DNA from: Pelosinus fermentans DSM 17108
Lineage (GTDB): Bacteria; Bacillota; Negativicutes; DSM-13327
Direction of reading: 5' to 3'
Length of the DNA stretch: 64,000 nucleotides
Assembly (NCBI RefSeq): GCF_000271485.2
Contig: NZ_AKVN02000001.1
Location: forward strand, 1,058,001-1,122,000
Both the position numbers and the translations under genes were made by a program. Shown one piece after another: positions 1 to 64,000 of this stretch; within the stretch, counting starts at the first letter, position 1, and the number at the start of each line of letters is the position of its first letter. The notes below the pieces were generated by a model, which was given only the letters and a program-made list of their open reading frames with translations, was not told the origin of the DNA and ran no database searches.

Positions 1-2
1 CG

Positions 3-1979
3 CAAAAGACAGCATGGGTTTCTCCCGATGTCGCTACTTGTTCTGATTGCTTAAGGGAAATGACAGACCCTGAGAACAGGCGGTATCGTTATGGGTTTAC
101 CAATTGTACAAACTGTGGTCCACGTTATAGCATTATTAAAGATGTTCCTTATGATCGTGCTGCTACCACGATGAATACGTTTCCGATGTGCCCTAGCTGC
201 CAGGCTGAATATGATAATCCCCGTGACAGGCGGTTTCATGCCCAGCCTAATGCTTGCCCGGAATGCGGCCCTGCTTTTCGTCTTCTTACGAGGGAGGGAA
301 CACCGATTGCTTGTGATGTCTATAGGGAAACCAGACGGCTGATTGCAGCAGGACATATTGTGGCAATAAAAGGGATTGGCGGCTATCACTTAGCTTGTGA
401 TGCCCGTCAGGAACAAGCCGTCAGTCAATTGCGCACTCGTAAGATCAGAGCAGATAAGCCCTTTGCCCTTATGTGTGGCAGTTTAGAAAGAATCAGACAG
501 TTATGTGACGTGTCAAAGGAAGAAGAAAATTTATTGACAAGTGCCGCGCGCCCTATTGTATTATTAGCAAAAAAGGCGGGGGCTGATTTAGCGCAGAGTA
601 TTGCGCCAGGCACAGATTTTCTGGGAGTGATGCTGCCTTATGCTCCGATCCATTGGCTGCTGCTGGCAGACCAGGACACATGGGTAATGACCAGCGGTAA
701 TATAAGTGATGAGCCGATTGTATATAAAGATCAAGAAGCCCTTCGATTATTAGGAAGGATCGCAGATTATTTTTTGGTGCATAATCGGGAAATTTTTCAG
801 CAAAGTGATGATTCTGTGGTGCGAATAGTGGGGAGCAAGCGACAAATACTGCGGCGCAGTCGAGGATTGGCTCCTAAACCAATAAAAATTTCCCAGGAAA
901 TACCGTCTATTTTGGCGGTTGGTGGCGAAGCTAAAAATACTTTTTGCCTGGCTCGCGGATCCTTTGCTTTTCTGAGCAGTCACATGGGGGATTTAGAGAA
1001 TATGGCAACTTATGAGGCATATCTTACTGCTATTGAACATTATAAACAACTATTTTCTATCGAACCTGCTTTAGTTGCTTATGATTGGCATCCTGAATAT
1101 TTAGCCTCAAAATATGCCTTGTCTCTGCCTATTTCCCATCTAGGGGTTCAGCATCATCATGCTCATATTGCGTCAGTACTGGCAGAGCATGATATTCGCG
1201 AAAAGGTGATTGGTGTCGCTTTTGACGGTACTGGCTATGGATGCGATGGAACCTTGTGGGGAGGAGAATTCTTAGTAGCTGACAGCACAGATTTCCTTCG
1301 CCTTGGTCATTGCAAATATTTACCTTTGCCTGGCGGTGCAAAAGCCATTAAAGAACCATGGCGCATAGCGGCCTGGGTGTTATATAATCTATATGGAAAA
1401 GAGTTTGCTGCTTTTGATATCAAACTGTGTCATGATTTGTCTCCAGGCTGGGAGTTGATGGTACAGGCCGCTGCAAAAGGAATTAATGCTCCGCTGACTT
1501 CGAGTGCAGGCCGCTTATTTGATATTGCTGCAGGAATATTAGGCATTTGTCATACCATTCATTACGAAGGGCAAGGAGCCATTGCGTTAGAAAGAGCTGG
1601 GCATAAGCAATATGGAGATGTACTGCCCTATGAAATTTCTCAGGGAAGTCCCTATATTTTAGATTTTATGCTTACCTTTGCTGCCCTGACAGAAGCGCTT
1701 CGCAAAGGAAGTTCAGTTGATTTTTTAGCAGCTTGTTTTCATGCAACCATAGCAGACGCGGTTGTCACTATGGTTAAGAAGATAAAAGATGATACAGGTA
1801 TACGAAAGGTCGCACTCAGTGGCGGTGTGTGGCAAAATACGACTATTTTAAAAAAAGTATTCGGAATCTTGCAACAAGAGGGCATGAGTGTGTATACGAA
1901 TGAGCTTGTTCCGCCTAATGACGGGGGTCTTGCTTTCGGGCAGGCAGCTGTGGCTGGAGCATGTATGAAAAAGAGGTGA
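3..1979 (+). CDS. hypF: HypF, carbamoyltransferase for NiFe-hydrogenase maturation (5' partial)
   Basis: HypF makes the carbamoyl group that HypE converts to the cyanide ligand of the NiFe site, using carbamoyl phosphate and ATP. The reading frame is open from base 3 and begins inside the zinc-finger region (QKTAWVSPDVATCSDCL), so the N-terminal acylphosphatase domain and the true start lie upstream. Visible in order: paired CxxC zinc fingers (CSDC, CTNCGPR, CPSC, CPECGP), a YrdC-like domain (KGIGGYHLACDA), and a Kae1-like carbamoyltransferase domain with HHHAHIASVLAEH and FDGTGYG. The stop is 4 bases before hypC, whose Shine-Dalgarno site lies within the last hypF codons. It is the first visible gene of a hypFCDE operon; hypA and hypB are not in the window. 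Identity is secure; only the start is missing. Confidence 0.97.
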   Translation, partial: QKTAWVSPDVATCSDCLREMTDPENRRYRYGFTNCTNCGPRYSIIKDVPYDRAATTMNTFPMCPSCQAEYDNPRDRRFHAQPNACPECGPAFRLLTREGTPIACDVYRETRRLIAAGHIVAIKGIGGYHLACDARQEQAVSQLRTRKIRADKPFALMCGSLERIRQLCDVSKEEENLLTSAARPIVLLAKKAGADLAQSIAPGTDFLGVMLPYAPIHWLLLADQDTWVMTSGNISDEPIVYKDQEALRLLGRIADYFLVHNREIFQQSDDSVVRIVGSKRQILRRSRGLAPKPIKISQEIPSILAVGGEAKNTFCLARGSFAFLSSHMGDLENMATYEAYLTAIEHYKQLFSIEPALVAYDWHPEYLASKYALSLPISHLGVQHHHAHIASVLAEHDIREKVIGVAFDGTGYGCDGTLWGGEFLVADSTDFLRLGHCKYLPLPGGAKAIKEPWRIAAWVLYNLYGKEFAAFDIKLCHDLSPGWELMVQAAAKGINAPLTSSAGRLFDIAAGILGICHTIHYEGQGAIALERAGHKQYGDVLPYEISQGSPYILDFMLTFAALTEALRKGSSVDFLAACFHATIADAVVTMVKKIKDDTGIRKVALSGGVWQNTTILKKVFGILQQEGMSVYTNELVPPNDGGLAFGQAAVAGACMKKR

Positions 1980-1983
1980 TCCT

Positions 1984-2214
1984 ATGTGTTTAGCTGTACC
2001 AGGAAAAATTCTAGCGAGGCAGGATATGTTGGCTACGATTGAAGTAGGGGGTGTGACGCGAAATGTGAGTGTTATGCTTTTGCCTGAGGCTCAGGTAGGA
2101 GATTTTGTATTAATGCATGCAGGATTTGCGGTTCAGGTTATTGACGAGGAAGAAGCAAAGAAAACCTTGGCCCTATTCAAGGAGTTGGAACAATATGCTG
2201 AGCATGACAAATGA
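1984..2214 (+). CDS. hypC: HypC, hydrogenase maturation chaperone
   Basis: A small 76-residue chaperone that, with HypD, carries the Fe(CN)2CO unit and delivers it to the hydrogenase large-subunit precursor. The N-terminus MCLAVPGKI is diagnostic; Cys2 is the conserved iron-binding residue of the family. An AAGAGGTGAT Shine-Dalgarno site precedes the ATG. Its 3' end overlaps the start of hypD by 20 bases, which suggests translational coupling of the two partners. Confidence 0.97.
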   Translation: MCLAVPGKILARQDMLATIEVGGVTRNVSVMLLPEAQVGDFVLMHAGFAVQVIDEEEAKKTLALFKELEQYAEHDK

Positions 2215-3295
2215 AGAAGTAAAAAAAGCTGCTGCTTTTTTTACCAGGGAAATTGAAAAATTAGCAAGCGGGCGATCTCTTCGTTTAATGGAAGTATGCG
2301 GTACTCATACCGTGTCGATTTTTAAGTCTGGTATTCGTCAGCTGCTGCCGGAAAATGTAGAACTGGTTAGCGGTCCGGGATGCCCTGTATGTGTGACGCC
2401 AAATGAATATTTAGACACTGCGATTGCTTATAGCAGAAAATCTGATGTTATGATTACGACTTTTGGGGATATGCTAAAAGTACCTGGTTCTTCTTCTACA
2501 TTAGCGAAAGAAAAAGCCCAAGGATCTGATATCCGTATTGTGTATTCTTCTTTGGAGGCGTTGGAATTTGCTGCAAAGAATCCGGATAAAAAGGTGATTT
2601 TCTTGGCAGTTGGCTTTGAAACAACGGCTCCCACTGCAGCGGCAGCAATTTTGATGGCGGATGAGACACATCTTACTAATTTTTATGTTTTGTCAGCTCA
2701 TAAATTAGTGCCGCCTGCTCTTAGGGCTCTGCTGGCATCTGGTAAAAGTCATGTCGATGGCTTCTTGCTACCCGGTCATGTCAGTGCTATCATTGGGCTG
2801 CAGCCATATGATTTTTTAAGCAAGGAATATCATATTCCAGGGGTTGTAGCGGGTTTTGAACCCTTAGATATTCTGCAAGCGGTGTACATGCTTCTGCTGC
2901 AAATTCACGATCAGACAGCAAGGCTGGAGAATCAGTACAGCCGCATTGTACCCAAAGAAGGCAATCCTTCGGCCTGTAGGATTTTGTCCCAGGTATATCA
3001 GCAATCGGATGCTGTGTGGCGGGGCCTTGGCAAAATTCCTAATTCAGGGATGTCCATTCGAGAAAAATATCAGGCATTTGATGCTCTTTTGAACATACCT
3101 ATAATAGTAGAGGAGACAAAAGAAGCCAGTCAGTGTCAGTGCGGAAAAGTACTGCGCGGACTGCTCCAGCCGTCGAACTGTCTTTTGTTTGGAAAAGCTT
3201 GTAGACCTGAACATCCCATTGGATCATGTATGGTGTCTGTAGAAGGTACTTGTGCAGCATGGTATAAGTACGGAGCAGGGAGGTGGCAGGTGTGA
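2195..3295 (+). CDS. hypD: HypD, Fe-S scaffold for the Fe(CN)2CO cofactor
   Basis: About 366 residues, normal for HypD. It assembles the Fe(CN)2CO group together with HypC and HypE. Conserved motifs are CGTHT, GPGCPVCVTP and the C-terminal cysteine cluster (CQCGKVLRG, CRPEHPIGSC) that binds the 4Fe-4S cluster. The frame is open further upstream (an in-frame ATG at 2117), but the ATG at 2195 is chosen: it has GGAG 10 bases upstream, and homologues begin close to this point. It overlaps hypC by 20 bases, and its stop overlaps the hypE GTG (GTGA). Confidence 0.95.
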   Translation: MLSMTNEEVKKAAAFFTREIEKLASGRSLRLMEVCGTHTVSIFKSGIRQLLPENVELVSGPGCPVCVTPNEYLDTAIAYSRKSDVMITTFGDMLKVPGSSSTLAKEKAQGSDIRIVYSSLEALEFAAKNPDKKVIFLAVGFETTAPTAAAAILMADETHLTNFYVLSAHKLVPPALRALLASGKSHVDGFLLPGHVSAIIGLQPYDFLSKEYHIPGVVAGFEPLDILQAVYMLLLQIHDQTARLENQYSRIVPKEGNPSACRILSQVYQQSDAVWRGLGKIPNSGMSIREKYQAFDALLNIPIIVEETKEASQCQCGKVLRGLLQPSNCLLFGKACRPEHPIGSCMVSVEGTCAAWYKYGAGRWQV

Positions 3296-4302
3296 GTAAT
3301 GAATGTGTTCAGTTAGCCCATGGCAGCGGCGGGAAGTTAAGTCATGATTTAATAAAGGATGTAATGTGGCCTGCTTTTGCCAATGAGATCTTAGGAGAAA
3401 TGAATGATGGGGCGCAGCTTCATATCAGCGGATGCCGATTGGCTTTTTCTACAGACTCTTATGTAGTAAAACCTTTGTTTTTTCCTGGCGGAGATATTGG
3501 CAAGCTGGCAGTATGCGGCACAGTAAATGACGTAGCGATGAATGGTGCTCTTCCTTTGTATTTAAGCGCGGGTTTTGTACTGGAAGAAGGTTTTCCTATC
3601 GCTGATCTGCAGCGTATTGTTGCCTCCATGCAGCAAGCTGCCAAGGAGGCTGGCGTGCATATTGTAACCGGAGATACGAAGGTCGTGGAAAAAGGAGCGG
3701 TGGATGGTATTTATATCAATACTGCTGGAATTGGCAAGATCATGGATGGTATTCATATCTCAGGTAAAAATGCTTTGCCTGGGCAGAATATTATTTTGAG
3801 CGGCTATCTAGGTGAGCATTCTTTGGCAGTAATGGGAGAACGACATGGATTACAGTTTCCTCAAAGTGTACGCAGTGACTGTGCACCACTCAATGGCCTG
3901 GTAGAGGCGATGCTGACGGCAGTACCTAAGGTCGCTGTGCTGCGAGATCCAACTCGAGGCGGTCTTGCAACAACTCTAAATGAGATTGCTCTGCAATCGG
4001 GGGTCGGTATTATGCTGGAGGAAACTCATATTCCTATATCATCAGCTGTACAGGCTGCATGCGATATTTTAGGTTTTGATCCGCTGTATTTGGCGAATGA
4101 AGGAAAAATGGTTGTTTTTGTGGAGCCGGAGTCGACCAATCAAGTATTGGATATTATGCAGCAGCATGTTTACGGGAGTGAGGCGCGAGTGATCGGAACC
4201 GTTGTGAAGGAACCGCGTGGACAGGTTGGCTTACGTACCAGGATTGGCGGCGTTCGATTACTGGATATGCTGGTAGGTGATCAATTGCCGCGCATATGTT
4301 GA
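3292..4302 (+). CDS. hypE: HypE, carbamoyl dehydratase for hydrogenase maturation
   Basis: HypE accepts the carbamoyl group from HypF on its C-terminal cysteine, dehydrates it with ATP to a thiocyanate, and passes cyanide to HypD-bound iron. The family fold is AIR-synthase/PurM-like. Seen here: an N-terminal LAHGSGGK motif, DPTRGGLATTLNEIA in the C-terminal half, and a terminal ...LPRIC ending in the required Cys. GTG 3292 is preferred over GTG 3283, because the AGGGAGG site (3277-3283) has correct spacing only for 3292 and that start gives a 4-base GTGA overlap with hypD. Confidence 0.95.
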   Translation: MSNECVQLAHGSGGKLSHDLIKDVMWPAFANEILGEMNDGAQLHISGCRLAFSTDSYVVKPLFFPGGDIGKLAVCGTVNDVAMNGALPLYLSAGFVLEEGFPIADLQRIVASMQQAAKEAGVHIVTGDTKVVEKGAVDGIYINTAGIGKIMDGIHISGKNALPGQNIILSGYLGEHSLAVMGERHGLQFPQSVRSDCAPLNGLVEAMLTAVPKVAVLRDPTRGGLATTLNEIALQSGVGIMLEETHIPISSAVQAACDILGFDPLYLANEGKMVVFVEPESTNQVLDIMQQHVYGSEARVIGTVVKEPRGQVGLRTRIGGVRLLDMLVGDQLPRIC

Positions 4303-4310
4303 ATAAGCTA

Positions 4311-4319
4311 TAGGAGGTG
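4311..4319 (+). promoter_or_regulatory. Extended Shine-Dalgarno site that conflicts with the only standard rpoN start
   Basis: TAGGAGGTGATTCC matches the anti-SD end of 16S rRNA over an unusually long stretch. The only standard start codon early in the rpoN frame (GTG, 4317) lies inside this site. Correct spacing would point to ATC at 4326, giving MNLGYGLKLEL. Confidence 0.6.
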
Positions 4320-5714
4320 ATTCCTATCAACCTAGGTTATGGTCTTAAATTAGAATTGAACCAAAAGTTAATGATGACACCTGAACTACGGCAGGCAATC
4401 GCCATTTTGCAGCTTTCTGCTTTGGAATTGTCAGATATGATCGAACAAGAAATTATAGAGAATCCTGTATTAGAGATAGCAGAAAAAGAGGTTGATGATC
4501 CTGAAGCAGATCCTGTAAATGAAAATCCAAAAGAACAGCTGGATGATTACTTGAACTGGGATGATTACTTTAATCAAGGAATTGATAAGAAGTCCGAGTA
4601 TATGGTAGTTGATGATGAAAAAACTACTGTAGAAAAGTTCGTCAAAAACAATGTTTCTTTGCATGAGCATTTGGAATTCCAATTGCATTTGGCGGTACGG
4701 GATGAGGCTGCCAAACGAATAGGGCATTATCTGATTGGCTGCATTGATGAAAATGGTTATTTATGCGGTACATTGTCAGAAGCTGCGGATACCTTAGGCA
4801 CTAACGAAGATCGGGTTTTGGAAGTTCTTAACCTGATCCAGACCTTTGATCCTATGGGTGTAGGAGCTCGGGACTTACAAGAATGCTTATTGCTGCAGTG
4901 TCAGCAAAAAGGCACTTATACTACACTGGTGGAAGATATTATTTGTCATTATCTGCCTGAGGTGGCAGCGGGTAAGTATAAAGCAATTGCAGAAAAACTA
5001 AACTGCAGTCCTCAGGAAATACAACAAGCGGTAGATGTAATTCGTACCTTTGATCCCAAACCAGGCCGCGCATTTGGGAATGACCAGTGCAGTTATATCG
5101 TAGCGGATATGACTGTGGAAAGAGTAAATGGCAAGTATGTGATTACTGTAAATGACACGAGTGTTCCTAAATTGACGATTAATCCTTATTATCGCCGTGT
5201 GGCGGTTGATGCTGACAGTGAGTCCAAGAAGTTTATTGAAGGCCGTTTAAACTCTGCCGTTTGGCTGATTAAGAGTATTGAACAGCGCCGTCGCACTTTA
5301 TATAATGTGATGGAAGCGATTATTGAGCTGCAGCAGGACTTTTTTGATAAAGGCGCAAAATTCTTACGCCCTTTGGTCATGAAAAAAGTAGCTGAAAAGA
5401 TAGAAGTCCATGAATCTACCGTGAGTCGTGCAATTGCTAATAAATATGTAGATACGCCTCATGGGCTCGTCAGCTTGCGCAGCTTTTTTTCGACAGCTGT
5501 GCAAAGCAGTGATGGCAGCCAGGATGTATCTGCAACGAAAGTGAAGCAAAAAATTAAAGAATTAATTAATACCGAAGATTCTTCGGATCCTTTTAGTGAT
5601 CAAGCATTATCAGAGATTCTCTGTCAACATGGAATGAAAATTTCCAGGCGGACTGTAGCTAAATACCGGGAGGAACAGAATATCCCCTCATCGGCAAAAC
5701 GTAAGCGGTATTGA
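4317..5714 (+). CDS. rpoN: RNA polymerase sigma-54 factor
   Basis: The alternative sigma factor that recognises -24/-12 promoters and needs an AAA+ activator. Region I is at the N-terminus (LNQKLMMTPELRQAIAILQLS), a core-binding acidic/central region follows, then a helix-turn-helix (VHESTVSRAIANKYV), and near the C-terminus the RpoN box RRTVAKYREE. Length is 465 residues, normal for the family. It lies 14 bases after hypE; since hydrogenase genes are often sigma-54 dependent, the pairing is plausible but not proven here. The start is uncertain: GTG 4317 sits inside the ribosome-binding site, and the well-spaced in-frame codon is ATC 4326. A hairpin follows the stop. Confidence 0.95.
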   Translation: MIPINLGYGLKLELNQKLMMTPELRQAIAILQLSALELSDMIEQEIIENPVLEIAEKEVDDPEADPVNENPKEQLDDYLNWDDYFNQGIDKKSEYMVVDDEKTTVEKFVKNNVSLHEHLEFQLHLAVRDEAAKRIGHYLIGCIDENGYLCGTLSEAADTLGTNEDRVLEVLNLIQTFDPMGVGARDLQECLLLQCQQKGTYTTLVEDIICHYLPEVAAGKYKAIAEKLNCSPQEIQQAVDVIRTFDPKPGRAFGNDQCSYIVADMTVERVNGKYVITVNDTSVPKLTINPYYRRVAVDADSESKKFIEGRLNSAVWLIKSIEQRRRTLYNVMEAIIELQQDFFDKGAKFLRPLVMKKVAEKIEVHESTVSRAIANKYVDTPHGLVSLRSFFSTAVQSSDGSQDVSATKVKQKIKELINTEDSSDPFSDQALSEILCQHGMKISRRTVAKYREEQNIPSSAKRKRY

Positions 5715-5716
5715 AG

Positions 5717-5753
5717 TAATAAGAGGCGTAACTTGTAGTTACGTCTCTTATTA
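5717..5753 (+). terminator. Hairpin after rpoN
   Basis: A 17-bp stem with one G-T pair (5717-5733 with 5737-5753) and a 3-base loop starts 3 bases after the rpoN stop. The AT-rich foot (TTATTA) substitutes for a clear U-tract; it probably ends the hyp-rpoN transcript and could work in both directions. Confidence 0.65.
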
Positions 5754-5765
5754 TGACGAAAAAGA

Positions 5766-5930
5766 TATGAACCACAAAGGCACAATGCCGCTGACGCGGC
5801 ACACAAAGGAGTAGGCAAAAATATAAATAAAAACCACTTTGTGTCCTTTGCGCCTTTGTGGTTCAATTCGTCCTGATTGCTTTTATTACCCCTGTCTATC
5901 TTTTCTTTGTGCTCTCTGCGGTTTGTTTTC
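5766..5930. repeat. Intergenic palindromic repeat element
   Basis: The outer arms GAACCACAAAGGCAC (5769-5783) and GCGCCTTTGTGGTTC (5849-5863) form an inverted repeat. Between them lie a small hairpin (TGCCGC/GCGGCA) and further CACAAAGGA/TCCTTTG motifs. A related motif (TCTTTGTGCTCTCTGCGGTT) follows at about 5900-5920. The complementary strand would read NHKGAKDTK-type peptides, a translation that I recognise from spurious small proteins called over dispersed repeats in many bacterial genomes. No transposase is present. This accounts for most of the gap between rpoN and the MgtC gene; I see no other gene there. Confidence 0.6.
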
Positions 5931-6079
5931 TTATATTTATGCAGCAGAATACGCACTTGTCAGATTATTAAATTGGCAATGATTGTGTGCAGTGAGAAAA
6001 GAATGTATACTATACGTTAGATATTGTGATTTATATGGGGTTATTTTGCACCTTTGATGCACACAAGGGGGGTTAGGAT

Positions 6080-6739
6080 ATGGTATTGGAGTGGGAGATG
6101 GCGATTCGACTATTACTGGCCAGTTTTCTGGGCGGTTTTATTGGCTATGAACGGGAATCACATCATAAAGCGGCAGGACTCAGGACGCATATTTTGGTGT
6201 CCATTGGTTCTTGTTTAATCATGATCTTATCAATTAAAATCTATGCATCAGTACAGGGATATACAAATGCCGATCCTACCCGGCTGGCAGCCCAGGTAGT
6301 CAGTGGCATTGGTTTTCTAGGTGCAGGCAGTATTATGAAAGAAGGTTCTACAGTTAGAGGATTAACAACGGCAGCCAGCTTGTGGGTGGTATCCGGTGTG
6401 GGCTTGGCTGTAGGCAGCGGATATTATATGGGAGCTTTCATGACGACTGCTTTTGTATTTCTGACATTAAGCATTTTATCCCGTATTGAAAAAAAAGATC
6501 ATTATTCCCTTGTGGAATTGGCGATTACAACCATTGACACACCCGGGCAAATCGGGAAAATTGCTTCTATACTGGGTGTATATGGCATCCAAATTCGAAA
6601 TGTAGATGTTCGGGAGCAAAAAGAATTGCTTAAAATAGTCTTTACGGTATATATTCCTAAGAAAGCAGAACGGAATCAGGTGACAGTTGGTCTTTTAAAT
6701 ATCTCTGGGATTACCAATGTAGCATTTGATGCACAATGA
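6080..6739 (+). CDS. MgtC/SapB-family membrane protein
   Basis: A 219-residue inner-membrane protein. The first 135 residues hold four to five hydrophobic segments with the family pattern: GGFIGYERE, AAGLRTHILVSIGSCL, VVSGIGFLGAGSI, VRGLTTAASLWVVSGVGLA. A soluble C-terminal ACT-like domain of about 80 residues follows. Members are linked to Mg2+ limitation, acid tolerance and P-type ATPase control, but the biochemical role is not settled, so no substrate is claimed. A GGGGGG-containing site lies 9-14 bases before the ATG. It appears to be transcribed with the next gene (27-base gap). Confidence 0.9.
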   Translation: MVLEWEMAIRLLLASFLGGFIGYERESHHKAAGLRTHILVSIGSCLIMILSIKIYASVQGYTNADPTRLAAQVVSGIGFLGAGSIMKEGSTVRGLTTAASLWVVSGVGLAVGSGYYMGAFMTTAFVFLTLSILSRIEKKDHYSLVELAITTIDTPGQIGKIASILGVYGIQIRNVDVREQKELLKIVFTVYIPKKAERNQVTVGLLNISGITNVAFDAQ

Positions 6740-6766
6740 TACAGTTGTGAATGGGGGTAATGGGTT

Positions 6767-7987
6767 GTGAATTACAATTTGTTGCTGAATATACTAAAAG
6801 CTGAAGTATTGCCAACGGTGGGGAGCCTGGAGGCTGGGGCAATTGCATTGGCTGCTGCTCATGCCAGTGAGACATTAGGCGGAAGATTTGACAGCATTTC
6901 CATCATCGTGAATGCAAAGGTGAATACAGATGGTGCTGCTGCAGTTATTCCCGGTACAAAGGAAACAAGTTTGGAGATTGCAGCAGTGCTAGGAGCCATA
7001 AAAAGACAACCTGAAAAGCAGCTGTCTATATTAGCGAGTATAACGACTGAAGAACTGGATCAAGGAAAAGAATTTTTAAAACAAAAAGACGTTACCATTT
7101 CCATTGATGATAGCAGGAAAGGTTTATGGATTGAGGCATATCTTAGATTCGGCCAGGAAGAGTGTCATGTTATTATCAAAGATACACATACGAATGTAGT
7201 CAGTATTACAAAAAATGGACAATTTATTTTTAAACAAGATGGGAGTGGGGAGACGGCAAAGGAACGTGCTGTTTTTCAAGGAGATGAAATACGCATTGCA
7301 GATATGATTTCCATTGTTGAGAAGATGCCTTGGTATGAGATGGAGTTTCTGCTGGATGGTGTAGAAATGAATTGTTTTGCCGCAGAAATTGGTATTGCCA
7401 GAAAAATGGGCCTGGGTATTGGAGCATTCTTTCACTCCTTAATAGCAGAGGGTGTGTTATCAGATGATATTGTCAATTATGCAAAGATGTTGACAGCCGC
7501 TGCTGCTGATGCCCGTATGTCTGGTGAAAACATTAAGATTATGAGCTGCGCAGGCAGTGGCCGCTATGGAATAACGGCGATTCTTCCCGTGTATGCTGTA
7601 GGTAAAAAAATACGTGTTTCCAAAGAACGATTAGCCAGGGCTATTGCCATTAGCCTTGGGATTACCATTTATATAAAAGTTCGTACCGATCATCTGCCAG
7701 CTTTATGTGGCCGCCCGGTGGCAGCTGTATCAGGTGCCAGTGCTGCCATTACATGGTTGATGAATGGTGATAGCACAATGGTTGCAAATTCCATGAAAAA
7801 TGTGTTTGGCAATTTGGCAGGGATGATTGGTGATGACGGTAAAGCGGAATGGGGGATAAATTTGTCTATAGCAGCAGCGGTTGCCGTAGAGAGCTCTTTA
7901 ATGGCTCAGCATCATATTGCTGTACCAATTCACGGCGGAATGACTGATGATACCATTGAACAGACGATCAAAAATTGTGGTAAGTAG
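6767..7987 (+). CDS. UPF0597 / L-cysteine desulfidase-like protein lacking cluster cysteines
   Basis: 406 residues, GTG start with GGGGGTAA upstream. It aligns end to end with the UPF0597 (YhaM/CyuA) family: GSLEAGAIALAAAHA at the N-terminus, ADARMSG, a SCAGSGRYGITAILPV segment, LCGRPVAAVSGASAAITWLMNG and GMIGDDGKAEWG. Active members have GCTEP in the first motif and GMICDGA...SC in the last, supplying cysteines tied to a 4Fe-4S cluster and cysteine cleavage. Here these are GSLEA and GMIGDDGKAEWG, so at least three conserved cysteines are gone, while the Cys in the LCG motif remains. Fold membership is clear; desulfidase activity is doubtful. A long hairpin terminator follows. Confidence 0.8.
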   Translation: MNYNLLLNILKAEVLPTVGSLEAGAIALAAAHASETLGGRFDSISIIVNAKVNTDGAAAVIPGTKETSLEIAAVLGAIKRQPEKQLSILASITTEELDQGKEFLKQKDVTISIDDSRKGLWIEAYLRFGQEECHVIIKDTHTNVVSITKNGQFIFKQDGSGETAKERAVFQGDEIRIADMISIVEKMPWYEMEFLLDGVEMNCFAAEIGIARKMGLGIGAFFHSLIAEGVLSDDIVNYAKMLTAAAADARMSGENIKIMSCAGSGRYGITAILPVYAVGKKIRVSKERLARAIAISLGITIYIKVRTDHLPALCGRPVAAVSGASAAITWLMNGDSTMVANSMKNVFGNLAGMIGDDGKAEWGINLSIAAAVAVESSLMAQHHIAVPIHGGMTDDTIEQTIKNCGK

Positions 7988-8010
7988 TCATAGGGCTGTA
8001 GTAAGCATAC

Positions 8011-8073
8011 ATGCCTCTTCTATACAAAATGTATGAATGAACATACAATTTGGCATAGTAAGAGGCATTTTTA
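8011..8073 (+). terminator. Rho-independent terminator after the UPF0597 gene
   Basis: ATGCCTCTT (8011-8019) pairs with AAGAGGCAT (8060-8068), with further pairing inside (ATGTATG/CATACA), and is followed by a run of T. It ends the MgtC-UPF0597 transcript. Confidence 0.8.
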
Positions 8074-8488
8074 TATAAATTGAGTAATATGTAGAAATAA
8101 ATAAAAATGAACCATTAAAAGTAAAAAAAATCCAACTAAAGATAGAACATATTTTTACGAATAGATGAAACTTAACAAAAAATGACAAAAAAACCCATGG
8201 TAAAATATTCAATAAATGTTATAATTAGAATATAACGACAATTTTTCCGGGATTTTCGATTGCGGAGGCGCTAATCGAGAAAAAGGGAAAAAATTATATT
8301 TTTTAGTATTATAAGGGGCGATTTTATGCTCGTGGAATGTTTATGTCTATTTGGAAGCAGTGACCTGCTTATCTGCCTGTAGTAGAGAGGTAAGACTTAG
8401 GTACAGGAAATTCATCTATTACTATAGCAATAAAATAGAAAGGGAGTTAAGAGAAAATATATAGTCTTGGACTAGAGATAAAGAGAAG
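8074..8488 (+). promoter_or_regulatory. Probable promoter and long structured leader of loaP
   Basis: No protein gene is visible. A TATAAT box at 8220-8225 is a candidate -10, but no good -35 is seen. Downstream the region is rich in inverted repeats: 8242-8292 (TTTTTCC and TTTTCGATT paired with AATCGAGAAA and GGGAAAAA), AAGCAG/CTGCTT at 8355-8370, and CCTGTA/TACAGG at 8376-8407. It does not match a riboswitch consensus I can recognise. A leader of about 500 bases ending in terminators suggests that loaP expression is controlled by attenuation, perhaps by LoaP itself. Confidence 0.45.
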
Positions 8489-8542
8489 TCCATTTATTCC
8501 TCGATATAAATCATTATTGAGGTATGAATGGATATCTTTTTT
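8489..8542 (+). terminator. Terminator in the loaP leader (attenuator-like)
   Basis: TCCATTTATTCCTC (8489-8502) pairs with GAGGTATGAATGGA (8519-8532), followed a few bases later by six T (8537-8542). It lies about 180 bases before the loaP start, so polymerase must read through to express loaP from an upstream promoter. A second, AT-rich hairpin (AATAAAAAAG 8581-8590 with CTTTTTTATT 8600-8609) follows. Confidence 0.7.
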
Positions 8543-8719
8543 GTCTCAAAGTGCTTTTAGGTGTCAGATTGGTAATAAAGAATAAAAAAGCTGATTCATC
8601 TTTTTTATTTCCTTCATGGGATGATTCTTCTAGCTGTATGATTTTAAGCTAAGCACAATATTCAAACAATGTGTGTTGTATAAAACGTTTCAAGAAGAAG
8701 AAGCTTTAGGAGGGGAACT

Positions 8720-9247
8720 ATGGACTGGTATGTGCTGCGCACTTTATGTGGAAAAGAAGAAGTAGTTTTATCAATCTTAAAAAAAATGGAAGTATTTTCA
8801 GATTTTGAAGTTTTTTGCCCTAAAAGGAGAATCGGATGGCGAAAAAGTGGACAGGTCGTCAGTATCATCAGACCTTTATTTGAGGGCTACCTATTTGTAT
8901 CGGTAAATAAAAAAGATATTGGTAAATTTGATCGCTTATTGCGTGTCTACAAAATTAATGTAGTCAAACTAGTGAGAAGTGCAGGGTCCTTAGTCCCCAT
9001 ATCCTATCAAGAACGAACGCTGCTTCAGGGGCTGATGGATTATGGAAGAATCGTTGAAGTAAGCAAAATAGAAAGAACAGAAGAAAAAATAAAGGTGATC
9101 GATGGGCCATTGCTGGGATTTGAGCATATGATTAAAAAATTTTCCAGCAGAAATCGGCGTATTACTGTAGAAGTACCAATATTGGAGGAAAAAAAGATCA
9201 TAGAGTTGGAAGGTATTTTGATAAATGCTAAAAAAGAGAATGTGTAA
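8720..9247 (+). CDS. loaP: LoaP-type NusG paralog, processive antiterminator
   Basis: 175 residues with a NusG N-terminal domain (MDWYVLRTLCGKEE at the start, FEGYLFVSV near residue 57) and a C-terminal KOW domain (IDGPLLGFEHMIKKF). It is a specialised NusG paralog rather than housekeeping NusG, as there is no secE/rplK context. The LoaP family was described in Bacillus, where it lets RNA polymerase pass terminators inside long polyketide operons. Here it sits directly upstream of about 54 kb of same-strand PKS-linked genes, and terminator-like hairpins flank it on both sides. AGGAGGGG precedes the ATG. Assignment to LoaP rather than RfaH or UpxY rests on the Firmicute and PKS context and overall length. 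Confidence 0.85.
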   Translation: MDWYVLRTLCGKEEVVLSILKKMEVFSDFEVFCPKRRIGWRKSGQVVSIIRPLFEGYLFVSVNKKDIGKFDRLLRVYKINVVKLVRSAGSLVPISYQERTLLQGLMDYGRIVEVSKIERTEEKIKVIDGPLLGFEHMIKKFSSRNRRITVEVPILEEKKIIELEGILINAKKENV

Positions 9248-9263
9248 GAGGAAGATAAAAGAC

Positions 9264-9315
9264 GATAAAAAATATTCAGCAAATCACATCTAGGATTTAC
9301 TGAATATTTTTTATC
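9264..9315 (+). terminator. Strong terminator directly after loaP
   Basis: A perfect 16-bp inverted repeat, GATAAAAAATATTCAG (9264-9279) and CTGAATATTTTTTATC (9300-9315), with the T-run in the right arm. It lies between loaP and the pump/PKS genes and is a natural target for LoaP-dependent readthrough. Confidence 0.75.
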
Positions 9316-9507
9316 TTGTGACATTTTATCTGCTTATCTTATTTAGTTTTCAGTTTTAAAGATTCGTATCAGACAGGAAGGTCTTCTTTATGTTAAGCAT
9401 ACTGCAGAAGAGCGAAACTTAAAGAAACACCGGCAGGCACCTCGCTGAAGTGACTATGATACAGCTGGATGAATGTAAAACTCCAGCTGCAAACTAGGAG
9501 GTTGGAT
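9316..9507 (+). promoter_or_regulatory. Leader between loaP and the RND gene, with hairpin before the ribosome-binding site
   Basis: CAGCTGGA (9462-9469) and TCCAGCTG (9482-9489) form a perfect 8-bp stem seven bases before the AGGAGG site (9496-9501). AGCGA (9411-9415) can pair with TCGCT (9442-9446). The region could hold a LoaP recruitment hairpin or translational control; no promoter is convincing. Confidence 0.4.
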
Positions 9508-12500
9508 GTGCGTACTTTTTTTATCGATCGTCCGAATTTTGCTATTGTTTTATCACTGTTTATTGTGATTGTTGGCTTAATTGCAGCATTTCACTTGCCT
9601 ATTTCCCAATATCCCCAGATTGTGCCTCCAAGAGTGAATGTCAATACGAGCTATTCTGGTGCAAATTCGGAAGTAGTGGAACAGTCAATCGCTCAACTGC
9701 TTGAACAGCAGATTAACGGAGTTCAAGATATGGTAGAAATGCAATCTACCAGCCAGGATAACGGGTATTATTCGCTGAATGTCAAATTTGAATTAGGTAA
9801 AAATGAAGACATGTCATTAGTGCAAATCCAAAATGCAGTAGCCCAGACCAATGCAAATATGCCTCAAGAAGCGCAGCAGAATGGAATCATTGCCCGTAAA
9901 GTAACACCGGATACGGTTTTATATTTTGTACTGTGGTCTCCAAATGGAACTTATGATCGTGTACTTATGAAAAACTATGCTACGATCAATATAAATGATG
10001 AGATCAGGCGCATAAAAGGTGTGGGGAATGTCAACGAATATGGAGCTGATTTTGGAATGCGGATTTGGCTGCAGCCAGATAAGATGGCTCAGCTAGCAAT
10101 CACAACAAGTGATATATATGATGCCATTCAGAAACAGAATGTGCAAGCGCCAGCAGGGATCATCGGTCAGGCACCTTATGCCCCAGGGCAGGAATATCAG
10201 TATACTGGTCGAGTAAAAGGAAGATTAACAGAAGAACGGGAATTTGAGAACATCATCCTTCGAGCCAAATCCGACGGTTCGCTGGTACGACTTAGTGATG
10301 TCAGTAAGGTTCAATTAGGCGGCAGGCATTATGCTTATTCCAGTGACTTTAACGGGAAAGATGCTGTGCTGTTTGGTATACAGCTAACTCCAGATGCCAA
10401 TGCTTTTGAGACAGTTGCTCAGGTAAAAAAAGTAATCAAGCGTGCACAGGCGGAATTTCCTTCTGATCTACAATGCAATATTGGTGTTGATAATACTAGT
10501 TATGTGGATGAATCCTTAAGAGAAGTAATTAAAACTTTTGTGGGATCGATTTTATTAGTACTTTTCATTGTATTTATATTCTTAGGCAGCTGGAGGGCCA
10601 CTCTCATTCCGATGCTGGCAATTCCCGTTTCGCTAATTGGGACGTTTGGTGCATTTTTACTGTTGGGCTTTTCGATTAATACGCTAACTTTATTTGCTAT
10701 GGTATTGGCTGTAGGATTAGTTGTGGACGATGCGATTGTCGTGGTTGAGGCAGTTGAACGCCATATACGTTATAGCAAATTGTCTCCCAGAGAGGCGACA
10801 AAACAGGCAATGGGCGAGGTGACCAGACCGGTTATAGCGATTGCTTTTGTACTGGCGGCTGTGTTTATTCCCGTAGCCTTTATGGGAGGGACAGTAGGAG
10901 TATTATACAAACAGTTTGCTTTAACGATTGTAGTATCAATGCTGCTGTCGGCCTTTGTGGCACTTACTACGACGCCGGCACTTTGTGCAATGCTCTTAAG
11001 GCCGTATAACCCCAAGGATTATACTGGGGCATTAGGAAAAATATTAGAAGGTTTTAATACGTGGTTTGAACGAATGCTTGAGAAATATGAGGTTGGTGTT
11101 GGATGGGCTATTCAAAAAATACGTCTCTGTCTGATGCTGTTATTAGTTTTGATCATTATGATCGGTATGCTGATTCATGTTCTGCCATCTTCTTTTGTGC
11201 CTGGTGAAGATCAGGGAAATTACATTGCGGCTATAAGTTTGCCGGAAGGGGCAACTATGAGTCGTACAAGGGAGGCAGCCAATAAAGTATGTGAAATCTT
11301 TGCAGATATACCTGGTGTTGAATCTACTACCGTATTTACTGGGTATGATGTATTGGCGGATGCTGGAAAACCGAATGCTGCAGCAATCTTTGTCCTGCTC
11401 AAACCTTGGTCTGAGCGGCAAGAACCAGAACTGCAGATTGAAAATCAGATACGCACTGCGTTCATGAAAACAAGTCAGATTTCAGAAGCAATGATATTGG
11501 TTTTCGAACCGCCTACACTTCCAGGGGTTGGTACCTATGGCGGATTTACATATATGCTTCAGGATAAGACCGGTGGCAGCATTGAGAATCTAGATGATAT
11601 TTCTCGAAAGTTCATAGGTGCGGCCAGGCAAAGGCCGGAAATTGGACTGGTGTATTCCACTTTTCGAACGGATACTCCCGGCTACCGTTTTGAAGTGGAC
11701 CGTGAGAAGACGATGAAACTGGGAATACAGGTAAAAGACGTATTTAATGCTTTGCAAACCTTTCTAAGCGGTTTGGAGGTTAATGATTTTAATCAGTTTG
11801 GGCGTACTTATAAGGTGATTATGCAGGCAGAAGCCCAATATCGAAGTAGCGTAGATGCTACACGGTTCTTATTCCTGCGCAGTGCTGCAGGAGAAATGAT
11901 ACCTCTTAACACGCTGTTAAAAACAGTGCCGATTAATGCGCCAACTGTTATTAAACGATTTAACGGCTTTAGAGCAGTACAGATTGGAGGAAATCCTGCG
12001 CCTGGCTATAGTTCTGGACAAGCTATGGCGGCATTGGAAGAAGTGGCAGCTCAAATCCTGCCGCCGGGTTTTAGTTATGAATGGGCCGAGCAAAGCCGGG
12101 ATGAAAAAATTGCAGGTGAGCGTGCTCCCATCATATTTACTTTTGCACTGTTATTTGTATTTCTTTGTTTGATAGCACTTTATGAAAGCTGGATTGTACC
12201 TTTTGCAGTTCTCTTATCAGTCCCTACAGCCATTTTTGGATCGTTCCTGTTCCAATATGTAAGAAATCTTGAAAACAATATTTATATGCAGATTGGGCTG
12301 ATAATGCTCATTGGGCTAACTGCCAAAAATGCGATTCTAATTGTAGAATTTGCTAAAGTTAGAGTGGATCATGGCATGGACCCTGTTCATGCGGCAATTG
12401 AAGCGGCAAAGCTTCGCTTACGTCCCATAGTAATGACTTCAATGGCTTTTATACTTGGATGCATCCCTCTGGCAGTGGCTACTGGTGCCGGCGCCGGTGC

Positions 12501-12660
12501 CCGTATTTCTATGGGAACTTCGGTAATAGGAGGGATGCTTATGGCTACAATTATGGGGATTTTTATTATTCCGGTGTTATATGTGGCTGTTGAACGGATT
12601 GCCAAGAGATTGACAGGCAAGAAGCAAAAAAAGCAAGATCCGTCTATTCCTATAGGCTAA
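9508..12660 (+). CDS. RND-family (HAE1) efflux pump, inner-membrane transporter
   Basis: About 1050 residues, the usual AcrB/MexB length, proton-driven. It starts FFIDRPNFAIVLSLF and shows the LPISQYPQIVPP porter entry, the TM4 proton-relay pair in VGLVVDDAIVVVE, and the TM10 Lys in LTAKNAILIVEFAK. GTG 9508 is chosen: AGGAGG at 9496-9501 is correctly spaced for it, whereas ATG 9469 adds 13 residues atypical of the family and lies within a hairpin. No membrane-fusion protein or outer-membrane channel gene is next to it, which is unusual. Its place between loaP and the PKS genes suggests export of, or self-protection against, the polyketide. An RND pump implies an outer membrane. Confidence 0.93.
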   Translation: MRTFFIDRPNFAIVLSLFIVIVGLIAAFHLPISQYPQIVPPRVNVNTSYSGANSEVVEQSIAQLLEQQINGVQDMVEMQSTSQDNGYYSLNVKFELGKNEDMSLVQIQNAVAQTNANMPQEAQQNGIIARKVTPDTVLYFVLWSPNGTYDRVLMKNYATININDEIRRIKGVGNVNEYGADFGMRIWLQPDKMAQLAITTSDIYDAIQKQNVQAPAGIIGQAPYAPGQEYQYTGRVKGRLTEEREFENIILRAKSDGSLVRLSDVSKVQLGGRHYAYSSDFNGKDAVLFGIQLTPDANAFETVAQVKKVIKRAQAEFPSDLQCNIGVDNTSYVDESLREVIKTFVGSILLVLFIVFIFLGSWRATLIPMLAIPVSLIGTFGAFLLLGFSINTLTLFAMVLAVGLVVDDAIVVVEAVERHIRYSKLSPREATKQAMGEVTRPVIAIAFVLAAVFIPVAFMGGTVGVLYKQFALTIVVSMLLSAFVALTTTPALCAMLLRPYNPKDYTGALGKILEGFNTWFERMLEKYEVGVGWAIQKIRLCLMLLLVLIIMIGMLIHVLPSSFVPGEDQGNYIAAISLPEGATMSRTREAANKVCEIFADIPGVESTTVFTGYDVLADAGKPNAAAIFVLLKPWSERQEPELQIENQIRTAFMKTSQISEAMILVFEPPTLPGVGTYGGFTYMLQDKTGGSIENLDDISRKFIGAARQRPEIGLVYSTFRTDTPGYRFEVDREKTMKLGIQVKDVFNALQTFLSGLEVNDFNQFGRTYKVIMQAEAQYRSSVDATRFLFLRSAAGEMIPLNTLLKTVPINAPTVIKRFNGFRAVQIGGNPAPGYSSGQAMAALEEVAAQILPPGFSYEWAEQSRDEKIAGERAPIIFTFALLFVFLCLIALYESWIVPFAVLLSVPTAIFGSFLFQYVRNLENNIYMQIGLIMLIGLTAKNAILIVEFAKVRVDHGMDPVHAAIEAAKLRLRPIVMTSMAFILGCIPLAVATGAGAGARISMGTSVIGGMLMATIMGIFIIPVLYVAVERIAKRLTGKKQKKQDPSIPIG

Positions 12661-12750
12661 TGCAATTGTAGAAATACGTATCAGAATTTTGCTGCAGAGG
12701 TTGAACGAAAGAGATAAGAAAAAACATATCGTTGGAAAGGAGAAAAATGC

Positions 12751-13707
12751 TTGAAAAAATCCAAAATATTTATGTTTTCAGGTCAAGGATCACAGTATTA
12801 TCGTATGGGCAGGGAGCTGTATGCCACGAATATAACGTTTCACCATTGGATGTCTAGAATGAATCACATAATACAGCAAAATGCTGGAATTAACATTCTA
12901 GAAGAAATATACAACCCAGCAATACATAGATCTACCGTATTTGATAAGCTGTCCTACACGCATCCGGCTATTTTTATGGTGGAATATTCCTTAGCACGAG
13001 TATGCATAGAAAATGGGATTGAACCGGATTATGTGTTAGGAGCAAGCTTAGGAGAATTTGTTTCAGCAGCGATTACTGGCATTTTATCATTGGAAGCAGC
13101 GTTAGAATGTCTATTGATTCAGTCTGCGTTAATCCAGAGTGATTGTCGGCCAGGCAGTATGACAGCGATTGTTCATCATCCTGAATTATATAAGCAAACT
13201 TCTGTTATCCATGACCATTTTGAGCTTGCTGCGATCAATTATTCTTCCCATTTTATTATATCCGGCAATTATCGTGATGAATTGATGACTGTAGAAGCAT
13301 ATTTAAAGAGGGAGGGAATTATTTTTCAGACACTTCCTGTAAGGTATGGCTTTCATTCTGCCAATATTGAACCGATAGAGAGGGAATATAAGAAAAAATT
13401 AAGTAATTTAACATTCAATCATCCTCAGGTACCTTTCATATCATGTGTATCGGCTGGCAGCGTTGACGATATTGATTCGGAGCATTTTTGGAATGTACTT
13501 CGGCAGCCGATTGATTTTCAAAAAACGATACAAAGGCTGGAAGCAGGTAATCAGTTTATGTATATTGATTTAGGTCCATCTGGAACATTGGCTAATTTTG
13601 TGAAAAGAAACCTAACTCCTGACTCGGAGTCAAAAGTGCATACTATTTTAACTCCTTTTGGACAGGATGTCAGGAAACTGCAAAAAGTAATAGAATCATT
13701 AAATTAA
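12751..13707 (+). CDS. Stand-alone acyltransferase-like protein, probable proofreading acyl hydrolase (PksD/PedC type)
   Basis: 318 residues of the FabD/AT fold: FSGQGSQYYRMG at the start, nucleophile motif GASLGE, and the downstream catalytic His in YGFHSANIEP. The Arg that normally binds the malonyl carboxylate (QKRG in the following gene) is replaced here (IQSALIQ). Together with the second AT-like protein next door, this fits the pairing in trans-AT clusters of one true malonyl transferase and one AT-like acyl hydrolase that clears stalled acyl chains from ACPs. It starts with TTG at 12751, 8 bases after AAAGGAG; an ATG at 12747 is out of frame. Hydrolase versus transferase is inferred from the missing Arg. 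Confidence 0.82.
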   Translation: MKKSKIFMFSGQGSQYYRMGRELYATNITFHHWMSRMNHIIQQNAGINILEEIYNPAIHRSTVFDKLSYTHPAIFMVEYSLARVCIENGIEPDYVLGASLGEFVSAAITGILSLEAALECLLIQSALIQSDCRPGSMTAIVHHPELYKQTSVIHDHFELAAINYSSHFIISGNYRDELMTVEAYLKREGIIFQTLPVRYGFHSANIEPIEREYKKKLSNLTFNHPQVPFISCVSAGSVDDIDSEHFWNVLRQPIDFQKTIQRLEAGNQFMYIDLGPSGTLANFVKRNLTPDSESKVHTILTPFGQDVRKLQKVIESLN

Positions 13708-13729
13708 ATGATGAAAGGGGTTATTGTGC

Positions 13730-16096
13730 ATGATTACATATGTTTTTCCTGGTCAGGGTTCCCAGAGTAAAGGGATGGGGGGATCACTTTTTGATGAATT
13801 TAAGGAATTGACGTTAAAAGCAGATGAGGTTCTGGGGTATTCAATTAAGCAGCTTTGTCTGGAAGATGCAGAGTCCAATTTAGGTGAAACACAATATACT
13901 CAGCCTGCTTTGTATGTAGTGAATGCATTAGGTTATCTTAAAAAAGTTAAAGATACAGGAAAAGAACCCGATTATGTTGCTGGCCATAGCCTGGGGGAAT
14001 ATAATGCCTTATTTGCTGCAGGAGCATTTGATTTTACGACGGGATTAAAACTTGTACAAAAGAGGGGACAACTTATGAGCCGCGCTGTTGGAGGCGGCAT
14101 GGGAGCAGTAATTGGTCTAAATGAAGAACAAATATCCGATGCTTTAAAGAAAAATAATATGCTGACGATCGATATTGCAAATTATAATTCGCCTACGCAG
14201 ATTGTAATTTCTGGATTAAGAAAAGATATTGAAGATGCACAGCCTGTTTTCGAAGGAATGAAGGATGTGCAAATGTTTCTTTTACTGAAAACAAGCGGCG
14301 CATTTCATTCTCGCTATATGCAGGAAGCCAGAAAGGAATTTGAAATATTCTTGCAGAATTTTACATTCTCTGATCTGCGCATCCCTGTAATTTCAAATGT
14401 TTATGCCAGACCCTGTAAACAATTCGCTGTAAAGCAAAACTTAATTGAACAGATCACTCAACCCGTTAAATGGACTGAAAGCATTCGATACCTGATGGGA
14501 CTTGGAGAAATGGAATTCGTAGAAATTGGATCTGGTAATGTCTTAACAGGATTGATTAGACGAATTAAAAGAGAAGCACAGCCATTAAAACTTACAGATA
14601 TTGAAAGCAAGAATGATTTGAAAAAAGATGATCTTTCTATACCGCCAGAGAGAGCATCTTTTTTAATTGATACAGAAACAGCTGAGGTACATAATCAGAA
14701 AAGTAATAATGAAAAAGCAAAAGAAAATAATAGAAAATTTGAAGGAATATCCTCATCATCTTTGGGAAGTGCTGCGTTTAAGAAAGACTATAATATTCAA
14801 TATGCCTATATAACTGGTGCAATGTACCGGGGAATTGCTTCAAAAGAAATGGTAGTAAAAATGGGGAAGGCAAAAATGATGGGGTTTCTTGGAACTGGCG
14901 GTCTAAACGTATCACAAATTGAAGCAGCCATTCAATATATTCAAAAGGAGCTTTCCGAAGGACAGGCCTATGGGATGAATTTGCTCCATAATCCAATTGA
15001 TCCTAAGAAAGAAGAAGAAATAGTAGATCTTTATTTGTTGCATGGTGTGAAAACTTTGGAAGCAGCGGCTTTTATCAGTATTACTCCAGCCTTGGTTAAA
15101 TACCGGGCCAAAGGAATGACGCGAAATCCTCAGGGCGAAGCTATTGCATTCAACAGGATCATTGCTAAAGTATCACGGCCGGAAGTGGCAGAAACATTCT
15201 TTAGCCCTGCTCCGGAGCGGATTGTTGCGAAGCTGCTGGCAGAAAAGAAAATTACAGAGGAAGAAGCAGATCTATTAAAGGCGGTTCCTATGGCTGATGA
15301 TATTTGTGCCGAAGCCGATTCGGCAGGGCATACAGATGGAGGAGTAGCTTCTGCGCTAATACCGGCAATGATTACGCTGCGAGATCAGATGATGAGAAAA
15401 TATCAATACCAGAAAAAAGTACGAGTTGGCGCAGCCGGAGGCATTGGGACTCCTGAGGCTGCAGCTGCGGCCTTTATTATGGGGGCAGATTTTATCGTGA
15501 CGGGTTCCATTAATCAGTGTACAGTAGAGGCATCTACAAGCAGCAATGTAAAAGATCTGCTGCAGCAGATGAATGTTCAGGATACGGATTATGCGCCTGC
15601 AGGAGATATGTTTGAAATGGGTGCCAAAATTCAGGTATTAAAAAAGGGACTATTCTTTCCGATACGGGCGAATAAATTGTATGAATTGTATCGGAGGTAT
15701 AATTCATTGGACGAGATTGATGAAAAAACTAAGGTACAGATACAGGAAAAATATTTTAAAAAAAGTTTTAGCGATGTATATCAAGATATTAAATCCTTTT
15801 ATCCTGCTGAAGAAATCGAAAAAGCAGAACGAAATCCTAAGCACAAAATGGCCCTCATTTTTCGGTGGTATTTTGGTTATAGTACTCGATTGGCTTTAGG
15901 AGGAAGTGAGGAAAATAAAGTTGACTATCAAATACATTGCGGACCTGCTCTCGGGGCATTCAATCAATGGGTTAAAGGAACAAATTTAGAAGATTGGAAG
16001 CAGAGGAACGTAGATGTGATTGCAGTAAAATTAATGAATGAGACTGTAGAATTATTAAATCAGCGCTATAAAAACTTCTTGGAGAATTGCAATTAA
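13730..16096 (+). CDS. Trans-acting malonyl transferase fused to PfaD-like enoyl reductase (PksE type)
   Basis: 788 residues from ATG 13730, 9 bases after AAAGGGG. Residues about 1-290 are an acyltransferase with all key parts: FPGQGSQ, GHSLGE, the carboxylate-binding Arg in VQKRGQLM, and GAFHS, whose Phe fits malonyl specificity. After a charged linker (about 290-345), residues about 350-780 are an FMN-dependent TIM-barrel enoyl reductase of the PfaD type ([45 protein letters not shown]). Since none of the PKS modules has its own AT, this protein should supply malonyl units to every ACP. The ER acts in trans; which module it serves is not visible. Confidence 0.93.
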
Positions 16097-16163
16097 TAGA
16101 TGGAACCCTAATGCCATCTTAACGAAGGAAGAGAGAGCAGAAGAATAAGAGGAGGTTCTTTTT

Positions 16164-17159
16164 ATGATACGCTGTGACAAATGTATAATGCCGGAAACAA
16201 ATCCCCATGTTGTTTTAGATGAAAAAGGGGTATGCAATATCTGCAATCAGCAGAAAGACAGGAAGGATGAGGATACCAGCAGCAGCCAAGACAAAAATTT
16301 TGAAGTGTTAAAAGCTAAAATAGAAAAATCCAGATCCAAAAATACTGGGAAATATGATTGTGCAGTGGGGCTTTCCGGCGGTAAGGATAGTACGATGACC
16401 TTATATCTGGCTAAAAAAGAATTAGGATTGAATCCATTGGCAATTTTTATTGATAACGGGTTTGCTCTTGAAGAAATGTACTATAATATACAGACTGTTA
16501 CCAGTAAATTAGGAGTAGATCTCATTGTTTATAAGCCAGGTGAAATTAAAGATTTCTTAATCTACCTTTTGAAATCGAAGAAGCCCATATATTATTGCAG
16601 GCCCTGTCATGAATTGCTTGATGTGTATGTCAGGGATATAGCATCCAAACACGGGATAAACTTAATCCTGGGGGGATACACTAAAGGACAGGAGTATGTT
16701 AAGAATACGGAGTTATACTGGTTATTTGATATATCTGATAAAAGTATTCATGATGAACTTAGCAAAGAACCTGATTTTAAAGATATCTTATCTATTTTAG
16801 ATGACCATGCGCTATATCTATATGAGACGTTTGAATCTATGGTTCAAATAAACCCTTTTCAATATATGAAATATGATGATGAAAGCATAATTAAATTTCT
16901 TACCCGGGAATTTAACGTCAGATTTCCTAAGAAGAGTTGGCCGGCAGATTCAACAAATTGCTTTTTTAACTACGTGTCTCAGCATTTAGCAGTAAAAAAC
17001 TTTGGTTATTCACAGCATGAGACTGAACTAAGCACTCTCATCCGCAAAGGTGAATTGAGCAGAGAGAGGGCACTTCATATTATTAATGCACCAATTCCCA
17101 TGGAATATGTTGAGGATGCCCTTAGCAGACTTGGCTTAAAATATGAGGACGTAATATAA
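16164..17159 (+). CDS. PP-loop (N-type) ATP pyrophosphatase, amidotransferase-like; candidate oxazole cyclodehydratase
   Basis: 331 residues. An N-terminal zinc knuckle (CDKCIMPE ... GVCNIC) is followed by the PP-loop SGGKDST at about residue 72 and a further CRPCHE motif at about 150. This combination resembles N-acetyl sugar amidotransferases, but no LPS or pseudaminic acid genes are nearby. The gene immediately precedes a PKS gene whose first module builds N-formylglycine. To my knowledge, oxazole-forming pathways primed by N-formylglycine (conglobatin, oxazolomycin) also encode a PP-loop protein proposed to cyclise that end, so a similar role is the leading guess. Thioamide or amide formation is an alternative, as PP-loop enzymes also activate carbonyls for sulfur or nitrogen attack. 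A strong terminator hairpin follows. Confidence 0.75.
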   Translation: MIRCDKCIMPETNPHVVLDEKGVCNICNQQKDRKDEDTSSSQDKNFEVLKAKIEKSRSKNTGKYDCAVGLSGGKDSTMTLYLAKKELGLNPLAIFIDNGFALEEMYYNIQTVTSKLGVDLIVYKPGEIKDFLIYLLKSKKPIYYCRPCHELLDVYVRDIASKHGINLILGGYTKGQEYVKNTELYWLFDISDKSIHDELSKEPDFKDILSILDDHALYLYETFESMVQINPFQYMKYDDESIIKFLTREFNVRFPKKSWPADSTNCFFNYVSQHLAVKNFGYSQHETELSTLIRKGELSRERALHIINAPIPMEYVEDALSRLGLKYEDVI

Positions 17160-17170
17160 GGAATTTTTTG

Positions 17171-17216
17171 CAGTTATAACCTGCCTGGCTGAAAGCCGGC
17201 AGGTTATAACTGTTTT
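17171..17216 (+). terminator. Strong terminator hairpin inside the PKS operon
   Basis: CAGTTATAACCTGCC (17171-17185) pairs perfectly with GGCAGGTTATAACTG (17198-17212), topped by GGCT/AGCC with a 3-base loop and followed by TTTT. It separates the PP-loop gene from the first giant PKS gene with no obvious promoter after it, as expected of a terminator overridden by LoaP. Confidence 0.8.
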
Positions 17217-17281
17217 CTAAACACGTAGGATAGTACGAAATGACGATCAGTCAAAGAAAATCGATTGAGGAGAGGGATCGT

Positions 17282-20200
17282 ATGGGTAATGACGGTAAAT
17301 TCAGCTGCTATATTATTGGTGACGGGGCATTACTTACTGCTTGCGGGGAACTCATAATTGATTCCGGTCATGATATTTACGGAGTTATTTCTTCCAATCC
17401 TTCCATTCGGGAATGGGCTGAAGACAAAGGAATAACATGTGCAGATCATGACAGCGATTATGGGGATTTCTTAAAACAAAAGCCTTTTGATTATTTATTT
17501 AGCATCGTTTATCTTAGCCTAATACCCAGAAACATACTTGCATTGCCGCAAAAAATGGCGATAAATTTTCATGATGCATTATTGCCCGAATATGCGGGGA
17601 TACACGCGACTTCTTGGGCTATAATGAATCAGGAGAAACAGCATGGAATCACCTGGCACGAAATGGTCTCTGCGGTTGATAAAGGAAATATTCTAAAACA
17701 AATGATAATACCAGTCGAAGAGGGGGAGACAGCACATTCTTTAAATGTGAAATGTTATAAGGCGGGGTTGGAATCTTTTAGGGATCTGGTAGAGGAACTG
17801 GCTAAGGGCAGCTATTCACTAACCTTTCAAGATTTAAATCGTCGAACGTATTATGGAAAATATCAGCATCCTCCTGCCGGATGTGTTTTATCATGGGGCT
17901 CTTCTGCTGAGGAAATGGATGCAGTTGTAAGAGCGCTGCAATTTGGAAAATATCAGAATCAACTTGGAATTGCCAAGTTGGCAGTGAATGATGAATATAT
18001 TATTGTTGACCAGATTTTTGTTACCAAAAATAAATCAGATGCAAAGCCTGGAACGATTGTTGCTATTACAGATTTGAACTTTACAGTGGCGACGGTAAGC
18101 AATGATATTGAGATACGTTCAATCAGATCTATTCATGGAGCCCAATGGCCAATTTCTGATTGCATAAAAAAATATCATTTAAAGGCAGGAGGCTTATTGC
18201 CTGGAATTGCTAGGAAAACAAGTACGAGAATTACAGCATTGCATAAGGAAATAAGCCGATTCGAAGACTATTGGATTAAAAAATTGTCAAAAATGGATGC
18301 TGCTATCTGGCCAGGTGCTATTCAAAATGCAGAGGACATAGATAGCATTCATAATTCCTTCGTAGATTTTACAATAGCGGAAGGGTTTATCACTTATGCA
18401 GAGCAGGATTACGGCAGTCGATTGGCAAGTTGTTTAGCTGCCATTAGTACGTTTTTATCCAAAGAATGCAAGACAAACAGTGTTCAAATTTTTCTTGGAT
18501 ACCAGGAATTAAGAGCCGATTTTCAAGGCGTGGATACGCTGTTTGCTGTCCATGTGCCCGTGGAGTTGGAATTGAATGATACTTTTACTTTTAGAGATAT
18601 TTGTGATATTGCAAGGGCAGAAATACAATCTGTAAAGGAGCACCAGACTTTTCTTCATGATCTTATTGTTCGAACTCCTCAACTGAAGGCGAATTCTGTT
18701 GTACATGAAAAAAAATTGCTGTCATTCACAGTGGAATATGTAAAAGAGCTTACGGATTATTCTCAGCAGGCCTGCAATAGGTACGGCATTTCATTAATTG
18801 TGCCAGAAATGGGCAATACTTGGCGGATTGTTTTTAATGAGGCGCTGTTAACAACAACAAAAGCTGTTAACGGTACGAATCGGCTTGCAGCATGTATGGC
18901 GCGAGCTGCTGCCACGCCAGATGCTCCCATAAGTAAATTGACTGCCTTGACAGATGCTGAATTTCACAAAGCAATATATGAGAGAAATCATACAGTTGCT
19001 GAATATCCAAGAGATAAGTGCATGCATGAATTATTTAAAGAGAGAGTTAAGCAATCACCGGAAAAAATTGCTGTACTGTACAGGGATGAAAGTCTGACGT
19101 GTATGGAATTAGAAGAAAAAGCATCACGTCTTGCTTCCTTTTTAAATCGAGTTGGGGTAGGCAGAGGGAACTTGGTAGGGATTTTTATGGAACGATCATT
19201 GGATATGCTGGTGGGATTACTGGGCGTATTGAAAGCGGGAGGAACCTATGTGCCGATTGATCCCCTTTATCCTGGAGAAAGAATTTTGCACATGATTGAA
19301 GATGCAGATATTAAAATGGTTCTGACACAGAATGAGATCAAGCATAAGCTACCTGGCAGCAATGCCAGGATCATTTGTCTGGATACAGACTGGGAGGAAA
19401 TATCTAAGAATAGCGGCAAAAGCTCTTCGCGGAAATATTACTCTTATGCGAGCAAGACTATCAGACCTGAGGATTCGGCATATGTTATTTTTACATCAGG
19501 TTCAACGGGAAAGCCAAAAGGTGTGGAAGTAACCCAGAGGGGATTGACAAATTTTCTTTGTGCGATGGCGAAGTGTCCAGGTTTTACAAAAGAAGACCGA
19601 GTTCTGGCGTTAACGACAATCTGCTTTGATATTGCAGGTCTTGAGTTATATTTGCCTCTTATTACTGGAGGGCAGGTTGAAATATTGCCTACAGAAATCG
19701 CCCGAGATGGATTTGCACTAAAAGAACGGATTGAGAAGGAATGGGCTACTGTTGTTCAGGCTACGCCTGCAACATGGGAGATGCTTCTAGAGGCTGGCTG
19801 GGATAAAAGAACATCGATTAAGATATTATGCGGCGGAGAAGCGTTAAGCAGACAATTAGCACAAAAGCTCTTAGACAGAAGTAATGAAGTTTGGAATATG
19901 TATGGACCGACAGAAACGACAATTTGGTCTTCTGTTTCCAAAATCAATTTTGGGGAAGAAATAACGATCGGATATCCTATTGGAAATACTCAATTTTATA
20001 TAGTAGATGAGCATCTAAATCCAGTACCTGATGGAGTGGAAGGGGAACTGTGTATTGGCGGTGACGGGTTAGCAAAAGGATATTTGAATCGTCCGGAATT
20101 GACCAGTGAGAAATTTATTTTGAATCCATTTGCTGCGGATTTACAATTAAAAATGTATCGAACTGGAGATTGTGCTACGTATTTACCGGATGGCAGAGTA

Positions 20201-23200
20201 GTTTGTTTAGGAAGAATCGATAATCAAGTGAAGTTGAGAGGATTCAGGATTGAGCTTGGTGAAATTGAGGCAGTCTTACAAAAACAACTTCATGTCAAGC
20301 AGGCAGTAGTCGTAATGAAAGAAGACAGCACAGGATATAAAAGCTTAGCTGCATTTATGGTGCCAGGTAAATTCCAAGATATTATCGCAGGAAGCAAGCT
20401 TAGGGAAGCAATGAGAGAATTCCTTCCCGATTATATGATTCCTGCCTCCTTTGTGTATCTGGAGATGTTACCCTTGACTCTTAATTTGAAAGTAGATAGA
20501 AAAGTGCTGACAGCTGTCCCTGACTTTCAGCTGATAGAGAAGTATGGCTATAAAGAAATGAATCATCATATATACGTCCCTGCTAATGACAGCATAAAGA
20601 CTCTTGAATGGAAAGAAGAGGCGCCGAAGGCTGCAGGTCATTTTGCAGAGGACCTGACTAAGATCATTGCAGGAGTAGTTAAAATTTCGGCTGAGGAGAT
20701 TCATGCTGAAATTCCCATGGGTGAATATGGTTTTGACTCAATCCGCTTTACCGTACTAAGTAAAAGAATCAAAGATGCATATAACATATCGGTTACTCCT
20801 GCCCAGTTTTATACTTATGAAACCGTTAATAAACTAATTGACTACATGTCAAGGGCTTATCAGGAGGAACTTGACAGGCATTATGGCAAAGAGTCGAAAG
20901 GGATACAGGATTCACTTTCCAAAAGTAAAGTTGAAGCAGCCGATTCAGCGCATGAAGCAGCTTTTGAATTCGATTCAGATCAGAGGAAATGGAAAAAAGA
21001 GCCCGTAGCAATCATTGGTATAGGAGGTACATTTCCTCAAGCCCCTGATTTGGATACTTTCTGGGATCATATTGTAAATAAGAGAGATTTGATTACCCCA
21101 ATACCTTGGGAGCGTTGGGATTCCAATCATTATTATGCTAAAATCGCAGAGGAAAAGAAGATTCCTTTTGCAAAGTGGGGAGGTTTTTTAGAAGATGTTG
21201 ATAAATTTGATGCAGCATTCTTTAATATCTCACCCCGTGAAGCTGAGCAGATGGATCCTCAGCAGCGCATATTTCTTGAAACGGTATGGAAAGCAATTGA
21301 GATTGCGGGCTATAAGGCATCAGAATTCTCTGGTACTAAGACTGGCGTATATGTTGGAGCAGTAAGTTCAGATTATTGGGATATGATGTTATGTTCCGGA
21401 CTTGAGGCTGATTCGTATACCATTTCAGGGAATATCAACTGTGTGATTGCAAACAGGGTTTCTTATTTATTGAATCTTCAAGGAGCCAGTGCAACCATTG
21501 ATACCGCATGCTCAAGTTCTTTAGTAGCAATCCATAGAGCTGTGGCCGCGATACAACATGGTGATTGCGACATGGCAATTGCTGGCGGCGTTAATGTTAT
21601 ATTGAATCCTTTCATGCATACTGCTCTGGGGATCAATGGAATGCTTAGTGTGGATGGGCGGTGCAAAACCTTTGACAGCCAGGCAAATGGCTATGTAAGA
21701 GGGGAAGGGGCAGGAGTACTCATTTTAAAGCCTCTCAGCAAAGCCATTGAGGATGGTGACAATATCCATGCAGTTATTAAAGGTTCTTCTGAAAACCATG
21801 GAGGAAGGACAAATTCATTAACGGCTCCGAATCCTAATGCACAAGCCGATTTGCTTATCAGTGCTTACAGTGAGGCACAAATCGATCCATCGACAGTAAC
21901 CTATATTGAAGCCCACGGGACAGGGACTAGCTTGGGAGATCCAATTGAAATTAACGGCATAAAGATGGCCTTTGAAGAATTGGGTAAAAAGTGGGGAAGG
22001 ATAGGAGCTGAAAAGTACTGCGGTCTTGGATCCGTAAAGAGCAATATAGGACATTTGGAGGCTGGTGCCGGTGTCGCAGGGCTGCTAAAAATAGTACTGG
22101 CAATGCAAAAAGGCGTCCTGCCTGGAATGATTCATTTTAAAGAACAAAATCCGTACATCAACTTAGAAGGAACGCCGTTTTATATTGCAGCTGAGACACA
22201 GGAATGGAAACGGATAAGGGATAGTGCAGGGCAAACCGTACCAAGGAGAGCCGGTGTGAGTTCTTTTGGCTTTGGCGGCTCCAATGCACATGTTGTTCTA
22301 GAGGAATATTGCAGTACGAAAACAAATGCTGAAATAAACGATAACATTCCCAATGTTTTTCTGCTTTCTGCCAAGAGTGAGGACAGGCTTAGAGCATATG
22401 CTGCCGATATGCTTGCATTTTTAGAAGAATTTGCAGCACGTGAAGAAAAAGGAGAATGGATAGGGACTCTTTTTACTGATATGATGTATACCTTGCAGAT
22501 GGGGCGCGAGGCTATGAATAAACGACTTGCCATCGTCGCTTCTAATATAAAAGAGCTGACTGAGAAGCTAAGACAGTACTGTGCCGATGAAAAAGAAATA
22601 ACACAAGTCTATACAGGAGCCGGCGGACTGGAAACAAAGAACATTTCAGCCCTGCTTGAAGGAAGCAACGGCAAAGAGTTTCTTGCAGCGATCATAAGAC
22701 AAAAGGAATATAAGAAATTGGCTCATCTTTGGATTGGGGGAGCAGCGGTAGATTGGAGTTTGCTATACAGCCATTCGAAGCCCGCACGAATCAGCCTGCC
22801 ATCATATCCTTTTGCCAGGGAGCGCCATTGGCTGCCTATCAATAAAAATGTACTGGTAAGTAAATCTGAAGTACAGCCAGGCCGGCTTCATCCTTTGCTG
22901 CACCAAAATACCTCTGACTTTTTTGAACAGCGTTTTAGTTCAGTCTTTTCAGGGAATGAATTTTTTCTTAAGGATCATATTGTTAAGGGGCAGCGGGTGC
23001 TGCCAGGAGTTGCTTACCTTGAAATTGCTCATGCGGCAGTCGTACTGGCTTCAGGTATGAAAGAGAAACAGAATAGTATTAAGATCAAGAATGTGACTTG
23101 GATTCGTCCGATGATTGTGGGAGATATAGAATTGCAGGTACAAATCAGGCTCTTGCCGGAAGAAAATGGAGATATCAATTATGAAATATATAGTCAGTCA

Positions 23201-26200
23201 GCCTTAGGCGGCACTGCAGCAACCGTACATAGTCAGGGGCGTGCTGTACTGAGTCCGGTTACCGAACCTTCCGCATTAGATCTGCAAGCCTTACAGAGAC
23301 AATGCAGTCATGGCACTATTTCATCTGGTCAGTGCTATGAAGCTTACAGGACGATGGGAATTGATTATGGACCAGGACATCAGGGCATCAGGGAAATCTA
23401 TGTGGGAGAATATCAGGTTCTGGCAAAGATCTCTATGCCATCGTATGTTCGTGATATGCAGGAAGAGTTTATCATGCATCCCAGCATAATGGATTCAGCC
23501 TTACAAGCATCAATTGGCTTAATCATGAGCTATGGCGAAATAGAGCCTTCAAAACCAATTGTACCCTTTGCCTTACAAGAGATTGAGATTTTTCAGAAAT
23601 GCACTTCTGCTATGTGGGCTCATGTCCGTTATAGTAACGGCAGTAAACCAGGCGATAAAATACAAAAATTAGATATTGATGTATGCGATGAGCTGGGAGG
23701 AATTTGTGTACGATTAAAAGGCTTCTCCGCCAGAGTAATGGAGAAAGATAATATTCAGAAGGAATCATCAGCGGTTCTGGAAACGCTGATGTTCCATTCC
23801 AGCTGGATAGTAAAAGATGCCAATGCAGAAGCTGCTTTCCCGGATGATACGCAGCAGATCGTAATCTTTTGTGAACCAGATGAAATGGTTAAGGAAAAAA
23901 TCAAGGAAAAGATGAACAGCAATCGTTACCTTATTTTACAGTCGAATCAGGAGCAGGTAGAGGAGCGGTTTCAATCCTATGTATTTCAAGTATTTGATGA
24001 AATTCAAAATGTACTTAGAAGCAAGCCTAGAAACAATGTTTTAATCCAAATTATCATCTCAATACAAGAAGAGCAGCAGCTCTTTTCTGCACTTTTTGCC
24101 TTAATAAAAACAGCTCATCTTGAAAATCCCAAGGTATGGGGACAATTGATTGAAGTGGAATTAGGGGAGTCTTGGGAAAGACTTTCGGAAAAGCTGGCAG
24201 AGAATAGTCGATGCCCGATGGATAGGAGAATTCAATATCTGAATGGGAAACGCCGGGTTGCTGTTTGGAGGGAAATAGAAAGCTCCCTGGAGGTTTTACC
24301 AACTCCATGGAAAGAGCAGGGAATCTATTTGATCACAGGAGGTGCAGGAGGCCTAGGGTTACTATTCGCTCAAGAGATTGCACAGCAAGTTAAGAATCCG
24401 GTCATTATTTTAACTGGCCGATCTGCCCTTAATGAAGAAAAGCGTGAAAAACTGAAGAGATTGGTGGAATTGGGGGCTAAGATCGAATACAGGCAGGCCG
24501 ACATAACGGATAAGAAAGGGGTTATCAGATTGATCCAAACCATTCAGGAGCAATTTGGTGATCTTCATGGCATTATTCATGCTGCAGGAGTAATCCGGGA
24601 TAATTTTATTATAAAAAAGACGAAAGAAGAAATACAGGAAGTTTTGGCTCCGAAGGTTTCAGGGCTAGTGTATCTGGATCATGCCACTAGAAATATGAAG
24701 CTGGATTTTTTCATTCTGTTTTCCTCTATATCAGGAAGTCTGGGCAATGTGGGACAGGCTGATTATGCTGTGGCCAATGACTTTATGAATGCATATGCCG
24801 GATATCGTAATGCTCTGGCTGCAGCAAAACAGCGGCAGGGTCAGACGCTTGCCATAAATTGGCCTTTATGGCAAGCGGGCGGGATGAATGTTAATGAAGC
24901 AATCGAAAAAATGATACGAAATATGGGTATGGCAGCCATGCCTACTGCCAGCGGTCTAAGATTATTCTATTTAGGGATGAATACAGATAAGGATCAAGTG
25001 CTGGTAATGACAGGCGATCCAGGGCGAATACAGGAAAAGCTGCTTTTAACAGCACAGCTCTCCCAGCCTGATAAAATCATTGCAGCATCAACTTTTACGG
25101 AAGCGGCTTATGGCAGTAATCTGCTGGACATAATCCAGTCACTTTTAATACAAATGACATCCAAGCTGCTTAAGGTCAGGATAGAAGAAATAGATAGCAA
25201 CACGGAATTGAATGAATATGGTTTTGACTCCATTACATTCACTGAATTTGCAAATCAGCTCAACCAAGAGTATAAGCTTGAATTAACACCTGTTATATTT
25301 TTTGAATATCCAACTCTCCATCGTTTTGCTGAGTACTTGCTCGAAAGTTACCAAGCTGTATTTTCATCACAATTAGCAGCGCAAAAGGATACAGATCTCA
25401 TTTCACCTAAAGTCATTGATAATGGCAGTCTGCTAGAGAATATACAGATGATTTTAATCCAAGTCGTATCGGGATTGCTCAAAGTTAGAGCCAATGATAT
25501 AGACAGGAATACGGAACTAAATGAATATGGATTTGACTCCATTATGTATACTGAATTTGCTAATCTACTGAACCAGGAATATAAATTTGAATTAACTCCT
25601 GCTGTATTCTTTGAATATTCTACCATTCAAAGTTTTGCAGAATATCTCACTAAAGAGTATCGCACTCTGCTGGTATCACAATTTGCAGCAGCTGTGAATG
25701 TTGAACAAACCACGATACATGTGCCCACAGAGGGCCTGCATACGAAAAGCTATTCTCGATTTATAAGGACAATGCCCCTGACGTTGTCCAAAGTGGATGA
25801 AAAGGATCAGGAAGCCATTGCAATAGTTGGGGTCAGTGGCATATTCCCCATGGCTAAAGATATGAATGAACTTTGGAAGAATCTTCTGGAGAATAAGGAT
25901 TGTATTACAGAGATTCCTAAAAGTCGCTGGGATTGGCGGGAGTATTATGGTGATCCTGTAAAAGACATCAATAAGACTAACATTAAGTGGGGAGGATTTA
26001 TTGATGGCATAGAGGAGTTTGACCCTTTATTCTTTGGAATTTCTCCACGAGAAGCTGAATTAATGGATCCGCAGCAGCGCCTGTTAATGACTTATGCCTG
26101 GAAGGCAATAGAAGATGCCGGTTACTCGGCTCAAAGTCTTTCTGGCACGCAAACAGGAATTTTCGTAGGGACTGCAAGCTGCAGCGGCTATAGCGGCTTA

Positions 26201-28549
26201 CTATCGCTTTCTAATACAGCACTTGAAGGATATTCTTCCACAGGTACGCTGCCGTCGGTAGGGCCGAATCGGATGAGTTATTTCTTAAATATCCATGGGC
26301 CCAGCGAACCGATTGAAACGGCTTGTTCAAGTTCCTTAGTAGCGATTCATCGGGCTGTAACTGCGATAGAAAATGGAGCCTGTGAGATGGCGATTGCCGG
26401 TGGCATTAATACAATGGTAACACCGGAGAATCATATCAGCTTTAATAAAGCAGGTATGCTCTCAGAGGATGGACGCTGCAAGACCTTCTCCGACCAAGCC
26501 AACGGTTATGTACGAGGCGAAGGAGTGGGAATGCTGTTTCTAAAGAAGCTAAAAGATGCGGAGGCAGCCGGAGACCATATTTATGGGATTGTTAAAGGAA
26601 CTGCTGAGAATCATGGAGGGCACGCTAATTCTTTGACGGCTCCCAATCCCAAGGCACAGGCCAAGCTGCTGGAAACTGCATATACAAAAGCAGGAATTGA
26701 TCCCAGGACCGTTACCTATATTGAAGCCCATGGAACGGGCACTGAGCTTGGCGATCCTATTGAAATCAATGGACTGAAAGCAGCTTTTAAGGAATTGTAC
26801 CAAGCAACAGGAGAGGCTGCAGTGACAAGCAGGCATTGCGGTTTAGGTTCAGTGAAGACCAATATTGGTCATTTGGAGCTGGCAGCAGGAGTAGCAGGCG
26901 TGATCAAAGTGCTGCTGCAGCTAAAACATAAAACTCTGGTGAAAAGTCTTCATTGCGATACGATAAATCCATACATACGGCTTGCAGGGAGCCCGTTTTA
27001 CATTGTGCAGGAACAGACAGAATGGAAAGCCCTGCAGGACGCAGCAGGAAAAGAAATTCCAAGACGGGGCGGAGTGAGTTCCTTTGGTTTTGGCGGTGTA
27101 AATGCTCATGTGGTAATTGAAGAATATATCTCCAAAGAGCAGAACACGAATCCAATTCCGGTCAATGCTCAGAATCCGGTACTGATTGTATTGTCAGCCA
27201 AGAATGAAGAGCGGCTGAAAGAACAGGTGCAGCAGCTCTTGGTCACGATGGAGGAACAGCATTTTGAGGATCATCACCTGGCTGATATAGCGTATACCCT
27301 TCAGGTAGGACGAGAAGCTATGGAGGAACGCTTGGCAGTGATGGCGGAATCCATTGCACAACTTAAGGAGAATTTAAGAAGCTTCTTAAAAGAGCCGGAA
27401 AATAATAAGGACGTATATCGCGGACAGGTCAAGCGCAATAAAGATACTGTCGCTGTTTTTACAGCTGATGAAGATTTTGAACAAATCATTGGTATTTGGG
27501 CAGCCAAAAGAAAGTATACCAAGATTTTAAATTTATGGACGAAGGGACTGTCTTTTGACTGGAATAAGCTTTATGGTGAGGCAAAGCCTCGAAGAGTCAG
27601 TCTGCCTACATATCCATTTGCCAAGGAACGTTATTGGGTATCCAGTGGGGCTAAATCTGCTTCTGGTTTAACATCTGCAACCGTTCTGCATCCGCTGCTG
27701 CATCAAAATATCTCTGATTTTTCTGAACAGCGGTTTATCTCAAACTTTATGGGACAAGAATTTTTTATAAATCATACTGCTGTGAATGATCATAGGTCTT
27801 TGACAGCAGTTGCTTATCTTGAAATAGCGCGAGCAGCAATCTCCCATTCGGCGGGATCTTTTTATAAAGACAGAAATGAAATACGGCTGAAAAATGTGGT
27901 TTGGGCCAGCCCGGATGCAATCGGCGAGCAGGGGATTCAGCTATATATCGGACTTTGTCCTGAAGATAATGGAGAAATTTCTTACGAAATTTATAGTGAG
28001 AATGAAAAGTCTGATGCAAAGCTGCAAGTTTACAGCCAGGGAAGTGCAGAATTATTTTCCGCTGAAGAATCTCCAGCATTAGATATTGAAGCATTGCAAA
28101 AGGAGTGCTGCCAGACGATCCTTACATCTGTTCAAATTTATGAGAGGTTAGAGCGTATCTATAAGACAGAGTATAAAGGGATTGAAAAGGTGTACGCAGG
28201 AGTAGGACAGGCACTAGCAAAACTGACTTTGCCGTCCTCTCTTGCAGATACACAGCATCAGTTTATCCTGCATCCTGTTTTAATGGATGCTGCCTTGCAG
28301 GCAGCAATGGCTCTAATGGATGGATTTGGTAATGAAAGCATGTATGCTCTCCTTGCATTACAAGAAATCGAGATCCTTTGCCCGCCGGATCTTACAATGT
28401 GGGCTCTAATTCGTAATCCTAATGGCAGTGAAACCCAGGATAAATTTCCTGCGTTTGATATCAGCTTATTGAATGAACAAGGGAAGATTTGTATTCGGAT
28501 GAAAGGCATCAAAATACAGGAGAATACAGAAAGGAAGCTATTGAAATGA
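17282..28549 (+). CDS. PKS1: hybrid NRPS/trans-AT PKS with N-formylglycine-type loading module
   Basis: About 3755 residues. Domains by window position: formyltransferase 17300-18190 (catalytic N-x-H in INFHDALLP and Asp in VDKGNI); C-terminal half of a condensation domain 18230-18960, without HHxxxDG; adenylation domain 19010-20540 (specificity residues by eye D-I-L-Q-L-G-M-I-W-K, glycine-like); ACP1 20640-20870; KS1 21000-22300 (Cys at 21509, both His); DH1 22885-23740 (HIVKGQRVLP, DSALQ intact); KR1 23780-25020 (B-type, GVIRDN); tandem ACP2 and ACP3 25130-25660; KS2 25815-27130; DH2 27685-28520, degenerate (no Gly/Pro after His). No AT domain. ATG 17282 has GAGGAG upstream; ATG 17240 is an alternative. 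The protein ends before the KR that should follow DH2; that KR starts the next gene, whose ATG overlaps this stop (ATGA). Confidence 0.93.
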   Translation: MGNDGKFSCYIIGDGALLTACGELIIDSGHDIYGVISSNPSIREWAEDKGITCADHDSDYGDFLKQKPFDYLFSIVYLSLIPRNILALPQKMAINFHDALLPEYAGIHATSWAIMNQEKQHGITWHEMVSAVDKGNILKQMIIPVEEGETAHSLNVKCYKAGLESFRDLVEELAKGSYSLTFQDLNRRTYYGKYQHPPAGCVLSWGSSAEEMDAVVRALQFGKYQNQLGIAKLAVNDEYIIVDQIFVTKNKSDAKPGTIVAITDLNFTVATVSNDIEIRSIRSIHGAQWPISDCIKKYHLKAGGLLPGIARKTSTRITALHKEISRFEDYWIKKLSKMDAAIWPGAIQNAEDIDSIHNSFVDFTIAEGFITYAEQDYGSRLASCLAAISTFLSKECKTNSVQIFLGYQELRADFQGVDTLFAVHVPVELELNDTFTFRDICDIARAEIQSVKEHQTFLHDLIVRTPQLKANSVVHEKKLLSFTVEYVKELTDYSQQACNRYGISLIVPEMGNTWRIVFNEALLTTTKAVNGTNRLAACMARAAATPDAPISKLTALTDAEFHKAIYERNHTVAEYPRDKCMHELFKERVKQSPEKIAVLYRDESLTCMELEEKASRLASFLNRVGVGRGNLVGIFMERSLDMLVGLLGVLKAGGTYVPIDPLYPGERILHMIEDADIKMVLTQNEIKHKLPGSNARIICLDTDWEEISKNSGKSSSRKYYSYASKTIRPEDSAYVIFTSGSTGKPKGVEVTQRGLTNFLCAMAKCPGFTKEDRVLALTTICFDIAGLELYLPLITGGQVEILPTEIARDGFALKERIEKEWATVVQATPATWEMLLEAGWDKRTSIKILCGGEALSRQLAQKLLDRSNEVWNMYGPTETTIWSSVSKINFGEEITIGYPIGNTQFYIVDEHLNPVPDGVEGELCIGGDGLAKGYLNRPELTSEKFILNPFAADLQLKMYRTGDCATYLPDGRVVCLGRIDNQVKLRGFRIELGEIEAVLQKQLHVKQAVVVMKEDSTGYKSLAAFMVPGKFQDIIAGSKLREAMREFLPDYMIPASFVYLEMLPLTLNLKVDRKVLTAVPDFQLIEKYGYKEMNHHIYVPANDSIKTLEWKEEAPKAAGHFAEDLTKIIAGVVKISAEEIHAEIPMGEYGFDSIRFTVLSKRIKDAYNISVTPAQFYTYETVNKLIDYMSRAYQEELDRHYGKESKGIQDSLSKSKVEAADSAHEAAFEFDSDQRKWKKEPVAIIGIGGTFPQAPDLDTFWDHIVNKRDLITPIPWERWDSNHYYAKIAEEKKIPFAKWGGFLEDVDKFDAAFFNISPREAEQMDPQQRIFLETVWKAIEIAGYKASEFSGTKTGVYVGAVSSDYWDMMLCSGLEADSYTISGNINCVIANRVSYLLNLQGASATIDTACSSSLVAIHRAVAAIQHGDCDMAIAGGVNVILNPFMHTALGINGMLSVDGRCKTFDSQANGYVRGEGAGVLILKPLSKAIEDGDNIHAVIKGSSENHGGRTNSLTAPNPNAQADLLISAYSEAQIDPSTVTYIEAHGTGTSLGDPIEINGIKMAFEELGKKWGRIGAEKYCGLGSVKSNIGHLEAGAGVAGLLKIVLAMQKGVLPGMIHFKEQNPYINLEGTPFYIAAETQEWKRIRDSAGQTVPRRAGVSSFGFGGSNAHVVLEEYCSTKTNAEINDNIPNVFLLSAKSEDRLRAYAADMLAFLEEFAAREEKGEWIGTLFTDMMYTLQMGREAMNKRLAIVASNIKELTEKLRQYCADEKEITQVYTGAGGLETKNISALLEGSNGKEFLAAIIRQKEYKKLAHLWIGGAAVDWSLLYSHSKPARISLPSYPFARERHWLPINKNVLVSKSEVQPGRLHPLLHQNTSDFFEQRFSSVFSGNEFFLKDHIVKGQRVLPGVAYLEIAHAAVVLASGMKEKQNSIKIKNVTWIRPMIVGDIELQVQIRLLPEENGDINYEIYSQSALGGTAATVHSQGRAVLSPVTEPSALDLQALQRQCSHGTISSGQCYEAYRTMGIDYGPGHQGIREIYVGEYQVLAKISMPSYVRDMQEEFIMHPSIMDSALQASIGLIMSYGEIEPSKPIVPFALQEIEIFQKCTSAMWAHVRYSNGSKPGDKIQKLDIDVCDELGGICVRLKGFSARVMEKDNIQKESSAVLETLMFHSSWIVKDANAEAAFPDDTQQIVIFCEPDEMVKEKIKEKMNSNRYLILQSNQEQVEERFQSYVFQVFDEIQNVLRSKPRNNVLIQIIISIQEEQQLFSALFALIKTAHLENPKVWGQLIEVELGESWERLSEKLAENSRCPMDRRIQYLNGKRRVAVWREIESSLEVLPTPWKEQGIYLITGGAGGLGLLFAQEIAQQVKNPVIILTGRSALNEEKREKLKRLVELGAKIEYRQADITDKKGVIRLIQTIQEQFGDLHGIIHAAGVIRDNFIIKKTKEEIQEVLAPKVSGLVYLDHATRNMKLDFFILFSSISGSLGNVGQADYAVANDFMNAYAGYRNALAAAKQRQGQTLAINWPLWQAGGMNVNEAIEKMIRNMGMAAMPTASGLRLFYLGMNTDKDQVLVMTGDPGRIQEKLLLTAQLSQPDKIIAASTFTEAAYGSNLLDIIQSLLIQMTSKLLKVRIEEIDSNTELNEYGFDSITFTEFANQLNQEYKLELTPVIFFEYPTLHRFAEYLLESYQAVFSSQLAAQKDTDLISPKVIDNGSLLENIQMILIQVVSGLLKVRANDIDRNTELNEYGFDSIMYTEFANLLNQEYKFELTPAVFFEYSTIQSFAEYLTKEYRTLLVSQFAAAVNVEQTTIHVPTEGLHTKSYSRFIRTMPLTLSKVDEKDQEAIAIVGVSGIFPMAKDMNELWKNLLENKDCITEIPKSRWDWREYYGDPVKDINKTNIKWGGFIDGIEEFDPLFFGISPREAELMDPQQRLLMTYAWKAIEDAGYSAQSLSGTQTGIFVGTASCSGYSGLLSLSNTALEGYSSTGTLPSVGPNRMSYFLNIHGPSEPIETACSSSLVAIHRAVTAIENGACEMAIAGGINTMVTPENHISFNKAGMLSEDGRCKTFSDQANGYVRGEGVGMLFLKKLKDAEAAGDHIYGIVKGTAENHGGHANSLTAPNPKAQAKLLETAYTKAGIDPRTVTYIEAHGTGTELGDPIEINGLKAAFKELYQATGEAAVTSRHCGLGSVKTNIGHLELAAGVAGVIKVLLQLKHKTLVKSLHCDTINPYIRLAGSPFYIVQEQTEWKALQDAAGKEIPRRGGVSSFGFGGVNAHVVIEEYISKEQNTNPIPVNAQNPVLIVLSAKNEERLKEQVQQLLVTMEEQHFEDHHLADIAYTLQVGREAMEERLAVMAESIAQLKENLRSFLKEPENNKDVYRGQVKRNKDTVAVFTADEDFEQIIGIWAAKRKYTKILNLWTKGLSFDWNKLYGEAKPRRVSLPTYPFAKERYWVSSGAKSASGLTSATVLHPLLHQNISDFSEQRFISNFMGQEFFINHTAVNDHRSLTAVAYLEIARAAISHSAGSFYKDRNEIRLKNVVWASPDAIGEQGIQLYIGLCPEDNGEISYEIYSENEKSDAKLQVYSQGSAELFSAEESPALDIEALQKECCQTILTSVQIYERLERIYKTEYKGIEKVYAGVGQALAKLTLPSSLADTQHQFILHPVLMDAALQAAMALMDGFGNESMYALLALQEIEILCPPDLTMWALIRNPNGSETQDKFPAFDISLLNEQGKICIRMKGIKIQENTERKLLK

Positions 28550-31500
28550 TGACATTTGAAGAAGTCTGGCAGGAGAAAACTTTGCCAAATCATGGGCCGG
28601 TTAAGATCAGAACACTGGTTTGTTTTCTGTCCAATGCAGAAAATCAAAACAAGGCAGCAGAAGAGCTTCAAACCCTTGATCCGCAAACAAAAATACTCTT
28701 CATCTCTCAACATCCAAATCATACAGCATCCTCCCATACCATTTATTCCATTTCCCGCAAAGATCCTTCTAGCTATGAACAGGCATTTCAAAGCATCCGG
28801 GAGGAGTACGGCGAGATAGACGGGATGCTGTATCTGTGGCCAATAGAAGATGCCACATGTATTGAAGACTATTCCGTCATTGTGTATCTGCTGCAAAGTA
28901 TTGCTGCCGTAAAACTAAAAGCCAGGCGAGTCTTGCTGGGAGCACAGTTTGAAACAGGGCTGGAACGCTGCTATCTGGATTCCTGGATTGGTTTTGAGCG
29001 CTCTTTAGGGCTTGTTCTGCCCAATACGCAAGTAGCTGTGATGTATCAAAAGAGCAGCGGGCCAGATGCAAAATCGACTATGGAAGATTGGCTGACCAAA
29101 CTCTGGTCAGAACTGGAGACCGAGAAACTCCAAAGCGTTTTCTACCAAGGGGGAAAACGCTATGTATACCAGGTTCAGGAAACGTTTCTAGAGACAGGCA
29201 GCAGCCTTTTACAGGCAGGAGGAACCTATCTCATAACAGGAGGGTGCGGAGGACTGGGCTTTCTATTTGCCAGGCACTTTGCCAAAACCCATGGGGCGAA
29301 TCTAATCCTAACAGGCAGATCAGCCCTGGATGAGGAAAAGCAGGCAAAAATCCGGGAATTAGAAGCACTAGGCAGCCATGCCCTATACCTGCAGGCAGAC
29401 AGCTGCGATGTAAGCAGTATGAAGAGGGCTTTGGGAGAGGCGAAAGCAAAATATGGCAAGATCCATGGAGTGATTCATGCAGCGGGTCTGGCAGGCAGCC
29501 AAAGTCTATTTGAAAAAGACCTGGCAGGATTCAGCAAGATAATCGAACCGAAAATTAAAGGCACTCTGGTGCTGGATGAAGTGCTTCAGGAAGAGGCGCT
29601 TCATTTTATGTGCTATTTTTCCTCTTCATCGGCCATCCTAGGGGATTTTGGTTCTTGTGACTATGCCATCGGCAACCGTTTTCAGATGGCGTATGCTCAC
29701 TATCGGCAGGAAAAACAGCTGGAGGGAAAGGCATATGGCAAGAGTCTGGTGATAAACTGGCCTTTATGGAAGGATGGGGGAATGGGAGTCGGTGAGGAAG
29801 AGAACAGCAAGCTCTATTTAAAATCCAGCGGACAGCGTTTTTTAGAAGCGGAAGAAGGCGTTGGGATATTTGATCAATTGTTAACGCAAAACAAAGCCCA
29901 GCATTTAATCGTAGTTGGAGAGCGCAGCCGGGTACAGCGCTTTTTAAGGCTGTCATCACAAGAACAGCCTGTTGTATCAGCGGCGACTGCTTCTATGTCT
30001 GGCCGCCCGGGAAGACGAGCCGAAATGAAGGGATTTACCCTGGAGCAATGCATTGAATGGGATCTGAAAGAACAAGCCAGCCAGCTGCTGAAAATTCCGC
30101 GGGACAAGTTGGAGCGGGATGAAAATCTGGCAGAGTTTGGTTTTGATTCCATTGCTTTAACTCAATTCTCAAACTTGTTAACTCATCATTATGGAATAGA
30201 AGTGACTCCTGCTATATTTTTCGGGTATTCAACCCTTGAGCGGTTAACACAATATTATTTGAAGGAACATCAAGACATGCTGCAGCTTTTCTATCAAGAG
30301 ACGCATGCAAAGCTGGTTATAAACCCGCAGCAAATTCCGGCAGTTACCTTAACCTCCAAACGCCAGGCAGCCACGCAATTCAGATTTATAAAGAAACCAG
30401 CTTCTCAACAGATACAGGGGCAGGAACCCATTGCCATCATTGGAATGAGCGGCCGCTTCCCGGAAGCCAGAACCGTAGATGAAATGTGGCAGATTCTTGC
30501 CGCAGGCAAAGACGTAATCCAAGACTTTCCGGCAGACCGCTTCTCAGGAAAAGGGAAAAGTCCATATCAATACGGTGCCATTCCGGGAGTCAGTGAATTT
30601 GACCCGCTGTTCTTTGAGATATCCCCCCGGGAAGCCGAAAGCATGGACCCCAGACAGCGGCTGCTGCTGCAGGAATCATGGAAGGCCTTAGAAGATGCAG
30701 GCTATGGAAGCTCCCAGATCCAAAAGAGTAAAATCGGTATGTTTGTGGGAGTGGAAGAAGGGGATTATCGCTTGCTGCTCAAAGAAAAGAGCAGCATTAC
30801 GTCCAATCATAATGCCGTTTTATCGGCCCGCTTAGCCTATTTCCTAAACCTAAGCGGACCGAATATGGCAATTAATACGGCCTGCTCCTCCGGCTTAGTG
30901 GCAGTACATCAAGCCTGCCAAAGCATCCGCCAGCAAGAATGTGACACCGCCCTGGCGGCCGGCGTGAATCTGCTGCTGACACCGCAGATGTTTCAAGGAA
31001 TGAGTGAAGCGGGTATGCTGTCAGAGGATGGGAAGTGCTTTGCCTTTGATAAAAGAGCCAATGGGATGGTTCCAGCGGAAGCGGTTGCGGTAGTGGTACT
31101 AAAACGCCTGTCCCAGGCAAAGGCAGATAAAGATCCGATCTATGCCGTAATCAAAGGAAGCGGTATTAACTATGACGGAAAAACCAATGGAATCACCGCT
31201 CCCAGTGGTGCTTCCCAAACGAAGCTTCTAAAATCGGTGTATGATCAGTACCAGATAAACCCCGAAGACCTTGAATACATTGTCACTCATGGGACGGGGA
31301 CGAAATTAGGAGATCCCATTGAAGTCAATGCTCTGTATGATGCATTTAAAGACTATACGAAAAAGCAGGGCTACTGCGCCCTGACGTCGACCAAGACCAA
31401 CTTTGGACATGCACTGGCGGCTTCCGGTCTGGTGAGCTTAATTAGCCTGGTTCAGGCATTTCGTCATGAAACCATACCAGCCAGCCTTCACTTTCAAGAA

Positions 31501-34500
31501 GAGAATGAATACATTCATTGGTCGGGAAGTCCGTTCTATGTAAATAAAGAAAGCAAAGCTTGGCCTGAACAGGAAGAAAAGAGGAGAATGGGTGGGGTAA
31601 GTGCCTTTGGAATGAGCGGTACGAATGTGCATATGGTACTGGAAAGCTATTCGGAGAACAGGATAGAAGTACAAAAACCATTCCCCTGCTATCTGCTGGC
31701 CTTTTCTGCCAAAACCCAAGAGAGCCTGCAGGAAAAATGCAAAGAAATGATCGTCTGCTTAGAAACGGAAAAGGCAAAAAGCTTAGGGGAGATTAGCTTT
31801 ACCTTGCTGGAAGGGCGTCAGCACTTTGCCCATCGCTGTGCGGTGGTAGTGCAGGACAAAGAAGATGGGATCTATGTACTGCAGCAGATGGGGAGTAAAG
31901 AAAAACTCCCCAATCTGTTTAAAGGGACAGTAGCCCGGGATTTTACAGGGCAGAAAGCGATCGAGGAATATGGTCAAGAGTTGTTAGCGCAAAGCTTCTC
32001 CCAGCAGGCAGATATAAATCGCTATAAAGAGATACTGCATGCTTTGGCAGATCTCTATTGCCAGGGATATGACCTTGCCTGGCGGCAGCTATATGGTGAA
32101 GAAAAACCGAACCGTCTTCATCTGCCCGGCTATCCCTTTGCAAAAGAAAGCTATTGGACATCAGGCAGTGGGAGTCCATTTGTCAGCATAGGCTGCGAAA
32201 GGGAGAACTTGGTCCTTCATCCCCTGCTGCAGCAAAATACATCGGATTTTTCAGAACAGCGTTTCAGTTCCAGTTTTACGGGCGAAGAGTTTTTCCTGAA
32301 AGATCATGTGGTGAAGGGGCAGCGTATACTGCCTGGGGTAGCGTATCTGGAAATGGCCCGGGCTGCAGCCCAGCAGGCGGCAGGAAGAAGCGGGAAAGAA
32401 AACGTTGGGATACAGATGAAACATGTGGTTTGGGCTCGTCCAATGCTGGCAGGAGAAGAGGCTGTTCAGGTACATATAGGACTTTTCCCGGAAGAGAATG
32501 GGGAGATTGCCTATGAAATCTACAGCCATTTGGATGAAAGTCTTGAAGAAGCAGTGGTGCACAGCCAGGGAACTATCCTATTGCGTCCGGCATGTGAAGT
32601 TCAGTTGCTGCCGATAGAACAGATACGGAATCAGTGCAGTCGTGGAATGTTGAGTTCCTGCCAATGCTATGAGCAATTGCGAAAGATGGGACTGGAATAC
32701 GGACCAGGGCATCAGGGAATTGAAACATTGTACATTGGGGACAATCAGGTTCTGGCAAAACTGCTGCTGCCTGCCTTTCTGTTGGATACGCAGGATCAGT
32801 TTATCCTGCATCCCAGTATAATGGACTCCGCCCTGCAGGCATCCATGGGTCTGATGATTGGCTCCGGCAGCCTTAAACCTGCGCTGCCCTTTGCCCTGCA
32901 GGAACTGGAATTAATGGAAGCCTGCACCCCCAGTATGTGGGCAGTAGTACGGTACAGCCCGGGCAGCAAAGGGGAAGATAAGGTACAGAAACTGGATATT
33001 GATCTATGCAATGAAGAAGGAACCGTTTGTGTACGCATGAAGGGCTTTTCTGCAAGAATCCTGGAAGGAGAAATCGATTCAGGGGCAAAGGAACAGATCG
33101 GCATGTTACGATATCAGCCCGTCTGGAAAGAGGAGCAGGCAATAGTGGAAACAACTGCCTCCCCATATCTTCAGCATGTGGTAATGCTCTGCGAGCTGAA
33201 GGAAAGTATTCAAGAAGATCTGGAAAACCATCTGCCTGGAGTACGCTGCATTACCTTACAAGCCGAACAGAAAAACATCGAAGAAAGGTTTCTGTCTTAT
33301 ACTGAGCAGGTATTTCAGGAAGTGAAAAAGATACTGGAGAACAAGCCCAAAGGGCAGGTACTCTTGCAGCTTGTCATTTGCAGTCAACAGGAACAGCGGC
33401 TCTTTTCCGGTCTTTCCGGACTGTTGAAGACGGCTCATCTAGAAAACTCCAAACTGATTGGACAGGTAATTGAGGTAGAAGATACGGAACAATTGGCGGA
33501 GAAACTGCAAAAAGAGAGCAGCATGAGCTCGATAAACAGTCATATTCGCTATCAGGATGGCAAACGATGGGTTGCTGAGTGGAAGGAAATGAAAGATACG
33601 CAAGATACTGTGAAGATTCCCTGGAAAGACCAGGGAGTCTATTTAATTACAGGAGGAGCAGGAGGGCTGGGCCTTAGTTTTGCTCAGGATATTGCCCGGC
33701 AGGCAAAATCGGCCACCATAATCCTTACAGGCCGATCTGCCCTCACCCAAGAAATACAGACGAAATGGCAAGGAATTGTGACATTGGGGGCACGGGTGGA
33801 ATACCGGCAGGCAGATGTAACAGATCAGCAGGCCGTGAGTCGTTTGATTGCAAAGATTCAGGAAGAATTTGGCGGTTTGCATGGTATTCTGCATTGTGCC
33901 GGCGTAATCCGTGATAATTTTATCTTGAAAAAGACACAGGAAGAAATGCAGGAAGTTCTGTCGCCCAAGGTGCTGGGGCTGGTGAATCTGGATCAGGCTG
34001 CAAAGGACATGAAGCTGGATGTCTTTATCTTGTTTTCCTCCATAGCCGGCAGTCTGGGGAATGCAGGCCAGGCTGATTATGCTGCTGGCAATGCCTTTAT
34101 GGATGCGTATGCCGAATATCGCAATGAATTGGCTGCCCGGCAGCAGAGGCATGGGAAAACGCTCTCCATGAACTGGCCGTTGTGGCAAGATGGCGGAATG
34201 GGTGTTGATGAAGCAACGAAAGAAATGATGATGCGCAGTATGGGTATGATTGCGCTGCAGACAGCAAGCGGTATCCAGGCGCTGTATCAAAGTATAGGCG
34301 ACGGGAAAAATCAGGTAATGGTAATGGAAGGCAAGATGATGCGAATGAGGCAGAAGCTGCTTGCAGTTACAAACCCCATTCCTGTCCAAGCAAAGATATC
34401 TTCAGAATCGGATGCCAATGGGCAGATTGATTCGAGCCAGCTGCTGGGCAAAATAGAAAATGCATTGATGCAGGCAGTATCCCAGCTGCTTAAGGTGAAG

Positions 34501-37500
34501 CTGTCTGATATCGATATCAGTACAGAATTGAGTGAATATGGTTTTGATTCCATAACATTTACGGAGTTTGCCAATAAGCTGAACCAGGATTATAAAATGG
34601 AATTAACTCCTACCGTATTCTTTGAATACCCAACCATTCAAAGCTTTGCAGAATATTTGAGGTTAGAATATTTTACCCTTTTTGCATCACAGTTTACGAT
34701 ACCAGCTGATGCGTCTGGTATACACGTTGTGGAAAAGAAATTTGAAGAAGAGACATTTCATAGGATTAAATCCCGTTTTATTCAAAAAGCATTGCCAGCA
34801 GCCAAGCCAATTGGAAATACTTCTGAACCTATTGCGATTGTGGGAATGACAGGTAAATTCCCCAAAGCAAAAGATGTAAATGAATTCTGGGAAAACCTGT
34901 TGGAAGGGAGGGACTGCATTGCAGAAGTTCCCTCCGGCCGATGGGATTGGCGGGAATATTACGGCGATCCGGCTAAAGAAGTCAATAAAACCAATATCAA
35001 ATGGGGTGGTTTCATTGATGGTGTAGAGGAGTTTGATCCCTTGTTCTTTGGGATTTCTCCCCGGGAAGCTGAACTGATGGATCCTCAGCAGCGTCTCTTA
35101 ATGACATACGTCTGGAAAGTCATTGAAGATGCCGGATATTCCCCTCAGGATTTGTCGGGAACGGAAACGGGAATTTTTGTGGGGACTGGGAGCAGCGGTT
35201 ATGATGGGCTGATTTCTAAGGCAAATGTAGCAATTGAAGGTTATTCTTCCACGGGAATCGTTCCGTCAGTAGGTCCGAATCGGATGAGTTATCTGCTAAA
35301 CCTTCATGGACCCAGCGAACCGATTGAAACGGCATGCTCCAGTTCCTTGGTAGCCATCCACCGGGCCGTACAGGCTCTGGAAAGCGGTGCCTGCGAAATG
35401 GCAATTGCCGGGGGTGTCAACACGCTCGTGACACCCGATCTTTATATCAGTTTTAATAAAGCAGGCATGCTTGCAGAGGATGGACGCTGCAAGACCTTCT
35501 CCGATCAAGCGAATGGCTATGTGCGGGGTGAAGGAGCAGGAATGCTGCTCCTCAAGAAACTAAAAGATGCAGAGTCTGCCGGAGATCATATTTACGGGAT
35601 CATTAAAGGAACTGCTGAAAACCATGGAGGACGTGCCAATTCTTTAACGGCACCCAATCCCAAGGCACAGGCCAAGCTGCTGGAAACTGCGTATACAAAA
35701 GCAGGAATTGATCCTAGGACCGTTACCTATATTGAGGCTCATGGAACGGGTACTGAACTTGGCGATCCTATCGAAATCAATGGACTGAAGGCGGCATTTA
35801 AAGAATTGTATGAAGCAACAGGAGATGCTGAGGTGACAAATAGTCATTGTGGCTTAGGTTCTGTGAAGACGAATATTGGTCATTTAGAGCTTGCAGCAGG
35901 AGTGGCGGGCGTGATCAAAGTGCTGCTGCAGCTGCAGCATAAAACCCTGGTGAAAAGTCTTCACTGCGACAAGGTGAATCCATATATACAGCTTACAGAC
36001 AGTCCCTTTTATATTGTCCAGGAAAAAAGGGAATGGAAATCCCTGCAGGATGAGACGGGAAAAGAGATCCCAAGACGAGGGGGAGTGAGTTCCTTTGGTT
36101 TTGGCGGTGTGAATGCTCATGTGGTAATTGAAGAATATATCCCTCCAAGACGCAAACAAGAGTCAATACCAATTAATGACCACAATCCAGCATTGATTGT
36201 ATTGTCAGCCAGGAATGAAGAGAGGCTGAAAGAGCAGGCACAGCAGCTGTTGCGTGCGATTAAAGAAGAAGGATTTTCCGATTGTCATTTAGCTGACATG
36301 GCTTATACGCTGCAAATAGGACGTGAAGCTATGGAGGAACGTTTGGCAGTGATGGCAGGTTCTATTAAGGAGCTGGAAGAAAAGCTGCAGAGCTTTGTGA
36401 GCAGTCAGGAAAAGAGTGAGGATGTATATCGTGGTCAGGTCAAACGTCATAAAGAGACCTTAGCTTTGTTGGTGATCGATGAAGATATGACAAAGGCGAT
36501 TGACGCCTGGATCAGTAAGAAAAAATATGCAAAGCTGTTAAGTCTGTGGGTTAAAGGATTATCTTTTGACTGGACTAAGCTGTATGGTGAGGCAAGACCT
36601 CGGAGAATGAGTCTTCCTACCTATCCTTTCGCCAGAGAAAGCTATTGGATTCCAAAAAACGAACTGGATTTAGAAATGAATTATGGGTCAAAGGAAGCAT
36701 TTAGCGTTGCTGATGGGAATGATTTGACACTGGCTTCTGTAGATTATATTAAAAAACTAATTGCAGAGGTAACAAAAATCTCCACGGACCGACTTGATTC
36801 TGAGGCATTGTTTGAAGATATAGGTCTGGATTCCATCATGATTTCTCAACTTAATCAAAAAATTCAGCAATGGGTAGGAAATTTAGATGCAACTTTATTT
36901 TTTAAATATAATACGATTCAATCATTAGCAGCTTATTTTGTAGAAAGCTATCCAGATATAATTGCCCCATTGATTCCTAAACATCAAAAAAATGTGTCAA
37001 ATGCTCAAGCATTGCAGACTGCAAATTCAATACTACGGCAAGTAAAAACTTCCCAGGGCTATAAGGCGCCTGAAAAGAATGCAGCAGTTTATGATGTCGC
37101 AATTATTGGGGTTGCTGGGCGCTATCCCAAAGCAGCGACACTGGATGAATTCTGGCAAAATTTATATGAAGGCAGGGATTGTATTGAGGAGATTCCTCCT
37201 GAGCGCTGGCCCTTGGAGGGCTTTTTTGAACCTGACCGCGTTAAGGCTGTAGCAAAGGGTCTTAGTTATTGTAAATGGGGTGGATTTTTAGAGCATGTAG
37301 ATTCTTTTGATCCCTTATTTTTTAATATTTCTCCTAGAGATGCCATGTTTATGGATCCTCATGAAAGATTATTTCTGGAAGTTTCCTGGGAATGTTTAGA
37401 GGATTCAGGATATACCCGAGACGCTTTGAAAAAAGATGGATATGGCAATCAAATCGGAGTATTCGTTGGTGCAACATTTAATAATTATCAGCTGTTTATG

Positions 37501-39069
37501 GCAGAAGCTGCCCGGCATATCAATCAAAAGATGTATGCCGTCAATAGTCAGATATTCTCGATTGCCAATCGTGTGTCTTATTTACTAAACTTTACTGGAC
37601 CTAGTTTGACTGTTGATACTGCCTGTTCTTCATCGCTTTATGCGATTCACCTGGCTTGTGAAAGTATTAGGAGCGGGCAGTCGCGTATGGCAATTGCAGG
37701 CGGTGTCAATTTGTCTCTTCATCCGAGCAAGTATATTACCTTGTCAAAAGGTCAATTCAGTGCGTCTGACGGGCGGTGTCGGGCATTTTGTGAAGGAGGT
37801 ACAGGTTATGTTCCTGCAGAAGGGGTGGGAGCAATTTTCTTGAAGCCGCTGCAGGAGGCTATTAGAGATAATGACAGTATTTATGGCGTGATTAAAGGGA
37901 GTGCTGCCAGTCATGCCGGTAAAACCAATGGATACACTGTTCCAAATCCAGTGTCGCAATCCATGGTCATTGAACATGCTCTTACCCAAAGTCAGATTGA
38001 TCCTCGAAGTATCAGCTGCATGGAAGCGCATGGTACAGGAACCGCTTTAGGGGATCCAATTGAGGTAACTGGATTGACGGATGTTTTTCGCAAGTATACG
38101 AAAGAGACCGGATTTTGTTCCCTGTCCTCTGTCAAATCAAATATTGGCCATGCAGAAGCAGCTGCAGGAATTGCGCAAATGACAAAAGTTATTCTGCAAT
38201 TAAAGCATCAAACCTTGGTAAAGAATGTAATGCATGGAAAAGGCTTAAACCCTAACATTGACTTTGCTCAAACTCCTTTCAGCGTGCAAGAAAAAACGGA
38301 AGAGTGGAAGCGTCCTACGCTTCAGGGACAGGAAATTCCGCGGCGAGCCGGCATTTCATCTTTTGGAGCAGGAGGAGCAAATGCCCATGTGGTGGTAGAA
38401 GAATATATTTCTAAGGAACCAGAGCAATCAAAAATTTCCAATACTCTTCTAGTTCCTTCACTTATTTTACTTTCAGCCAAAAACAGAGAAAGGCTTAATG
38501 TACAGCTGCAGCAGTTTTTGACTGCGATTGAAAATCAGCGTTTTGTTGATGCTGACTTGAAAGATGTGGCTTACACTCTGCAGATTGGGAGAGAAGCCAT
38601 GGATGAAAGAATGGCTGTCATTGCAATATCAATCAATGAGCTCGAAGAAAAGCTAAGGAGTTTCTTGGCAGAGGTGGATGATGTCACAGATCTTTACCGG
38701 GGTCATGTAAGTCGTAGAAAGGATAATATAACAGTTCTGTCGGAAGAATGTCAGGAACAAATGGAAGAATGGCTGGAATGTGCTGACTACAGGAAGCTTG
38801 CTGACAGTTGGGTTAAAGGAACAGACGTTGATTGGAATAAGTTGTACGGTGAGAAAAAGCCGCGTAGAATCAGCTTGCCCACATATCCCTTTTCTAAAGA
38901 ACGCTATTGGATTTCGGAAGAGAAACAGACAATAGCAGATACCCGTCTTGTACAGCAAAATGAGAGTCGGTTCAATGAAGCGTTATACACTCAGGTGATA
39001 GAGGAAATGGTAAGTGAAAATATAAGTATTGATACTGCTGTTCAGAGGTTAAAAACGATATCTAAATAA
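28546..39069 (+). CDS. PKS2: trans-AT polyketide synthase, three KS
   Basis: About 3507 residues. Domains by window position: KR2 28546-30000 (catalytic Ser/Tyr present; lacks the B-type Asp: HAAGLAGSQS, so A-type); ACP4 30030-30290; KS3 30425-31660 (NTACSSG, THGTGT, NFGHA); DH3 32210-33060 (intact); KR3 33080-34370 (B-type); ACP5 34430-34680; KS4 34820-36140; ACP6 36730-36960 (LGLDSI context, no reductive domain in this module); KS5 37090-38400; a C-terminal helical tail 38970-39066 that looks like a docking segment. It begins with the KR belonging to the PKS1 module and ends with a KS whose DH and KR are on PKS3. The start ATG ATG (28546/28549) has AAGGA 10 bases upstream. Blocks 30426-33055 and 32791-36400 recur in PKS3. 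Confidence 0.93.
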   Translation: MMTFEEVWQEKTLPNHGPVKIRTLVCFLSNAENQNKAAEELQTLDPQTKILFISQHPNHTASSHTIYSISRKDPSSYEQAFQSIREEYGEIDGMLYLWPIEDATCIEDYSVIVYLLQSIAAVKLKARRVLLGAQFETGLERCYLDSWIGFERSLGLVLPNTQVAVMYQKSSGPDAKSTMEDWLTKLWSELETEKLQSVFYQGGKRYVYQVQETFLETGSSLLQAGGTYLITGGCGGLGFLFARHFAKTHGANLILTGRSALDEEKQAKIRELEALGSHALYLQADSCDVSSMKRALGEAKAKYGKIHGVIHAAGLAGSQSLFEKDLAGFSKIIEPKIKGTLVLDEVLQEEALHFMCYFSSSSAILGDFGSCDYAIGNRFQMAYAHYRQEKQLEGKAYGKSLVINWPLWKDGGMGVGEEENSKLYLKSSGQRFLEAEEGVGIFDQLLTQNKAQHLIVVGERSRVQRFLRLSSQEQPVVSAATASMSGRPGRRAEMKGFTLEQCIEWDLKEQASQLLKIPRDKLERDENLAEFGFDSIALTQFSNLLTHHYGIEVTPAIFFGYSTLERLTQYYLKEHQDMLQLFYQETHAKLVINPQQIPAVTLTSKRQAATQFRFIKKPASQQIQGQEPIAIIGMSGRFPEARTVDEMWQILAAGKDVIQDFPADRFSGKGKSPYQYGAIPGVSEFDPLFFEISPREAESMDPRQRLLLQESWKALEDAGYGSSQIQKSKIGMFVGVEEGDYRLLLKEKSSITSNHNAVLSARLAYFLNLSGPNMAINTACSSGLVAVHQACQSIRQQECDTALAAGVNLLLTPQMFQGMSEAGMLSEDGKCFAFDKRANGMVPAEAVAVVVLKRLSQAKADKDPIYAVIKGSGINYDGKTNGITAPSGASQTKLLKSVYDQYQINPEDLEYIVTHGTGTKLGDPIEVNALYDAFKDYTKKQGYCALTSTKTNFGHALAASGLVSLISLVQAFRHETIPASLHFQEENEYIHWSGSPFYVNKESKAWPEQEEKRRMGGVSAFGMSGTNVHMVLESYSENRIEVQKPFPCYLLAFSAKTQESLQEKCKEMIVCLETEKAKSLGEISFTLLEGRQHFAHRCAVVVQDKEDGIYVLQQMGSKEKLPNLFKGTVARDFTGQKAIEEYGQELLAQSFSQQADINRYKEILHALADLYCQGYDLAWRQLYGEEKPNRLHLPGYPFAKESYWTSGSGSPFVSIGCERENLVLHPLLQQNTSDFSEQRFSSSFTGEEFFLKDHVVKGQRILPGVAYLEMARAAAQQAAGRSGKENVGIQMKHVVWARPMLAGEEAVQVHIGLFPEENGEIAYEIYSHLDESLEEAVVHSQGTILLRPACEVQLLPIEQIRNQCSRGMLSSCQCYEQLRKMGLEYGPGHQGIETLYIGDNQVLAKLLLPAFLLDTQDQFILHPSIMDSALQASMGLMIGSGSLKPALPFALQELELMEACTPSMWAVVRYSPGSKGEDKVQKLDIDLCNEEGTVCVRMKGFSARILEGEIDSGAKEQIGMLRYQPVWKEEQAIVETTASPYLQHVVMLCELKESIQEDLENHLPGVRCITLQAEQKNIEERFLSYTEQVFQEVKKILENKPKGQVLLQLVICSQQEQRLFSGLSGLLKTAHLENSKLIGQVIEVEDTEQLAEKLQKESSMSSINSHIRYQDGKRWVAEWKEMKDTQDTVKIPWKDQGVYLITGGAGGLGLSFAQDIARQAKSATIILTGRSALTQEIQTKWQGIVTLGARVEYRQADVTDQQAVSRLIAKIQEEFGGLHGILHCAGVIRDNFILKKTQEEMQEVLSPKVLGLVNLDQAAKDMKLDVFILFSSIAGSLGNAGQADYAAGNAFMDAYAEYRNELAARQQRHGKTLSMNWPLWQDGGMGVDEATKEMMMRSMGMIALQTASGIQALYQSIGDGKNQVMVMEGKMMRMRQKLLAVTNPIPVQAKISSESDANGQIDSSQLLGKIENALMQAVSQLLKVKLSDIDISTELSEYGFDSITFTEFANKLNQDYKMELTPTVFFEYPTIQSFAEYLRLEYFTLFASQFTIPADASGIHVVEKKFEEETFHRIKSRFIQKALPAAKPIGNTSEPIAIVGMTGKFPKAKDVNEFWENLLEGRDCIAEVPSGRWDWREYYGDPAKEVNKTNIKWGGFIDGVEEFDPLFFGISPREAELMDPQQRLLMTYVWKVIEDAGYSPQDLSGTETGIFVGTGSSGYDGLISKANVAIEGYSSTGIVPSVGPNRMSYLLNLHGPSEPIETACSSSLVAIHRAVQALESGACEMAIAGGVNTLVTPDLYISFNKAGMLAEDGRCKTFSDQANGYVRGEGAGMLLLKKLKDAESAGDHIYGIIKGTAENHGGRANSLTAPNPKAQAKLLETAYTKAGIDPRTVTYIEAHGTGTELGDPIEINGLKAAFKELYEATGDAEVTNSHCGLGSVKTNIGHLELAAGVAGVIKVLLQLQHKTLVKSLHCDKVNPYIQLTDSPFYIVQEKREWKSLQDETGKEIPRRGGVSSFGFGGVNAHVVIEEYIPPRRKQESIPINDHNPALIVLSARNEERLKEQAQQLLRAIKEEGFSDCHLADMAYTLQIGREAMEERLAVMAGSIKELEEKLQSFVSSQEKSEDVYRGQVKRHKETLALLVIDEDMTKAIDAWISKKKYAKLLSLWVKGLSFDWTKLYGEARPRRMSLPTYPFARESYWIPKNELDLEMNYGSKEAFSVADGNDLTLASVDYIKKLIAEVTKISTDRLDSEALFEDIGLDSIMISQLNQKIQQWVGNLDATLFFKYNTIQSLAAYFVESYPDIIAPLIPKHQKNVSNAQALQTANSILRQVKTSQGYKAPEKNAAVYDVAIIGVAGRYPKAATLDEFWQNLYEGRDCIEEIPPERWPLEGFFEPDRVKAVAKGLSYCKWGGFLEHVDSFDPLFFNISPRDAMFMDPHERLFLEVSWECLEDSGYTRDALKKDGYGNQIGVFVGATFNNYQLFMAEAARHINQKMYAVNSQIFSIANRVSYLLNFTGPSLTVDTACSSSLYAIHLACESIRSGQSRMAIAGGVNLSLHPSKYITLSKGQFSASDGRCRAFCEGGTGYVPAEGVGAIFLKPLQEAIRDNDSIYGVIKGSAASHAGKTNGYTVPNPVSQSMVIEHALTQSQIDPRSISCMEAHGTGTALGDPIEVTGLTDVFRKYTKETGFCSLSSVKSNIGHAEAAAGIAQMTKVILQLKHQTLVKNVMHGKGLNPNIDFAQTPFSVQEKTEEWKRPTLQGQEIPRRAGISSFGAGGANAHVVVEEYISKEPEQSKISNTLLVPSLILLSAKNRERLNVQLQQFLTAIENQRFVDADLKDVAYTLQIGREAMDERMAVIAISINELEEKLRSFLAEVDDVTDLYRGHVSRRKDNITVLSEECQEQMEEWLECADYRKLADSWVKGTDVDWNKLYGEKKPRRISLPTYPFSKERYWISEEKQTIADTRLVQQNESRFNEALYTQVIEEMVSENISIDTAVQRLKTISK
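28600..30155 (+). repeat. Repeat A copy 1: A-type KR plus ACP block
   Basis: About 1.56 kb (KR2 and the first two thirds of ACP4) nearly identical to 44681-46236 (KR5-ACP8) at a constant offset of 16081, and similar to 57475-58731 (KR7). Only scattered substitutions are visible by eye; homology ends abruptly inside the ACP. Confidence 0.9.
30426..33055 (+). repeat. Repeat B copy 1: KS3-DH3 block
   Basis: 2.63 kb nearly identical to 49621-52250 (KS8-DH7, offset 19195). The first 1.73 kb also matches 46501-48232 (KS7). Confidence 0.92.
32791..36400 (+). repeat. Repeat C copy 1: DH end-KR-ACP-KS block
   Basis: Two near-identical stretches, 32791-34660 (with 39788-41657, offset 6997) and 34828-36400 (with 41834-43406, offset 7006), interrupted by about 170 unrelated bases coding for the ACP-KS linker. 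Confidence 0.92.
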
Positions 39070-39091
39070 AACTGATAGGTAGGAGGCAAAT

Positions 39092-42000
39092 ATGAAGGAT
39101 TTTCTGGAGTATATTCTGTATGAAGTAAAAAACAAACGCTTACTAAAAGCAGATGCGGTAGATTTGATACATCAATTTCAAATGAAAACGGTTTCAAAAC
39201 ATGATTTGCTTCATCCGTTGTTACAGCAAAACACTTCTGACTTATCTAGGCAGTGTTTCAGTTCCAGTTTTACGGGTATGGAGTTTTTCCTGAAAGATCA
39301 TATAGTAAAGGGGCAGCGTGTACTGCCTGGCGTGGCATATTTGGAAATGGCCCGGGCTGCAGTAAAACTGGCTGCAGGGCCATTAATGGAAGGGAAAACT
39401 GGAATGCGCCTGAAAAATGTGGTTTGGGCTCGGCCAATAGCGGTAGGGGAAAGAACAGTTCAGGTACATATAGAGCTTTCTTCAGAGGAGAATGGAGAGA
39501 TTGCCTATGAGATTTACAGTCAGCCGGAAGATGATGCTGAAGAAGCTGTAATTCATAGTCAAGGGAGTGCTGTTTTTACAAATTTTATTGAGAAAAAGGA
39601 AATGCTGGATCTTGGGGCATTGAAAATGGAGTGCAGCCAAAGTATTTTATCATCGACTCAATGTTATGAAGCATTTAGCAAGATGGGAATTGCTTATGGA
39701 CCAGGGCATCAGGGGATTGAAACACTGTTTTTAGGAGCAGACAAAATAGTAGCGAAACTGACATTACCTTCTTCTGTAATGGATACTCAGGATCAGTTTA
39801 TCCTGCATCCCAGTATAATGGACTCCGCCCTGCAGGCATCCATGGGTCTGATGATTGGCTCCGGCAGTCTTAAACCCGCGCTGCCCTTTGCCCTGCAGGA
39901 ACTGGAATTAATGGAAGCCTGCACCTCCAGTATGTGGGCAGTAGTACGGTACAGCCCGGGCAGCAAAGGGGAAGATAAGGTACAGAAACTGGATATTGAT
40001 CTATGCAATGAAGAAGGAACCGTTTGTGTACGCATGAAGGGCTTTTCTGCAAGAATCCTGGAAGGAGAAATCGATTCAGGGGCAAAGGAACAGATCGGCA
40101 TGTTACGATATCAGCCCGTCTGGAAAGAGGAGCAGGCAATAGTGGAAACAACTGCCTCCCCATATCTTCAGCATGTGGTAATGCTCTGCGAGCTGAAGGA
40201 AAGTATTCAAGAAGATCTGGAAAACCATCTGCCTGGAGTACGCTGCATTACCTTACAAGCCGAACAGAAAAACATCGAAGAAAGGTTTCTGTCTTATACT
40301 GAGCAGGTATTTCAGGAAGTGAAAAAGATACTGGAGAACAAGCCCAAAGGGCAGGTACTCTTGCAGCTTGTCATTTGCAGTCAACAGGAACAGCGGCTCT
40401 TTTCCGGTCTTTCCGGACTGTTGAAGACGGCTCATCTAGAAAACTCCAAACTGATTGGACAGGTAATTGAGGTAGAAGATACGGAACAATTGGCGGAGAA
40501 ACTGCAAAAAGAGAGCAGCATGAGCTCGATAAACAGTCATATTCGCTATCAGGATGGCAAACGATGGGTTGCTGAGTGGAAGGAAATGAAAGATACGCAA
40601 GATACTGTGAAGATTCCCTGGAAAGACCAGGGAGTCTATTTAATTACAGGAGGAGCAGGAGGGCTGGGCCTTAGTTTTGCTCAGGATATTGCCCGGCAGG
40701 CAAAATCAGCCACCATAATCCTTACAGGCCGATCTGCCCTCACCCAAGAAATGCAGACGAAATGGCAAGGAATTGTGACATTGGGAGCACGGGTGGAATA
40801 TCGGCAGGCAGATGTAACAGATCAGCAGGCCGTGAGTCGTTTGATTGAGAAGATTCAAGAAGAATTTGGCGGTTTGCATGGTATTCTGCATTGTGCCGGG
40901 GTAATCCGCGATAATTTTATCTTGAAAAAGACACAGGAAGAAATGCAGGAAGTTCTGTCACCCAAGGTGCTGGGGCTGGTGAATCTGGATCAGGCTGCAA
41001 AGGACATGAAGCTGGATTTCTTTATCTTGTTTTCCTCCATAGCCGGCAGTCTGGGGAACGCAGGCCAGGCTGATTATGCTGCTGCCAATGCCTTTATGGA
41101 TGCTTATGCCGAATATCGCAATGATTTGGCTGCCCGGCAGCAGAGGCATGGGAAAACGCTCTCCATGAACTGGCCGTTGTGGCAAGATGGCGGAATGGGT
41201 GTTGATGAAGCAACGAAAGAAATGATGATGCGCAGTATGGGTATGATTGCGCTGCAGACAGCAAGCGGTATCCAGGCGCTGTATCAAAGTATAGGCGACG
41301 GGAAAAATCAGGTAATGGTAATGGAAGGCAAGATGATGCGAATGAGGCAGAAGCTGCTTGCAGTTACAAACCCCATTCCTGTCCAAGCAAAGATATCTTC
41401 AGAATCGGATGCCAATGGGCAGATTGATTCGAGCCAGCTGCTGGGCAAAATAGAAAATGCATTGATGCAGGCAGTATCCCAGCTGCTTAAGGTGAAGCTG
41501 TCTGATATCGATATCAGTACAGAATTGAGTGAATATGGTTTTGATTCCATAACATTTACGGAGTTTGCCAATAAGCTGAACCAGGATTATAAAATGGAAT
41601 TAACTCCTACCGTATTCTTTGAATACCCAACCATTCAAAGCTTTGCAGAATATTTGACAGAAGAGTATCGATCTTTGCTGGCATCACAATTTCTAGCGTC
41701 AGACAAGGCAGATTGTTTAGAACAGCCAGTGGTAAATGAGCCTAAAGAAAATCTTAAAAATAAAAGGCAACACTCTCAATTTGCAAGAATGATGCCGCCA
41801 GTTTTAGCAAACACAGAAGAAAGTGACAAAGAACCTATTGCGATTGTGGGAATGGCTGGGAAATTCCCCAAAGCAAAAGATGTAAATGAATTCTGGGAAA
41901 ACCTGCTGGAAGGGAGGGACTGCATTGCAGAAATTCCCCCCGGCCGATGGGATTGGCGGGAATATTACGGCGATCCGGCTAAAGAAGTCAATAAAACCAA

Positions 42001-45000
42001 TATCAAATGGGGTGGTTTCATTGATGGTGTAGAGGAGTTTGATCCCTTGTTCTTTGGGATTTCTCCCCGGGAAGCTGAACTGATGGATCCTCAGCAGCGT
42101 CTCTTAATGACATACGTCTGGAAAGTCATTGAAGATGCCGGATATTCCCCTCAGGATTTGTCGGGAACGGAAACGGGAATTTTTGTGGGGACTGGGAGCA
42201 GCGGTTATGATGGGCTGATTTCTAAGGCAAATGTAGCAATTGAAGGTTATTCTTCCACGGGAATCGTTCCGTCAGTAGGTCCGAATCGGATGAGTTATCT
42301 GCTAAACCTTCATGGACCCAGCGAACCGATTGAAACGGCATGCTCCAGTTCCTTGGTAGCCATCCACCGGGCCGTACAGGCTCTGGAAAGCGGTGCCTGC
42401 GAAATGGCAATTGCCGGGGGTGTCAACACGCTCGTGACACCCGATCTTTATATCAGTTTTAATAAAGCAGGCATGCTTGCAGAGGATGGACGCTGCAAGA
42501 CCTTCTCCGATCAAGCGAATGGCTATGTGCGGGGTGAAGGAGCAGGAATGCTGCTCCTCAAGAAACTAAAAGATGCAGAGTCTGCCGGAGATCATATTTA
42601 CGGGATCATTAAAGGAACTGCTGAAAACCATGGAGGACGTGCCAATTCTTTAACGGCACCCAATCCCAAGGCACAGGCCAAGCTGCTGGAAACTGCGTAT
42701 ACAAAAGCAGGAATTGATCCTAGGACCGTTACCTATATTGAGGCTCATGGAACGGGTACTGAACTTGGCGATCCTATCGAAATCAATGGACTGAAGGCGG
42801 CATTTAAAGAATTGTATGAAGCAACAGGAGATGCTGAGGTGACAAATAGTCATTGTGGCTTAGGTTCTGTGAAGACGAATATTGGTCATTTAGAGCTTGC
42901 AGCAGGAGTGGCGGGCGTGATCAAAGTGCTGCTGCAGCTGCAGCATAAAACCCTGGTGAAAAGTCTTCACTGCGACAAGGTGAATCCATATATACAGCTT
43001 ACAGACAGTCCCTTTTATATTGTCCAGGAAAAAAGGGAATGGAAATCCCTGCAGGATGAGACGGGAAAAGAGATCCCAAGACGAGGGGGAGTGAGTTCCT
43101 TTGGTTTTGGCGGTGTGAATGCTCATGTGGTAATTGAAGAATATATCCCTCCAAGACGCAAACAAGAGTCAATACCAATTAATGACCACAATCCAGCATT
43201 GATTGTATTGTCAGCCAGGAATGAAGAGAGGCTGAAAGAGCAGGCACAGCAGCTGTTGCGTGCGATTAAAGAAGAAGGATTTTCCGATTGTCATTTAGCT
43301 GACATGGCTTATACGCTGCAAATAGGACGTGAAGCTATGGAGGAACGTTTGGCAGTGATGGCAGGTTCTATTAAGGAGCTGGAAGAAAAGCTGCAGAGCT
43401 TTGTGACGGGGCAGGATAATAATGGTTTATATCGAGGGCAGGTTAAGCGCAGTAAAGATACGGTTGCTATTTTTACTGCAGATGAAGATTTAGAAAAGGC
43501 GGTTGATGCCTGGATCAGTAAGAGGAAATATGAGAAGATTTTAAATCTGTGGGTCAAAGGGCTAGCCCTTGACTGGAACAAAATATATGGAGCTGCAAAG
43601 CCTCAGCGAATCAGTCTGCCTACCTATCCTTTTGCCAGGGAAAGCTACTGGATACCGAAGAAAGAACTGCAGTTTGCAGCCAGCACCATTGCAAAGCTAA
43701 CACCTTTGCTGCATCGGAATACGTCTACTTTTTCTGAGCAGCGGTTTAGTTCAACCTTCACTGGCCAGGATTTTTTCCTGAAGGATTATTCTGTGAAGGG
43801 GAAGCGAATCTTCTCAGAAGCTGCTTATCTTGAAATGGCCCGGGAGGCTGTGAGCCAGGCAGCGGGTTTCTCAAAAGGACAGATGGAGATTCGGCTGAGC
43901 AATGTGTTATGGATGCAGCCTTTCGTTTTCAGTGAAGAGGAATTTGATATGCATATTGAACTAATACCGGAGGAAAGCGGTCAAATTGCCTTTGAAATAT
44001 ATGGTCAGCCTGGAGGCAAAAATAAAGAGGCTATCGTATATAGCCTGGGAACTGCTGTACTGAATGGAGTCCCTGGAAAAAGCATGCCGTTGGATTTGGC
44101 TGATCTTCAAGTGCAGTGCAGCGGCAGATGTTTTAATGCCAGTCAATGTTATGAGGCGTTAGCTGGTATAGGGATTGATTGCGGTCCAGGATACCAAGGA
44201 ATTGAGGCAGTATATGCAGGAACGAAACAAGTACTTGCTCAATTGACATTGTCTCCTTGTGTCTTAGACACGCACGACCAATTTGTACTGCACCCCAGTT
44301 TGCTGAATTCAGCTATTTGGGCATCCATAGGTTTCATGATGGATTCAGAAGAATGTGAGACGAGGCTGCCAGCTGCCTTGCAGGAACTTGAAATTCTTGG
44401 TCCTTGCTCACCTGCCATGTGGGCTTGGATTCGTTACAGTGAAGGCAGTGCTGCTGCTGCTTCATTACAACAGTTTGATATTGATCTGTGCGACACCCAG
44501 GGTAAGGTTTGCATACGTATGAAAGGTTTGGAAATGCAAGGGGATACAGAAGAAAGCACGTCTGGCGATTCTGTAGAGGTGGCAAGACAAAGCATGGCAG
44601 TTCCTAAAAAACAGGAAGCTTTTGAAATGATGACATTTGAAGAAACCTGGCAGGAGCAAGCTTTGTCAAATCGTGGTCCGGCTAAGATCAGAACACTGGT
44701 TTGTTTTCTGTCCAATGCAGAAAATCAAAACAAGGCAGCAGAAGAGCTTCAAACCCTTGATCCGCAAACAAAAATACTCTTCATCTCTCAACATCCAAAT
44801 CATACAGCATCCTCCCATACCATTTATTCCATTTCCCGCAAAGATCCTTCTAGCTATGAACAGGCATTTCAAAGCATCCGGGAGGAGTACGGCGAGATAG
44901 ACGGGATGCTGTATCTGTGGCCAATAGAAGATGCCACATGTATTGAAGACTATTCCGTCATTGTGTATCTGCTGCAAAGTATTGCTGCCGTAAAACTAAA

Positions 45001-48000
45001 AGCCAGGCGAGTCTTGCTGGGAGCACAGTTTGAAACAGGGCTGGAACGCTGCTATCTGGATTCCTGGATTGGTTTTGAGCGCTCTTTAGGGCTTGTTCTG
45101 CCCAATACGCAAGTAGCTGTGATGTATCAAAAGAGCAGCGGGCCAGATGCAAAATCGACTATGGAAGATTGGCTGACCAAACTCTGGTCAGAACTGGAGA
45201 CCGAGAAACTCCAAAGCGTTTTCTACCAAGGGGGAAAACGCTATGTATACCAGGTTCAGGAAACGTTTCTAGAGACAGGCAGCAGCCTTTTACAGGCAGG
45301 AGGAACCTATCTCATAACAGGAGGGTGCGGAGGACTGGGCTTTCTATTTGCCAGGCACTTTGCCAAAACCCATGGGGCGAATCTAATCCTAACAGGCAGA
45401 TCAGCCCTGGATGAGGAAAAGCAGGCAAAAATCCGGGAATTAGAAGCACTAGGCAGTCATGCCCTATACCTGCAGGCAGACAGCTGCGATGTAAGCAGTA
45501 TGAAAACCGCTTTGGGAGAGGCGAAAGCAAAATATGGCAAGATTCATGGAGTGATTCATGCAGCAGGTCTGGCAGGCAGCCAAAGTCTATTTGAAAAAGA
45601 CCTGGCAGGATTCAGCAAGATAATCGAACCGAAAATTAAAGGCACTCTGGTGCTGGATGAAGTGCTTCAGGAAGAGGCACTTCATTTTATGTGCTATTTT
45701 TCCTCTTCCTCTGCCATTCTAGGGGATTTTGGTTCTTGTGACTATGCCATCGGCAACCGTTTTCAGATGGCGTATGCTAACTATCGGCAGGAAAAGCAGC
45801 TGGAGGGAAAGGCATATGGCAAGAGTCTGGTGATAAACTGGCCTCTATGGAAGGATGGAGGAATGGGAGTCGGTGAGGAAGAGAACAGCAAGCTCTATTT
45901 AAAATCCAGCGGTCAGCGTTTTTTAGAAGCGGAAGAAGGCGTTGGGATATTTGATCAATTGTTAACACAAAACAAAACCCAGCATTTAATCGTAGTTGGA
46001 GAGCGCAGCCGGGTACAGCGCTTTTTAAGGCTGTCATCACAAGAACAGCCTGTTATAGCAGCAGCGACTATTTCCATGTCTGGCCGCCCGGGAAGACGAG
46101 CCGAAATGAAGGGGTTTACCCTGGAGCAATGCATTGAGTGGGATCTGAAAGAACAAGCCAGCCAGCTGCTGAAAATTCCACGGGACAAGTTGGAGCAGGA
46201 TGAAAATCTGGCAGATTTTGGTTTTGATTCCATAAGTTTAGCTCAATTTGCAGGAATATTAACAAATCATTACAGCATCGAATTTACTCCTTCTTTATTT
46301 TTTGGATATTCAACACTTGAAAAATTAAAGAAATACTTTTTAATCGAGTATCAGGAGACCATGAAGGAGTATTACCAGGAATCTGCTGCTGAGGATATCA
46401 GCGAGAAAGTTCCAGTAATTGTAATGGCATCCAAACGGCAGGCTGCTAAGAAGTCTAGATTTGCAAGACAAAAGACTGTCCTAGCCTTACAGGAGCAGGA
46501 GCCCATTGCCATCATCGGAATGAGCGGCCGCTTCCCGGAAGCCAGAACCGTAGATGAAATGTGGCAGATTCTTGCCGCAGGCAAAGACGTAATCCAAGAC
46601 TTTCCGGCAGACCGCTTCTCAGGAAAAGGGAAAAGTCCATATCAATACGGTGCCATTCCGGGAGTCAGTGAATTTGACCCGCTGTTCTTTGAGATATCCC
46701 CCCGGGAAGCCGAAAGCATGGACCCCAGACAGCGGCTGCTGCTGCAGGAATCATGGAAGGCCTTAGAAGATGCAGGCTATGGAAGCGCCCAGATCCAAAA
46801 GAGTAAAATCGGTATGTTTGTGGGAGTGGAAGAAGGGGATTATCGCTTGCTGCTCAAAGAAAAGAGCAGCATTACGTCCAATCATAATGCCGTTTTATCG
46901 GCCCGCTTAGCCTATTTCCTAAACCTAAGCGGACCGAATATGGCAATTAATACGGCCTGCTCCTCCGGCTTAGTGGCAGTACATCAAGCCTGCCAAAGCA
47001 TCCGCCAGCAAGAATGCGACACCGCCCTGGCGGCCGGCGTGAATCTGCTGCTGACACCGCAGATGTTTCAAGGGATGAGTGAAGCGGGTATGCTGTCAGA
47101 GGACGGGAAGTGCTTTGCCTTTGATAAAAGAGCCAATGGGATGGTTCCAGCGGAAGCGGTTGCGGTAGTGGTACTAAAACGCCTGTCCCAGGCAAAGGCA
47201 GATAAAGATCCGATCTATGCCGTAATCAAAGGAAGCGGTATTAACTATGACGGAAAAACCAATGGAATCACCGCTCCCAGTGGTGCTTCCCAAACGAAGC
47301 TTCTAAAATCGGTGTATGATCAGTACCAGATAAACCCCGAAGACCTTGAATACATTGTCACTCATGGGACGGGGACGAAATTAGGAGATCCCATTGAAGT
47401 CAATGCTCTGTATGATGCATTTAAAGACTATACGAAAAAGCAGGGCTACTGCGCCCTGACGTCGACCAAGACCAACTTTGGACATGCACTGGCGGCTTCC
47501 GGTCTGGTGAGCTTAATTAGCCTGGTTCAGGCATTTCGTCATGAAACCATACCAGCCAGCCTTCACTTTCAAGAAGAGAATGAATACATTCATTGGTCGG
47601 GAAGTCCGTTCTATGTAAATAAAGAAAGCAAAGCTTGGCCTGAACAGGAAGAAAAGAGGAGAATGGGTGGGGTAAGTGCCTTTGGAATGAGCGGTACGAA
47701 TGTGCATATGGTACTGGAAAGCTATTCGGAGAACAGGATAGAAGTACAAAAACCATTCCCCTGCTATCTGCTGGCCTTTTCTGCCAAAACCCAAGAGAGC
47801 CTGCAGGAAAAATGCAAAGAAATGATCGTCTGCTTAGAAACGGAAAAGGCAAAAAGCTTAGGGGAGATTAGCTTTACCTTGCTGGAAGGGCGTCAGCACT
47901 TTGCCCATCGCTGTGCAGTGGTAGTGCAGGACAAAGAAGATGGGATCTATGTACTGCAGCAGATGGGGAGTAAAGAAAAACTCCCCAATCTGTTTAAAGG

Positions 48001-51000
48001 GACAGTAGCCCGGGATTTTACAGGGCAGAAAGCGATCGAGGAATATGGTCAAGAGTTGTTAGCGCAAAGCTTCTCCCAGCAGGCAGATATAAATCGCTAT
48101 AAAGAGATACTGCATGCTTTGGCAGATCTCTATTGCCAGGGATATGACCTTGCCTGGCGGCAGCTATATGGTGAAGAAAAACTAAACCGTCTTCATCTGC
48201 CCGGCTATCCCTTTGCAAAAGAAAGCTATTGGGTGCCGGAGATGGAAAGTTCACTCACTGACAGGAGCCATTTAGGAAGTGCAACAGTCCTTCATCCCCT
48301 GCTGCAGCAAAATACATCGGATTTTTCAGAACAGCGTTTCAGTTCCAGTTTTACGGGCGAAGAGTTTTTCCTGAAAGATCATGTGGTGAAGGGGCAGCGT
48401 ATACTGCCTGGGGTAGCGTATCTGGAAATGGTCCGGGCCGCAGCCCAGCAGACAGCAGGAGCATTAATGGAAGAAAAAACAGGGATGCGGCTGAAAGACA
48501 TAATTTGGGCACAGCCGATAGTAGTGGAAGAAGAGGCAGCTCAGGTACACATAGGACTTTTCCAAAAAGAAAATGGAGAAATATCCTATGAAATTTACAG
48601 TCAGATGAAAGACAATGTAAAAGAGGCTGTTATACATAATCAGGGGAGTATTGCTCTGGTAAGTTATTTGGAAGAAAGGAAAGTTTTAGATCTGAAAGCA
48701 TTGCAGGCTGAATGCAGCCAAGGCACTTTATCAGCTGCTCAATGTTATAAAAGACTTAAAGCAGCAGGAGTGGAATATGATACGAGATACCAGGGAATCG
48801 AGAGTGTGTATCTGGGAGTGGATCAGGTCCTGGCTAAGTTAATGATCCCTTCTTCTATCTTGGATACCCAGGAACAATTTAACTTGCATCCATGTTTACT
48901 AGATTCGGTTATGCAGGTAATCGGTCTGCAGATGGCTGCCGAATGTTGCAGACCTGCTGCTATCATTGCTTTACAAGAACTTGCAATAATTGGTCAATAT
49001 ATTTCAGCACCTTGGGTTCGAATTTGCAGGGATAGGAAGTCGGAAAGATTTGATGTGGATTTCTGTGATGATCAAGGAATGGTTTACATGCAAATGAAAG
49101 GGCTGGAAATACAGGCGTATACAGAAGAGATGAATATGATACCTTCTGAAACCAATTCCCTATACCCTGAGATTCACAACAGCCAGTATCCAGTTGCCCA
49201 AGGAAGACGAGCTGAAATGAAGGGATTTACCTTGGAGCAATGTATTGATTGGGATTTGAAGGAGCAAGTCAGTCAGCTGCTTAAGATCTCCCGGGATAAA
49301 TTAGATCGGGAAGAAAACCTGGCAGAGTTTGGTTTTGATTCCATAAGCTTATCCGAATTTGCAGGAATCATAACAGATCATTACAGCATCGAATTTACTC
49401 CTGCTCTATTTTTTGGATACTCAACGTTAAAAAGTTTAACTCAATACTTTTTAACAGAGTATCAGGATGTTATGCAATTGCATTATCGAGAAGCTGTTAT
49501 GGAAGAGGGCAGACAAGTCGTTCAGGCAGTGCCGGCAGCTACCTTACCCTCTAAACGTCAGACCTCGACACAATCCAGATTTATGAATAAATCAGTTTGC
49601 CAGGAGATACAGGAGCAGGAACCCATTGCCATCATCGGAATGAGCGGCCGCTTCCCGGAAGCCAGAACCGTAGATGAAATGTGGCAGATTCTTGCCGCAG
49701 GCAAAGACGTAATCCAAGACTTTCCGGCAGACCGCTTCTCAGGAAAAGGGAAAAGTCCATATCAATACGGTGCCATTCCGGGAGTCAGTGAATTTGACCC
49801 GCTGTTCTTTGAGATATCCCCCCGGGAAGCCGAAAGCATGGACCCCAGACAGCGGCTGCTGCTGCAGGAATCATGGAAGGCCTTAGAAGATGCAGGCTAT
49901 GGAAGCGCCCAGATCCAAAAGAGTAAAATCGGTATGTTTGTGGGAGTGGAAGAAGGGGATTATCGCTTGCTGCTCAAAGAAAAGAGCAGCATTACGTCCA
50001 ATCATAATGCCGTTTTATCGGCCCGCTTAGCCTATTTCCTAAACCTAAGCGGACCGAATATGGCAATTAATACGGCCTGCTCCTCCGGCTTAGTGGCAGT
50101 ACATCAAGCCTGCCAAAGCATCCGCCAGCAAGAATGCGACACCGCCCTGGCGGCCGGCGTGAATCTGCTGCTGACACCGCAGATGTTTCAAGGAATGAGT
50201 GAAGCGGGTATGCTGTCAGAGGACGGGAAGTGCTTTGCCTTTGATAAAAGAGCCAATGGAATGGTTCCAGCGGAAGCGGTTGCGGTAGTGGTACTAAAAC
50301 GCCTGTCCCAGGCAAAGGCAGATAAGGATCCGATCTATGCCGTAATCAAAGGAAGCGGCATTAACTATGACGGAAAAACCAATGGAATCACCGCTCCCAG
50401 TGGTGCTTCCCAAACGAAGCTTCTAAAATCGGTGTATGATCAGTACCAGATAAACCCCGAAGACCTTGAATACATTGTCACTCATGGGACGGGGACGAAA
50501 TTAGGAGATCCCATTGAAGTCAATGCTCTGTATGATGCATTTAAAGACTATACGAAAAAGCAGGGCTACTGCGCCCTGACGTCGACCAAGACCAACTTTG
50601 GACATGCACTGGCGGCTTCCGGTCTGGTGAGCTTAATTAGCCTGGTTCAGGCATTTCGTCATGAAACCATACCAGCCAGCCTTCACTTTCAAGAAGAGAA
50701 TGAATACATTCATTGGTCGGGAAGTCCGTTCTATGTAAATAAAGAAAGCAAAGCTTGGCCTGAACAGGAAGAAAAGAGGAGAATGGGTGGGGTAAGTGCC
50801 TTTGGAATGAGCGGTACGAATGTGCATATGGTACTGGAAAGCTATTCGGAGAACAGGATAGAAGTACAAAAACCATTCCCCTGCTATCTGCTGGCCTTTT
50901 CTGCCAAAACCCAAGAGAGCCTGCAGGAAAAATGCAAAGAAATGATCGTCTGCTTAGAAACGGAAAAGGCAAAAAGCTTAGGGGAGATTAGCTTTACCTT

Positions 51001-53707
51001 GCTGGAAGGGCGTCAGCACTTTGCCCATCGCTGTGCAGTGGTAGTGCAGGACAAAGAAGATGGGATCTATGTACTGCAGCAGATGGGGAGTAAAGAAAAA
51101 CTCCCCAATCTGTTTAAAGGGACAGTAGCCCGGGATTTTACAGGGCAGAAAGCGATCGAGGAATATGGTCAAGAGTTGTTAGCGCAAAGCTTCTCCCAGC
51201 AGGCAGATATAAATCGCTATAAAGAGATACTGCATGCTTTGGCAGATCTCTATTGCCAGGGATATGACCTTGCCTGGCGGCAGCTATATGGTGAAGAAAA
51301 ACCGAACCGTCTTCATCTGCCCGGCTATCCCTTTGCAAAAGAAAGCTATTGGACATCAGGCAGTGGGAGTCCATTTGTCAGCATAGGCTGCGAAAGGGAG
51401 AACTTGGTCCTTCATCCCCTGCTGCAGCAAAATACATCGGATTTTTCAGAACAGCGTTTCAGTTCCAGTTTTACGGGCGAAGAGTTTTTCCTGAAAGATC
51501 ATGTGGTGAAGGGGCAGCGTATACTGCCTGGGGTAGCGTATCTGGAAATGGCCCGGGCTGCAGCCCAGCAGGCGGCAGGAAGAAGCGGGAAAGAAAACGT
51601 TGGGATACAGATGAAACATGTGGTTTGGGCTCGTCCAATGCTGGCAGGAGAAGAGGCTGTTCAGGTACATATAGGACTTTTCCCGGAAGAGAATGGGGAG
51701 ATTGCCTATGAAATCTACAGCCATTTGGATGAAAGTCTTGAAGAAGCAGTGGTGCACAGCCAGGGAACTATCCTATTGCGTCCGGCATGTGAAGTTCAGT
51801 TGCTGCCGATAGAACAGATACGGAATCAGTGCAGTCGTGGAATGTTGAGTTCCTGCCAATGCTATGAGCAATTGCGAAAGATGGGACTGGAATACGGACC
51901 AGGGCATCAGGGAATTGAAACATTGTACATTGGGGACAATCAGGTTCTGGCAAAACTGCTGCTGCCTGCCTTTCTGTTGGATACGCAGGATCAGTTTATC
52001 CTGCATCCCAGTATAATGGACTCCGCCCTGCAGGCATCCATGGGTCTGATGATTGGCTCCGGCAGCCTTAAACCTGCGCTGCCCTTTGCCCTGCAGGAAC
52101 TGGAATTAATGGAAGCCTGCACCCCCAGTATGTGGGCAGTAGTACGGTACAGCCCGGGCAGCAAAGGGGAAGATAAGGTACAGAAACTGGATATTGATCT
52201 ATGCAATGAAGAAGGAACCGTTTGTGTACGCATGAAGGGCTTTTCAGCAAGAATTCTGGAAAGGGAAATTGATTCAAGGGAAAAAATTGACATGTTACTG
52301 TATCAGCCTGGATGGAAGGAAAAAAGCATTGATCGAGCAGCGGCAGCCCCACACATTGACCAGCACGTGGTAATCCTATGCGAGCCGGATCAAGGAATAC
52401 AAGAGAGTATGGCAATGAATATGAATGGAGTACGTTGTATTGCTTTGCAAAGGAAAAGAGGAAGTATCGCGGTACGGTTTCAAAAGTATGCAGATGAAAT
52501 TTTTGAAGAGATTCGAGCCATTCTCAAAGAGAAGACAAATAGCAAGGCCTTAATTCAGATTGTAATTTTCTCCAAAGAACAGATGCCGTTCTCTGGATTC
52601 TCAGGGTTATTAAAGACGGCTCATTTGGAAAACGCAAGACTGGTTGGACAAATTATTGAGGCAGAACCTGAGGATAGTGCTCAAAGCATCAGGGAAAAAC
52701 TGATAGAGAATAGTCATCAGCCCTTCGACAGTCATATTCGCTATCAGGATGGCAAACGATGGATTGCTGAGTGGAAGGAAATGAAAGATACGCAAGATAC
52801 TGTGAAGATTCCCTGGAAAGACGAGGGAGTCTATTTAATTACAGGAGGAGCAGGAGGGCTGGGACTTATTTTTGCTCAGGATATTGCCCGGCAGGCAAAA
52901 TCAGCCACCATAATCCTTACAGGCCGATCGGCCCTCACCCAAGAAATGCAGACGAAATGGCAAGGAATTGTGACATTGGGAGCACGGGTGGAATACCGGC
53001 AGGCAGATGTAACAGATCAGCAGGCCGTGAGTCGTTTGATTGAGAAGATTCAAGAAGAATTTGGCGGTTTGCATGGTATTCTGCATTGTGCCGGCGTAAT
53101 CCGCGATAATTTTATCTTGAAAAAGACACAGGAAGAAATGCAGGAAGTTCTGTCACCCAAGGTGCTGGGGCTGGTGAATCTGGATCAGGCTGCAAAGGAC
53201 ATGAAGCTGGATGTCTTTATCTTGTTTTCCTCCATAGCCGGCAGTCTGGGGAATGCAGGCCAGGCTGATTATGCTGCTGCCAATGCCTTTATGGATGCTT
53301 ATGCCGAATATCGCAATGACTTGGCTGCCCGGCAGCAGAGGCAGGGGAAAACGCTCTCCATAAACTGGCCGTTGTGGCAAGAGGGCGGAATGGGGGTTGA
53401 TGAAATAACGAAAAAAATAATGATGCAGAATATGGGGATGATTGCACTGCAGACAGCAAATGGTATCCAGGCGCTGTATCAAAGTATAGGCCCAGGGCAA
53501 AATCAGGTAATGGTCATGGCAGGGAAAGCAGATCAGCTCAGGATGGCTCTGGAACAAAATCATCCTGATGAAAGGGGTGAACACAGCAGTGTATATGCTG
53601 CTGCAGGCGACAAAATCATAAATCAGGATTTATATCAAAAGCTTTTCGATGAAATAGCAGCCGGAGTGTTATCAGAAGAAGAATTTAGTACATTAATGAA
53701 GGTGTGA
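39092..53707 (+). CDS. PKS3: trans-AT polyketide synthase, three KS, highly repetitive
   Basis: 4871 residues. Window positions: N-terminal docking helices 39092-39190; DH4 39205-40060 (intact); KR4 40085-41370 (B-type); ACP7 41440-41690; KS6 41830-43140; DH5 43695-44540, apparently dead (active His is Tyr, motif Pro is Ser, DxxxQ is NSAIW); KR5 44625-46080 (A-type); ACP8 46110-46370; KS7 46500-47740; DH6 48285-49110 (HVVKGQRILP and DSVMQ kept, YGPGHQG changed to YDTRYQG); ACP9 49200-49470 with no KR in this module; KS8 49620-50860; DH7 51405-52260; KR6 52290-53550 (B-type); C-terminal docking tail 53600-53704. The last module lacks an ACP; the ACPs open PKS4. AGGAGG precedes ATG 39092. Confidence 0.93.
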   Translation: MKDFLEYILYEVKNKRLLKADAVDLIHQFQMKTVSKHDLLHPLLQQNTSDLSRQCFSSSFTGMEFFLKDHIVKGQRVLPGVAYLEMARAAVKLAAGPLMEGKTGMRLKNVVWARPIAVGERTVQVHIELSSEENGEIAYEIYSQPEDDAEEAVIHSQGSAVFTNFIEKKEMLDLGALKMECSQSILSSTQCYEAFSKMGIAYGPGHQGIETLFLGADKIVAKLTLPSSVMDTQDQFILHPSIMDSALQASMGLMIGSGSLKPALPFALQELELMEACTSSMWAVVRYSPGSKGEDKVQKLDIDLCNEEGTVCVRMKGFSARILEGEIDSGAKEQIGMLRYQPVWKEEQAIVETTASPYLQHVVMLCELKESIQEDLENHLPGVRCITLQAEQKNIEERFLSYTEQVFQEVKKILENKPKGQVLLQLVICSQQEQRLFSGLSGLLKTAHLENSKLIGQVIEVEDTEQLAEKLQKESSMSSINSHIRYQDGKRWVAEWKEMKDTQDTVKIPWKDQGVYLITGGAGGLGLSFAQDIARQAKSATIILTGRSALTQEMQTKWQGIVTLGARVEYRQADVTDQQAVSRLIEKIQEEFGGLHGILHCAGVIRDNFILKKTQEEMQEVLSPKVLGLVNLDQAAKDMKLDFFILFSSIAGSLGNAGQADYAAANAFMDAYAEYRNDLAARQQRHGKTLSMNWPLWQDGGMGVDEATKEMMMRSMGMIALQTASGIQALYQSIGDGKNQVMVMEGKMMRMRQKLLAVTNPIPVQAKISSESDANGQIDSSQLLGKIENALMQAVSQLLKVKLSDIDISTELSEYGFDSITFTEFANKLNQDYKMELTPTVFFEYPTIQSFAEYLTEEYRSLLASQFLASDKADCLEQPVVNEPKENLKNKRQHSQFARMMPPVLANTEESDKEPIAIVGMAGKFPKAKDVNEFWENLLEGRDCIAEIPPGRWDWREYYGDPAKEVNKTNIKWGGFIDGVEEFDPLFFGISPREAELMDPQQRLLMTYVWKVIEDAGYSPQDLSGTETGIFVGTGSSGYDGLISKANVAIEGYSSTGIVPSVGPNRMSYLLNLHGPSEPIETACSSSLVAIHRAVQALESGACEMAIAGGVNTLVTPDLYISFNKAGMLAEDGRCKTFSDQANGYVRGEGAGMLLLKKLKDAESAGDHIYGIIKGTAENHGGRANSLTAPNPKAQAKLLETAYTKAGIDPRTVTYIEAHGTGTELGDPIEINGLKAAFKELYEATGDAEVTNSHCGLGSVKTNIGHLELAAGVAGVIKVLLQLQHKTLVKSLHCDKVNPYIQLTDSPFYIVQEKREWKSLQDETGKEIPRRGGVSSFGFGGVNAHVVIEEYIPPRRKQESIPINDHNPALIVLSARNEERLKEQAQQLLRAIKEEGFSDCHLADMAYTLQIGREAMEERLAVMAGSIKELEEKLQSFVTGQDNNGLYRGQVKRSKDTVAIFTADEDLEKAVDAWISKRKYEKILNLWVKGLALDWNKIYGAAKPQRISLPTYPFARESYWIPKKELQFAASTIAKLTPLLHRNTSTFSEQRFSSTFTGQDFFLKDYSVKGKRIFSEAAYLEMAREAVSQAAGFSKGQMEIRLSNVLWMQPFVFSEEEFDMHIELIPEESGQIAFEIYGQPGGKNKEAIVYSLGTAVLNGVPGKSMPLDLADLQVQCSGRCFNASQCYEALAGIGIDCGPGYQGIEAVYAGTKQVLAQLTLSPCVLDTHDQFVLHPSLLNSAIWASIGFMMDSEECETRLPAALQELEILGPCSPAMWAWIRYSEGSAAAASLQQFDIDLCDTQGKVCIRMKGLEMQGDTEESTSGDSVEVARQSMAVPKKQEAFEMMTFEETWQEQALSNRGPAKIRTLVCFLSNAENQNKAAEELQTLDPQTKILFISQHPNHTASSHTIYSISRKDPSSYEQAFQSIREEYGEIDGMLYLWPIEDATCIEDYSVIVYLLQSIAAVKLKARRVLLGAQFETGLERCYLDSWIGFERSLGLVLPNTQVAVMYQKSSGPDAKSTMEDWLTKLWSELETEKLQSVFYQGGKRYVYQVQETFLETGSSLLQAGGTYLITGGCGGLGFLFARHFAKTHGANLILTGRSALDEEKQAKIRELEALGSHALYLQADSCDVSSMKTALGEAKAKYGKIHGVIHAAGLAGSQSLFEKDLAGFSKIIEPKIKGTLVLDEVLQEEALHFMCYFSSSSAILGDFGSCDYAIGNRFQMAYANYRQEKQLEGKAYGKSLVINWPLWKDGGMGVGEEENSKLYLKSSGQRFLEAEEGVGIFDQLLTQNKTQHLIVVGERSRVQRFLRLSSQEQPVIAAATISMSGRPGRRAEMKGFTLEQCIEWDLKEQASQLLKIPRDKLEQDENLADFGFDSISLAQFAGILTNHYSIEFTPSLFFGYSTLEKLKKYFLIEYQETMKEYYQESAAEDISEKVPVIVMASKRQAAKKSRFARQKTVLALQEQEPIAIIGMSGRFPEARTVDEMWQILAAGKDVIQDFPADRFSGKGKSPYQYGAIPGVSEFDPLFFEISPREAESMDPRQRLLLQESWKALEDAGYGSAQIQKSKIGMFVGVEEGDYRLLLKEKSSITSNHNAVLSARLAYFLNLSGPNMAINTACSSGLVAVHQACQSIRQQECDTALAAGVNLLLTPQMFQGMSEAGMLSEDGKCFAFDKRANGMVPAEAVAVVVLKRLSQAKADKDPIYAVIKGSGINYDGKTNGITAPSGASQTKLLKSVYDQYQINPEDLEYIVTHGTGTKLGDPIEVNALYDAFKDYTKKQGYCALTSTKTNFGHALAASGLVSLISLVQAFRHETIPASLHFQEENEYIHWSGSPFYVNKESKAWPEQEEKRRMGGVSAFGMSGTNVHMVLESYSENRIEVQKPFPCYLLAFSAKTQESLQEKCKEMIVCLETEKAKSLGEISFTLLEGRQHFAHRCAVVVQDKEDGIYVLQQMGSKEKLPNLFKGTVARDFTGQKAIEEYGQELLAQSFSQQADINRYKEILHALADLYCQGYDLAWRQLYGEEKLNRLHLPGYPFAKESYWVPEMESSLTDRSHLGSATVLHPLLQQNTSDFSEQRFSSSFTGEEFFLKDHVVKGQRILPGVAYLEMVRAAAQQTAGALMEEKTGMRLKDIIWAQPIVVEEEAAQVHIGLFQKENGEISYEIYSQMKDNVKEAVIHNQGSIALVSYLEERKVLDLKALQAECSQGTLSAAQCYKRLKAAGVEYDTRYQGIESVYLGVDQVLAKLMIPSSILDTQEQFNLHPCLLDSVMQVIGLQMAAECCRPAAIIALQELAIIGQYISAPWVRICRDRKSERFDVDFCDDQGMVYMQMKGLEIQAYTEEMNMIPSETNSLYPEIHNSQYPVAQGRRAEMKGFTLEQCIDWDLKEQVSQLLKISRDKLDREENLAEFGFDSISLSEFAGIITDHYSIEFTPALFFGYSTLKSLTQYFLTEYQDVMQLHYREAVMEEGRQVVQAVPAATLPSKRQTSTQSRFMNKSVCQEIQEQEPIAIIGMSGRFPEARTVDEMWQILAAGKDVIQDFPADRFSGKGKSPYQYGAIPGVSEFDPLFFEISPREAESMDPRQRLLLQESWKALEDAGYGSAQIQKSKIGMFVGVEEGDYRLLLKEKSSITSNHNAVLSARLAYFLNLSGPNMAINTACSSGLVAVHQACQSIRQQECDTALAAGVNLLLTPQMFQGMSEAGMLSEDGKCFAFDKRANGMVPAEAVAVVVLKRLSQAKADKDPIYAVIKGSGINYDGKTNGITAPSGASQTKLLKSVYDQYQINPEDLEYIVTHGTGTKLGDPIEVNALYDAFKDYTKKQGYCALTSTKTNFGHALAASGLVSLISLVQAFRHETIPASLHFQEENEYIHWSGSPFYVNKESKAWPEQEEKRRMGGVSAFGMSGTNVHMVLESYSENRIEVQKPFPCYLLAFSAKTQESLQEKCKEMIVCLETEKAKSLGEISFTLLEGRQHFAHRCAVVVQDKEDGIYVLQQMGSKEKLPNLFKGTVARDFTGQKAIEEYGQELLAQSFSQQADINRYKEILHALADLYCQGYDLAWRQLYGEEKPNRLHLPGYPFAKESYWTSGSGSPFVSIGCERENLVLHPLLQQNTSDFSEQRFSSSFTGEEFFLKDHVVKGQRILPGVAYLEMARAAAQQAAGRSGKENVGIQMKHVVWARPMLAGEEAVQVHIGLFPEENGEIAYEIYSHLDESLEEAVVHSQGTILLRPACEVQLLPIEQIRNQCSRGMLSSCQCYEQLRKMGLEYGPGHQGIETLYIGDNQVLAKLLLPAFLLDTQDQFILHPSIMDSALQASMGLMIGSGSLKPALPFALQELELMEACTPSMWAVVRYSPGSKGEDKVQKLDIDLCNEEGTVCVRMKGFSARILEREIDSREKIDMLLYQPGWKEKSIDRAAAAPHIDQHVVILCEPDQGIQESMAMNMNGVRCIALQRKRGSIAVRFQKYADEIFEEIRAILKEKTNSKALIQIVIFSKEQMPFSGFSGLLKTAHLENARLVGQIIEAEPEDSAQSIREKLIENSHQPFDSHIRYQDGKRWIAEWKEMKDTQDTVKIPWKDEGVYLITGGAGGLGLIFAQDIARQAKSATIILTGRSALTQEMQTKWQGIVTLGARVEYRQADVTDQQAVSRLIEKIQEEFGGLHGILHCAGVIRDNFILKKTQEEMQEVLSPKVLGLVNLDQAAKDMKLDVFILFSSIAGSLGNAGQADYAAANAFMDAYAEYRNDLAARQQRQGKTLSINWPLWQEGGMGVDEITKKIMMQNMGMIALQTANGIQALYQSIGPGQNQVMVMAGKADQLRMALEQNHPDERGEHSSVYAAAGDKIINQDLYQKLFDEIAAGVLSEEEFSTLMKV
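39788..43406 (+). repeat. Repeat C copy 2: DH end-KR-ACP-KS block
   Basis: Partner of 32791-36400. The KR part (from about 40533) is shared with a third copy at 52728-53515 (KR6, offset 12195). Confidence 0.92.
44364..46236 (+). repeat. Repeat A copy 2: DH end, A-type KR and ACP block
   Basis: Matches copy 1 (28600-30155) from about 44681 onward, and copy 3 (57158-58731) from about 44364, so copies 2 and 3 share the DH tail and DH-KR linker that copy 1 lacks. Confidence 0.9.
46501..48232 (+). repeat. Repeat B copy 2: KS7 block
   Basis: 1.73 kb nearly identical to 49621-51352 (offset 3120) and to 30426-32157. After about 60 unrelated bases, the start of the following DH (about 48290-48445) matches again. 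Confidence 0.92.
49621..52250 (+). repeat. Repeat B copy 3: KS8-DH7 block
   Basis: Third copy; extends through the DH as in copy 1. Copies 2 and 3 are consecutive modules 3.1 kb apart, i.e. a direct tandem repeat inside one gene. Confidence 0.92.
52728..53515 (+). repeat. Repeat C copy 3: KR6 core only
   Basis: Near-identical to 40533-41320 and 33536-34323. The preceding KR subdomain (52265-52727) and the C-terminus are unrelated at base level, so only the catalytic KR core has been copied or homogenised. Confidence 0.85.
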
Positions 53708-53727
53708 AGAGGGGGAGAAAAAGAGAA

Positions 53728-56700
53728 ATGGAGAGTCAATTATCGTCTTTATATAAGCAGATAAAAGATAAAAAAATAAGCCGAGAAGATGCGATAAAGC
53801 AGATTCAAGAGTATAAAGCAAAGCATACACAGCAACACATACTTCCCATCCTAGAAAATCATGCGTTATCTAAGACTGCTACTCTGATAGAGGAAATACA
53901 GACTGTTTTGCTGCAGATGGCATCTGAATTATCCAGGGTAACAATTGAAGATATTGATCTAGAGGCCCAGTGGAATGAAAACGGGCTGGATCAGGTTATG
54001 CTGGCTGCATTAGCGGATCGGCTAAATCAGGACTATAAGCTTGAACTGCTTCCGAGCATATTTTATACACAATTAACCATACAGAGCTTTGCCGAATACT
54101 TGGTTAATGAACATTGCGATATGCTTGCTGGCCAGATGCAAGCAAAAGAATTATCACATCCCATAACTGAGAAAAGCAAAGTAATGACAGAATTTGAAGA
54201 AGAGCTGCTGAAGGAAAAAGCAATACGTTATTTCAAGCAGCAATTATCTTCTGTTCTTAAGCTTCCGGTGCATCGAATAGACGAAAATGCGCAAATGGAA
54301 AAATACGGGATCGATTCGATTATGGTTATGCAGTTAACCAATGAGTTAGAAAAAATATTTGGTTCTCTGCCAAAAACATTATTTTTTGAATACGAGAGTC
54401 TCCACCAGATAACCGACTACTTCCTTGCCGCTTATCGCACTGAGCTGATCAGAATTTTAAATGTGGAAGACGGGACTGCCATTTCGGCTAAATCTGACAG
54501 CAGTACTGGTGCAGAAAAGAAAAACTCATTGTTTAGGAGTTCCAGGAAGCTGCGTCCTCCAGAGTTTAGTGAAGGCAGCATTCGGCAAAAAGCAGCAGCG
54601 GGGGTGGATGTTGCGATCATTGGCGTTTCTGGACGTTATCCTGGTGCAAGAAATCTTCAGGAATATTGGAGAAACTTGCGGGATGGCAAGGATTGTATCA
54701 CAGAAATTCCTAAAGATCGCTGGGATCATAGTTTATATTTTGATGAAGACAAGAATAAATTTGGTAAAACCTATAGTAAATGGGGTGGTTTTTTAGAGGG
54801 TGTAGACCAATTCGACCCTCTCTTCTTTAATATTTCGCCGCGGGAAGCCCAATTTATTGATCCACAGGAACGATTGTTTCTGCAATGTGTATTTGAAACG
54901 CTGGAAGATGCAGGATATACCAGGCAAAGCCTTGGATTAAAAGAGAATTTTAATATTGAAGGAAACGTAGGAGTTTATGTAGGAGTGATGTATGAAGAGT
55001 ATCAGCTCTACGGTGCTCAGGAACAAATCCAGGGAAGGCCCATTGCTCTCAGCGGAAATCCATCGTCGGTTGCCAATCGAGTATCCTACTTCTTTAATTT
55101 TCATGGACCTAGTATGGCTATTGACACCATGTGTTCTTCTTCTTTGACAGCAATTCATTTAGCATGCCAAAGTTTGCAGCAAGGAGGATGTGAACTTGCA
55201 ATTGCAGGTGGTGTAAATGTCTCAATTCATCCCAACAAATATCTGATGCTGGGACAAGGAAAGTTTATTTCAAGCAAGGGAAGGTGTGAAAGCTTCGGTC
55301 AGGGAGGTGATGGCTATGTACCCGGTGAAGGAGTTGGCGCTGTACTGCTCAAACCGCTGACGCAAGCCATTGCTGATGGTGATAATATATATGGAATTAT
55401 TAAAGCAACAGCAATCAATCATGGCGGGAAAACGAATGGCTATACAGTTCCTAATCCCAATGCGCAAGCTCGGGTTATTAATCAGGCTTTTGCTGAAACT
55501 AGAATCAACCCCAGAATGATCAGCTATATTGAAGCACACGGTACGGGAACTTCTTTAGGAGATCCTATTGAAATCGCAGGACTGAGTAAATTTTTTAAAG
55601 AGCATACCAGAGACAAACAATTTTGTGCAATTGGATCTGCCAAATCAAATATTGGGCATTGTGAAAGTGCAGCCGGCATTGCAGGAGTGACTAAAGTATT
55701 GCTGCAGCTTAAATATCGCCAGCTAGTACCATCATTGCACTCCAAAACACTAAACCCGAATATCGATTTTAACAATACGCCATTCTTTGTTCAGCAAGAA
55801 CTTGCAGAATGGAAAAGACCATTGATTAACATACATGGAAAAACAGAAGAACAGCCGAGAATTGCGGGTATTTCATCTTTTGGTGCGGGAGGATCAAATG
55901 CTCATGTTGTGATTGAAGAGTATATCCCGGAGAAGCAAAATCCGGTTATACATCAGATTTCACAGCAGCATCCAGCAATGATTGTATTATCAGCCAAAAA
56001 TGAAGAGCGTCTTTTAGAAAAGGTAAGACAATTGCTGCTTATGATAAAGGAAGTGGGGTTCTTTGATGCAAATCTGGCGGAGATAGCTTATACGCTGCAA
56101 ATTGGCCGGGAAACAATGGATGAACGTTTGGCGATTGCAGTGAATTCTATTAAAGAGCTGGAAGAAAAATTGAGTCGCTTTTTGGAAAGAGATGAGGATA
56201 TCGAAAATTTGTACCGAGGGAAAAATAAGAACAATAAGGAAATATTGGCTGCTTTAGGCCCGGATGAAGATATGGCAGTTATGATTGATTCTTGGATGAG
56301 AAAAGGAAAATATACGAAGCTTCTCGAGGTTTGGGTGAAAGGACTAATCATTGACTGGAAAAAGTTATATGGAAAGGCAAGGCCTCGCAGAATCAGTCTG
56401 CCCACATATCCTTTTGCCAGAGAAAGATATTGGGTACCTGAAATTGAAACAGCGGCTGCCAATCCTATTCTGACCAGTACTGGAAATGCACGAATGCTTC
56501 ATCCTCTGCTTCATCAGAATACATCGGATTTAGCAGAGCAGCGTTTTACCTCTACATTCTCGGGGAAAGAAACCTTCTTCGTGAATCATGTTAAAGGATT
56601 TAGAGCTCTGCCGGAGGCTGCCTGCCTTGAAATGGTGCGAGAGGCTTTACAGCAGGCTGCTGGAAGGCTACAAGAGGGACAGAAAATTTTGCTTACCAAT

Positions 56701-59700
56701 ATCAGGTGGATGTTTCCTATTGGTGTAGATGAATCTTTGCTTGAAGTACATATTGGACTAATACCTGAGGACAGCGGCGAAATTATCTTTGAAGTCTATA
56801 GCCAGGCCGGAGGCAGAGAGGAAGAAACGATCGTATACAGCCAAGGAACTGCTGTATTTAGTGGAGTTTCTGCAGAGAATATAGAATTGGACTTGGCTGC
56901 TATTCAAGAGCAGTGCAGGAATCATTTCAATGCCAGTCAGTATTATGAGGCATTGAGAAATGCCGGATATAATTATGGTCCGGAATACCAGGGAGTAGAA
57001 GCTGTATATGTCGGAAGAGAGCAAGTATTGGCAAAGCTGGTGATACCTTCCTGCATCGCAGAGACCCACCCGCAATTTATGCTGCATCCCAGCCTGCTGA
57101 ATGCTGGGATGCAAGGGACAATCGGTTTCACATTGAATTCAGAAGACAGCAGGCTAATGCTGCCAGCTGCCTTGCAGGAACTTGAAATTCTTGGTCCTTG
57201 CTCGCCTGCCATGTGGGCTTGGATTCGTTACAGTGAAGGCAGTGCTGCTGCTGATCCATTACAACAGTTTGATATTGATCTGTGCGACACCCAGGGTAAG
57301 GTTTGCATACGTATGAAAGGTTTGGAAATGCAAGGGGATACAGAAGAAAGCACGTTTGGCGATTCTGTAGAGGTGGCAAGACAAAGCCTGGCAGTTCCTA
57401 AAAAACAGGAAGCTTTTGAAATGATGACATTTGAAGAAACCTGGCAGGAGAAAGCTTTGTCAAATCGTGGTCCGGCTAAGATCAGAACACTGGTTTGTTT
57501 TCTGTCCAATGCAGACAATCAAAACAAGGCAGCAGAAGAGCTTCAAACCCTTGATCCGCAAACAAGAATACTCTTCATCTCTCAACATCCAAATCATACA
57601 GCATCCTCCCATATCATTTATTCCATTTCCCGCAAAGATCCCTCTGCCTATGAACAGACATTTCAAAGCATCCGGGAGGAGTACGGCGAGATAGACGGGA
57701 TGCTCTATCTGTGGTCAATAGAAGATGCCACATGTATTGAAGACTATTCCGTCATTGTGTATCTGCTGCAAAGTATTGCTGCCGTAAAACTAAAAGCCGG
57801 ACGAGTCTTGCTGGGAGCACAGTTTGAAACAGGGCTGGAACGCTGCTATCTGGATTCCTGGATTGGTTTTGAACGCTCTTTAGGGCTTGTTCTGCCCAAT
57901 ACGCAAGTAGCTGTGATGTATCAAGAAAAAAGCGTCCGAGACCGGAAAGCGGCCATGGAAGATTGGCTGACCAAACTCTGGTCAGAACTGCAGACCGAGA
58001 AACTCCAAAGCGTTTTCTACCAAGGGGGAAAACGCTATGTATACCAGATTCAGGAAACGTTTCTAGAGACAGGCAGCAGCCTTTTACAGGCAGGAGGAAC
58101 CTATCTCATAACAGGAGGGTGCGGAGGACTGGGCTTTCTATTTGCCAGGCACTTTGCCAAAACCCATGGGGCAAATCTAATTCTAACAGGCAGATCAGCC
58201 CTGGATGAGGAAAAGCAGGCAAAAATCAGGGAATTAGAAGCACTAGGCAGCCATGCCCTATACCTGCAGGCAGACAGCTGCGATGTAAGCAGTATGAAAA
58301 CCGCTTTGGGAGAGGCGAAAGCAAAATATGGCAAGATTCATGGAGTGATTCATGCAGCGGGTCTGGCAGGCAGCCAAAGTCTATTTGAAAAAGACCTGGC
58401 AGGATTCAGGACGATAATCGAACCGAAAATTAAAGGCACTCTGGTGCTGGATGAAGTGCTTCAGGAAGAGGCACTTCATTTTATGTGCTATTTTTCCTCT
58501 TCCTCTGCCATCCTAGGGGATTTTGGTTCTTGTGACTATGCCATCGGCAATCGTTTTCAGATGGCGTATGCTCACTATCGGCAGGAAAAGCAGCTGGAGG
58601 GAAAGGCATATGGCAAGAGTCTGGTGATAAACTGGCCTCTATGGAAGGATGGAGGAATGGGAGTCGGTGAGGAAGAGAACAGCAAGCTCTATTTAAAATC
58701 CAGCGGCCAGCGTTTTTTAGAGGCCGAAGAAGGTACGGTTATGTTTGACTGCATTCTGTCCCAAAGTACAATCCAGCAGTTAGTATTAGTGGGGCAGCCC
58801 AGTCGGATAAAACGATTTTTAGGCTTAACTCAGGATGATGTTTCTCTTTCCCTCGTAAGCCTTAATTCACCGTCGAGAGGAAGACGGCCAGAAATGAAAG
58901 GCTTAAATCTGGAACAGTGTGTTGAATGGGACTTGAAAGAATATATCAGCCAATTGCTGAAGATTCCGTTCAATAAGCTGGATAAAGAAGACAACCTGGC
59001 AGACTTTGGCTTCGATTCCATTAGTCTGGCGCAGCTTGCTGCCTTATTGCGCAGCCATTATGGAATTGAAGTGACAGCAACACTGTTCTTTGGATATTCT
59101 ACGATTGAAAAACTGACCCAGTATTTTGTAACTGACTATCGTAATATCATGGATGAATTCTATAAAGAAGAAGCTGTTTGGCAGCCTGTGGAGCAAAAGC
59201 ACTCTACAGAAAAAGCAGTAGTGGGTCCCAAATTCCAAAATACCAGATTTGCTAGAAGGAGAGAAAAAAATGCTGAGGATACAAAACAGCAGGGTTCTAT
59301 AGCAATTGTAGGTATGAGCGGTAAATTTCCTATGGCTGAAGATGTGCATGAATTATGGGAAAATATTGCGGAAGGCAGGGAATGTATTGCTGAGATTCCA
59401 AAAGAGCGCTGGGACTGGCAGGAATTTTATGGAGACTCTGTCAAAGAATTCAATAAAACCAAAATAAAATGGGGGGGCTTTATTACTGAGATTGATGAGT
59501 TTGATTCATTGTTCTTTAAAATTTCGCCAAAAGAAGCTGAAAGCATGGATCCTAAACAGCGTATGCTCATGACATTTGTCTGGCGGGCCATGGAAGATGC
59601 AGGGATTACCCCAAAAGAAATGTCAAAGAAATCTACGGGAGTCTTTATCGCAGCATGTCCCAGTGAATATACGGATTCGGTGTCGATGCAGAATAACAGT

Positions 59701-62691
59701 TTGGCACTGACATCTACTACGCCGACAGTGCTTCCTGCCCGTATTTCCTATGCCTTAGATTTGCAAGGCCCCAGCGAATATTGCGATACAGCTTGTTCCT
59801 CCACGCTTGTTGCATTGCACCGGGCAGTACAAGCTATTCAAAATGGTGAATGTGAACAGGCCATTGTAGGTGCTGTCAATTTACTGCTTTCGCCTTTAGG
59901 ATTTGTTGGTCTTGATTCATTGGGGTATCTCAGCCCGGACGGAAAGGTAAGATCATTTCAGGCGGATGCTAATGGATATGCGAGGAGCGAAGGAGTCGGC
60001 GTACTCATTATAAAACCCTTGCAGCAAGCGATTAAAGACAAGGACCAAATTTTTGCAGTCGTGAAGGGAACGGGGGTTTCTCATGGCGGCAAAGGGATGT
60101 CGTTAACTGCCCCAAATGCAAATGGAATGAAAGCGGCTATGATTCAGGCATACCAAGCCGCAAAAATTGACCCGCGGACAGTGTCTTACATCGAAGCTCA
60201 CGGGATTGCCTCTCTCTTAGGAGATGGTATTGAAATTGACGCATTGAAGGCAGGTTATCAGGAACTTGTGGCACGGCAAGCTTCAGAACATGTACAAAAT
60301 CAGCACGTATGTCATATCAGCAGTTTGAAGCCATGCATTGGCAATGCTGAAGTGGCTTCAGGAATGGCTGCATTGATAAAAGTCATTTCAGCCATGCGCA
60401 ATCGGATAATTCCGGGTATTGCTGGATTTACTGCTTTATCCGATCAGATTTCTTTAGAAGGGAGTCCGTTTCAAATTGCCGCGGGCAACTATGAGTGGAG
60501 TGCGTTAAAGAATATTCATGGCAGCAGTTTGCCTCGGCGTGCCAGCATCAATGGCTACGGATTTAGCGGGGTTAATGCACATGCAGTCCTGGAGGAATAT
60601 GTTCCTAAGCGGGAAAAGGCGATTCTTCCAGAAGAAAATTTACCTTATATAGTGCCTTTATCAGCAAAAAACAGAGCTCGTCTTGATGATTATGTTCGAA
60701 AGCTCCTTCTATTTCTAAAAGCAAGAGATGGGTCAGCGGCGGATTCTGCCCTGCATTTAGCCGATGTAGCCTATACCTTTCAAGTAGGGCGCGAAGCAAT
60801 GGAAACCAGAATCGCCTTTATTGTCAAAGACATAAAGGAGCTGATGGAAAAGCTGGCGAACTTCATCAATGGAACAGAAAATATTGAAAATTGTTTTATC
60901 GGAGATACTAAGCAAAGAATTGCTGCTCAGTTATTTGGGACAGATGATGATTTTGACGAGTTGCTTCATAAGTGGATTACAAAGGGAAAAATGAAAAAGG
61001 TGGCAGAACTATGGAGTAAGGGGATTTCCATCGAATGGGAATTGCTCTATCAGGATAGGAAACCCCAACGAATCAGCTTGCCAACCTATCCCTTTGCGAA
61101 GGATCATTATAAGATTTTTTCACAACAGGAAAAAAAATCTTCGGTTATTATCGAAAAGGCAGATATACAATCCGGAAATGAGAATCCTGTTCAAAGTAAT
61201 CAGAAGGATAATTTGGAATATATTACCAGACTAGTTCAGGATACATTAGGGCTGCCTGCAAATGTTGCAATTGATCCTCAGAGCCAATTAAGAGAATTTG
61301 GAATGGACTCGATATCCGGGATTCAAATACTGGAAAAGATAAGGCAGAAACTAGGTGTCCAATTAGACGGCAGAAAATTTTTTACGGAATTTACGCTGCA
61401 AAGCATTATCAGTCAATTAGATGCAGTATCCCAGCAGGATACAACTCCTCTATCACCATGGGAAATGGACAAAAAACTACCTATGAACGTAACATTAAAA
61501 TTGAAGAAAACTTCCTTTACGCATACTTCCTTGCCGGAGAACATCCTTTTGACTGGAGCAACTGGACTAATAGGGGCTTTTCTGTGCAATGAAATTCTAC
61601 AGCAGACGTCTGCAACTGTCTATTGCCTTGTTCGCGCCGAATCAGCATCTTTAGGATTGCAGCGTCTACAAGAAAATTTAAATAAATTTGCATTGTGGCA
61701 ATCGGATTATCATTCCCGAATTATTCCTGTTTTAGGAGATATAACAATGCCCCAATTAGGAATAGAAGAAATGATATATGACAAATTAAGTCATTCCATT
61801 GATGTGATTTATCATTGCGCCGCACTTCCCAACCATATATTAAATTATTATTCACTGAAAAGTGCGAATGTGAATGGTACCTTAGCGATGATAGAATTTG
61901 CGGCAAAGGGAAAAGTTAAACCAATACATTTTACGTCAACTATTGCAGTTTGCTCTCAGATGGATGGCGATGCCATATTGCCGGCACATCAAGAGGAAAC
62001 TTTACTGGAACAAGGCAAGAATTTGACTAGTGGTTATGCACAGTCTAAATGGGTCTCAGAGCATCATCTCATGCAAGCTCAAGAAAGAGGGATTCCGGTT
62101 ACCGTTTTCCGATGTGGAGAAATTACTGGATCTAGTCAGACGGGATATGGAATTGCTGAAGATATGGTGCATAATTTTTTAAAGATCTTTAGTGAAGTCA
62201 AAGTAATTCCAGATTGGGATGAAGGTGTAATGGATATCGTTCCCATTGACTATGTAAGTAAAGTAATTTTAACAGTGAGTCAGCAAAAAGACTGCTACGG
62301 GAAAATTTATCATTTAAATCATATACGGCCATTTCCAGTCAGAGATTTTTTTACCTATCTAGAGAGAAGAAATCCTTTGCTCACAAAAACGACCTTTGAT
62401 GAATGGGCGGATTCTTGTTTACGCTATATTAGCGAATTAGCGGAAAGTCCAGTGAAAACGATCATGTTAGGATTTTTTACAAAACTTGATTCCGGTCCGA
62501 GAATATTTGAGTACTATTTTACTGATTTGGGCCTGAAAAATGAGAACCTTCAAAAGGTCTTGCAAAATCTTGACATTCACTTTCCACAGATGAACGATCA
62601 ATGGTGGGAAAAGTGTATGAAGCAAATGCTGTTATTTGGACAAAAAGACACCCAGCTGGTAGATGGGGTAAAAGTTTCAGCATCTGTTTAA
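53728..62691 (+). CDS. PKS4: terminal trans-AT PKS with non-elongating KS and thioester reductase
   Basis: About 2987 residues. Window positions: docking helices 53728-53830; ACP10 53870-54130, with Gln (53992-53994) replacing the phosphopantetheine Ser (GLDQ); ACP11 54210-54460 (GIDSI); KS9 54605-55920 (Cys, His, His present); DH8 56485-57350 (one residue short in the His motif, NAGMQ for DxxxQ); KR7 57420-58830 (A-type); ACP12 58880-59160; KS10 59290-60600 with Cys kept but the second catalytic His replaced by Asn (CIGNAE at 60343); ACP13 61210-61440; reductase 61530-62640 (LLTGATGLIG, YAQSK), an NADPH-type thioester reductase that releases an aldehyde or alcohol. No thioesterase. ATG 53728 follows GAGGGGGAG; GTG 53704, overlapping the PKS3 stop, is the alternative. 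Confidence 0.92.
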   Translation: MESQLSSLYKQIKDKKISREDAIKQIQEYKAKHTQQHILPILENHALSKTATLIEEIQTVLLQMASELSRVTIEDIDLEAQWNENGLDQVMLAALADRLNQDYKLELLPSIFYTQLTIQSFAEYLVNEHCDMLAGQMQAKELSHPITEKSKVMTEFEEELLKEKAIRYFKQQLSSVLKLPVHRIDENAQMEKYGIDSIMVMQLTNELEKIFGSLPKTLFFEYESLHQITDYFLAAYRTELIRILNVEDGTAISAKSDSSTGAEKKNSLFRSSRKLRPPEFSEGSIRQKAAAGVDVAIIGVSGRYPGARNLQEYWRNLRDGKDCITEIPKDRWDHSLYFDEDKNKFGKTYSKWGGFLEGVDQFDPLFFNISPREAQFIDPQERLFLQCVFETLEDAGYTRQSLGLKENFNIEGNVGVYVGVMYEEYQLYGAQEQIQGRPIALSGNPSSVANRVSYFFNFHGPSMAIDTMCSSSLTAIHLACQSLQQGGCELAIAGGVNVSIHPNKYLMLGQGKFISSKGRCESFGQGGDGYVPGEGVGAVLLKPLTQAIADGDNIYGIIKATAINHGGKTNGYTVPNPNAQARVINQAFAETRINPRMISYIEAHGTGTSLGDPIEIAGLSKFFKEHTRDKQFCAIGSAKSNIGHCESAAGIAGVTKVLLQLKYRQLVPSLHSKTLNPNIDFNNTPFFVQQELAEWKRPLINIHGKTEEQPRIAGISSFGAGGSNAHVVIEEYIPEKQNPVIHQISQQHPAMIVLSAKNEERLLEKVRQLLLMIKEVGFFDANLAEIAYTLQIGRETMDERLAIAVNSIKELEEKLSRFLERDEDIENLYRGKNKNNKEILAALGPDEDMAVMIDSWMRKGKYTKLLEVWVKGLIIDWKKLYGKARPRRISLPTYPFARERYWVPEIETAAANPILTSTGNARMLHPLLHQNTSDLAEQRFTSTFSGKETFFVNHVKGFRALPEAACLEMVREALQQAAGRLQEGQKILLTNIRWMFPIGVDESLLEVHIGLIPEDSGEIIFEVYSQAGGREEETIVYSQGTAVFSGVSAENIELDLAAIQEQCRNHFNASQYYEALRNAGYNYGPEYQGVEAVYVGREQVLAKLVIPSCIAETHPQFMLHPSLLNAGMQGTIGFTLNSEDSRLMLPAALQELEILGPCSPAMWAWIRYSEGSAAADPLQQFDIDLCDTQGKVCIRMKGLEMQGDTEESTFGDSVEVARQSLAVPKKQEAFEMMTFEETWQEKALSNRGPAKIRTLVCFLSNADNQNKAAEELQTLDPQTRILFISQHPNHTASSHIIYSISRKDPSAYEQTFQSIREEYGEIDGMLYLWSIEDATCIEDYSVIVYLLQSIAAVKLKAGRVLLGAQFETGLERCYLDSWIGFERSLGLVLPNTQVAVMYQEKSVRDRKAAMEDWLTKLWSELQTEKLQSVFYQGGKRYVYQIQETFLETGSSLLQAGGTYLITGGCGGLGFLFARHFAKTHGANLILTGRSALDEEKQAKIRELEALGSHALYLQADSCDVSSMKTALGEAKAKYGKIHGVIHAAGLAGSQSLFEKDLAGFRTIIEPKIKGTLVLDEVLQEEALHFMCYFSSSSAILGDFGSCDYAIGNRFQMAYAHYRQEKQLEGKAYGKSLVINWPLWKDGGMGVGEEENSKLYLKSSGQRFLEAEEGTVMFDCILSQSTIQQLVLVGQPSRIKRFLGLTQDDVSLSLVSLNSPSRGRRPEMKGLNLEQCVEWDLKEYISQLLKIPFNKLDKEDNLADFGFDSISLAQLAALLRSHYGIEVTATLFFGYSTIEKLTQYFVTDYRNIMDEFYKEEAVWQPVEQKHSTEKAVVGPKFQNTRFARRREKNAEDTKQQGSIAIVGMSGKFPMAEDVHELWENIAEGRECIAEIPKERWDWQEFYGDSVKEFNKTKIKWGGFITEIDEFDSLFFKISPKEAESMDPKQRMLMTFVWRAMEDAGITPKEMSKKSTGVFIAACPSEYTDSVSMQNNSLALTSTTPTVLPARISYALDLQGPSEYCDTACSSTLVALHRAVQAIQNGECEQAIVGAVNLLLSPLGFVGLDSLGYLSPDGKVRSFQADANGYARSEGVGVLIIKPLQQAIKDKDQIFAVVKGTGVSHGGKGMSLTAPNANGMKAAMIQAYQAAKIDPRTVSYIEAHGIASLLGDGIEIDALKAGYQELVARQASEHVQNQHVCHISSLKPCIGNAEVASGMAALIKVISAMRNRIIPGIAGFTALSDQISLEGSPFQIAAGNYEWSALKNIHGSSLPRRASINGYGFSGVNAHAVLEEYVPKREKAILPEENLPYIVPLSAKNRARLDDYVRKLLLFLKARDGSAADSALHLADVAYTFQVGREAMETRIAFIVKDIKELMEKLANFINGTENIENCFIGDTKQRIAAQLFGTDDDFDELLHKWITKGKMKKVAELWSKGISIEWELLYQDRKPQRISLPTYPFAKDHYKIFSQQEKKSSVIIEKADIQSGNENPVQSNQKDNLEYITRLVQDTLGLPANVAIDPQSQLREFGMDSISGIQILEKIRQKLGVQLDGRKFFTEFTLQSIISQLDAVSQQDTTPLSPWEMDKKLPMNVTLKLKKTSFTHTSLPENILLTGATGLIGAFLCNEILQQTSATVYCLVRAESASLGLQRLQENLNKFALWQSDYHSRIIPVLGDITMPQLGIEEMIYDKLSHSIDVIYHCAALPNHILNYYSLKSANVNGTLAMIEFAAKGKVKPIHFTSTIAVCSQMDGDAILPAHQEETLLEQGKNLTSGYAQSKWVSEHHLMQAQERGIPVTVFRCGEITGSSQTGYGIAEDMVHNFLKIFSEVKVIPDWDEGVMDIVPIDYVSKVILTVSQQKDCYGKIYHLNHIRPFPVRDFFTYLERRNPLLTKTTFDEWADSCLRYISELAESPVKTIMLGFFTKLDSGPRIFEYYFTDLGLKNENLQKVLQNLDIHFPQMNDQWWEKCMKQMLLFGQKDTQLVDGVKVSASV
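57158..58731 (+). repeat. Repeat A copy 3: DH end and A-type KR block
   Basis: Near-identical to 44364-45937 at an offset of 12794. It differs by a few local clusters, for example about 57925-57955, where a short stretch of linker is replaced. Homology stops before the ACP. Confidence 0.88.
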
Positions 62692-62711
62692 AAAGGGCGC
62701 ATAGTTAAAGC

Positions 62712-62753
62712 TGATTTCCTCCCAAATACGGGTGTGTTTTTGGGAGGAAATCA
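62712..62753 (+). terminator. Hairpin between PKS4 and the PPTase gene
   Basis: A perfect 15-bp stem, TGATTTCCTCCCAAA (62712-62726) with TTTGGGAGGAAATCA (62739-62753), loop of 12. No U-tract follows, so it may be a pausing or processing site rather than a true terminator. Confidence 0.55.
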
Positions 62754-62766
62754 AAAGAGTTGAAGG

Positions 62767-63570
62767 ATGATAATTTGTAAAAAAATAATGAATTGGGAGT
62801 ATAAGCGATTGAAGAGAAGTCGTGTTTATATAGATAAGCTGGACTTGATTAGAGCGGAAGGCAGCTACACAGCGTATCTATGCTGCTGCTATTTATCTGA
62901 AAAAATCGATTATGAAGGAGTGCTTCCTTATCTGCATGATCAAGAACGCCATTACTACAATACATTAAAATTTGAAAAGCGGATGAGAAGTTATCTGATA
63001 GGACGTTTTGCGGCTAAACAGGCAGTTGGTGCTCTAAATGGTGAAGAGAATTTAACAAACATTTTAATCGGATCGGGTATTTTTAACCAGCCCATTGTAG
63101 TTTCCAATAGACAAAACATTAAGGTTAGTATTACGCATTCGGGAGATCTTGGAGCAGCCCTTGCTTTTCCGGAAGCTCATCCTATGGGAATTGATCTTGA
63201 AACTGTTAATTGTCAGCAAAGAGAAGCTTTGGAAGGGCAGGCAACAGAGTGGGAAAAACAGAAGATTGTCTCTTTGCCAATAGAGTATGATGCAGGTCTT
63301 ACGTTGCTATGGACAGCAAAAGAAGCACTCTCCAAACTTTTGAAAACCGGATTAATGACTCCATTTGAAATTTTTGCAATTTCAAAAATGGAACTAAACG
63401 ACCATTATATAATGTGTTATTATAAGAATTTTCCTCAATATAAGGTTATTGGATTTACGATTCATAATTGTATATGTTCCATTGCTTACCCTTTAAAGAC
63501 CGAACTAAATTTCAATCCATTAACCTTAAAATTAAAAATTTTTGATTTGCTAACACCAGAATACAGATGA
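62767..63570 (+). CDS. Sfp-type 4'-phosphopantetheinyl transferase
   Basis: 267 residues. It transfers phosphopantetheine from CoA to the Ser of carrier proteins, here presumably the ACPs of the PKS. Family motifs: ITHSGDLGAAL, MGIDLETV (Mg-binding Asp) and WTAKEALSKLLK (the WxxKEAxxK signature). Its place at the end of the PKS run fits a cluster-dedicated activator. The start is uncertain: ATG 62767 has GAAGG only about 2 bases away, ATG 62788 is in frame, and TTG 62809 has GGGAG at good spacing and would give a 253-residue protein. The conserved part is unaffected. Confidence 0.92.
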   Translation: MIICKKIMNWEYKRLKRSRVYIDKLDLIRAEGSYTAYLCCCYLSEKIDYEGVLPYLHDQERHYYNTLKFEKRMRSYLIGRFAAKQAVGALNGEENLTNILIGSGIFNQPIVVSNRQNIKVSITHSGDLGAALAFPEAHPMGIDLETVNCQQREALEGQATEWEKQKIVSLPIEYDAGLTLLWTAKEALSKLLKTGLMTPFEIFAISKMELNDHYIMCYYKNFPQYKVIGFTIHNCICSIAYPLKTELNFNPLTLKLKIFDLLTPEYR

Positions 63571-63927
63571 AATCTTTAAGTTCGGTCTAGTGATTAGTAG
63601 TAAACTTTTAGTATTTTTTTGTAAAGTGATGATTCATAATAGAAATAAATTTCTTTGTTTGGTATAATGAAGCGACGAAACTGCTGAGATAAACTTTTTT
63701 TGTGTGATTGACAATGAAATCTAATATTGTAAACAATGTTAGATTTATAACATCATAGAATTAATAATCTAAATAAAAATAGTAGTTTTTTTAGATCAGT
63801 TCTTCAAATCTTTAGAGGGTGACTGCGTTCGAAATTTGAAATTTAGAGTACTGTTCAATTTCATTTTGCTAAAGTCTGAGCTTATGGTAATGAAGTAATT
63901 ATAAATAAAAATGAATGGAGTGGAAAA
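63571..63927 (+). promoter_or_regulatory. AT-rich gap with a candidate promoter and hairpin
   Basis: No gene is visible. TATAAT at 63663-63668 is a possible -10 without a clear -35. AAATCTAATATTGT (63717-63730) and ACAATGTTAGATTT (63733-63746) form a hairpin with a few unpaired loop bases, followed by further AT-rich sequence. No clear terminator follows the PPTase gene. Probably contains the promoter and leader of the gene at 63928. Confidence 0.35.
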
Positions 63928-64000
63928 ATGACAATGGACGTTCTTAAATTTTTAGCCAGTGGCCCTGTAATTCCGTCGGCCCGTTCTATGGAAGATTTTA
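63928..64000 (+). CDS. Start of an unidentified gene (3' cut by window)
   Basis: Only 24 codons are visible: MTMDVLKFLASGPVIPSA followed by RSMEDF. GGAG lies 7 bases before ATG 63928. The GPVIPSARSMEDF segment is reminiscent of the N-terminus of GlpP-type glycerol-3-phosphate-responsive antiterminators (PVIPA...), but too little is present for a firm call. Confidence 0.5.
   Translation, partial: MTMDVLKFLASGPVIPSARSMEDF

Follow-up and report, generated by a model that had tools for sequence, protein, structure and literature searches.

The window analysed here is a stretch of 64,000 nucleotides, positions 1,058,001-1,122,000 of the 5.03 Mb genome of Pelosinus fermentans DSM 17108, and contains a megasynthase operon in which, according to the open reading frame list, all genes from 8720 to 63570 lie on the + strand over a span of about 55 kb. 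The operon comprises, in order, loaP, an AcrB pump, two discrete acyltransferase genes, a WbuX-like amidotransferase, four trans-AT PKS/NRPS megasynthases and a phosphopantetheinyl transferase (PPTase). An unrelated gene set precedes it, with its own terminator at 8011-8068, inside the span 8011-62753 that the first-pass annotation had delimited. The features of the leader and of the operon are the following, in window coordinates:

8217-8225, + strand: extended -10 promoter TGTTATAAT (consensus match only; no good -35)
8236-8303, + strand: LoaP-associated RNA element with two helices (covariance model R1, 69.8 bits; covariation)
8242-8248 with 8286-8292, + strand: helix P1 of the element
8253-8261 with 8273-8281, + strand: helix P2 of the element
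8262-8271, + strand: tip of the element, GCG-GAGG-CGC, followed at 8293-8298 by the conserved ATTATA/GTYATA
8310-8353, + strand: second module (short hairpin with a U-rich loop, TGG-(about 8 nt)-TATG, U-rich stretch)
8480-8545, + strand: leader terminator between the RNA element and loaP (-31 kcal/mol, z -7.9, then TTTTTTG)
8720-9247, + strand: loaP-like gene, NusG paralog of the W40 subfamily, 175 aa (Pfam NusG, 39 bits)
9264-9315, + strand: AT-rich hairpin 3' of loaP, possible terminator (-21.7 kcal/mol, z -6.7)
9469-12660, + strand: AcrB-type RND efflux pump (Pfam ACR_tran, 1062.8 bits)
12751-13707, + strand: discrete acyltransferase, trans-AT (NCBIfam, fabD-type match)
13724-16096, + strand: acyltransferase-enoylreductase, FabD + PfaD (NCBIfam)
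16164-17159, + strand: WbuX-like amidotransferase (NCBIfam, 173.5 bits, under the cut-off of 203.2)
17171-17216, + strand: strong hairpin before PKS1, candidate internal terminator (-32.3 kcal/mol, z -8.3)
17240-28549, + strand: PKS1 (formyltransferase, AMP-binding, KS, DH, KR, ACP)
28489-39069, + strand: PKS2 (KS, DH, KR, ACP)
39092-53707, + strand: PKS3
53704-62691, + strand: PKS4, with a C-terminal thioester reductase domain
62712-62753, + strand: hairpin without U-tract before the PPTase gene (-26.2 kcal/mol, z -6.0)
62767-63570, + strand: phosphopantetheinyl transferase (Pfam ACPS)

This layout bears out the earlier description of a NusG paralog heading about 54 kb of same-strand genes, with loaP at 8720-9247 and the + strand kept throughout to 63570. 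The N-terminal end of PKS1 is formed by the formyltransferase and AMP-binding domains, and PKS2 probably starts further 3' than the listed TTG. At the threshold used, the four megasynthases are devoid of integral acyltransferase domains, so the system is of the trans-AT type. The corresponding cluster of P. fermentans JBW45 (L049) places an acyltransferase gene directly after loaP, without the AcrB pump of the window, and another gene follows its last PKS; the cluster ends are exchanged between the strains.

The protein encoded by loaP finds its best NCBIfam family in LoaP, NF033641, at 114.8 bits, under the curated cut-off of 125. It is 94-98% identical to the LoaP-like proteins of P. fermentans and P. 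propionicus, and shares about 24-30% identity with those classic LoaPs that were compared. The AlphaFold model (pLDDT 91) comprises a NusG-type N-terminal domain and a C-terminal KOW-type barrel in the LoaP arrangement, and its best match is the LoaP-RNA complex 8f5g (E 8.5e-17, TM 0.80-0.84, full length), which is also the best sequence match, at about 28% identity; the fold match to RfaH and NusG is much weaker. In the phylogenetic tree, the 15 proteins of the subfamily, defined as those at least 50% identical to the window protein, group into a single long-branched clade (99/98), with weak deeper joins. All 15 display W-R at the positions that correspond by alignment to E40/R41, where nearly all classic LoaPs show E-R or E-K. 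In Bacillus velezensis LoaP, mutants of E40 and of R41 lost difficidin and macrolactin, and both residues are expected to contact RNA, E40 being implicated in its recognition (PMC12691694). Since the subfamily has W in place of E40, its contact with RNA must differ. The assignment to LoaP-type NusG paralogs made at first sight can therefore be kept as to best family and fold, but with a score below the cut-off, W for E40 and a leader devoid of a UNCG hairpin: a simple search of the leaders of both classic and window-type LoaPs reveals no UNCG hairpin near loaP, and a shared-k-mer search of the classic LoaP leaders discloses no common motif.

The alignment of five Pelosinus loaP leaders discloses a conserved block around TTGCGGAGGCGC, the part in which the RNA element was first seen. 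The consensus of the whole element reads AAAAATTCTCC, spacer, P2 arm, TGCGGAGGCGC, P2 arm, spacer, GGAGAA, n, and GTYATA, with the tip GCG-RAGG-CGC near-invariant across sites. The covariance model R1 served to align 21 sites, and in this alignment 38 cells are changed on both sides, compared with 20.4 expected in shuffles, 10 pairs show two-sided change versus 6.3 expected, and the covariation score is 0.369 versus 0.247; the observed values were reached in none of 500 shuffles, and sliding the pairing abolishes the signal. The R1 alignment being fitted to the structure, the signal was also checked by a test independent of any alignment, in which the P1 and P2 arms of a site pair better with each other than with arms swapped between sites in 20,000 of 20,000 permutations, a result that holds after removal of the near-identical Pelosinus copies. 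RNAalifold, run on the raw MAFFT alignment, recovers the tip helix only, because the helix arms are misaligned there. The tip itself is compensated at one site (GUG-AAGG-CAC), and at another it begins AGCG, so UNCG is not a conserved feature of the element. Judged by this covariation, the element is a structured RNA, and no Rfam family matches it beyond chance. It is a previously undescribed folded RNA that had been overlooked in the first-pass annotation, as had the promoter and the pause-like hairpin. A changed residue at the RNA-recognition position of the protein, together with a changed RNA, may reflect a specificity switch.

The distribution of the element follows that of the protein. 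The LoaP subfamily is encoded in 12 of the 380 Negativicutes genomes searched, and R1 matches occur in exactly those 12 and in none of the 368 others; the positive result in the 12 is in part built in, because most of the sites trained R1, but the lack of matches elsewhere is not. Four sites lie outside the training set, namely G003:60479, G295:4459171, G295:4521666 and G295:4677625. Elsewhere in the phylum, a covariance-model search of 397 genomes, 11 of which encode a classic LoaP, finds no copy of the element, and the window site is the only R1 match in its own genome. A hold-out model, R2, trained on other genera with no Pelosinus site, (i) recovers the window element at 40.2 bits (E 4.3e-5 in the genome), (ii) finds 7/7 sites of the five LoaP-bearing Pelosinus genomes, with no further match at E up to 1, and (iii) returns nothing in three Pelosinus congeners that do not have the gene.

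In most of the 12 genomes the element lies 5' of loaP, at a distance of some 110 or 215 nt, or of some 450 nt in Pelosinus; elsewhere it is located immediately 3' of the gene, on the divergent strand, or at a remove of several kb. The loaP-linked sites are followed by NRPS, PKS and thioesterase genes, and those away from loaP, several of them found by the model only, head KS-DH polyketide synthases, acyltransferases or a PPTase; at all sites examined, what the element heads is either loaP or biosynthetic genes. The view that the element merely reflects conservation of loaP leaders was rejected, since copies also occur past the 3' end of loaP, on the divergent strand and in trans. As many as six sites occur in a single genome, G295, all 36 of whose PKS dehydratases are encoded downstream of, and on the same strand as, an element. 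Two genomes with NRPS clusters, G314 and G318, carry the element without any PKS dehydratase, so it is not just a mark of PKS loci. G079 has a PKS that adjoins a classic LoaP and lacks the element, and PKS groups elsewhere in the same genome have it. In the window genome, a second PKS near 4.42 Mb (G000:C1:4417873-4422666, minus strand), with an orthologue in JBW45, also lacks it.

Classic LoaP genes coexist with the W40 type in JBW45 (L078 / L007) and in G079 (L037), and these classic genes are not accompanied by the new RNA element; L007 adjoins an apparent NRPS gene and L037 a PKS. A second LoaP-like gene of JBW45, which heads another cluster, has the block around TTGCGGAGGCGC with different flanking helices.

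The RNA element stands between a candidate promoter and a second module. The extended -10 promoter lies 11 nt 5' of the element and places the predicted transcription start near 8232. Its motif TGnTATAAT is kept in 5/5 Pelosinus leaders with n varying (T, A, G), and recurs at a matching distance from the element in L076, from another genus. A general scan for promoters and terminators gave promoters no better than chance and missed both the extended -10 motif and the leader terminator. In other genera, TTCGACA, the reverse of the Spo0A box (TGTCGAA), is located 71-100 nt upstream of the element at five loci (L043, L044, L045, L046 and L047) against a background of about 0.016 per 160 nt, which suggests transition-state control of the promoter at those loci; the window leader has no such box.

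On the 3' side, most of the 19 sites compared are followed by a module with the consensus U-rich-loop hairpin, GG, about 8-9 nt, ATGC and a U-rich stretch. The strict pattern occurs after 9 of these 19 sites, versus about 0.001 expected per region, a figure that serves only as a guide because the pattern was written after seeing the alignment; the Pelosinus module is divergent and misses the strict pattern. The order of a hairpin, about 11 nt and a U/G step is one that we take to resemble hairpin-stabilised pauses, and from it we infer pausing at 8310-8353.

Further downstream, the four hairpins that the first-pass annotation had listed as terminator-like are all more stable than shuffled sequence (z -6.0 to -8.3, where z compares the fold energy with that of shuffled sequence), but they differ in what follows the stem and in conservation. 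The one before loaP, given there as 8489-8542, is well supported: the hairpin, 8480-8542, is kept in 5/5 Pelosinus orthologues and, from its stability and the following TTTTTTG, is a good predicted intrinsic terminator. The hairpin before PKS1 likewise stands as a candidate, being very stable, kept in both relatives checked, and followed by a short U-tract, TTTTCT or TTTTTT. By comparison, the fold at 9264-9315 is real and may terminate, but P. propionicus does not have it and the P. fermentans JBW45 copy is degraded. Finally, 62712-62753 is a real hairpin followed by AAAAGAG, and is therefore not an intrinsic terminator; at the matching junction JBW45 carries an unrelated hairpin ahead of a different gene.

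Among relatives, a best-hairpin test finds a strong hairpin (z -3.8 to -8.7) between the element and the first gene in 13/13 of the longer leaders tested, with U-tracts that are good in Pelosinus and variable elsewhere, several in G295 and G079 being poor, and the short loaP leaders of several genera (about 50-70 nt) have no clear terminator. The leader hairpins of G295 and G079 (L039, L041, L073, L074 and L075) have similar arms, for instance GGAACCCCCTCTTTAAGG, often without a U-tract, and resemble copies of one mobile or recurrent hairpin. In the window leader, the stretch 8600-8700, between the terminator and loaP, is strongly conserved among the five Pelosinus.

Taken together, these observations make it very probable that the cluster is subject to LoaP-type antitermination directed by this RNA, and thus with a new RNA specificity, the binding and the readthrough being what we infer from comparative sequence data. 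Transcription would start near 8232, and the first RNA made would fold into the element at 8236-8303, to which the W40-subfamily LoaP would bind and from which it would join the elongating polymerase, the predicted pause at the 8310-8353 hairpin giving time for loading. The modified polymerase would then read through the leader terminator (8480-8545) and the hairpins further on, notably that at 17171-17216, and transcribe the approximately 55 kb of the operon. With loaP placed first after its own terminator, the arrangement would constitute a positive feedback switch, in which little LoaP leads to early termination and some LoaP turns the whole cluster on. In relatives, elements ahead of other megasynthase operons would place these under LoaP control in trans. 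The original proposal that LoaP switches the cluster by passing four terminators is thereby retained in its essence, as the best-supported reading, which the comparative evidence, with the co-occurrence of element and subfamily, makes far stronger than the weak clues it was first drawn from, but not in its number of terminators, one of the hairpins being no terminator and another not being conserved.

Other explanations account for parts of the evidence. That all sites examined head biosynthetic genes or loaP would also suit a riboswitch, or the target of another protein, with the link to LoaP reflecting no more than shared residence in megasynthase clusters. We regard this as improbable, given that PKS loci without a W40 LoaP lack the element even within one genome, as in G079 and at the second PKS of the window genome, that the element also heads the NRPS clusters without PKS dehydratases in G314 and G318, and that its presence matches the LoaP subfamily in 380/380 genomes. 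The poor U-tracts of several hairpins invite a different thought, that LoaP acts in the manner of RfaH, by ribosome coupling or by blocking Rho, with the leader hairpins as mRNA stabilisers, and RfaH does work in such a way (PMC12691694). On the other hand, covariation marks the recognition element as RNA, whereas ops, that of RfaH, is DNA; in Pelosinus, the hairpin of the leader has the makings of a good intrinsic terminator in 5/5 cases; and the window protein matches the fold of RfaH far less well than that of the LoaP complex, all of which leaves an RfaH-like action unlikely.

Regulation by promoters alone, for instance Spo0A-dependent ones, with little contribution from LoaP, appears the least probable alternative of all: the Spo0A-box-like motifs upstream of five sites speak for it, and a second promoter could lie in the conserved part of 8545-8720, but these motifs belong to other genera, the window leader is devoid of one, and both the covarying RNA and the strict co-occurrence with LoaP would be left unexplained. 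Antitermination guided by the RNA element thus remains the preferred reading. Its wider form, to which we lean with more reserve, is that a NusG paralog with changed RNA specificity constitutes a second LoaP-RNA code, made up of W40, the GCG-RAGG-CGC hairpin and a dedicated pause hairpin, which exists alongside classic LoaP in one cell (JBW45, G079) and serves several megasynthase operons in trans.

Nascent leader RNAs that mark one transcript for terminator readthrough are also represented by the lambda N/nut system and by the EAR and put RNAs. Compared to these, the window element displays no sequence similarity (no Rfam match), and its partner is a NusG paralog. Within that family, LoaP is described as the sole bacterial member for which recognition of a specific RNA is known, that RNA being a UNCG hairpin (PMC12691694). 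The leader of the dfn cluster of B. velezensis comprises a hairpin, a pause and a terminator, and LoaP readthrough has been reconstituted on it, binding of LoaP to the hairpin countering NusA at the terminator; the bacillaene cluster of the same organism is outside LoaP control (PMC12691694). The Pelosinus operon resembles the dfn and mln systems in (i) a NusG paralog beside long megasynthase operons, (ii) a leader with a small RNA hairpin, a pause-like module and a terminator before the first gene, as in dfn, (iii) further hairpins inside the operon, and (iv) another PKS of the genome outside the system, here one that lacks the element. It differs in that its RNA has two helices, the GCG-RAGG-CGC tip and a 3' GTYATA, whereas the dfn RNA, known here by description, is a UNCG-loop hairpin, and in that loaP lies inside its own target operon. 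RfaH is likewise a NusG paralog that modifies the polymerase on few long operons; it is recruited by the DNA element ops and opposes Rho, whereas the window combines an element that covaries as RNA with an intrinsic leader terminator.

If a recognition RNA unrelated to the known one is paired with a protein clade of its own, LoaP recruitment can evolve new specificities, and the W40 and classic systems would provide natural protein-RNA pairs to compare. Such a pair may also supply candidate orthogonal parts for the expression of very long biosynthetic operons. For the little-explored outer-membraned Firmicutes, the element may serve as a sequence tag for LoaP-controlled antibiotic clusters, including those that do not adjoin loaP.

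Follow-up and report, generated by a model that had tools for sequence, protein, structure and literature searches.

What reaction does a PP-loop ATPase perform when its gene stands directly before a candidate loading module for N-formylglycine? The question arises in a 64,000-nucleotide stretch of the Pelosinus fermentans DSM 17108 genome (hereafter the window), where a gene for a 331-residue PP-loop (AANH) protein with a predicted NASAT fold lies at 16164..17159 (forward strand, as are all window features below). In the ORF list and the window sequence it starts with ATG behind an AGGAGG, 67 bp 3' of the trans AT-ER gene and 80 bp 5' of PKS1 (17240-28549), and is the sole same-strand ORF between these two genes. 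A first-pass annotation had proposed an oxazole cyclase, naming amide or thioamide formation as the alternative. We recovered the ORF and the two motifs that it had reported, SGGKDST (residues 71-77, with the PP-loop SGGKDS, residues 71-76, at 16374..16391) and CRPCHE (residues 145-150). The zinc knuckle that it described is present too, and belongs to a tetracysteine C4xxC7...GVC24xxC27 (16173..16244) in which C4, C7, G22-V-C24 and C27 follow CXXCXn[GN]XCXXC, the motif given for the NASAT zinc site (PMC10607449). Alignment adds a second set of cysteines as candidate metal or Fe-S ligands: C145-R-P-C148 (16596..16607) and, as a possible third ligand, C266 in an STNC motif (16959..16961).

The PP-loop gene belongs to a Pelosinus trans-AT PKS cluster with a reductase-type release domain. 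Profile matches identify an RND efflux permease (9469..12660), a trans acyltransferase (12751..13707) and the trans AT-ER protein, FabD plus PfaD (13724..16096), on the upstream side. PKS1 opens with a formyltransferase (FT) domain (17240..18184, by profile and structure-sequence match; best formyltransferase match 4xd1, 5.5e-20), followed by a linker of about 280 residues, an adenylation (A) domain (19034..20509), a PCP (20627..20884) and KS1 (20975..22279). The code of the A domain, read by eye as DILQLGMIWK, is taken to specify glycine; among solved structures the linear gramicidin synthetase LgrA is closest to this domain. The FT-A-PCP unit thus begins 80 bp behind the PP-loop gene, as had been claimed, and we likewise saw no sugar-pathway neighbours in the window. 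Module 1 continues with DH1 (22889..23749), KR1 (24320..24874) and tandem ACPs (25145..25663), and is followed by KS2 (25793..27097). Behind PKS1 come PKS2 (28489..39069 by its first listed start, the ATG at 28546 directly behind PKS1 being likelier), PKS3 (39092..53707), PKS4 with a terminal thioester-reductase-type domain, NAD_binding_4 (53704..62691), and a phosphopantetheinyl transferase found by profile match (62767..63570).

Several further features of the cluster are noted here in their own right. A hairpin at 17170..17213, between the PP-loop gene and PKS1, consists of a near-perfect 20 bp stem followed by TTTTC (-32.3 kcal/mol, z -7.8); it is found in all five Pelosinus copies compared and is altered in a Pelosinus relative, G061. 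Upstream, at 8720-9247, lies a NusG-like gene that we noted together with the hairpin and that is perhaps a LoaP-type antiterminator. The DH2 at the end of PKS1 (about 27700-28480) has lost HxxxGxxxxP (NHTAVNDHRSLT), the DH at this place being intact in P. fermentans JBW45 and in G061, and the single PCP of the loading module (20627-20884) corresponds to two in tandem in the same two genomes. Over 28774-62642, about 21 kb including NRPS modules are absent from the window relative to JBW45, and PKS2-PKS4 of the window contain near-identical module copies.

The protein itself most closely resembles NASAT. Its best NCBIfam model is WbuX (TIGR03573), at 173.5 bits and under the curated cut-off of 203.2. 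An AlphaFold2 model built from 39 aligned relatives, themselves NASAT-like sequences, reached pLDDT 81.4 and pTM 0.82 (a first model from four near-identical orthologues, with pLDDT 44.9, was discarded), and the full length of this predicted structure can be superposed on LpNASAT 8WEX (Z 24.0, 309 residues aligned, rmsd 3.6). The next match is the [4Fe-4S] protein LarE at Z 13.3; sulfurtransferases and GMP and NAD synthetases score Z 11-13. In phylogeny, the Pelosinus proteins fall outside the 15-member sugar clade (100/100) and adjoin it at 95/90 in one tree and at 91/79 in a second computed without the long branches L083, L085 and L025. A grouping of the Pelosinus proteins with the NRPS/PKS-linked members is compatible with a tree test (p 0.241) but not established by it. 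WbuX scores of ten homologues separate three that are linked to hisHF (290-363 bits) from seven others (81-162, all under the cut-off). The placement inside the sugar amidotransferase clade that would have spoken against the first-pass annotation was therefore not seen, and the position outside this clade, the score below the WbuX cut-off and the lack of a spare HisH/HisF in the genome (one HisH over cut-off, no WbuZ over cut-off) support the view that the protein is not a sugar amidotransferase proper. It is best explained as an enzyme of predicted NASAT fold that was recruited to the assembly line.

This fold brings in a first alternative, a formamidine synthase in which NASAT chemistry with ammonia would turn the N-formyl group into HC(=NH)-NH-. 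NASAT is by far the best fold match, and the family chemistry runs from amide to amidine (PMC10607449). Formyltransferase-like genes lie near L022, L081 and L096, and in the sugar cluster of L096 (5856-8134) such a gene stands directly 5' of the NASAT gene with hisH/hisF nearby, which makes this locus a candidate for a formamidino sugar. Against the formamidine stands the supply of ammonia: the window holds no HisH/HisF, the only pair in the genome being that of the his operon, and we saw no glutaminase gene in the window, whereas hisH and hisF accompany 11 of the 12 sugar-clade members with flanks read. We consider a formamidine unlikely.

Comparison across Pelosinus shows that the PP-loop gene is under strong constraint. 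It is 97-100% conserved in three other Pelosinus genomes (97% in JBW45, G024, and in P. propionicus; near-identical in a Pelosinus MAG), with dN/dS of 0.09 in the comparison with JBW45 and 0.04 in that with P. propionicus. Valid comparisons of other genes and domains with these two genomes gave 0.09-0.40, a range that leaves out the misaligned comparisons of RND with G036 and of FT with G061; the Cfrag and PP-loop values against G061 are too diverged or fragmentary to interpret. Together, this conservation and the low dN/dS indicate that the observation exceeds chance. The place of the gene between AT-ER and FT-A-PCP is the same in the window, JBW45 and P. propionicus (L003, where the draft assembly has a frameshift in PKS1 between A and PCP), although JBW45 differs downstream.

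In G061 the gene order is that of the window, and the PP-loop gene has decayed: its start is absent, about 790 bp are missing, it carries frameshifts and stops, and the PP-loop reads SSGKDS. PKS1 remains open over 5247 residues and retains its FT-A-PCP-KS-DH-KR start in diverged form, with KS1 80% identical at dS of about 1.3, compared with a dS of 0.15 for the AT-ER gene just upstream. From these values we infer that PKS1 may have been exchanged and a PP-loop function that was no longer needed then lost, an argument that rests on one genome with an assembly 83% complete. Since FT, A and module 1 persist in G061 although the enzyme is gone, the PP-loop reaction appears to be an add-on to the start unit that is not essential for the chain.

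These comparisons bear on a second alternative, that the enzyme is a late tailoring enzyme for some other amide or carboxylate in the product, with no functional meaning in the position of its gene next to the loading module. Family members occur in NRPS and ligase loci without any FT gene, and the structural matches include PP-loop folds that serve amide, nitrile and thiolation chemistry. The shared position next to FT-A-PCP despite the downstream differences in JBW45, and the coincidence of the loss in G061 with a diverged PKS1, argue against such tailoring, to which we give only a small chance.

The first-pass annotation had favoured oxazole formation, and the gene set indeed resembles published lines that pair a PP-loop protein with FT-A(Gly)-PCP, all of which, as described, make oxazoles (PMC4504003, PMC5764310). 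In these formylglycine-primed polyketide lines the role of the PP-loop protein is itself only proposed: OzmP, CongE and PtxD are suggested to close the oxazole (PMC4504003, PMC5764310). Applied to Pelosinus, activation of the formamide or the ketone after one malonyl extension would close a 5-substituted oxazole before KR1 acts, and the SGGKDS motif and the arrangement beside FT-A(Gly)-PCP agree with the three published lines. An oxazole made from formylglycine needs the glycine-derived ketone, however, which conflicts with an intact DH1 and KR1. According to the published accounts, module 1 of phthoxazolin is a minimal KS-ACP (PMC5764310), and conglobatin has its three KRs in all with one in module 2 and its DHs in modules 3 and 4, so that its module 1, by our reading of that account, has neither KR nor DH (PMC4504003).

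In Pelosinus, both domains are intact, as the first-pass annotation had also noted. DH1 carries HIVKGQRVLP, matching HxxxGxxxxP, together with DxxxQ, and KR1 carries GGAGGLG, matching GGxGGLG, and the catalytic Tyr in YAVAN. Both are under ordinary constraint: against JBW45, dN/dS is 0.35 for DH1 and 0.18 for KR1, compared with 0.24-0.31 and 0.29-0.33 for the other orthologous DH and KR domains (the first four PKS3 entries and KR2 being left out as parts of non-orthologous modules). Most simply, module 1 would produce a 4-amidocrotonyl intermediate. KS2 points in the same direction. In trans-AT systems the incoming intermediate is held to determine the KS type (PMC7930024), and the six members of the clade that contains KS2 (99/98) come from four assembly lines, each of them lying behind DH-KR-ACP. 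The argument has its limits: a further four KS that follow DH-KR-ACP are placed outside this clade, which means that KS type and incoming module do not correspond strictly here, and sequence exchange between module copies of one line may have occurred. We regard it as rather likely that no ring is closed before KS2.

With the module 1 retained in G061, these results weaken the oxazole interpretation, and we now think an oxazole improbable; amide or thioamide chemistry, the alternative that the first-pass annotation had named, fits module 1 and G061 better and is the better lead. The mass difference expected earlier changes as well. If module 1 reduces in a deletion mutant, an oxazole should lie 2.016 Da below the mutant's product, not 18 Da.

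One ring closure would make use of the reducing domains. KS1, DH1 and KR1 would yield 4-formamidocrotonyl-ACP; once the enzyme had activated the formyl oxygen, attack by the alpha-carbon in the form of a gamma-deprotonated dienolate would give a pyrrole-3-carbonyl thioester in a redox-neutral step with loss of one water. By calculation the masses balance exactly (C5H7NO3 minus H2O gives C5H5NO2, as acids), and DH1 and KR1 would be required, unlike in the oxazole reading. KS2, however, resembles a usual KS for olefinic intermediates, and the KS2 of G061, where the enzyme is missing, belongs to that type as well; we also know of no precedent for pyrrole closure by such an enzyme. A pyrrole is accordingly the most remote of the outcomes weighed here. 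Taken together, the intact and constrained module 1, the KS2 clade and the remnant in G061 make it probable that the formamide is what the enzyme activates, the carbons of module 1 being left as they are.

The second cysteine set offers a hint to the nature of the nucleophile. C145, C148 and C266 sit behind the PP-loop and resemble the Fe-S ligands that the thioamide synthetase CtaC has there, C154, C157 and C284; in CtaC, change of D77 is reported to abolish, and changes of these cysteines to diminish, thioamidation (PMC6772006). All three cysteines occur in 17 of the 46 family members, L085 having only part of the triad, and spacing almost exactly that of CtaC is found in L026 and L027. Both hisH and hisF occur beside 2 of the 14 complete-triad members with flanks read, compared with 12 of 17 members without any triad cysteine. 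Apart from the CWHC group, which we take to be LegG/PseA-like, the triad is found in NRPS/PKS or ligase loci, in which unlabelled ORFs were named by reading. In L005 (15001-15969) and L100 (7001-7966), on alphaproteobacterial plasmids, the PP-loop domain is fused within an NRPS; in L006 (11932-14112), on a Streptomyces plasmid, it forms one protein with a condensation domain, an NRPS gene and asnB being adjacent; L026 and L027 lie within NRPS-PKS loci, and L011 stands beside NadE-like and AMP-ligase genes. The exception is L083, which has the triad next to radical-SAM-like and E1-like genes. These contexts suggest that NASAT-like proteins include a set working on NRPS/PKS lines.

Two observations restrain this argument. 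L104 and L015 have the triad with hisH/hisF adjoining, so the triad is not specific for sulfur. The pair is also missing from 18 of the 32 flanks (L019, L022, L080, L084, L105, L081, L082 and L032 among them), so its absence is not special to NRPS/PKS loci. A query with L027 matched 4 of 398 genomes, all already among those with homologues of P0001, and no CTA-like cluster was recognised among these matches.

Some neighbouring loci are of interest apart from this question. PP-loop proteins with CtaC-like cysteine spacing lie in two Negativicutes NRPS-PKS loci, L042 (9244-10320) and L043 (9497-10546, minus strand), which look yersiniabactin-like by reading. Another Pelosinus (L035, 8647-14837) has an operon of NadE-like and NASAT-like PP-loop genes, an AMP ligase, an acetyltransferase and an acyl-CoA dehydrogenase, all named by reading. 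Another trans-AT PKS (L074-L077, G049) starts with FT and A domains separated by a longer region, and no PP-loop homologue was found within that stretch.

On this basis, we propose a thioformamide. The enzyme would use ATP to adenylate the oxygen of the starter's formamide, while N-formylglycine is on the PCP or shortly afterwards, and would then pass the activated formyl carbon to an external nucleophile, the carbons reduced by module 1 remaining untouched. With sulfide as the nucleophile, and C145, C148 and C266 as candidate metal or Fe-S ligands, the start unit would become HC(=S)-NH-CH2-, much as CtaC forms thioamides on a thiotemplate. That the enzyme acts on the formamide of the starter seems reasonably probable to us, and about equally so adenylation of the formamide oxygen, the AANH chemistry common to every reading apart from unrelated tailoring. 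The whole proposal, sulfide included, is possible and put forward tentatively. Sulfur is our preference because the cysteine triad is present, the host is anaerobic and related proteins are linked to NRPS/PKS. Against sulfur count the triad in the hisH/hisF-linked L104 and L015, the tree position beside the sugar clade, a triad spacing that differs from that of CtaC, the lack of a sulfur-donor gene among those seen in the Pelosinus cluster, and the oxazoles described for the published FT-A(Gly)-PCP lines with a PP-loop protein.

The locus comes from a genus of anaerobes that is distant from Streptomyces. Its module 1 could not serve oxazole chemistry, and in a relative the gene for the enzyme has decayed. 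The exact mass of the product with and without the PP-loop gene would separate the four chemistries (S, NH, oxazole, pyrrole). To our knowledge no thioformamide-primed polyketide has been known before. Pyrrole closure, if true, would open a new redox-neutral way of making a terminal pyrrole and would remove the conflict raised by the first-pass annotation, since DH1 and KR1 would then be needed for the ring. No publication on a Pelosinus polyketide was among the papers listed in literature searches.

Among known systems, NASAT (WbpG, WbuX and LpNASAT 8WEX) shares with the Pelosinus protein the whole-length fold and the tetracysteine and SGGXDS motifs that define LpNASAT (PMC10607449). The Pelosinus protein differs in its score below the cut-off, its position outside the sugar clade, its PKS context without HisH/HisF, and an extra cysteine triad absent from most sugar members. 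The [4Fe-4S] sulfurtransferases TtuA, NcsA and LarE have the PP-loop fold in common with it, but the TtuA/LarE-type match (Z 11-13) covers about 150-195 residues, part of the protein, and their substrates are tRNA or a cofactor. LgrA likewise starts with formylation and adenylation (F-A-PCP), although on a peptide rather than a polyketide line, and we know of no PP-loop partner for it. OzmP, CongE and PtxD, compared by description, are likewise PP-loop proteins with SGGKDS, encoded next to the FT-A(Gly)-PCP of a PKS; Pelosinus differs in having KS-DH-KR-ACP-ACP in place of an unreduced module 1, and no cluster of their type was found among the plasmid matches listed, the contig scan having matched Pelosinus only. 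CtaC, the thioamide synthetase of closthioamide, shares a PP-loop with CxxC and one more cysteine behind it, a thiotemplate context and an anaerobic host, and its cluster, as described, likewise encodes no sulfur donor (PMC6772006). The cysteine spacing is 70/118 in the Pelosinus protein and 77/127 in CtaC, as known from its published description, and CtaC serves a poly-beta-alanine line whereas the Pelosinus enzyme accompanies a polyketide with a formyl starter.

Follow-up and report, generated by a model that had tools for sequence, protein, structure and literature searches.

The polyketide assembly line of this Pelosinus cluster opens with a loading module in which a formyltransferase, the C-terminal lobe of a condensation (C) domain, a glycine-type adenylation (A) domain and a carrier follow one another, next to a gene for an AANH protein (adenine-nucleotide alpha-hydrolase; N-type ATP pyrophosphatase) that resembles the thioamide synthetase CtaC. 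These domains, their catalytic residues, the glycine code, the presence of the C-lobe only, the AANH residues and the adjacency of the two genes are established by sequence or structure prediction. What is new here is that, in the trans-AT pathway of an anaerobe, a formylglycyl module is paired with an AANH resembling CtaC, and an N-thioformylglycyl starter is the leading, still unproven, reading of this pairing. The half C domain is ordinary and belongs to a large and widespread family. We use the term window for the whole stretch of DNA analysed, 64,000 nucleotides long, which comes from a 5.0 Mb Pelosinus genome.

A probable formylating loading module with a glycine code

The module occupies the beginning of an open reading frame (ORF) that starts at 17240 or, alternatively, at an ATG at 17282. 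Its parts are as follows:

17240-28549, + strand, ORF with the loading module and then a ketosynthase (KS) (Pfam)
17240-18169, + strand, formyltransferase, N- and C-subdomains, residues 1-310 (PF00551/PF02911; catalytic N109, H111, D147)
18170-19009, + strand, C-terminal lobe of a condensation domain, residues 311-590, HHxxxDG absent (AlphaFold2, fold search, spacing in relatives)
19010-20524, + strand, adenylation domain, pocket DILQLGMIWK, glycine (Pfam, reading of the pocket residues, published code)
20651-20845, + strand, carrier of the loading module, motif YGFDSI (PF00550, 50.9 bits)

At the N-terminus of this ORF, Pfam detects Formyl_trans_N (66.8 bits) and Formyl_trans_C (22.5 bits); a stretch blank in Pfam (residues ~313-598) comes next, and then AMP-binding (301.8 bits), AMP-binding_C, PP-binding and the KS. 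The original prediction had placed the module at 17300-20870, which stands for its parts but not for its start, since the domains reach the gene start. It had also read the N/H/D catalytic residues of the formyltransferase, and N109, H111 and D147 are intact. This triad is kept at every locus in which the formyltransferase is readable and is invariant in all 10 rows of a diverse alignment. The N-x-H and the D also align with LgrA, the F-A-PCP enzyme of linear gramicidin, whose formyltransferase has the same catalytic residues and formylates a carrier-bound amino acid.

The A domain and the carrier come immediately 3' of the formyltransferase, at the very start of the assembly line, as expected of an F-A-PCP initiation module. 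The binding pocket, previously read by eye, gives the same string when taken at the GrsA positions (D797, I798, L801, Q840, L863, G865, M887, I895, W896, K1084), and DILQLGMIWK is the code listed for four glycine-activating domains (PMC12283262). The YGFDSI motif of the carrier looks PKS-type, and the label ACP given to it earlier is reasonable. Together, the intact catalytic triad, the exact glycine code and the loading position support the N-formylglycyl starter that had been predicted, and we consider it very probable, with the formylation itself predicted.

The half condensation domain and its relatives

The HHxxxDG motif of catalytic C domains was sought between the formyltransferase and the A domain, and it is absent from this stretch. 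When positions 18161-19039 are predicted alone with AlphaFold2, from 62 aligned sequences, the model reaches a pLDDT of 90.4 and a pTM of 0.86, and a fold search with this model retrieves the C-terminal lobes of condensation domains, with Z about 20. One example is EntF (residues 175-440), matched with a Z of 19.7 and an rmsd of 2.9 over 232 residues. In the better-fitting matches, the alignment starts at about residue 175-185 and runs through to the end (for example EntF 175-440, TycB 180-461, McyB 184-465), and because it begins only there, the N-lobe with its HHxxxDG must be missing. The structure prediction proposed as a check thus bears out the claim of a C-terminal half without HHxxxDG, and a complete catalytic C domain was not found.

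This half domain had been described as odd, but the same layout occurs in dozens of loci across phyla. A scan of genome_contigs with a profile of the formyltransferase and the C-lobe gave at least 562 confirmed stretches, 80 of which were kept. Both borders were measurable in 72 loci, and in every one of them 232-289 residues separate the formyltransferase from the A domain (median 274; 281 in the window); these loci come from many phyla and keep the formyltransferase triad, with widely different A codes. Loading modules of rhizobia, myxobacteria, cyanobacteria, Streptomyces and others have the domain order and spacing of the window, although most of them carry other amino acid codes and have no visible AANH neighbour. 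A near-constant spacing shared so widely among phyla, in dozens of loci, means that any displacement is ancient. The proposal that the formyltransferase displaced the first half of a C domain therefore remains consistent with the presence of the C-lobe only, but it describes nothing particular to Pelosinus, and a recent displacement within the Pelosinus cluster is ruled out.

The C-lobe is also the fastest-diverging of the three domains. Averaged over 77 loci, the formyltransferase shares 42% identity with that of the window and the A domain 39%, against 25% for the C-lobe. In the comparison with P. fermentans JBW45, whose formyltransferase/C-lobe stretch is 92% identical, dN/dS amounts to 0.28 in the formyltransferase, 0.39 in the C-lobe and 0.14 in the A domain. 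Being retained at every measurable locus and yet the least constrained in sequence, the C-lobe has the traits of an old structural remnant. Such a pattern fits a scaffold that descends from a C domain, the formyltransferase having taken the place of its N-lobe in the distant past, and the role of the C-lobe is probably structural. LgrA, which is an NRPS, differs in this respect, as its F domain runs into the A domain without any C-lobe (residue 587 of the window protein aligns with LgrA 199), so that formylating starters come in at least two architectures. A literature search that covered few subscription papers returned no description of a half C domain in formylating modules. The widespread layout and its conserved spacing should be useful for annotating and engineering such starter modules.

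The adjoining AANH protein

Immediately upstream of the loading module lies a gene that was absent from the original prediction:

16164-17159, + strand, AANH (N-type ATP pyrophosphatase) protein (TIGR03573, cysteine alignment, fold match)

Its product combines an N-terminal Zn-ribbon pattern of cysteines (C4/C7/C24/C27), SGGKDS at residues 71-76, and Fe-S-type cysteines (C145xxC148 and C266). It scores 173.5 bits against TIGR03573 (N-acetyl sugar amidotransferase), under the cut-off of 203.2, and its fold matches 8WEX best (Z 22.2), then NcsA/TtuA (Z 12.3). The nearest solved fold is therefore that of an N-acetyl sugar amidotransferase and not of a thiolase, an observation that counts against a thioformyl product.

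AANH enzymes adenylate their substrate, and a nucleophile then displaces AMP (PMC6772006). In the window protein, D75/S76, C145/C148 and C266 match the order and spacing of D77/S78, C154/C157 and C284 of CtaC, a match drawn from published residue positions (PMC6772006). CtaC, which serves closthioamide synthesis in an anaerobe, is a thioamide synthetase that depends on a carrier, and its cysteine triad binds an Fe-S cluster; the closthioamide cluster holds no sulfur-donor gene (PMC6772006), and none was seen in the Pelosinus cluster. The two proteins are alike in their ATP motif, the positions of the three Fe-S cysteines, a carrier-bound amide as substrate and an anaerobic host, whereas CtaC acts on poly-beta-alanine amides and the amide predicted for the window protein is an N-terminal formamide. 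All 11 AANH relatives from formyltransferase, NRPS or ligase contexts carry the cysteine triad; so do 2 of the 11 sequences classed as sugar-type (L032 and L130), which rules it out as a perfect marker of the NRPS context. Among the four regions compared, purifying selection is strongest on the AANH gene (dN/dS 0.09), followed by the A domain, the formyltransferase and the C-lobe.

Four of eight Pelosinus genomes have the AANH gene (97-99% identity) directly 5' of the loading module. In Pelosinus G004, the formyltransferase is 69% identical, the A code has drifted to DILQLGGIYK and the module is kept with a decayed AANH remnant only, so the AANH can sometimes be dispensed with. In two MAGs from other phyla (L050 and L056), homologues with 47% identity lie directly 5' of formyltransferase/C-lobe/A modules; there the A code, DLFDFSLVWK, resembles the known Cys code DLYNLSLIWK, and the module proteins end in nitroreductase-type domains (one shown by Pfam, the other reading alike). 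At three Streptomyces loci (L095, L100, L113), a glycine-coded formyltransferase/C-lobe/A/PCP module is directly followed by an AANH, again with the cysteine triad, and then by a KS. Several other glycine-coded modules (among them L039, L040, L043, L098 and L099) have no AANH in the surrounding DNA examined, which is weak evidence where the genome_contigs loci are short. These modules, together with the L050/L056 code, rule out a strict link between glycine code and AANH.

In a tree of a small number of rows, whose branches are long and whose deep nodes are weakly supported, the window AANH forms a firm clade with those of L050 and L056 (99/98), the Streptomyces AANHs branch elsewhere, and the formyltransferase-adjacent AANHs do not make up one group; they may nevertheless have a single origin. 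Direct orthology between the window AANH and the OzmP-like Streptomyces proteins is unsupported (~28% over 122 residues, with sugar-type amidotransferases scoring higher). Across 398 genomes of the phylum, only distant matches (27-36%) were found outside the window's own genome, and no close AANH was found in a plasmid collection.

The starter unit and its extension

The AANH and the loading module belong to a one-strand series made of a LoaP-like antiterminator, an RND pump, a trans-AT, an AT-enoylreductase, the AANH, four large PKS genes and a PPTase, with the following landmarks:

8720-9247, + strand, LoaP-like antiterminator, head of the gene set (NF033641, 114.8 bits, cut-off 125)
12751-13707, + strand, trans-acting acyltransferase (AT)
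13724-16096, + strand, AT-enoylreductase fusion
20987-25666, + strand, extension module 1, KS1-DH1-KR1-ACP-ACP (KS, DH and KR motifs intact)
61540-62289, + strand, terminal reductive-release (R) domain (PF07993, 210.5 bits)
62767-63570, + strand, 4'-phosphopantetheinyl transferase

The four PKS ORFs of the window revealed no further A or C domain, which leaves the formamide as the sole predicted amide of the assembly line and thus as the likely substrate of the AANH. We therefore tend to believe that the AANH acts on the starter formamide, and, given the adjoining AANH gene, the final starter is probably something other than N-formylglycine.

We propose that the loading module is the initiation module of a trans-AT PKS with an AANH-made N-thioformylglycyl starter, an explanation to which, taken in full, we give slightly less than an even chance. 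Glycine would be loaded onto the carrier by the A domain, and the formyltransferase would formylate the glycyl amine with formyl-tetrahydrofolate as donor, the C-lobe, relic of a C domain deprived of its catalytic half, staying between these two domains as a platform or spacer. The AANH would then adenylate the formamide oxygen, and a nucleophile would displace AMP; if this were sulfide, an N-thioformylglycyl starter would result, which KS1 would extend and whose product KR1 and DH1 would convert to an alkene. Among sulfide, intramolecular oxygen and ammonia we favour sulfide, the likeliest nucleophile in view of the Fe-S-type triad, but sulfur in this role stays tentative, since the triad cannot separate sulfur insertion from cyclisation: it is also present in Streptomyces AANHs whose contexts fit an oxazole. 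We hold with more doubt still that the trans-AT polyketide of this anaerobe begins with N-thioformylglycine through a CtaC-type Fe-S AANH acting on a carrier-bound formamide. The same literature search, covering few subscription papers, yielded no description of a thioformyl starter. If this reading is true, it would extend carrier-bound thioamidation to a polyketide starter.

An oxazole starter, in which the AANH would be a cyclodehydratase making a 5-substituted oxazole out of N-formylglycyl and the first malonyl unit, has published precedent and is nonetheless unlikely here. The oxazolomycin, conglobatin and phthoxazolin clusters place a glycine-specific F-A-PCP beside an SGGKDS protein; in ozmO-ozmP and congA-congE the initiation module is followed by the AANH-type gene, and OzmP, CongE and PtxD have been proposed as cyclodehydratases (PMC4504003, PMC5764310). 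As with OzmO/CongA/PtxE and their partners, a formyltransferase, a glycine A domain and a carrier start the polyketide next to an SGGKDS protein in Pelosinus, but the order is reversed, with the AANH upstream and the module fused to the PKS. The arrangement at the three Streptomyces loci fits an oxazole, as do the two nitroreductase-type, oxidase-like domains of L050/L056, expected for an azole made from another residue. An oxazole requires, however, a ketone from module 1, and phthoxazolin module 1 is described as minimal; the Streptomyces first modules likewise show KS, degenerate AT region and ACP only. Module 1 of Pelosinus is not of this kind, as its KR and DH are apparently intact: the catalytic S/Y/N of KR1 are seen directly in the sequence, the activity of KS, DH and KR being judged by motifs only, and KS2 groups with KS4 and KS6, both placed after DH-KR modules. 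In the tree, the window AANH is also separate from the Streptomyces AANHs, which serve as stand-ins for OzmP/CongE on the basis of arrangement and SGGKDS. Should related enzymes take part in the oxazole pathways of Streptomyces, the oxazole might even arise by closure of a thioformamide intermediate. Provided that it acts on the formamide, the AANH together with the loading module would offer a two-gene system of about 4.7 kb for studying the action of OzmP/CongE, one that could show whether carrier-acting AANH enzymes make oxazoles, thioamides or both.

WbpG/WbuX-type sugar amidotransferases make acetamidines, and an AANH that likewise moved ammonia onto the formamide would give a formamidine starter. 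This is very improbable, even though the best family model and the nearest solved fold are both those of N-acetyl sugar amidotransferases: the family score stays below its cut-off, no hisH/hisF partner is present among the window ORFs of at least 150 residues whereas hisH lies within 1.5 kb in four of seven annotated sugar enzymes compared, and most sugar-type enzymes do not have the cysteine triad. A plain N-formylglycyl starter, with the AANH acting elsewhere (for instance on another molecule) or no longer used in the pathway, is rather unlikely. G004 and several glycine-coded modules do without a working or nearby AANH, although some of these AANH-less loci are short contigs; the AANH of the window is adjacent and strongly constrained, and its pairing with the module recurs in distant MAGs, which speaks against an unrelated role.

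The interval between the two genes holds a terminator-like element:

17170-17213, + strand, long hairpin followed by TTTTCT, between the AANH and the loading module

This conserved hairpin is found in four Pelosinus genomes; in G004, where the AANH has decayed, it is kept and its two arms carry paired changes.

An intergenic hairpin upstream of the loading module

The gap between the gene for the adenine-nucleotide alpha-hydrolase (AANH) protein and the loading module, which is composed of a formyltransferase (FT), a condensation-domain C-terminal lobe, an adenylation (A) domain and a carrier, contains the following feature:

17170-17218, long hairpin followed by a TTTTCT tail

Its free energy is about -28 to -36 kcal/mol, flanks included, and this intergenic hairpin with its TTTTCT tail is present in four Pelosinus genomes. 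In G004, a Pelosinus genome that keeps the FT module and only a decayed AANH remnant, the hairpin carries paired changes, CCTACC/GGTAGG being found in place of CCTGCC/GGCAGG. Given the LoaP-like antiterminator gene that lies upstream, the hairpin may be a regulated intra-operon terminator.

Ketosynthases and the downstream assembly line

Three ketosynthase domains of the trans-AT polyketide synthase look non-elongating from their sequences:

30421-31512, KS3, EAHGTG and KSNIGH motifs absent
46493-47587, KS7, EAHGTG and KSNIGH motifs absent
49613-50707, KS8, EAHGTG and KSNIGH motifs absent

They are near-identical to one another, suggesting a recent duplication. P. fermentans JBW45 (L023 18956-19999) has the AANH and the loading module in common with the window and a different assembly line downstream; that line includes a second A domain, about 20 kb farther along and 49% identical to the first.

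Related modules and AANH contexts

Two small clusters from MAGs (L050 9980-15622 and L056 9709-15309) combine an AANH with an FT/C-lobe/A/PCP/PCP set that carries two tandem nitroreductase-type domains. Their A code, DLFDFSLVWK, is similar to a Cys code, which suggests a formyl-derived azole. In some FT/C-lobe/A modules (L041 9992-14602, L042 and loci with DILEFGLxW-type codes), an insert splits the A domain; in L041 the protein carries the annotation MupA/Atu3671 luciferase-like monooxygenase, a hint that the loaded residue is oxidised.

A further formyltransferase and AANH pairing is found on the Agrobacterium sp. RAC06 plasmid (L124 356-2634), where a stand-alone formyltransferase gene follows asnB and directly precedes a sugar-type AANH gene. 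AANH domains also occur within NRPS proteins, inserted inside an A domain on the Roseovarius pelagicus plasmid (L019 7421-15469) and preceding a condensation domain on the Streptomyces NBC_01216 plasmid (L018 11932-14112), the latter with an asnB gene close by. Both embedded domains have the cysteine triad.
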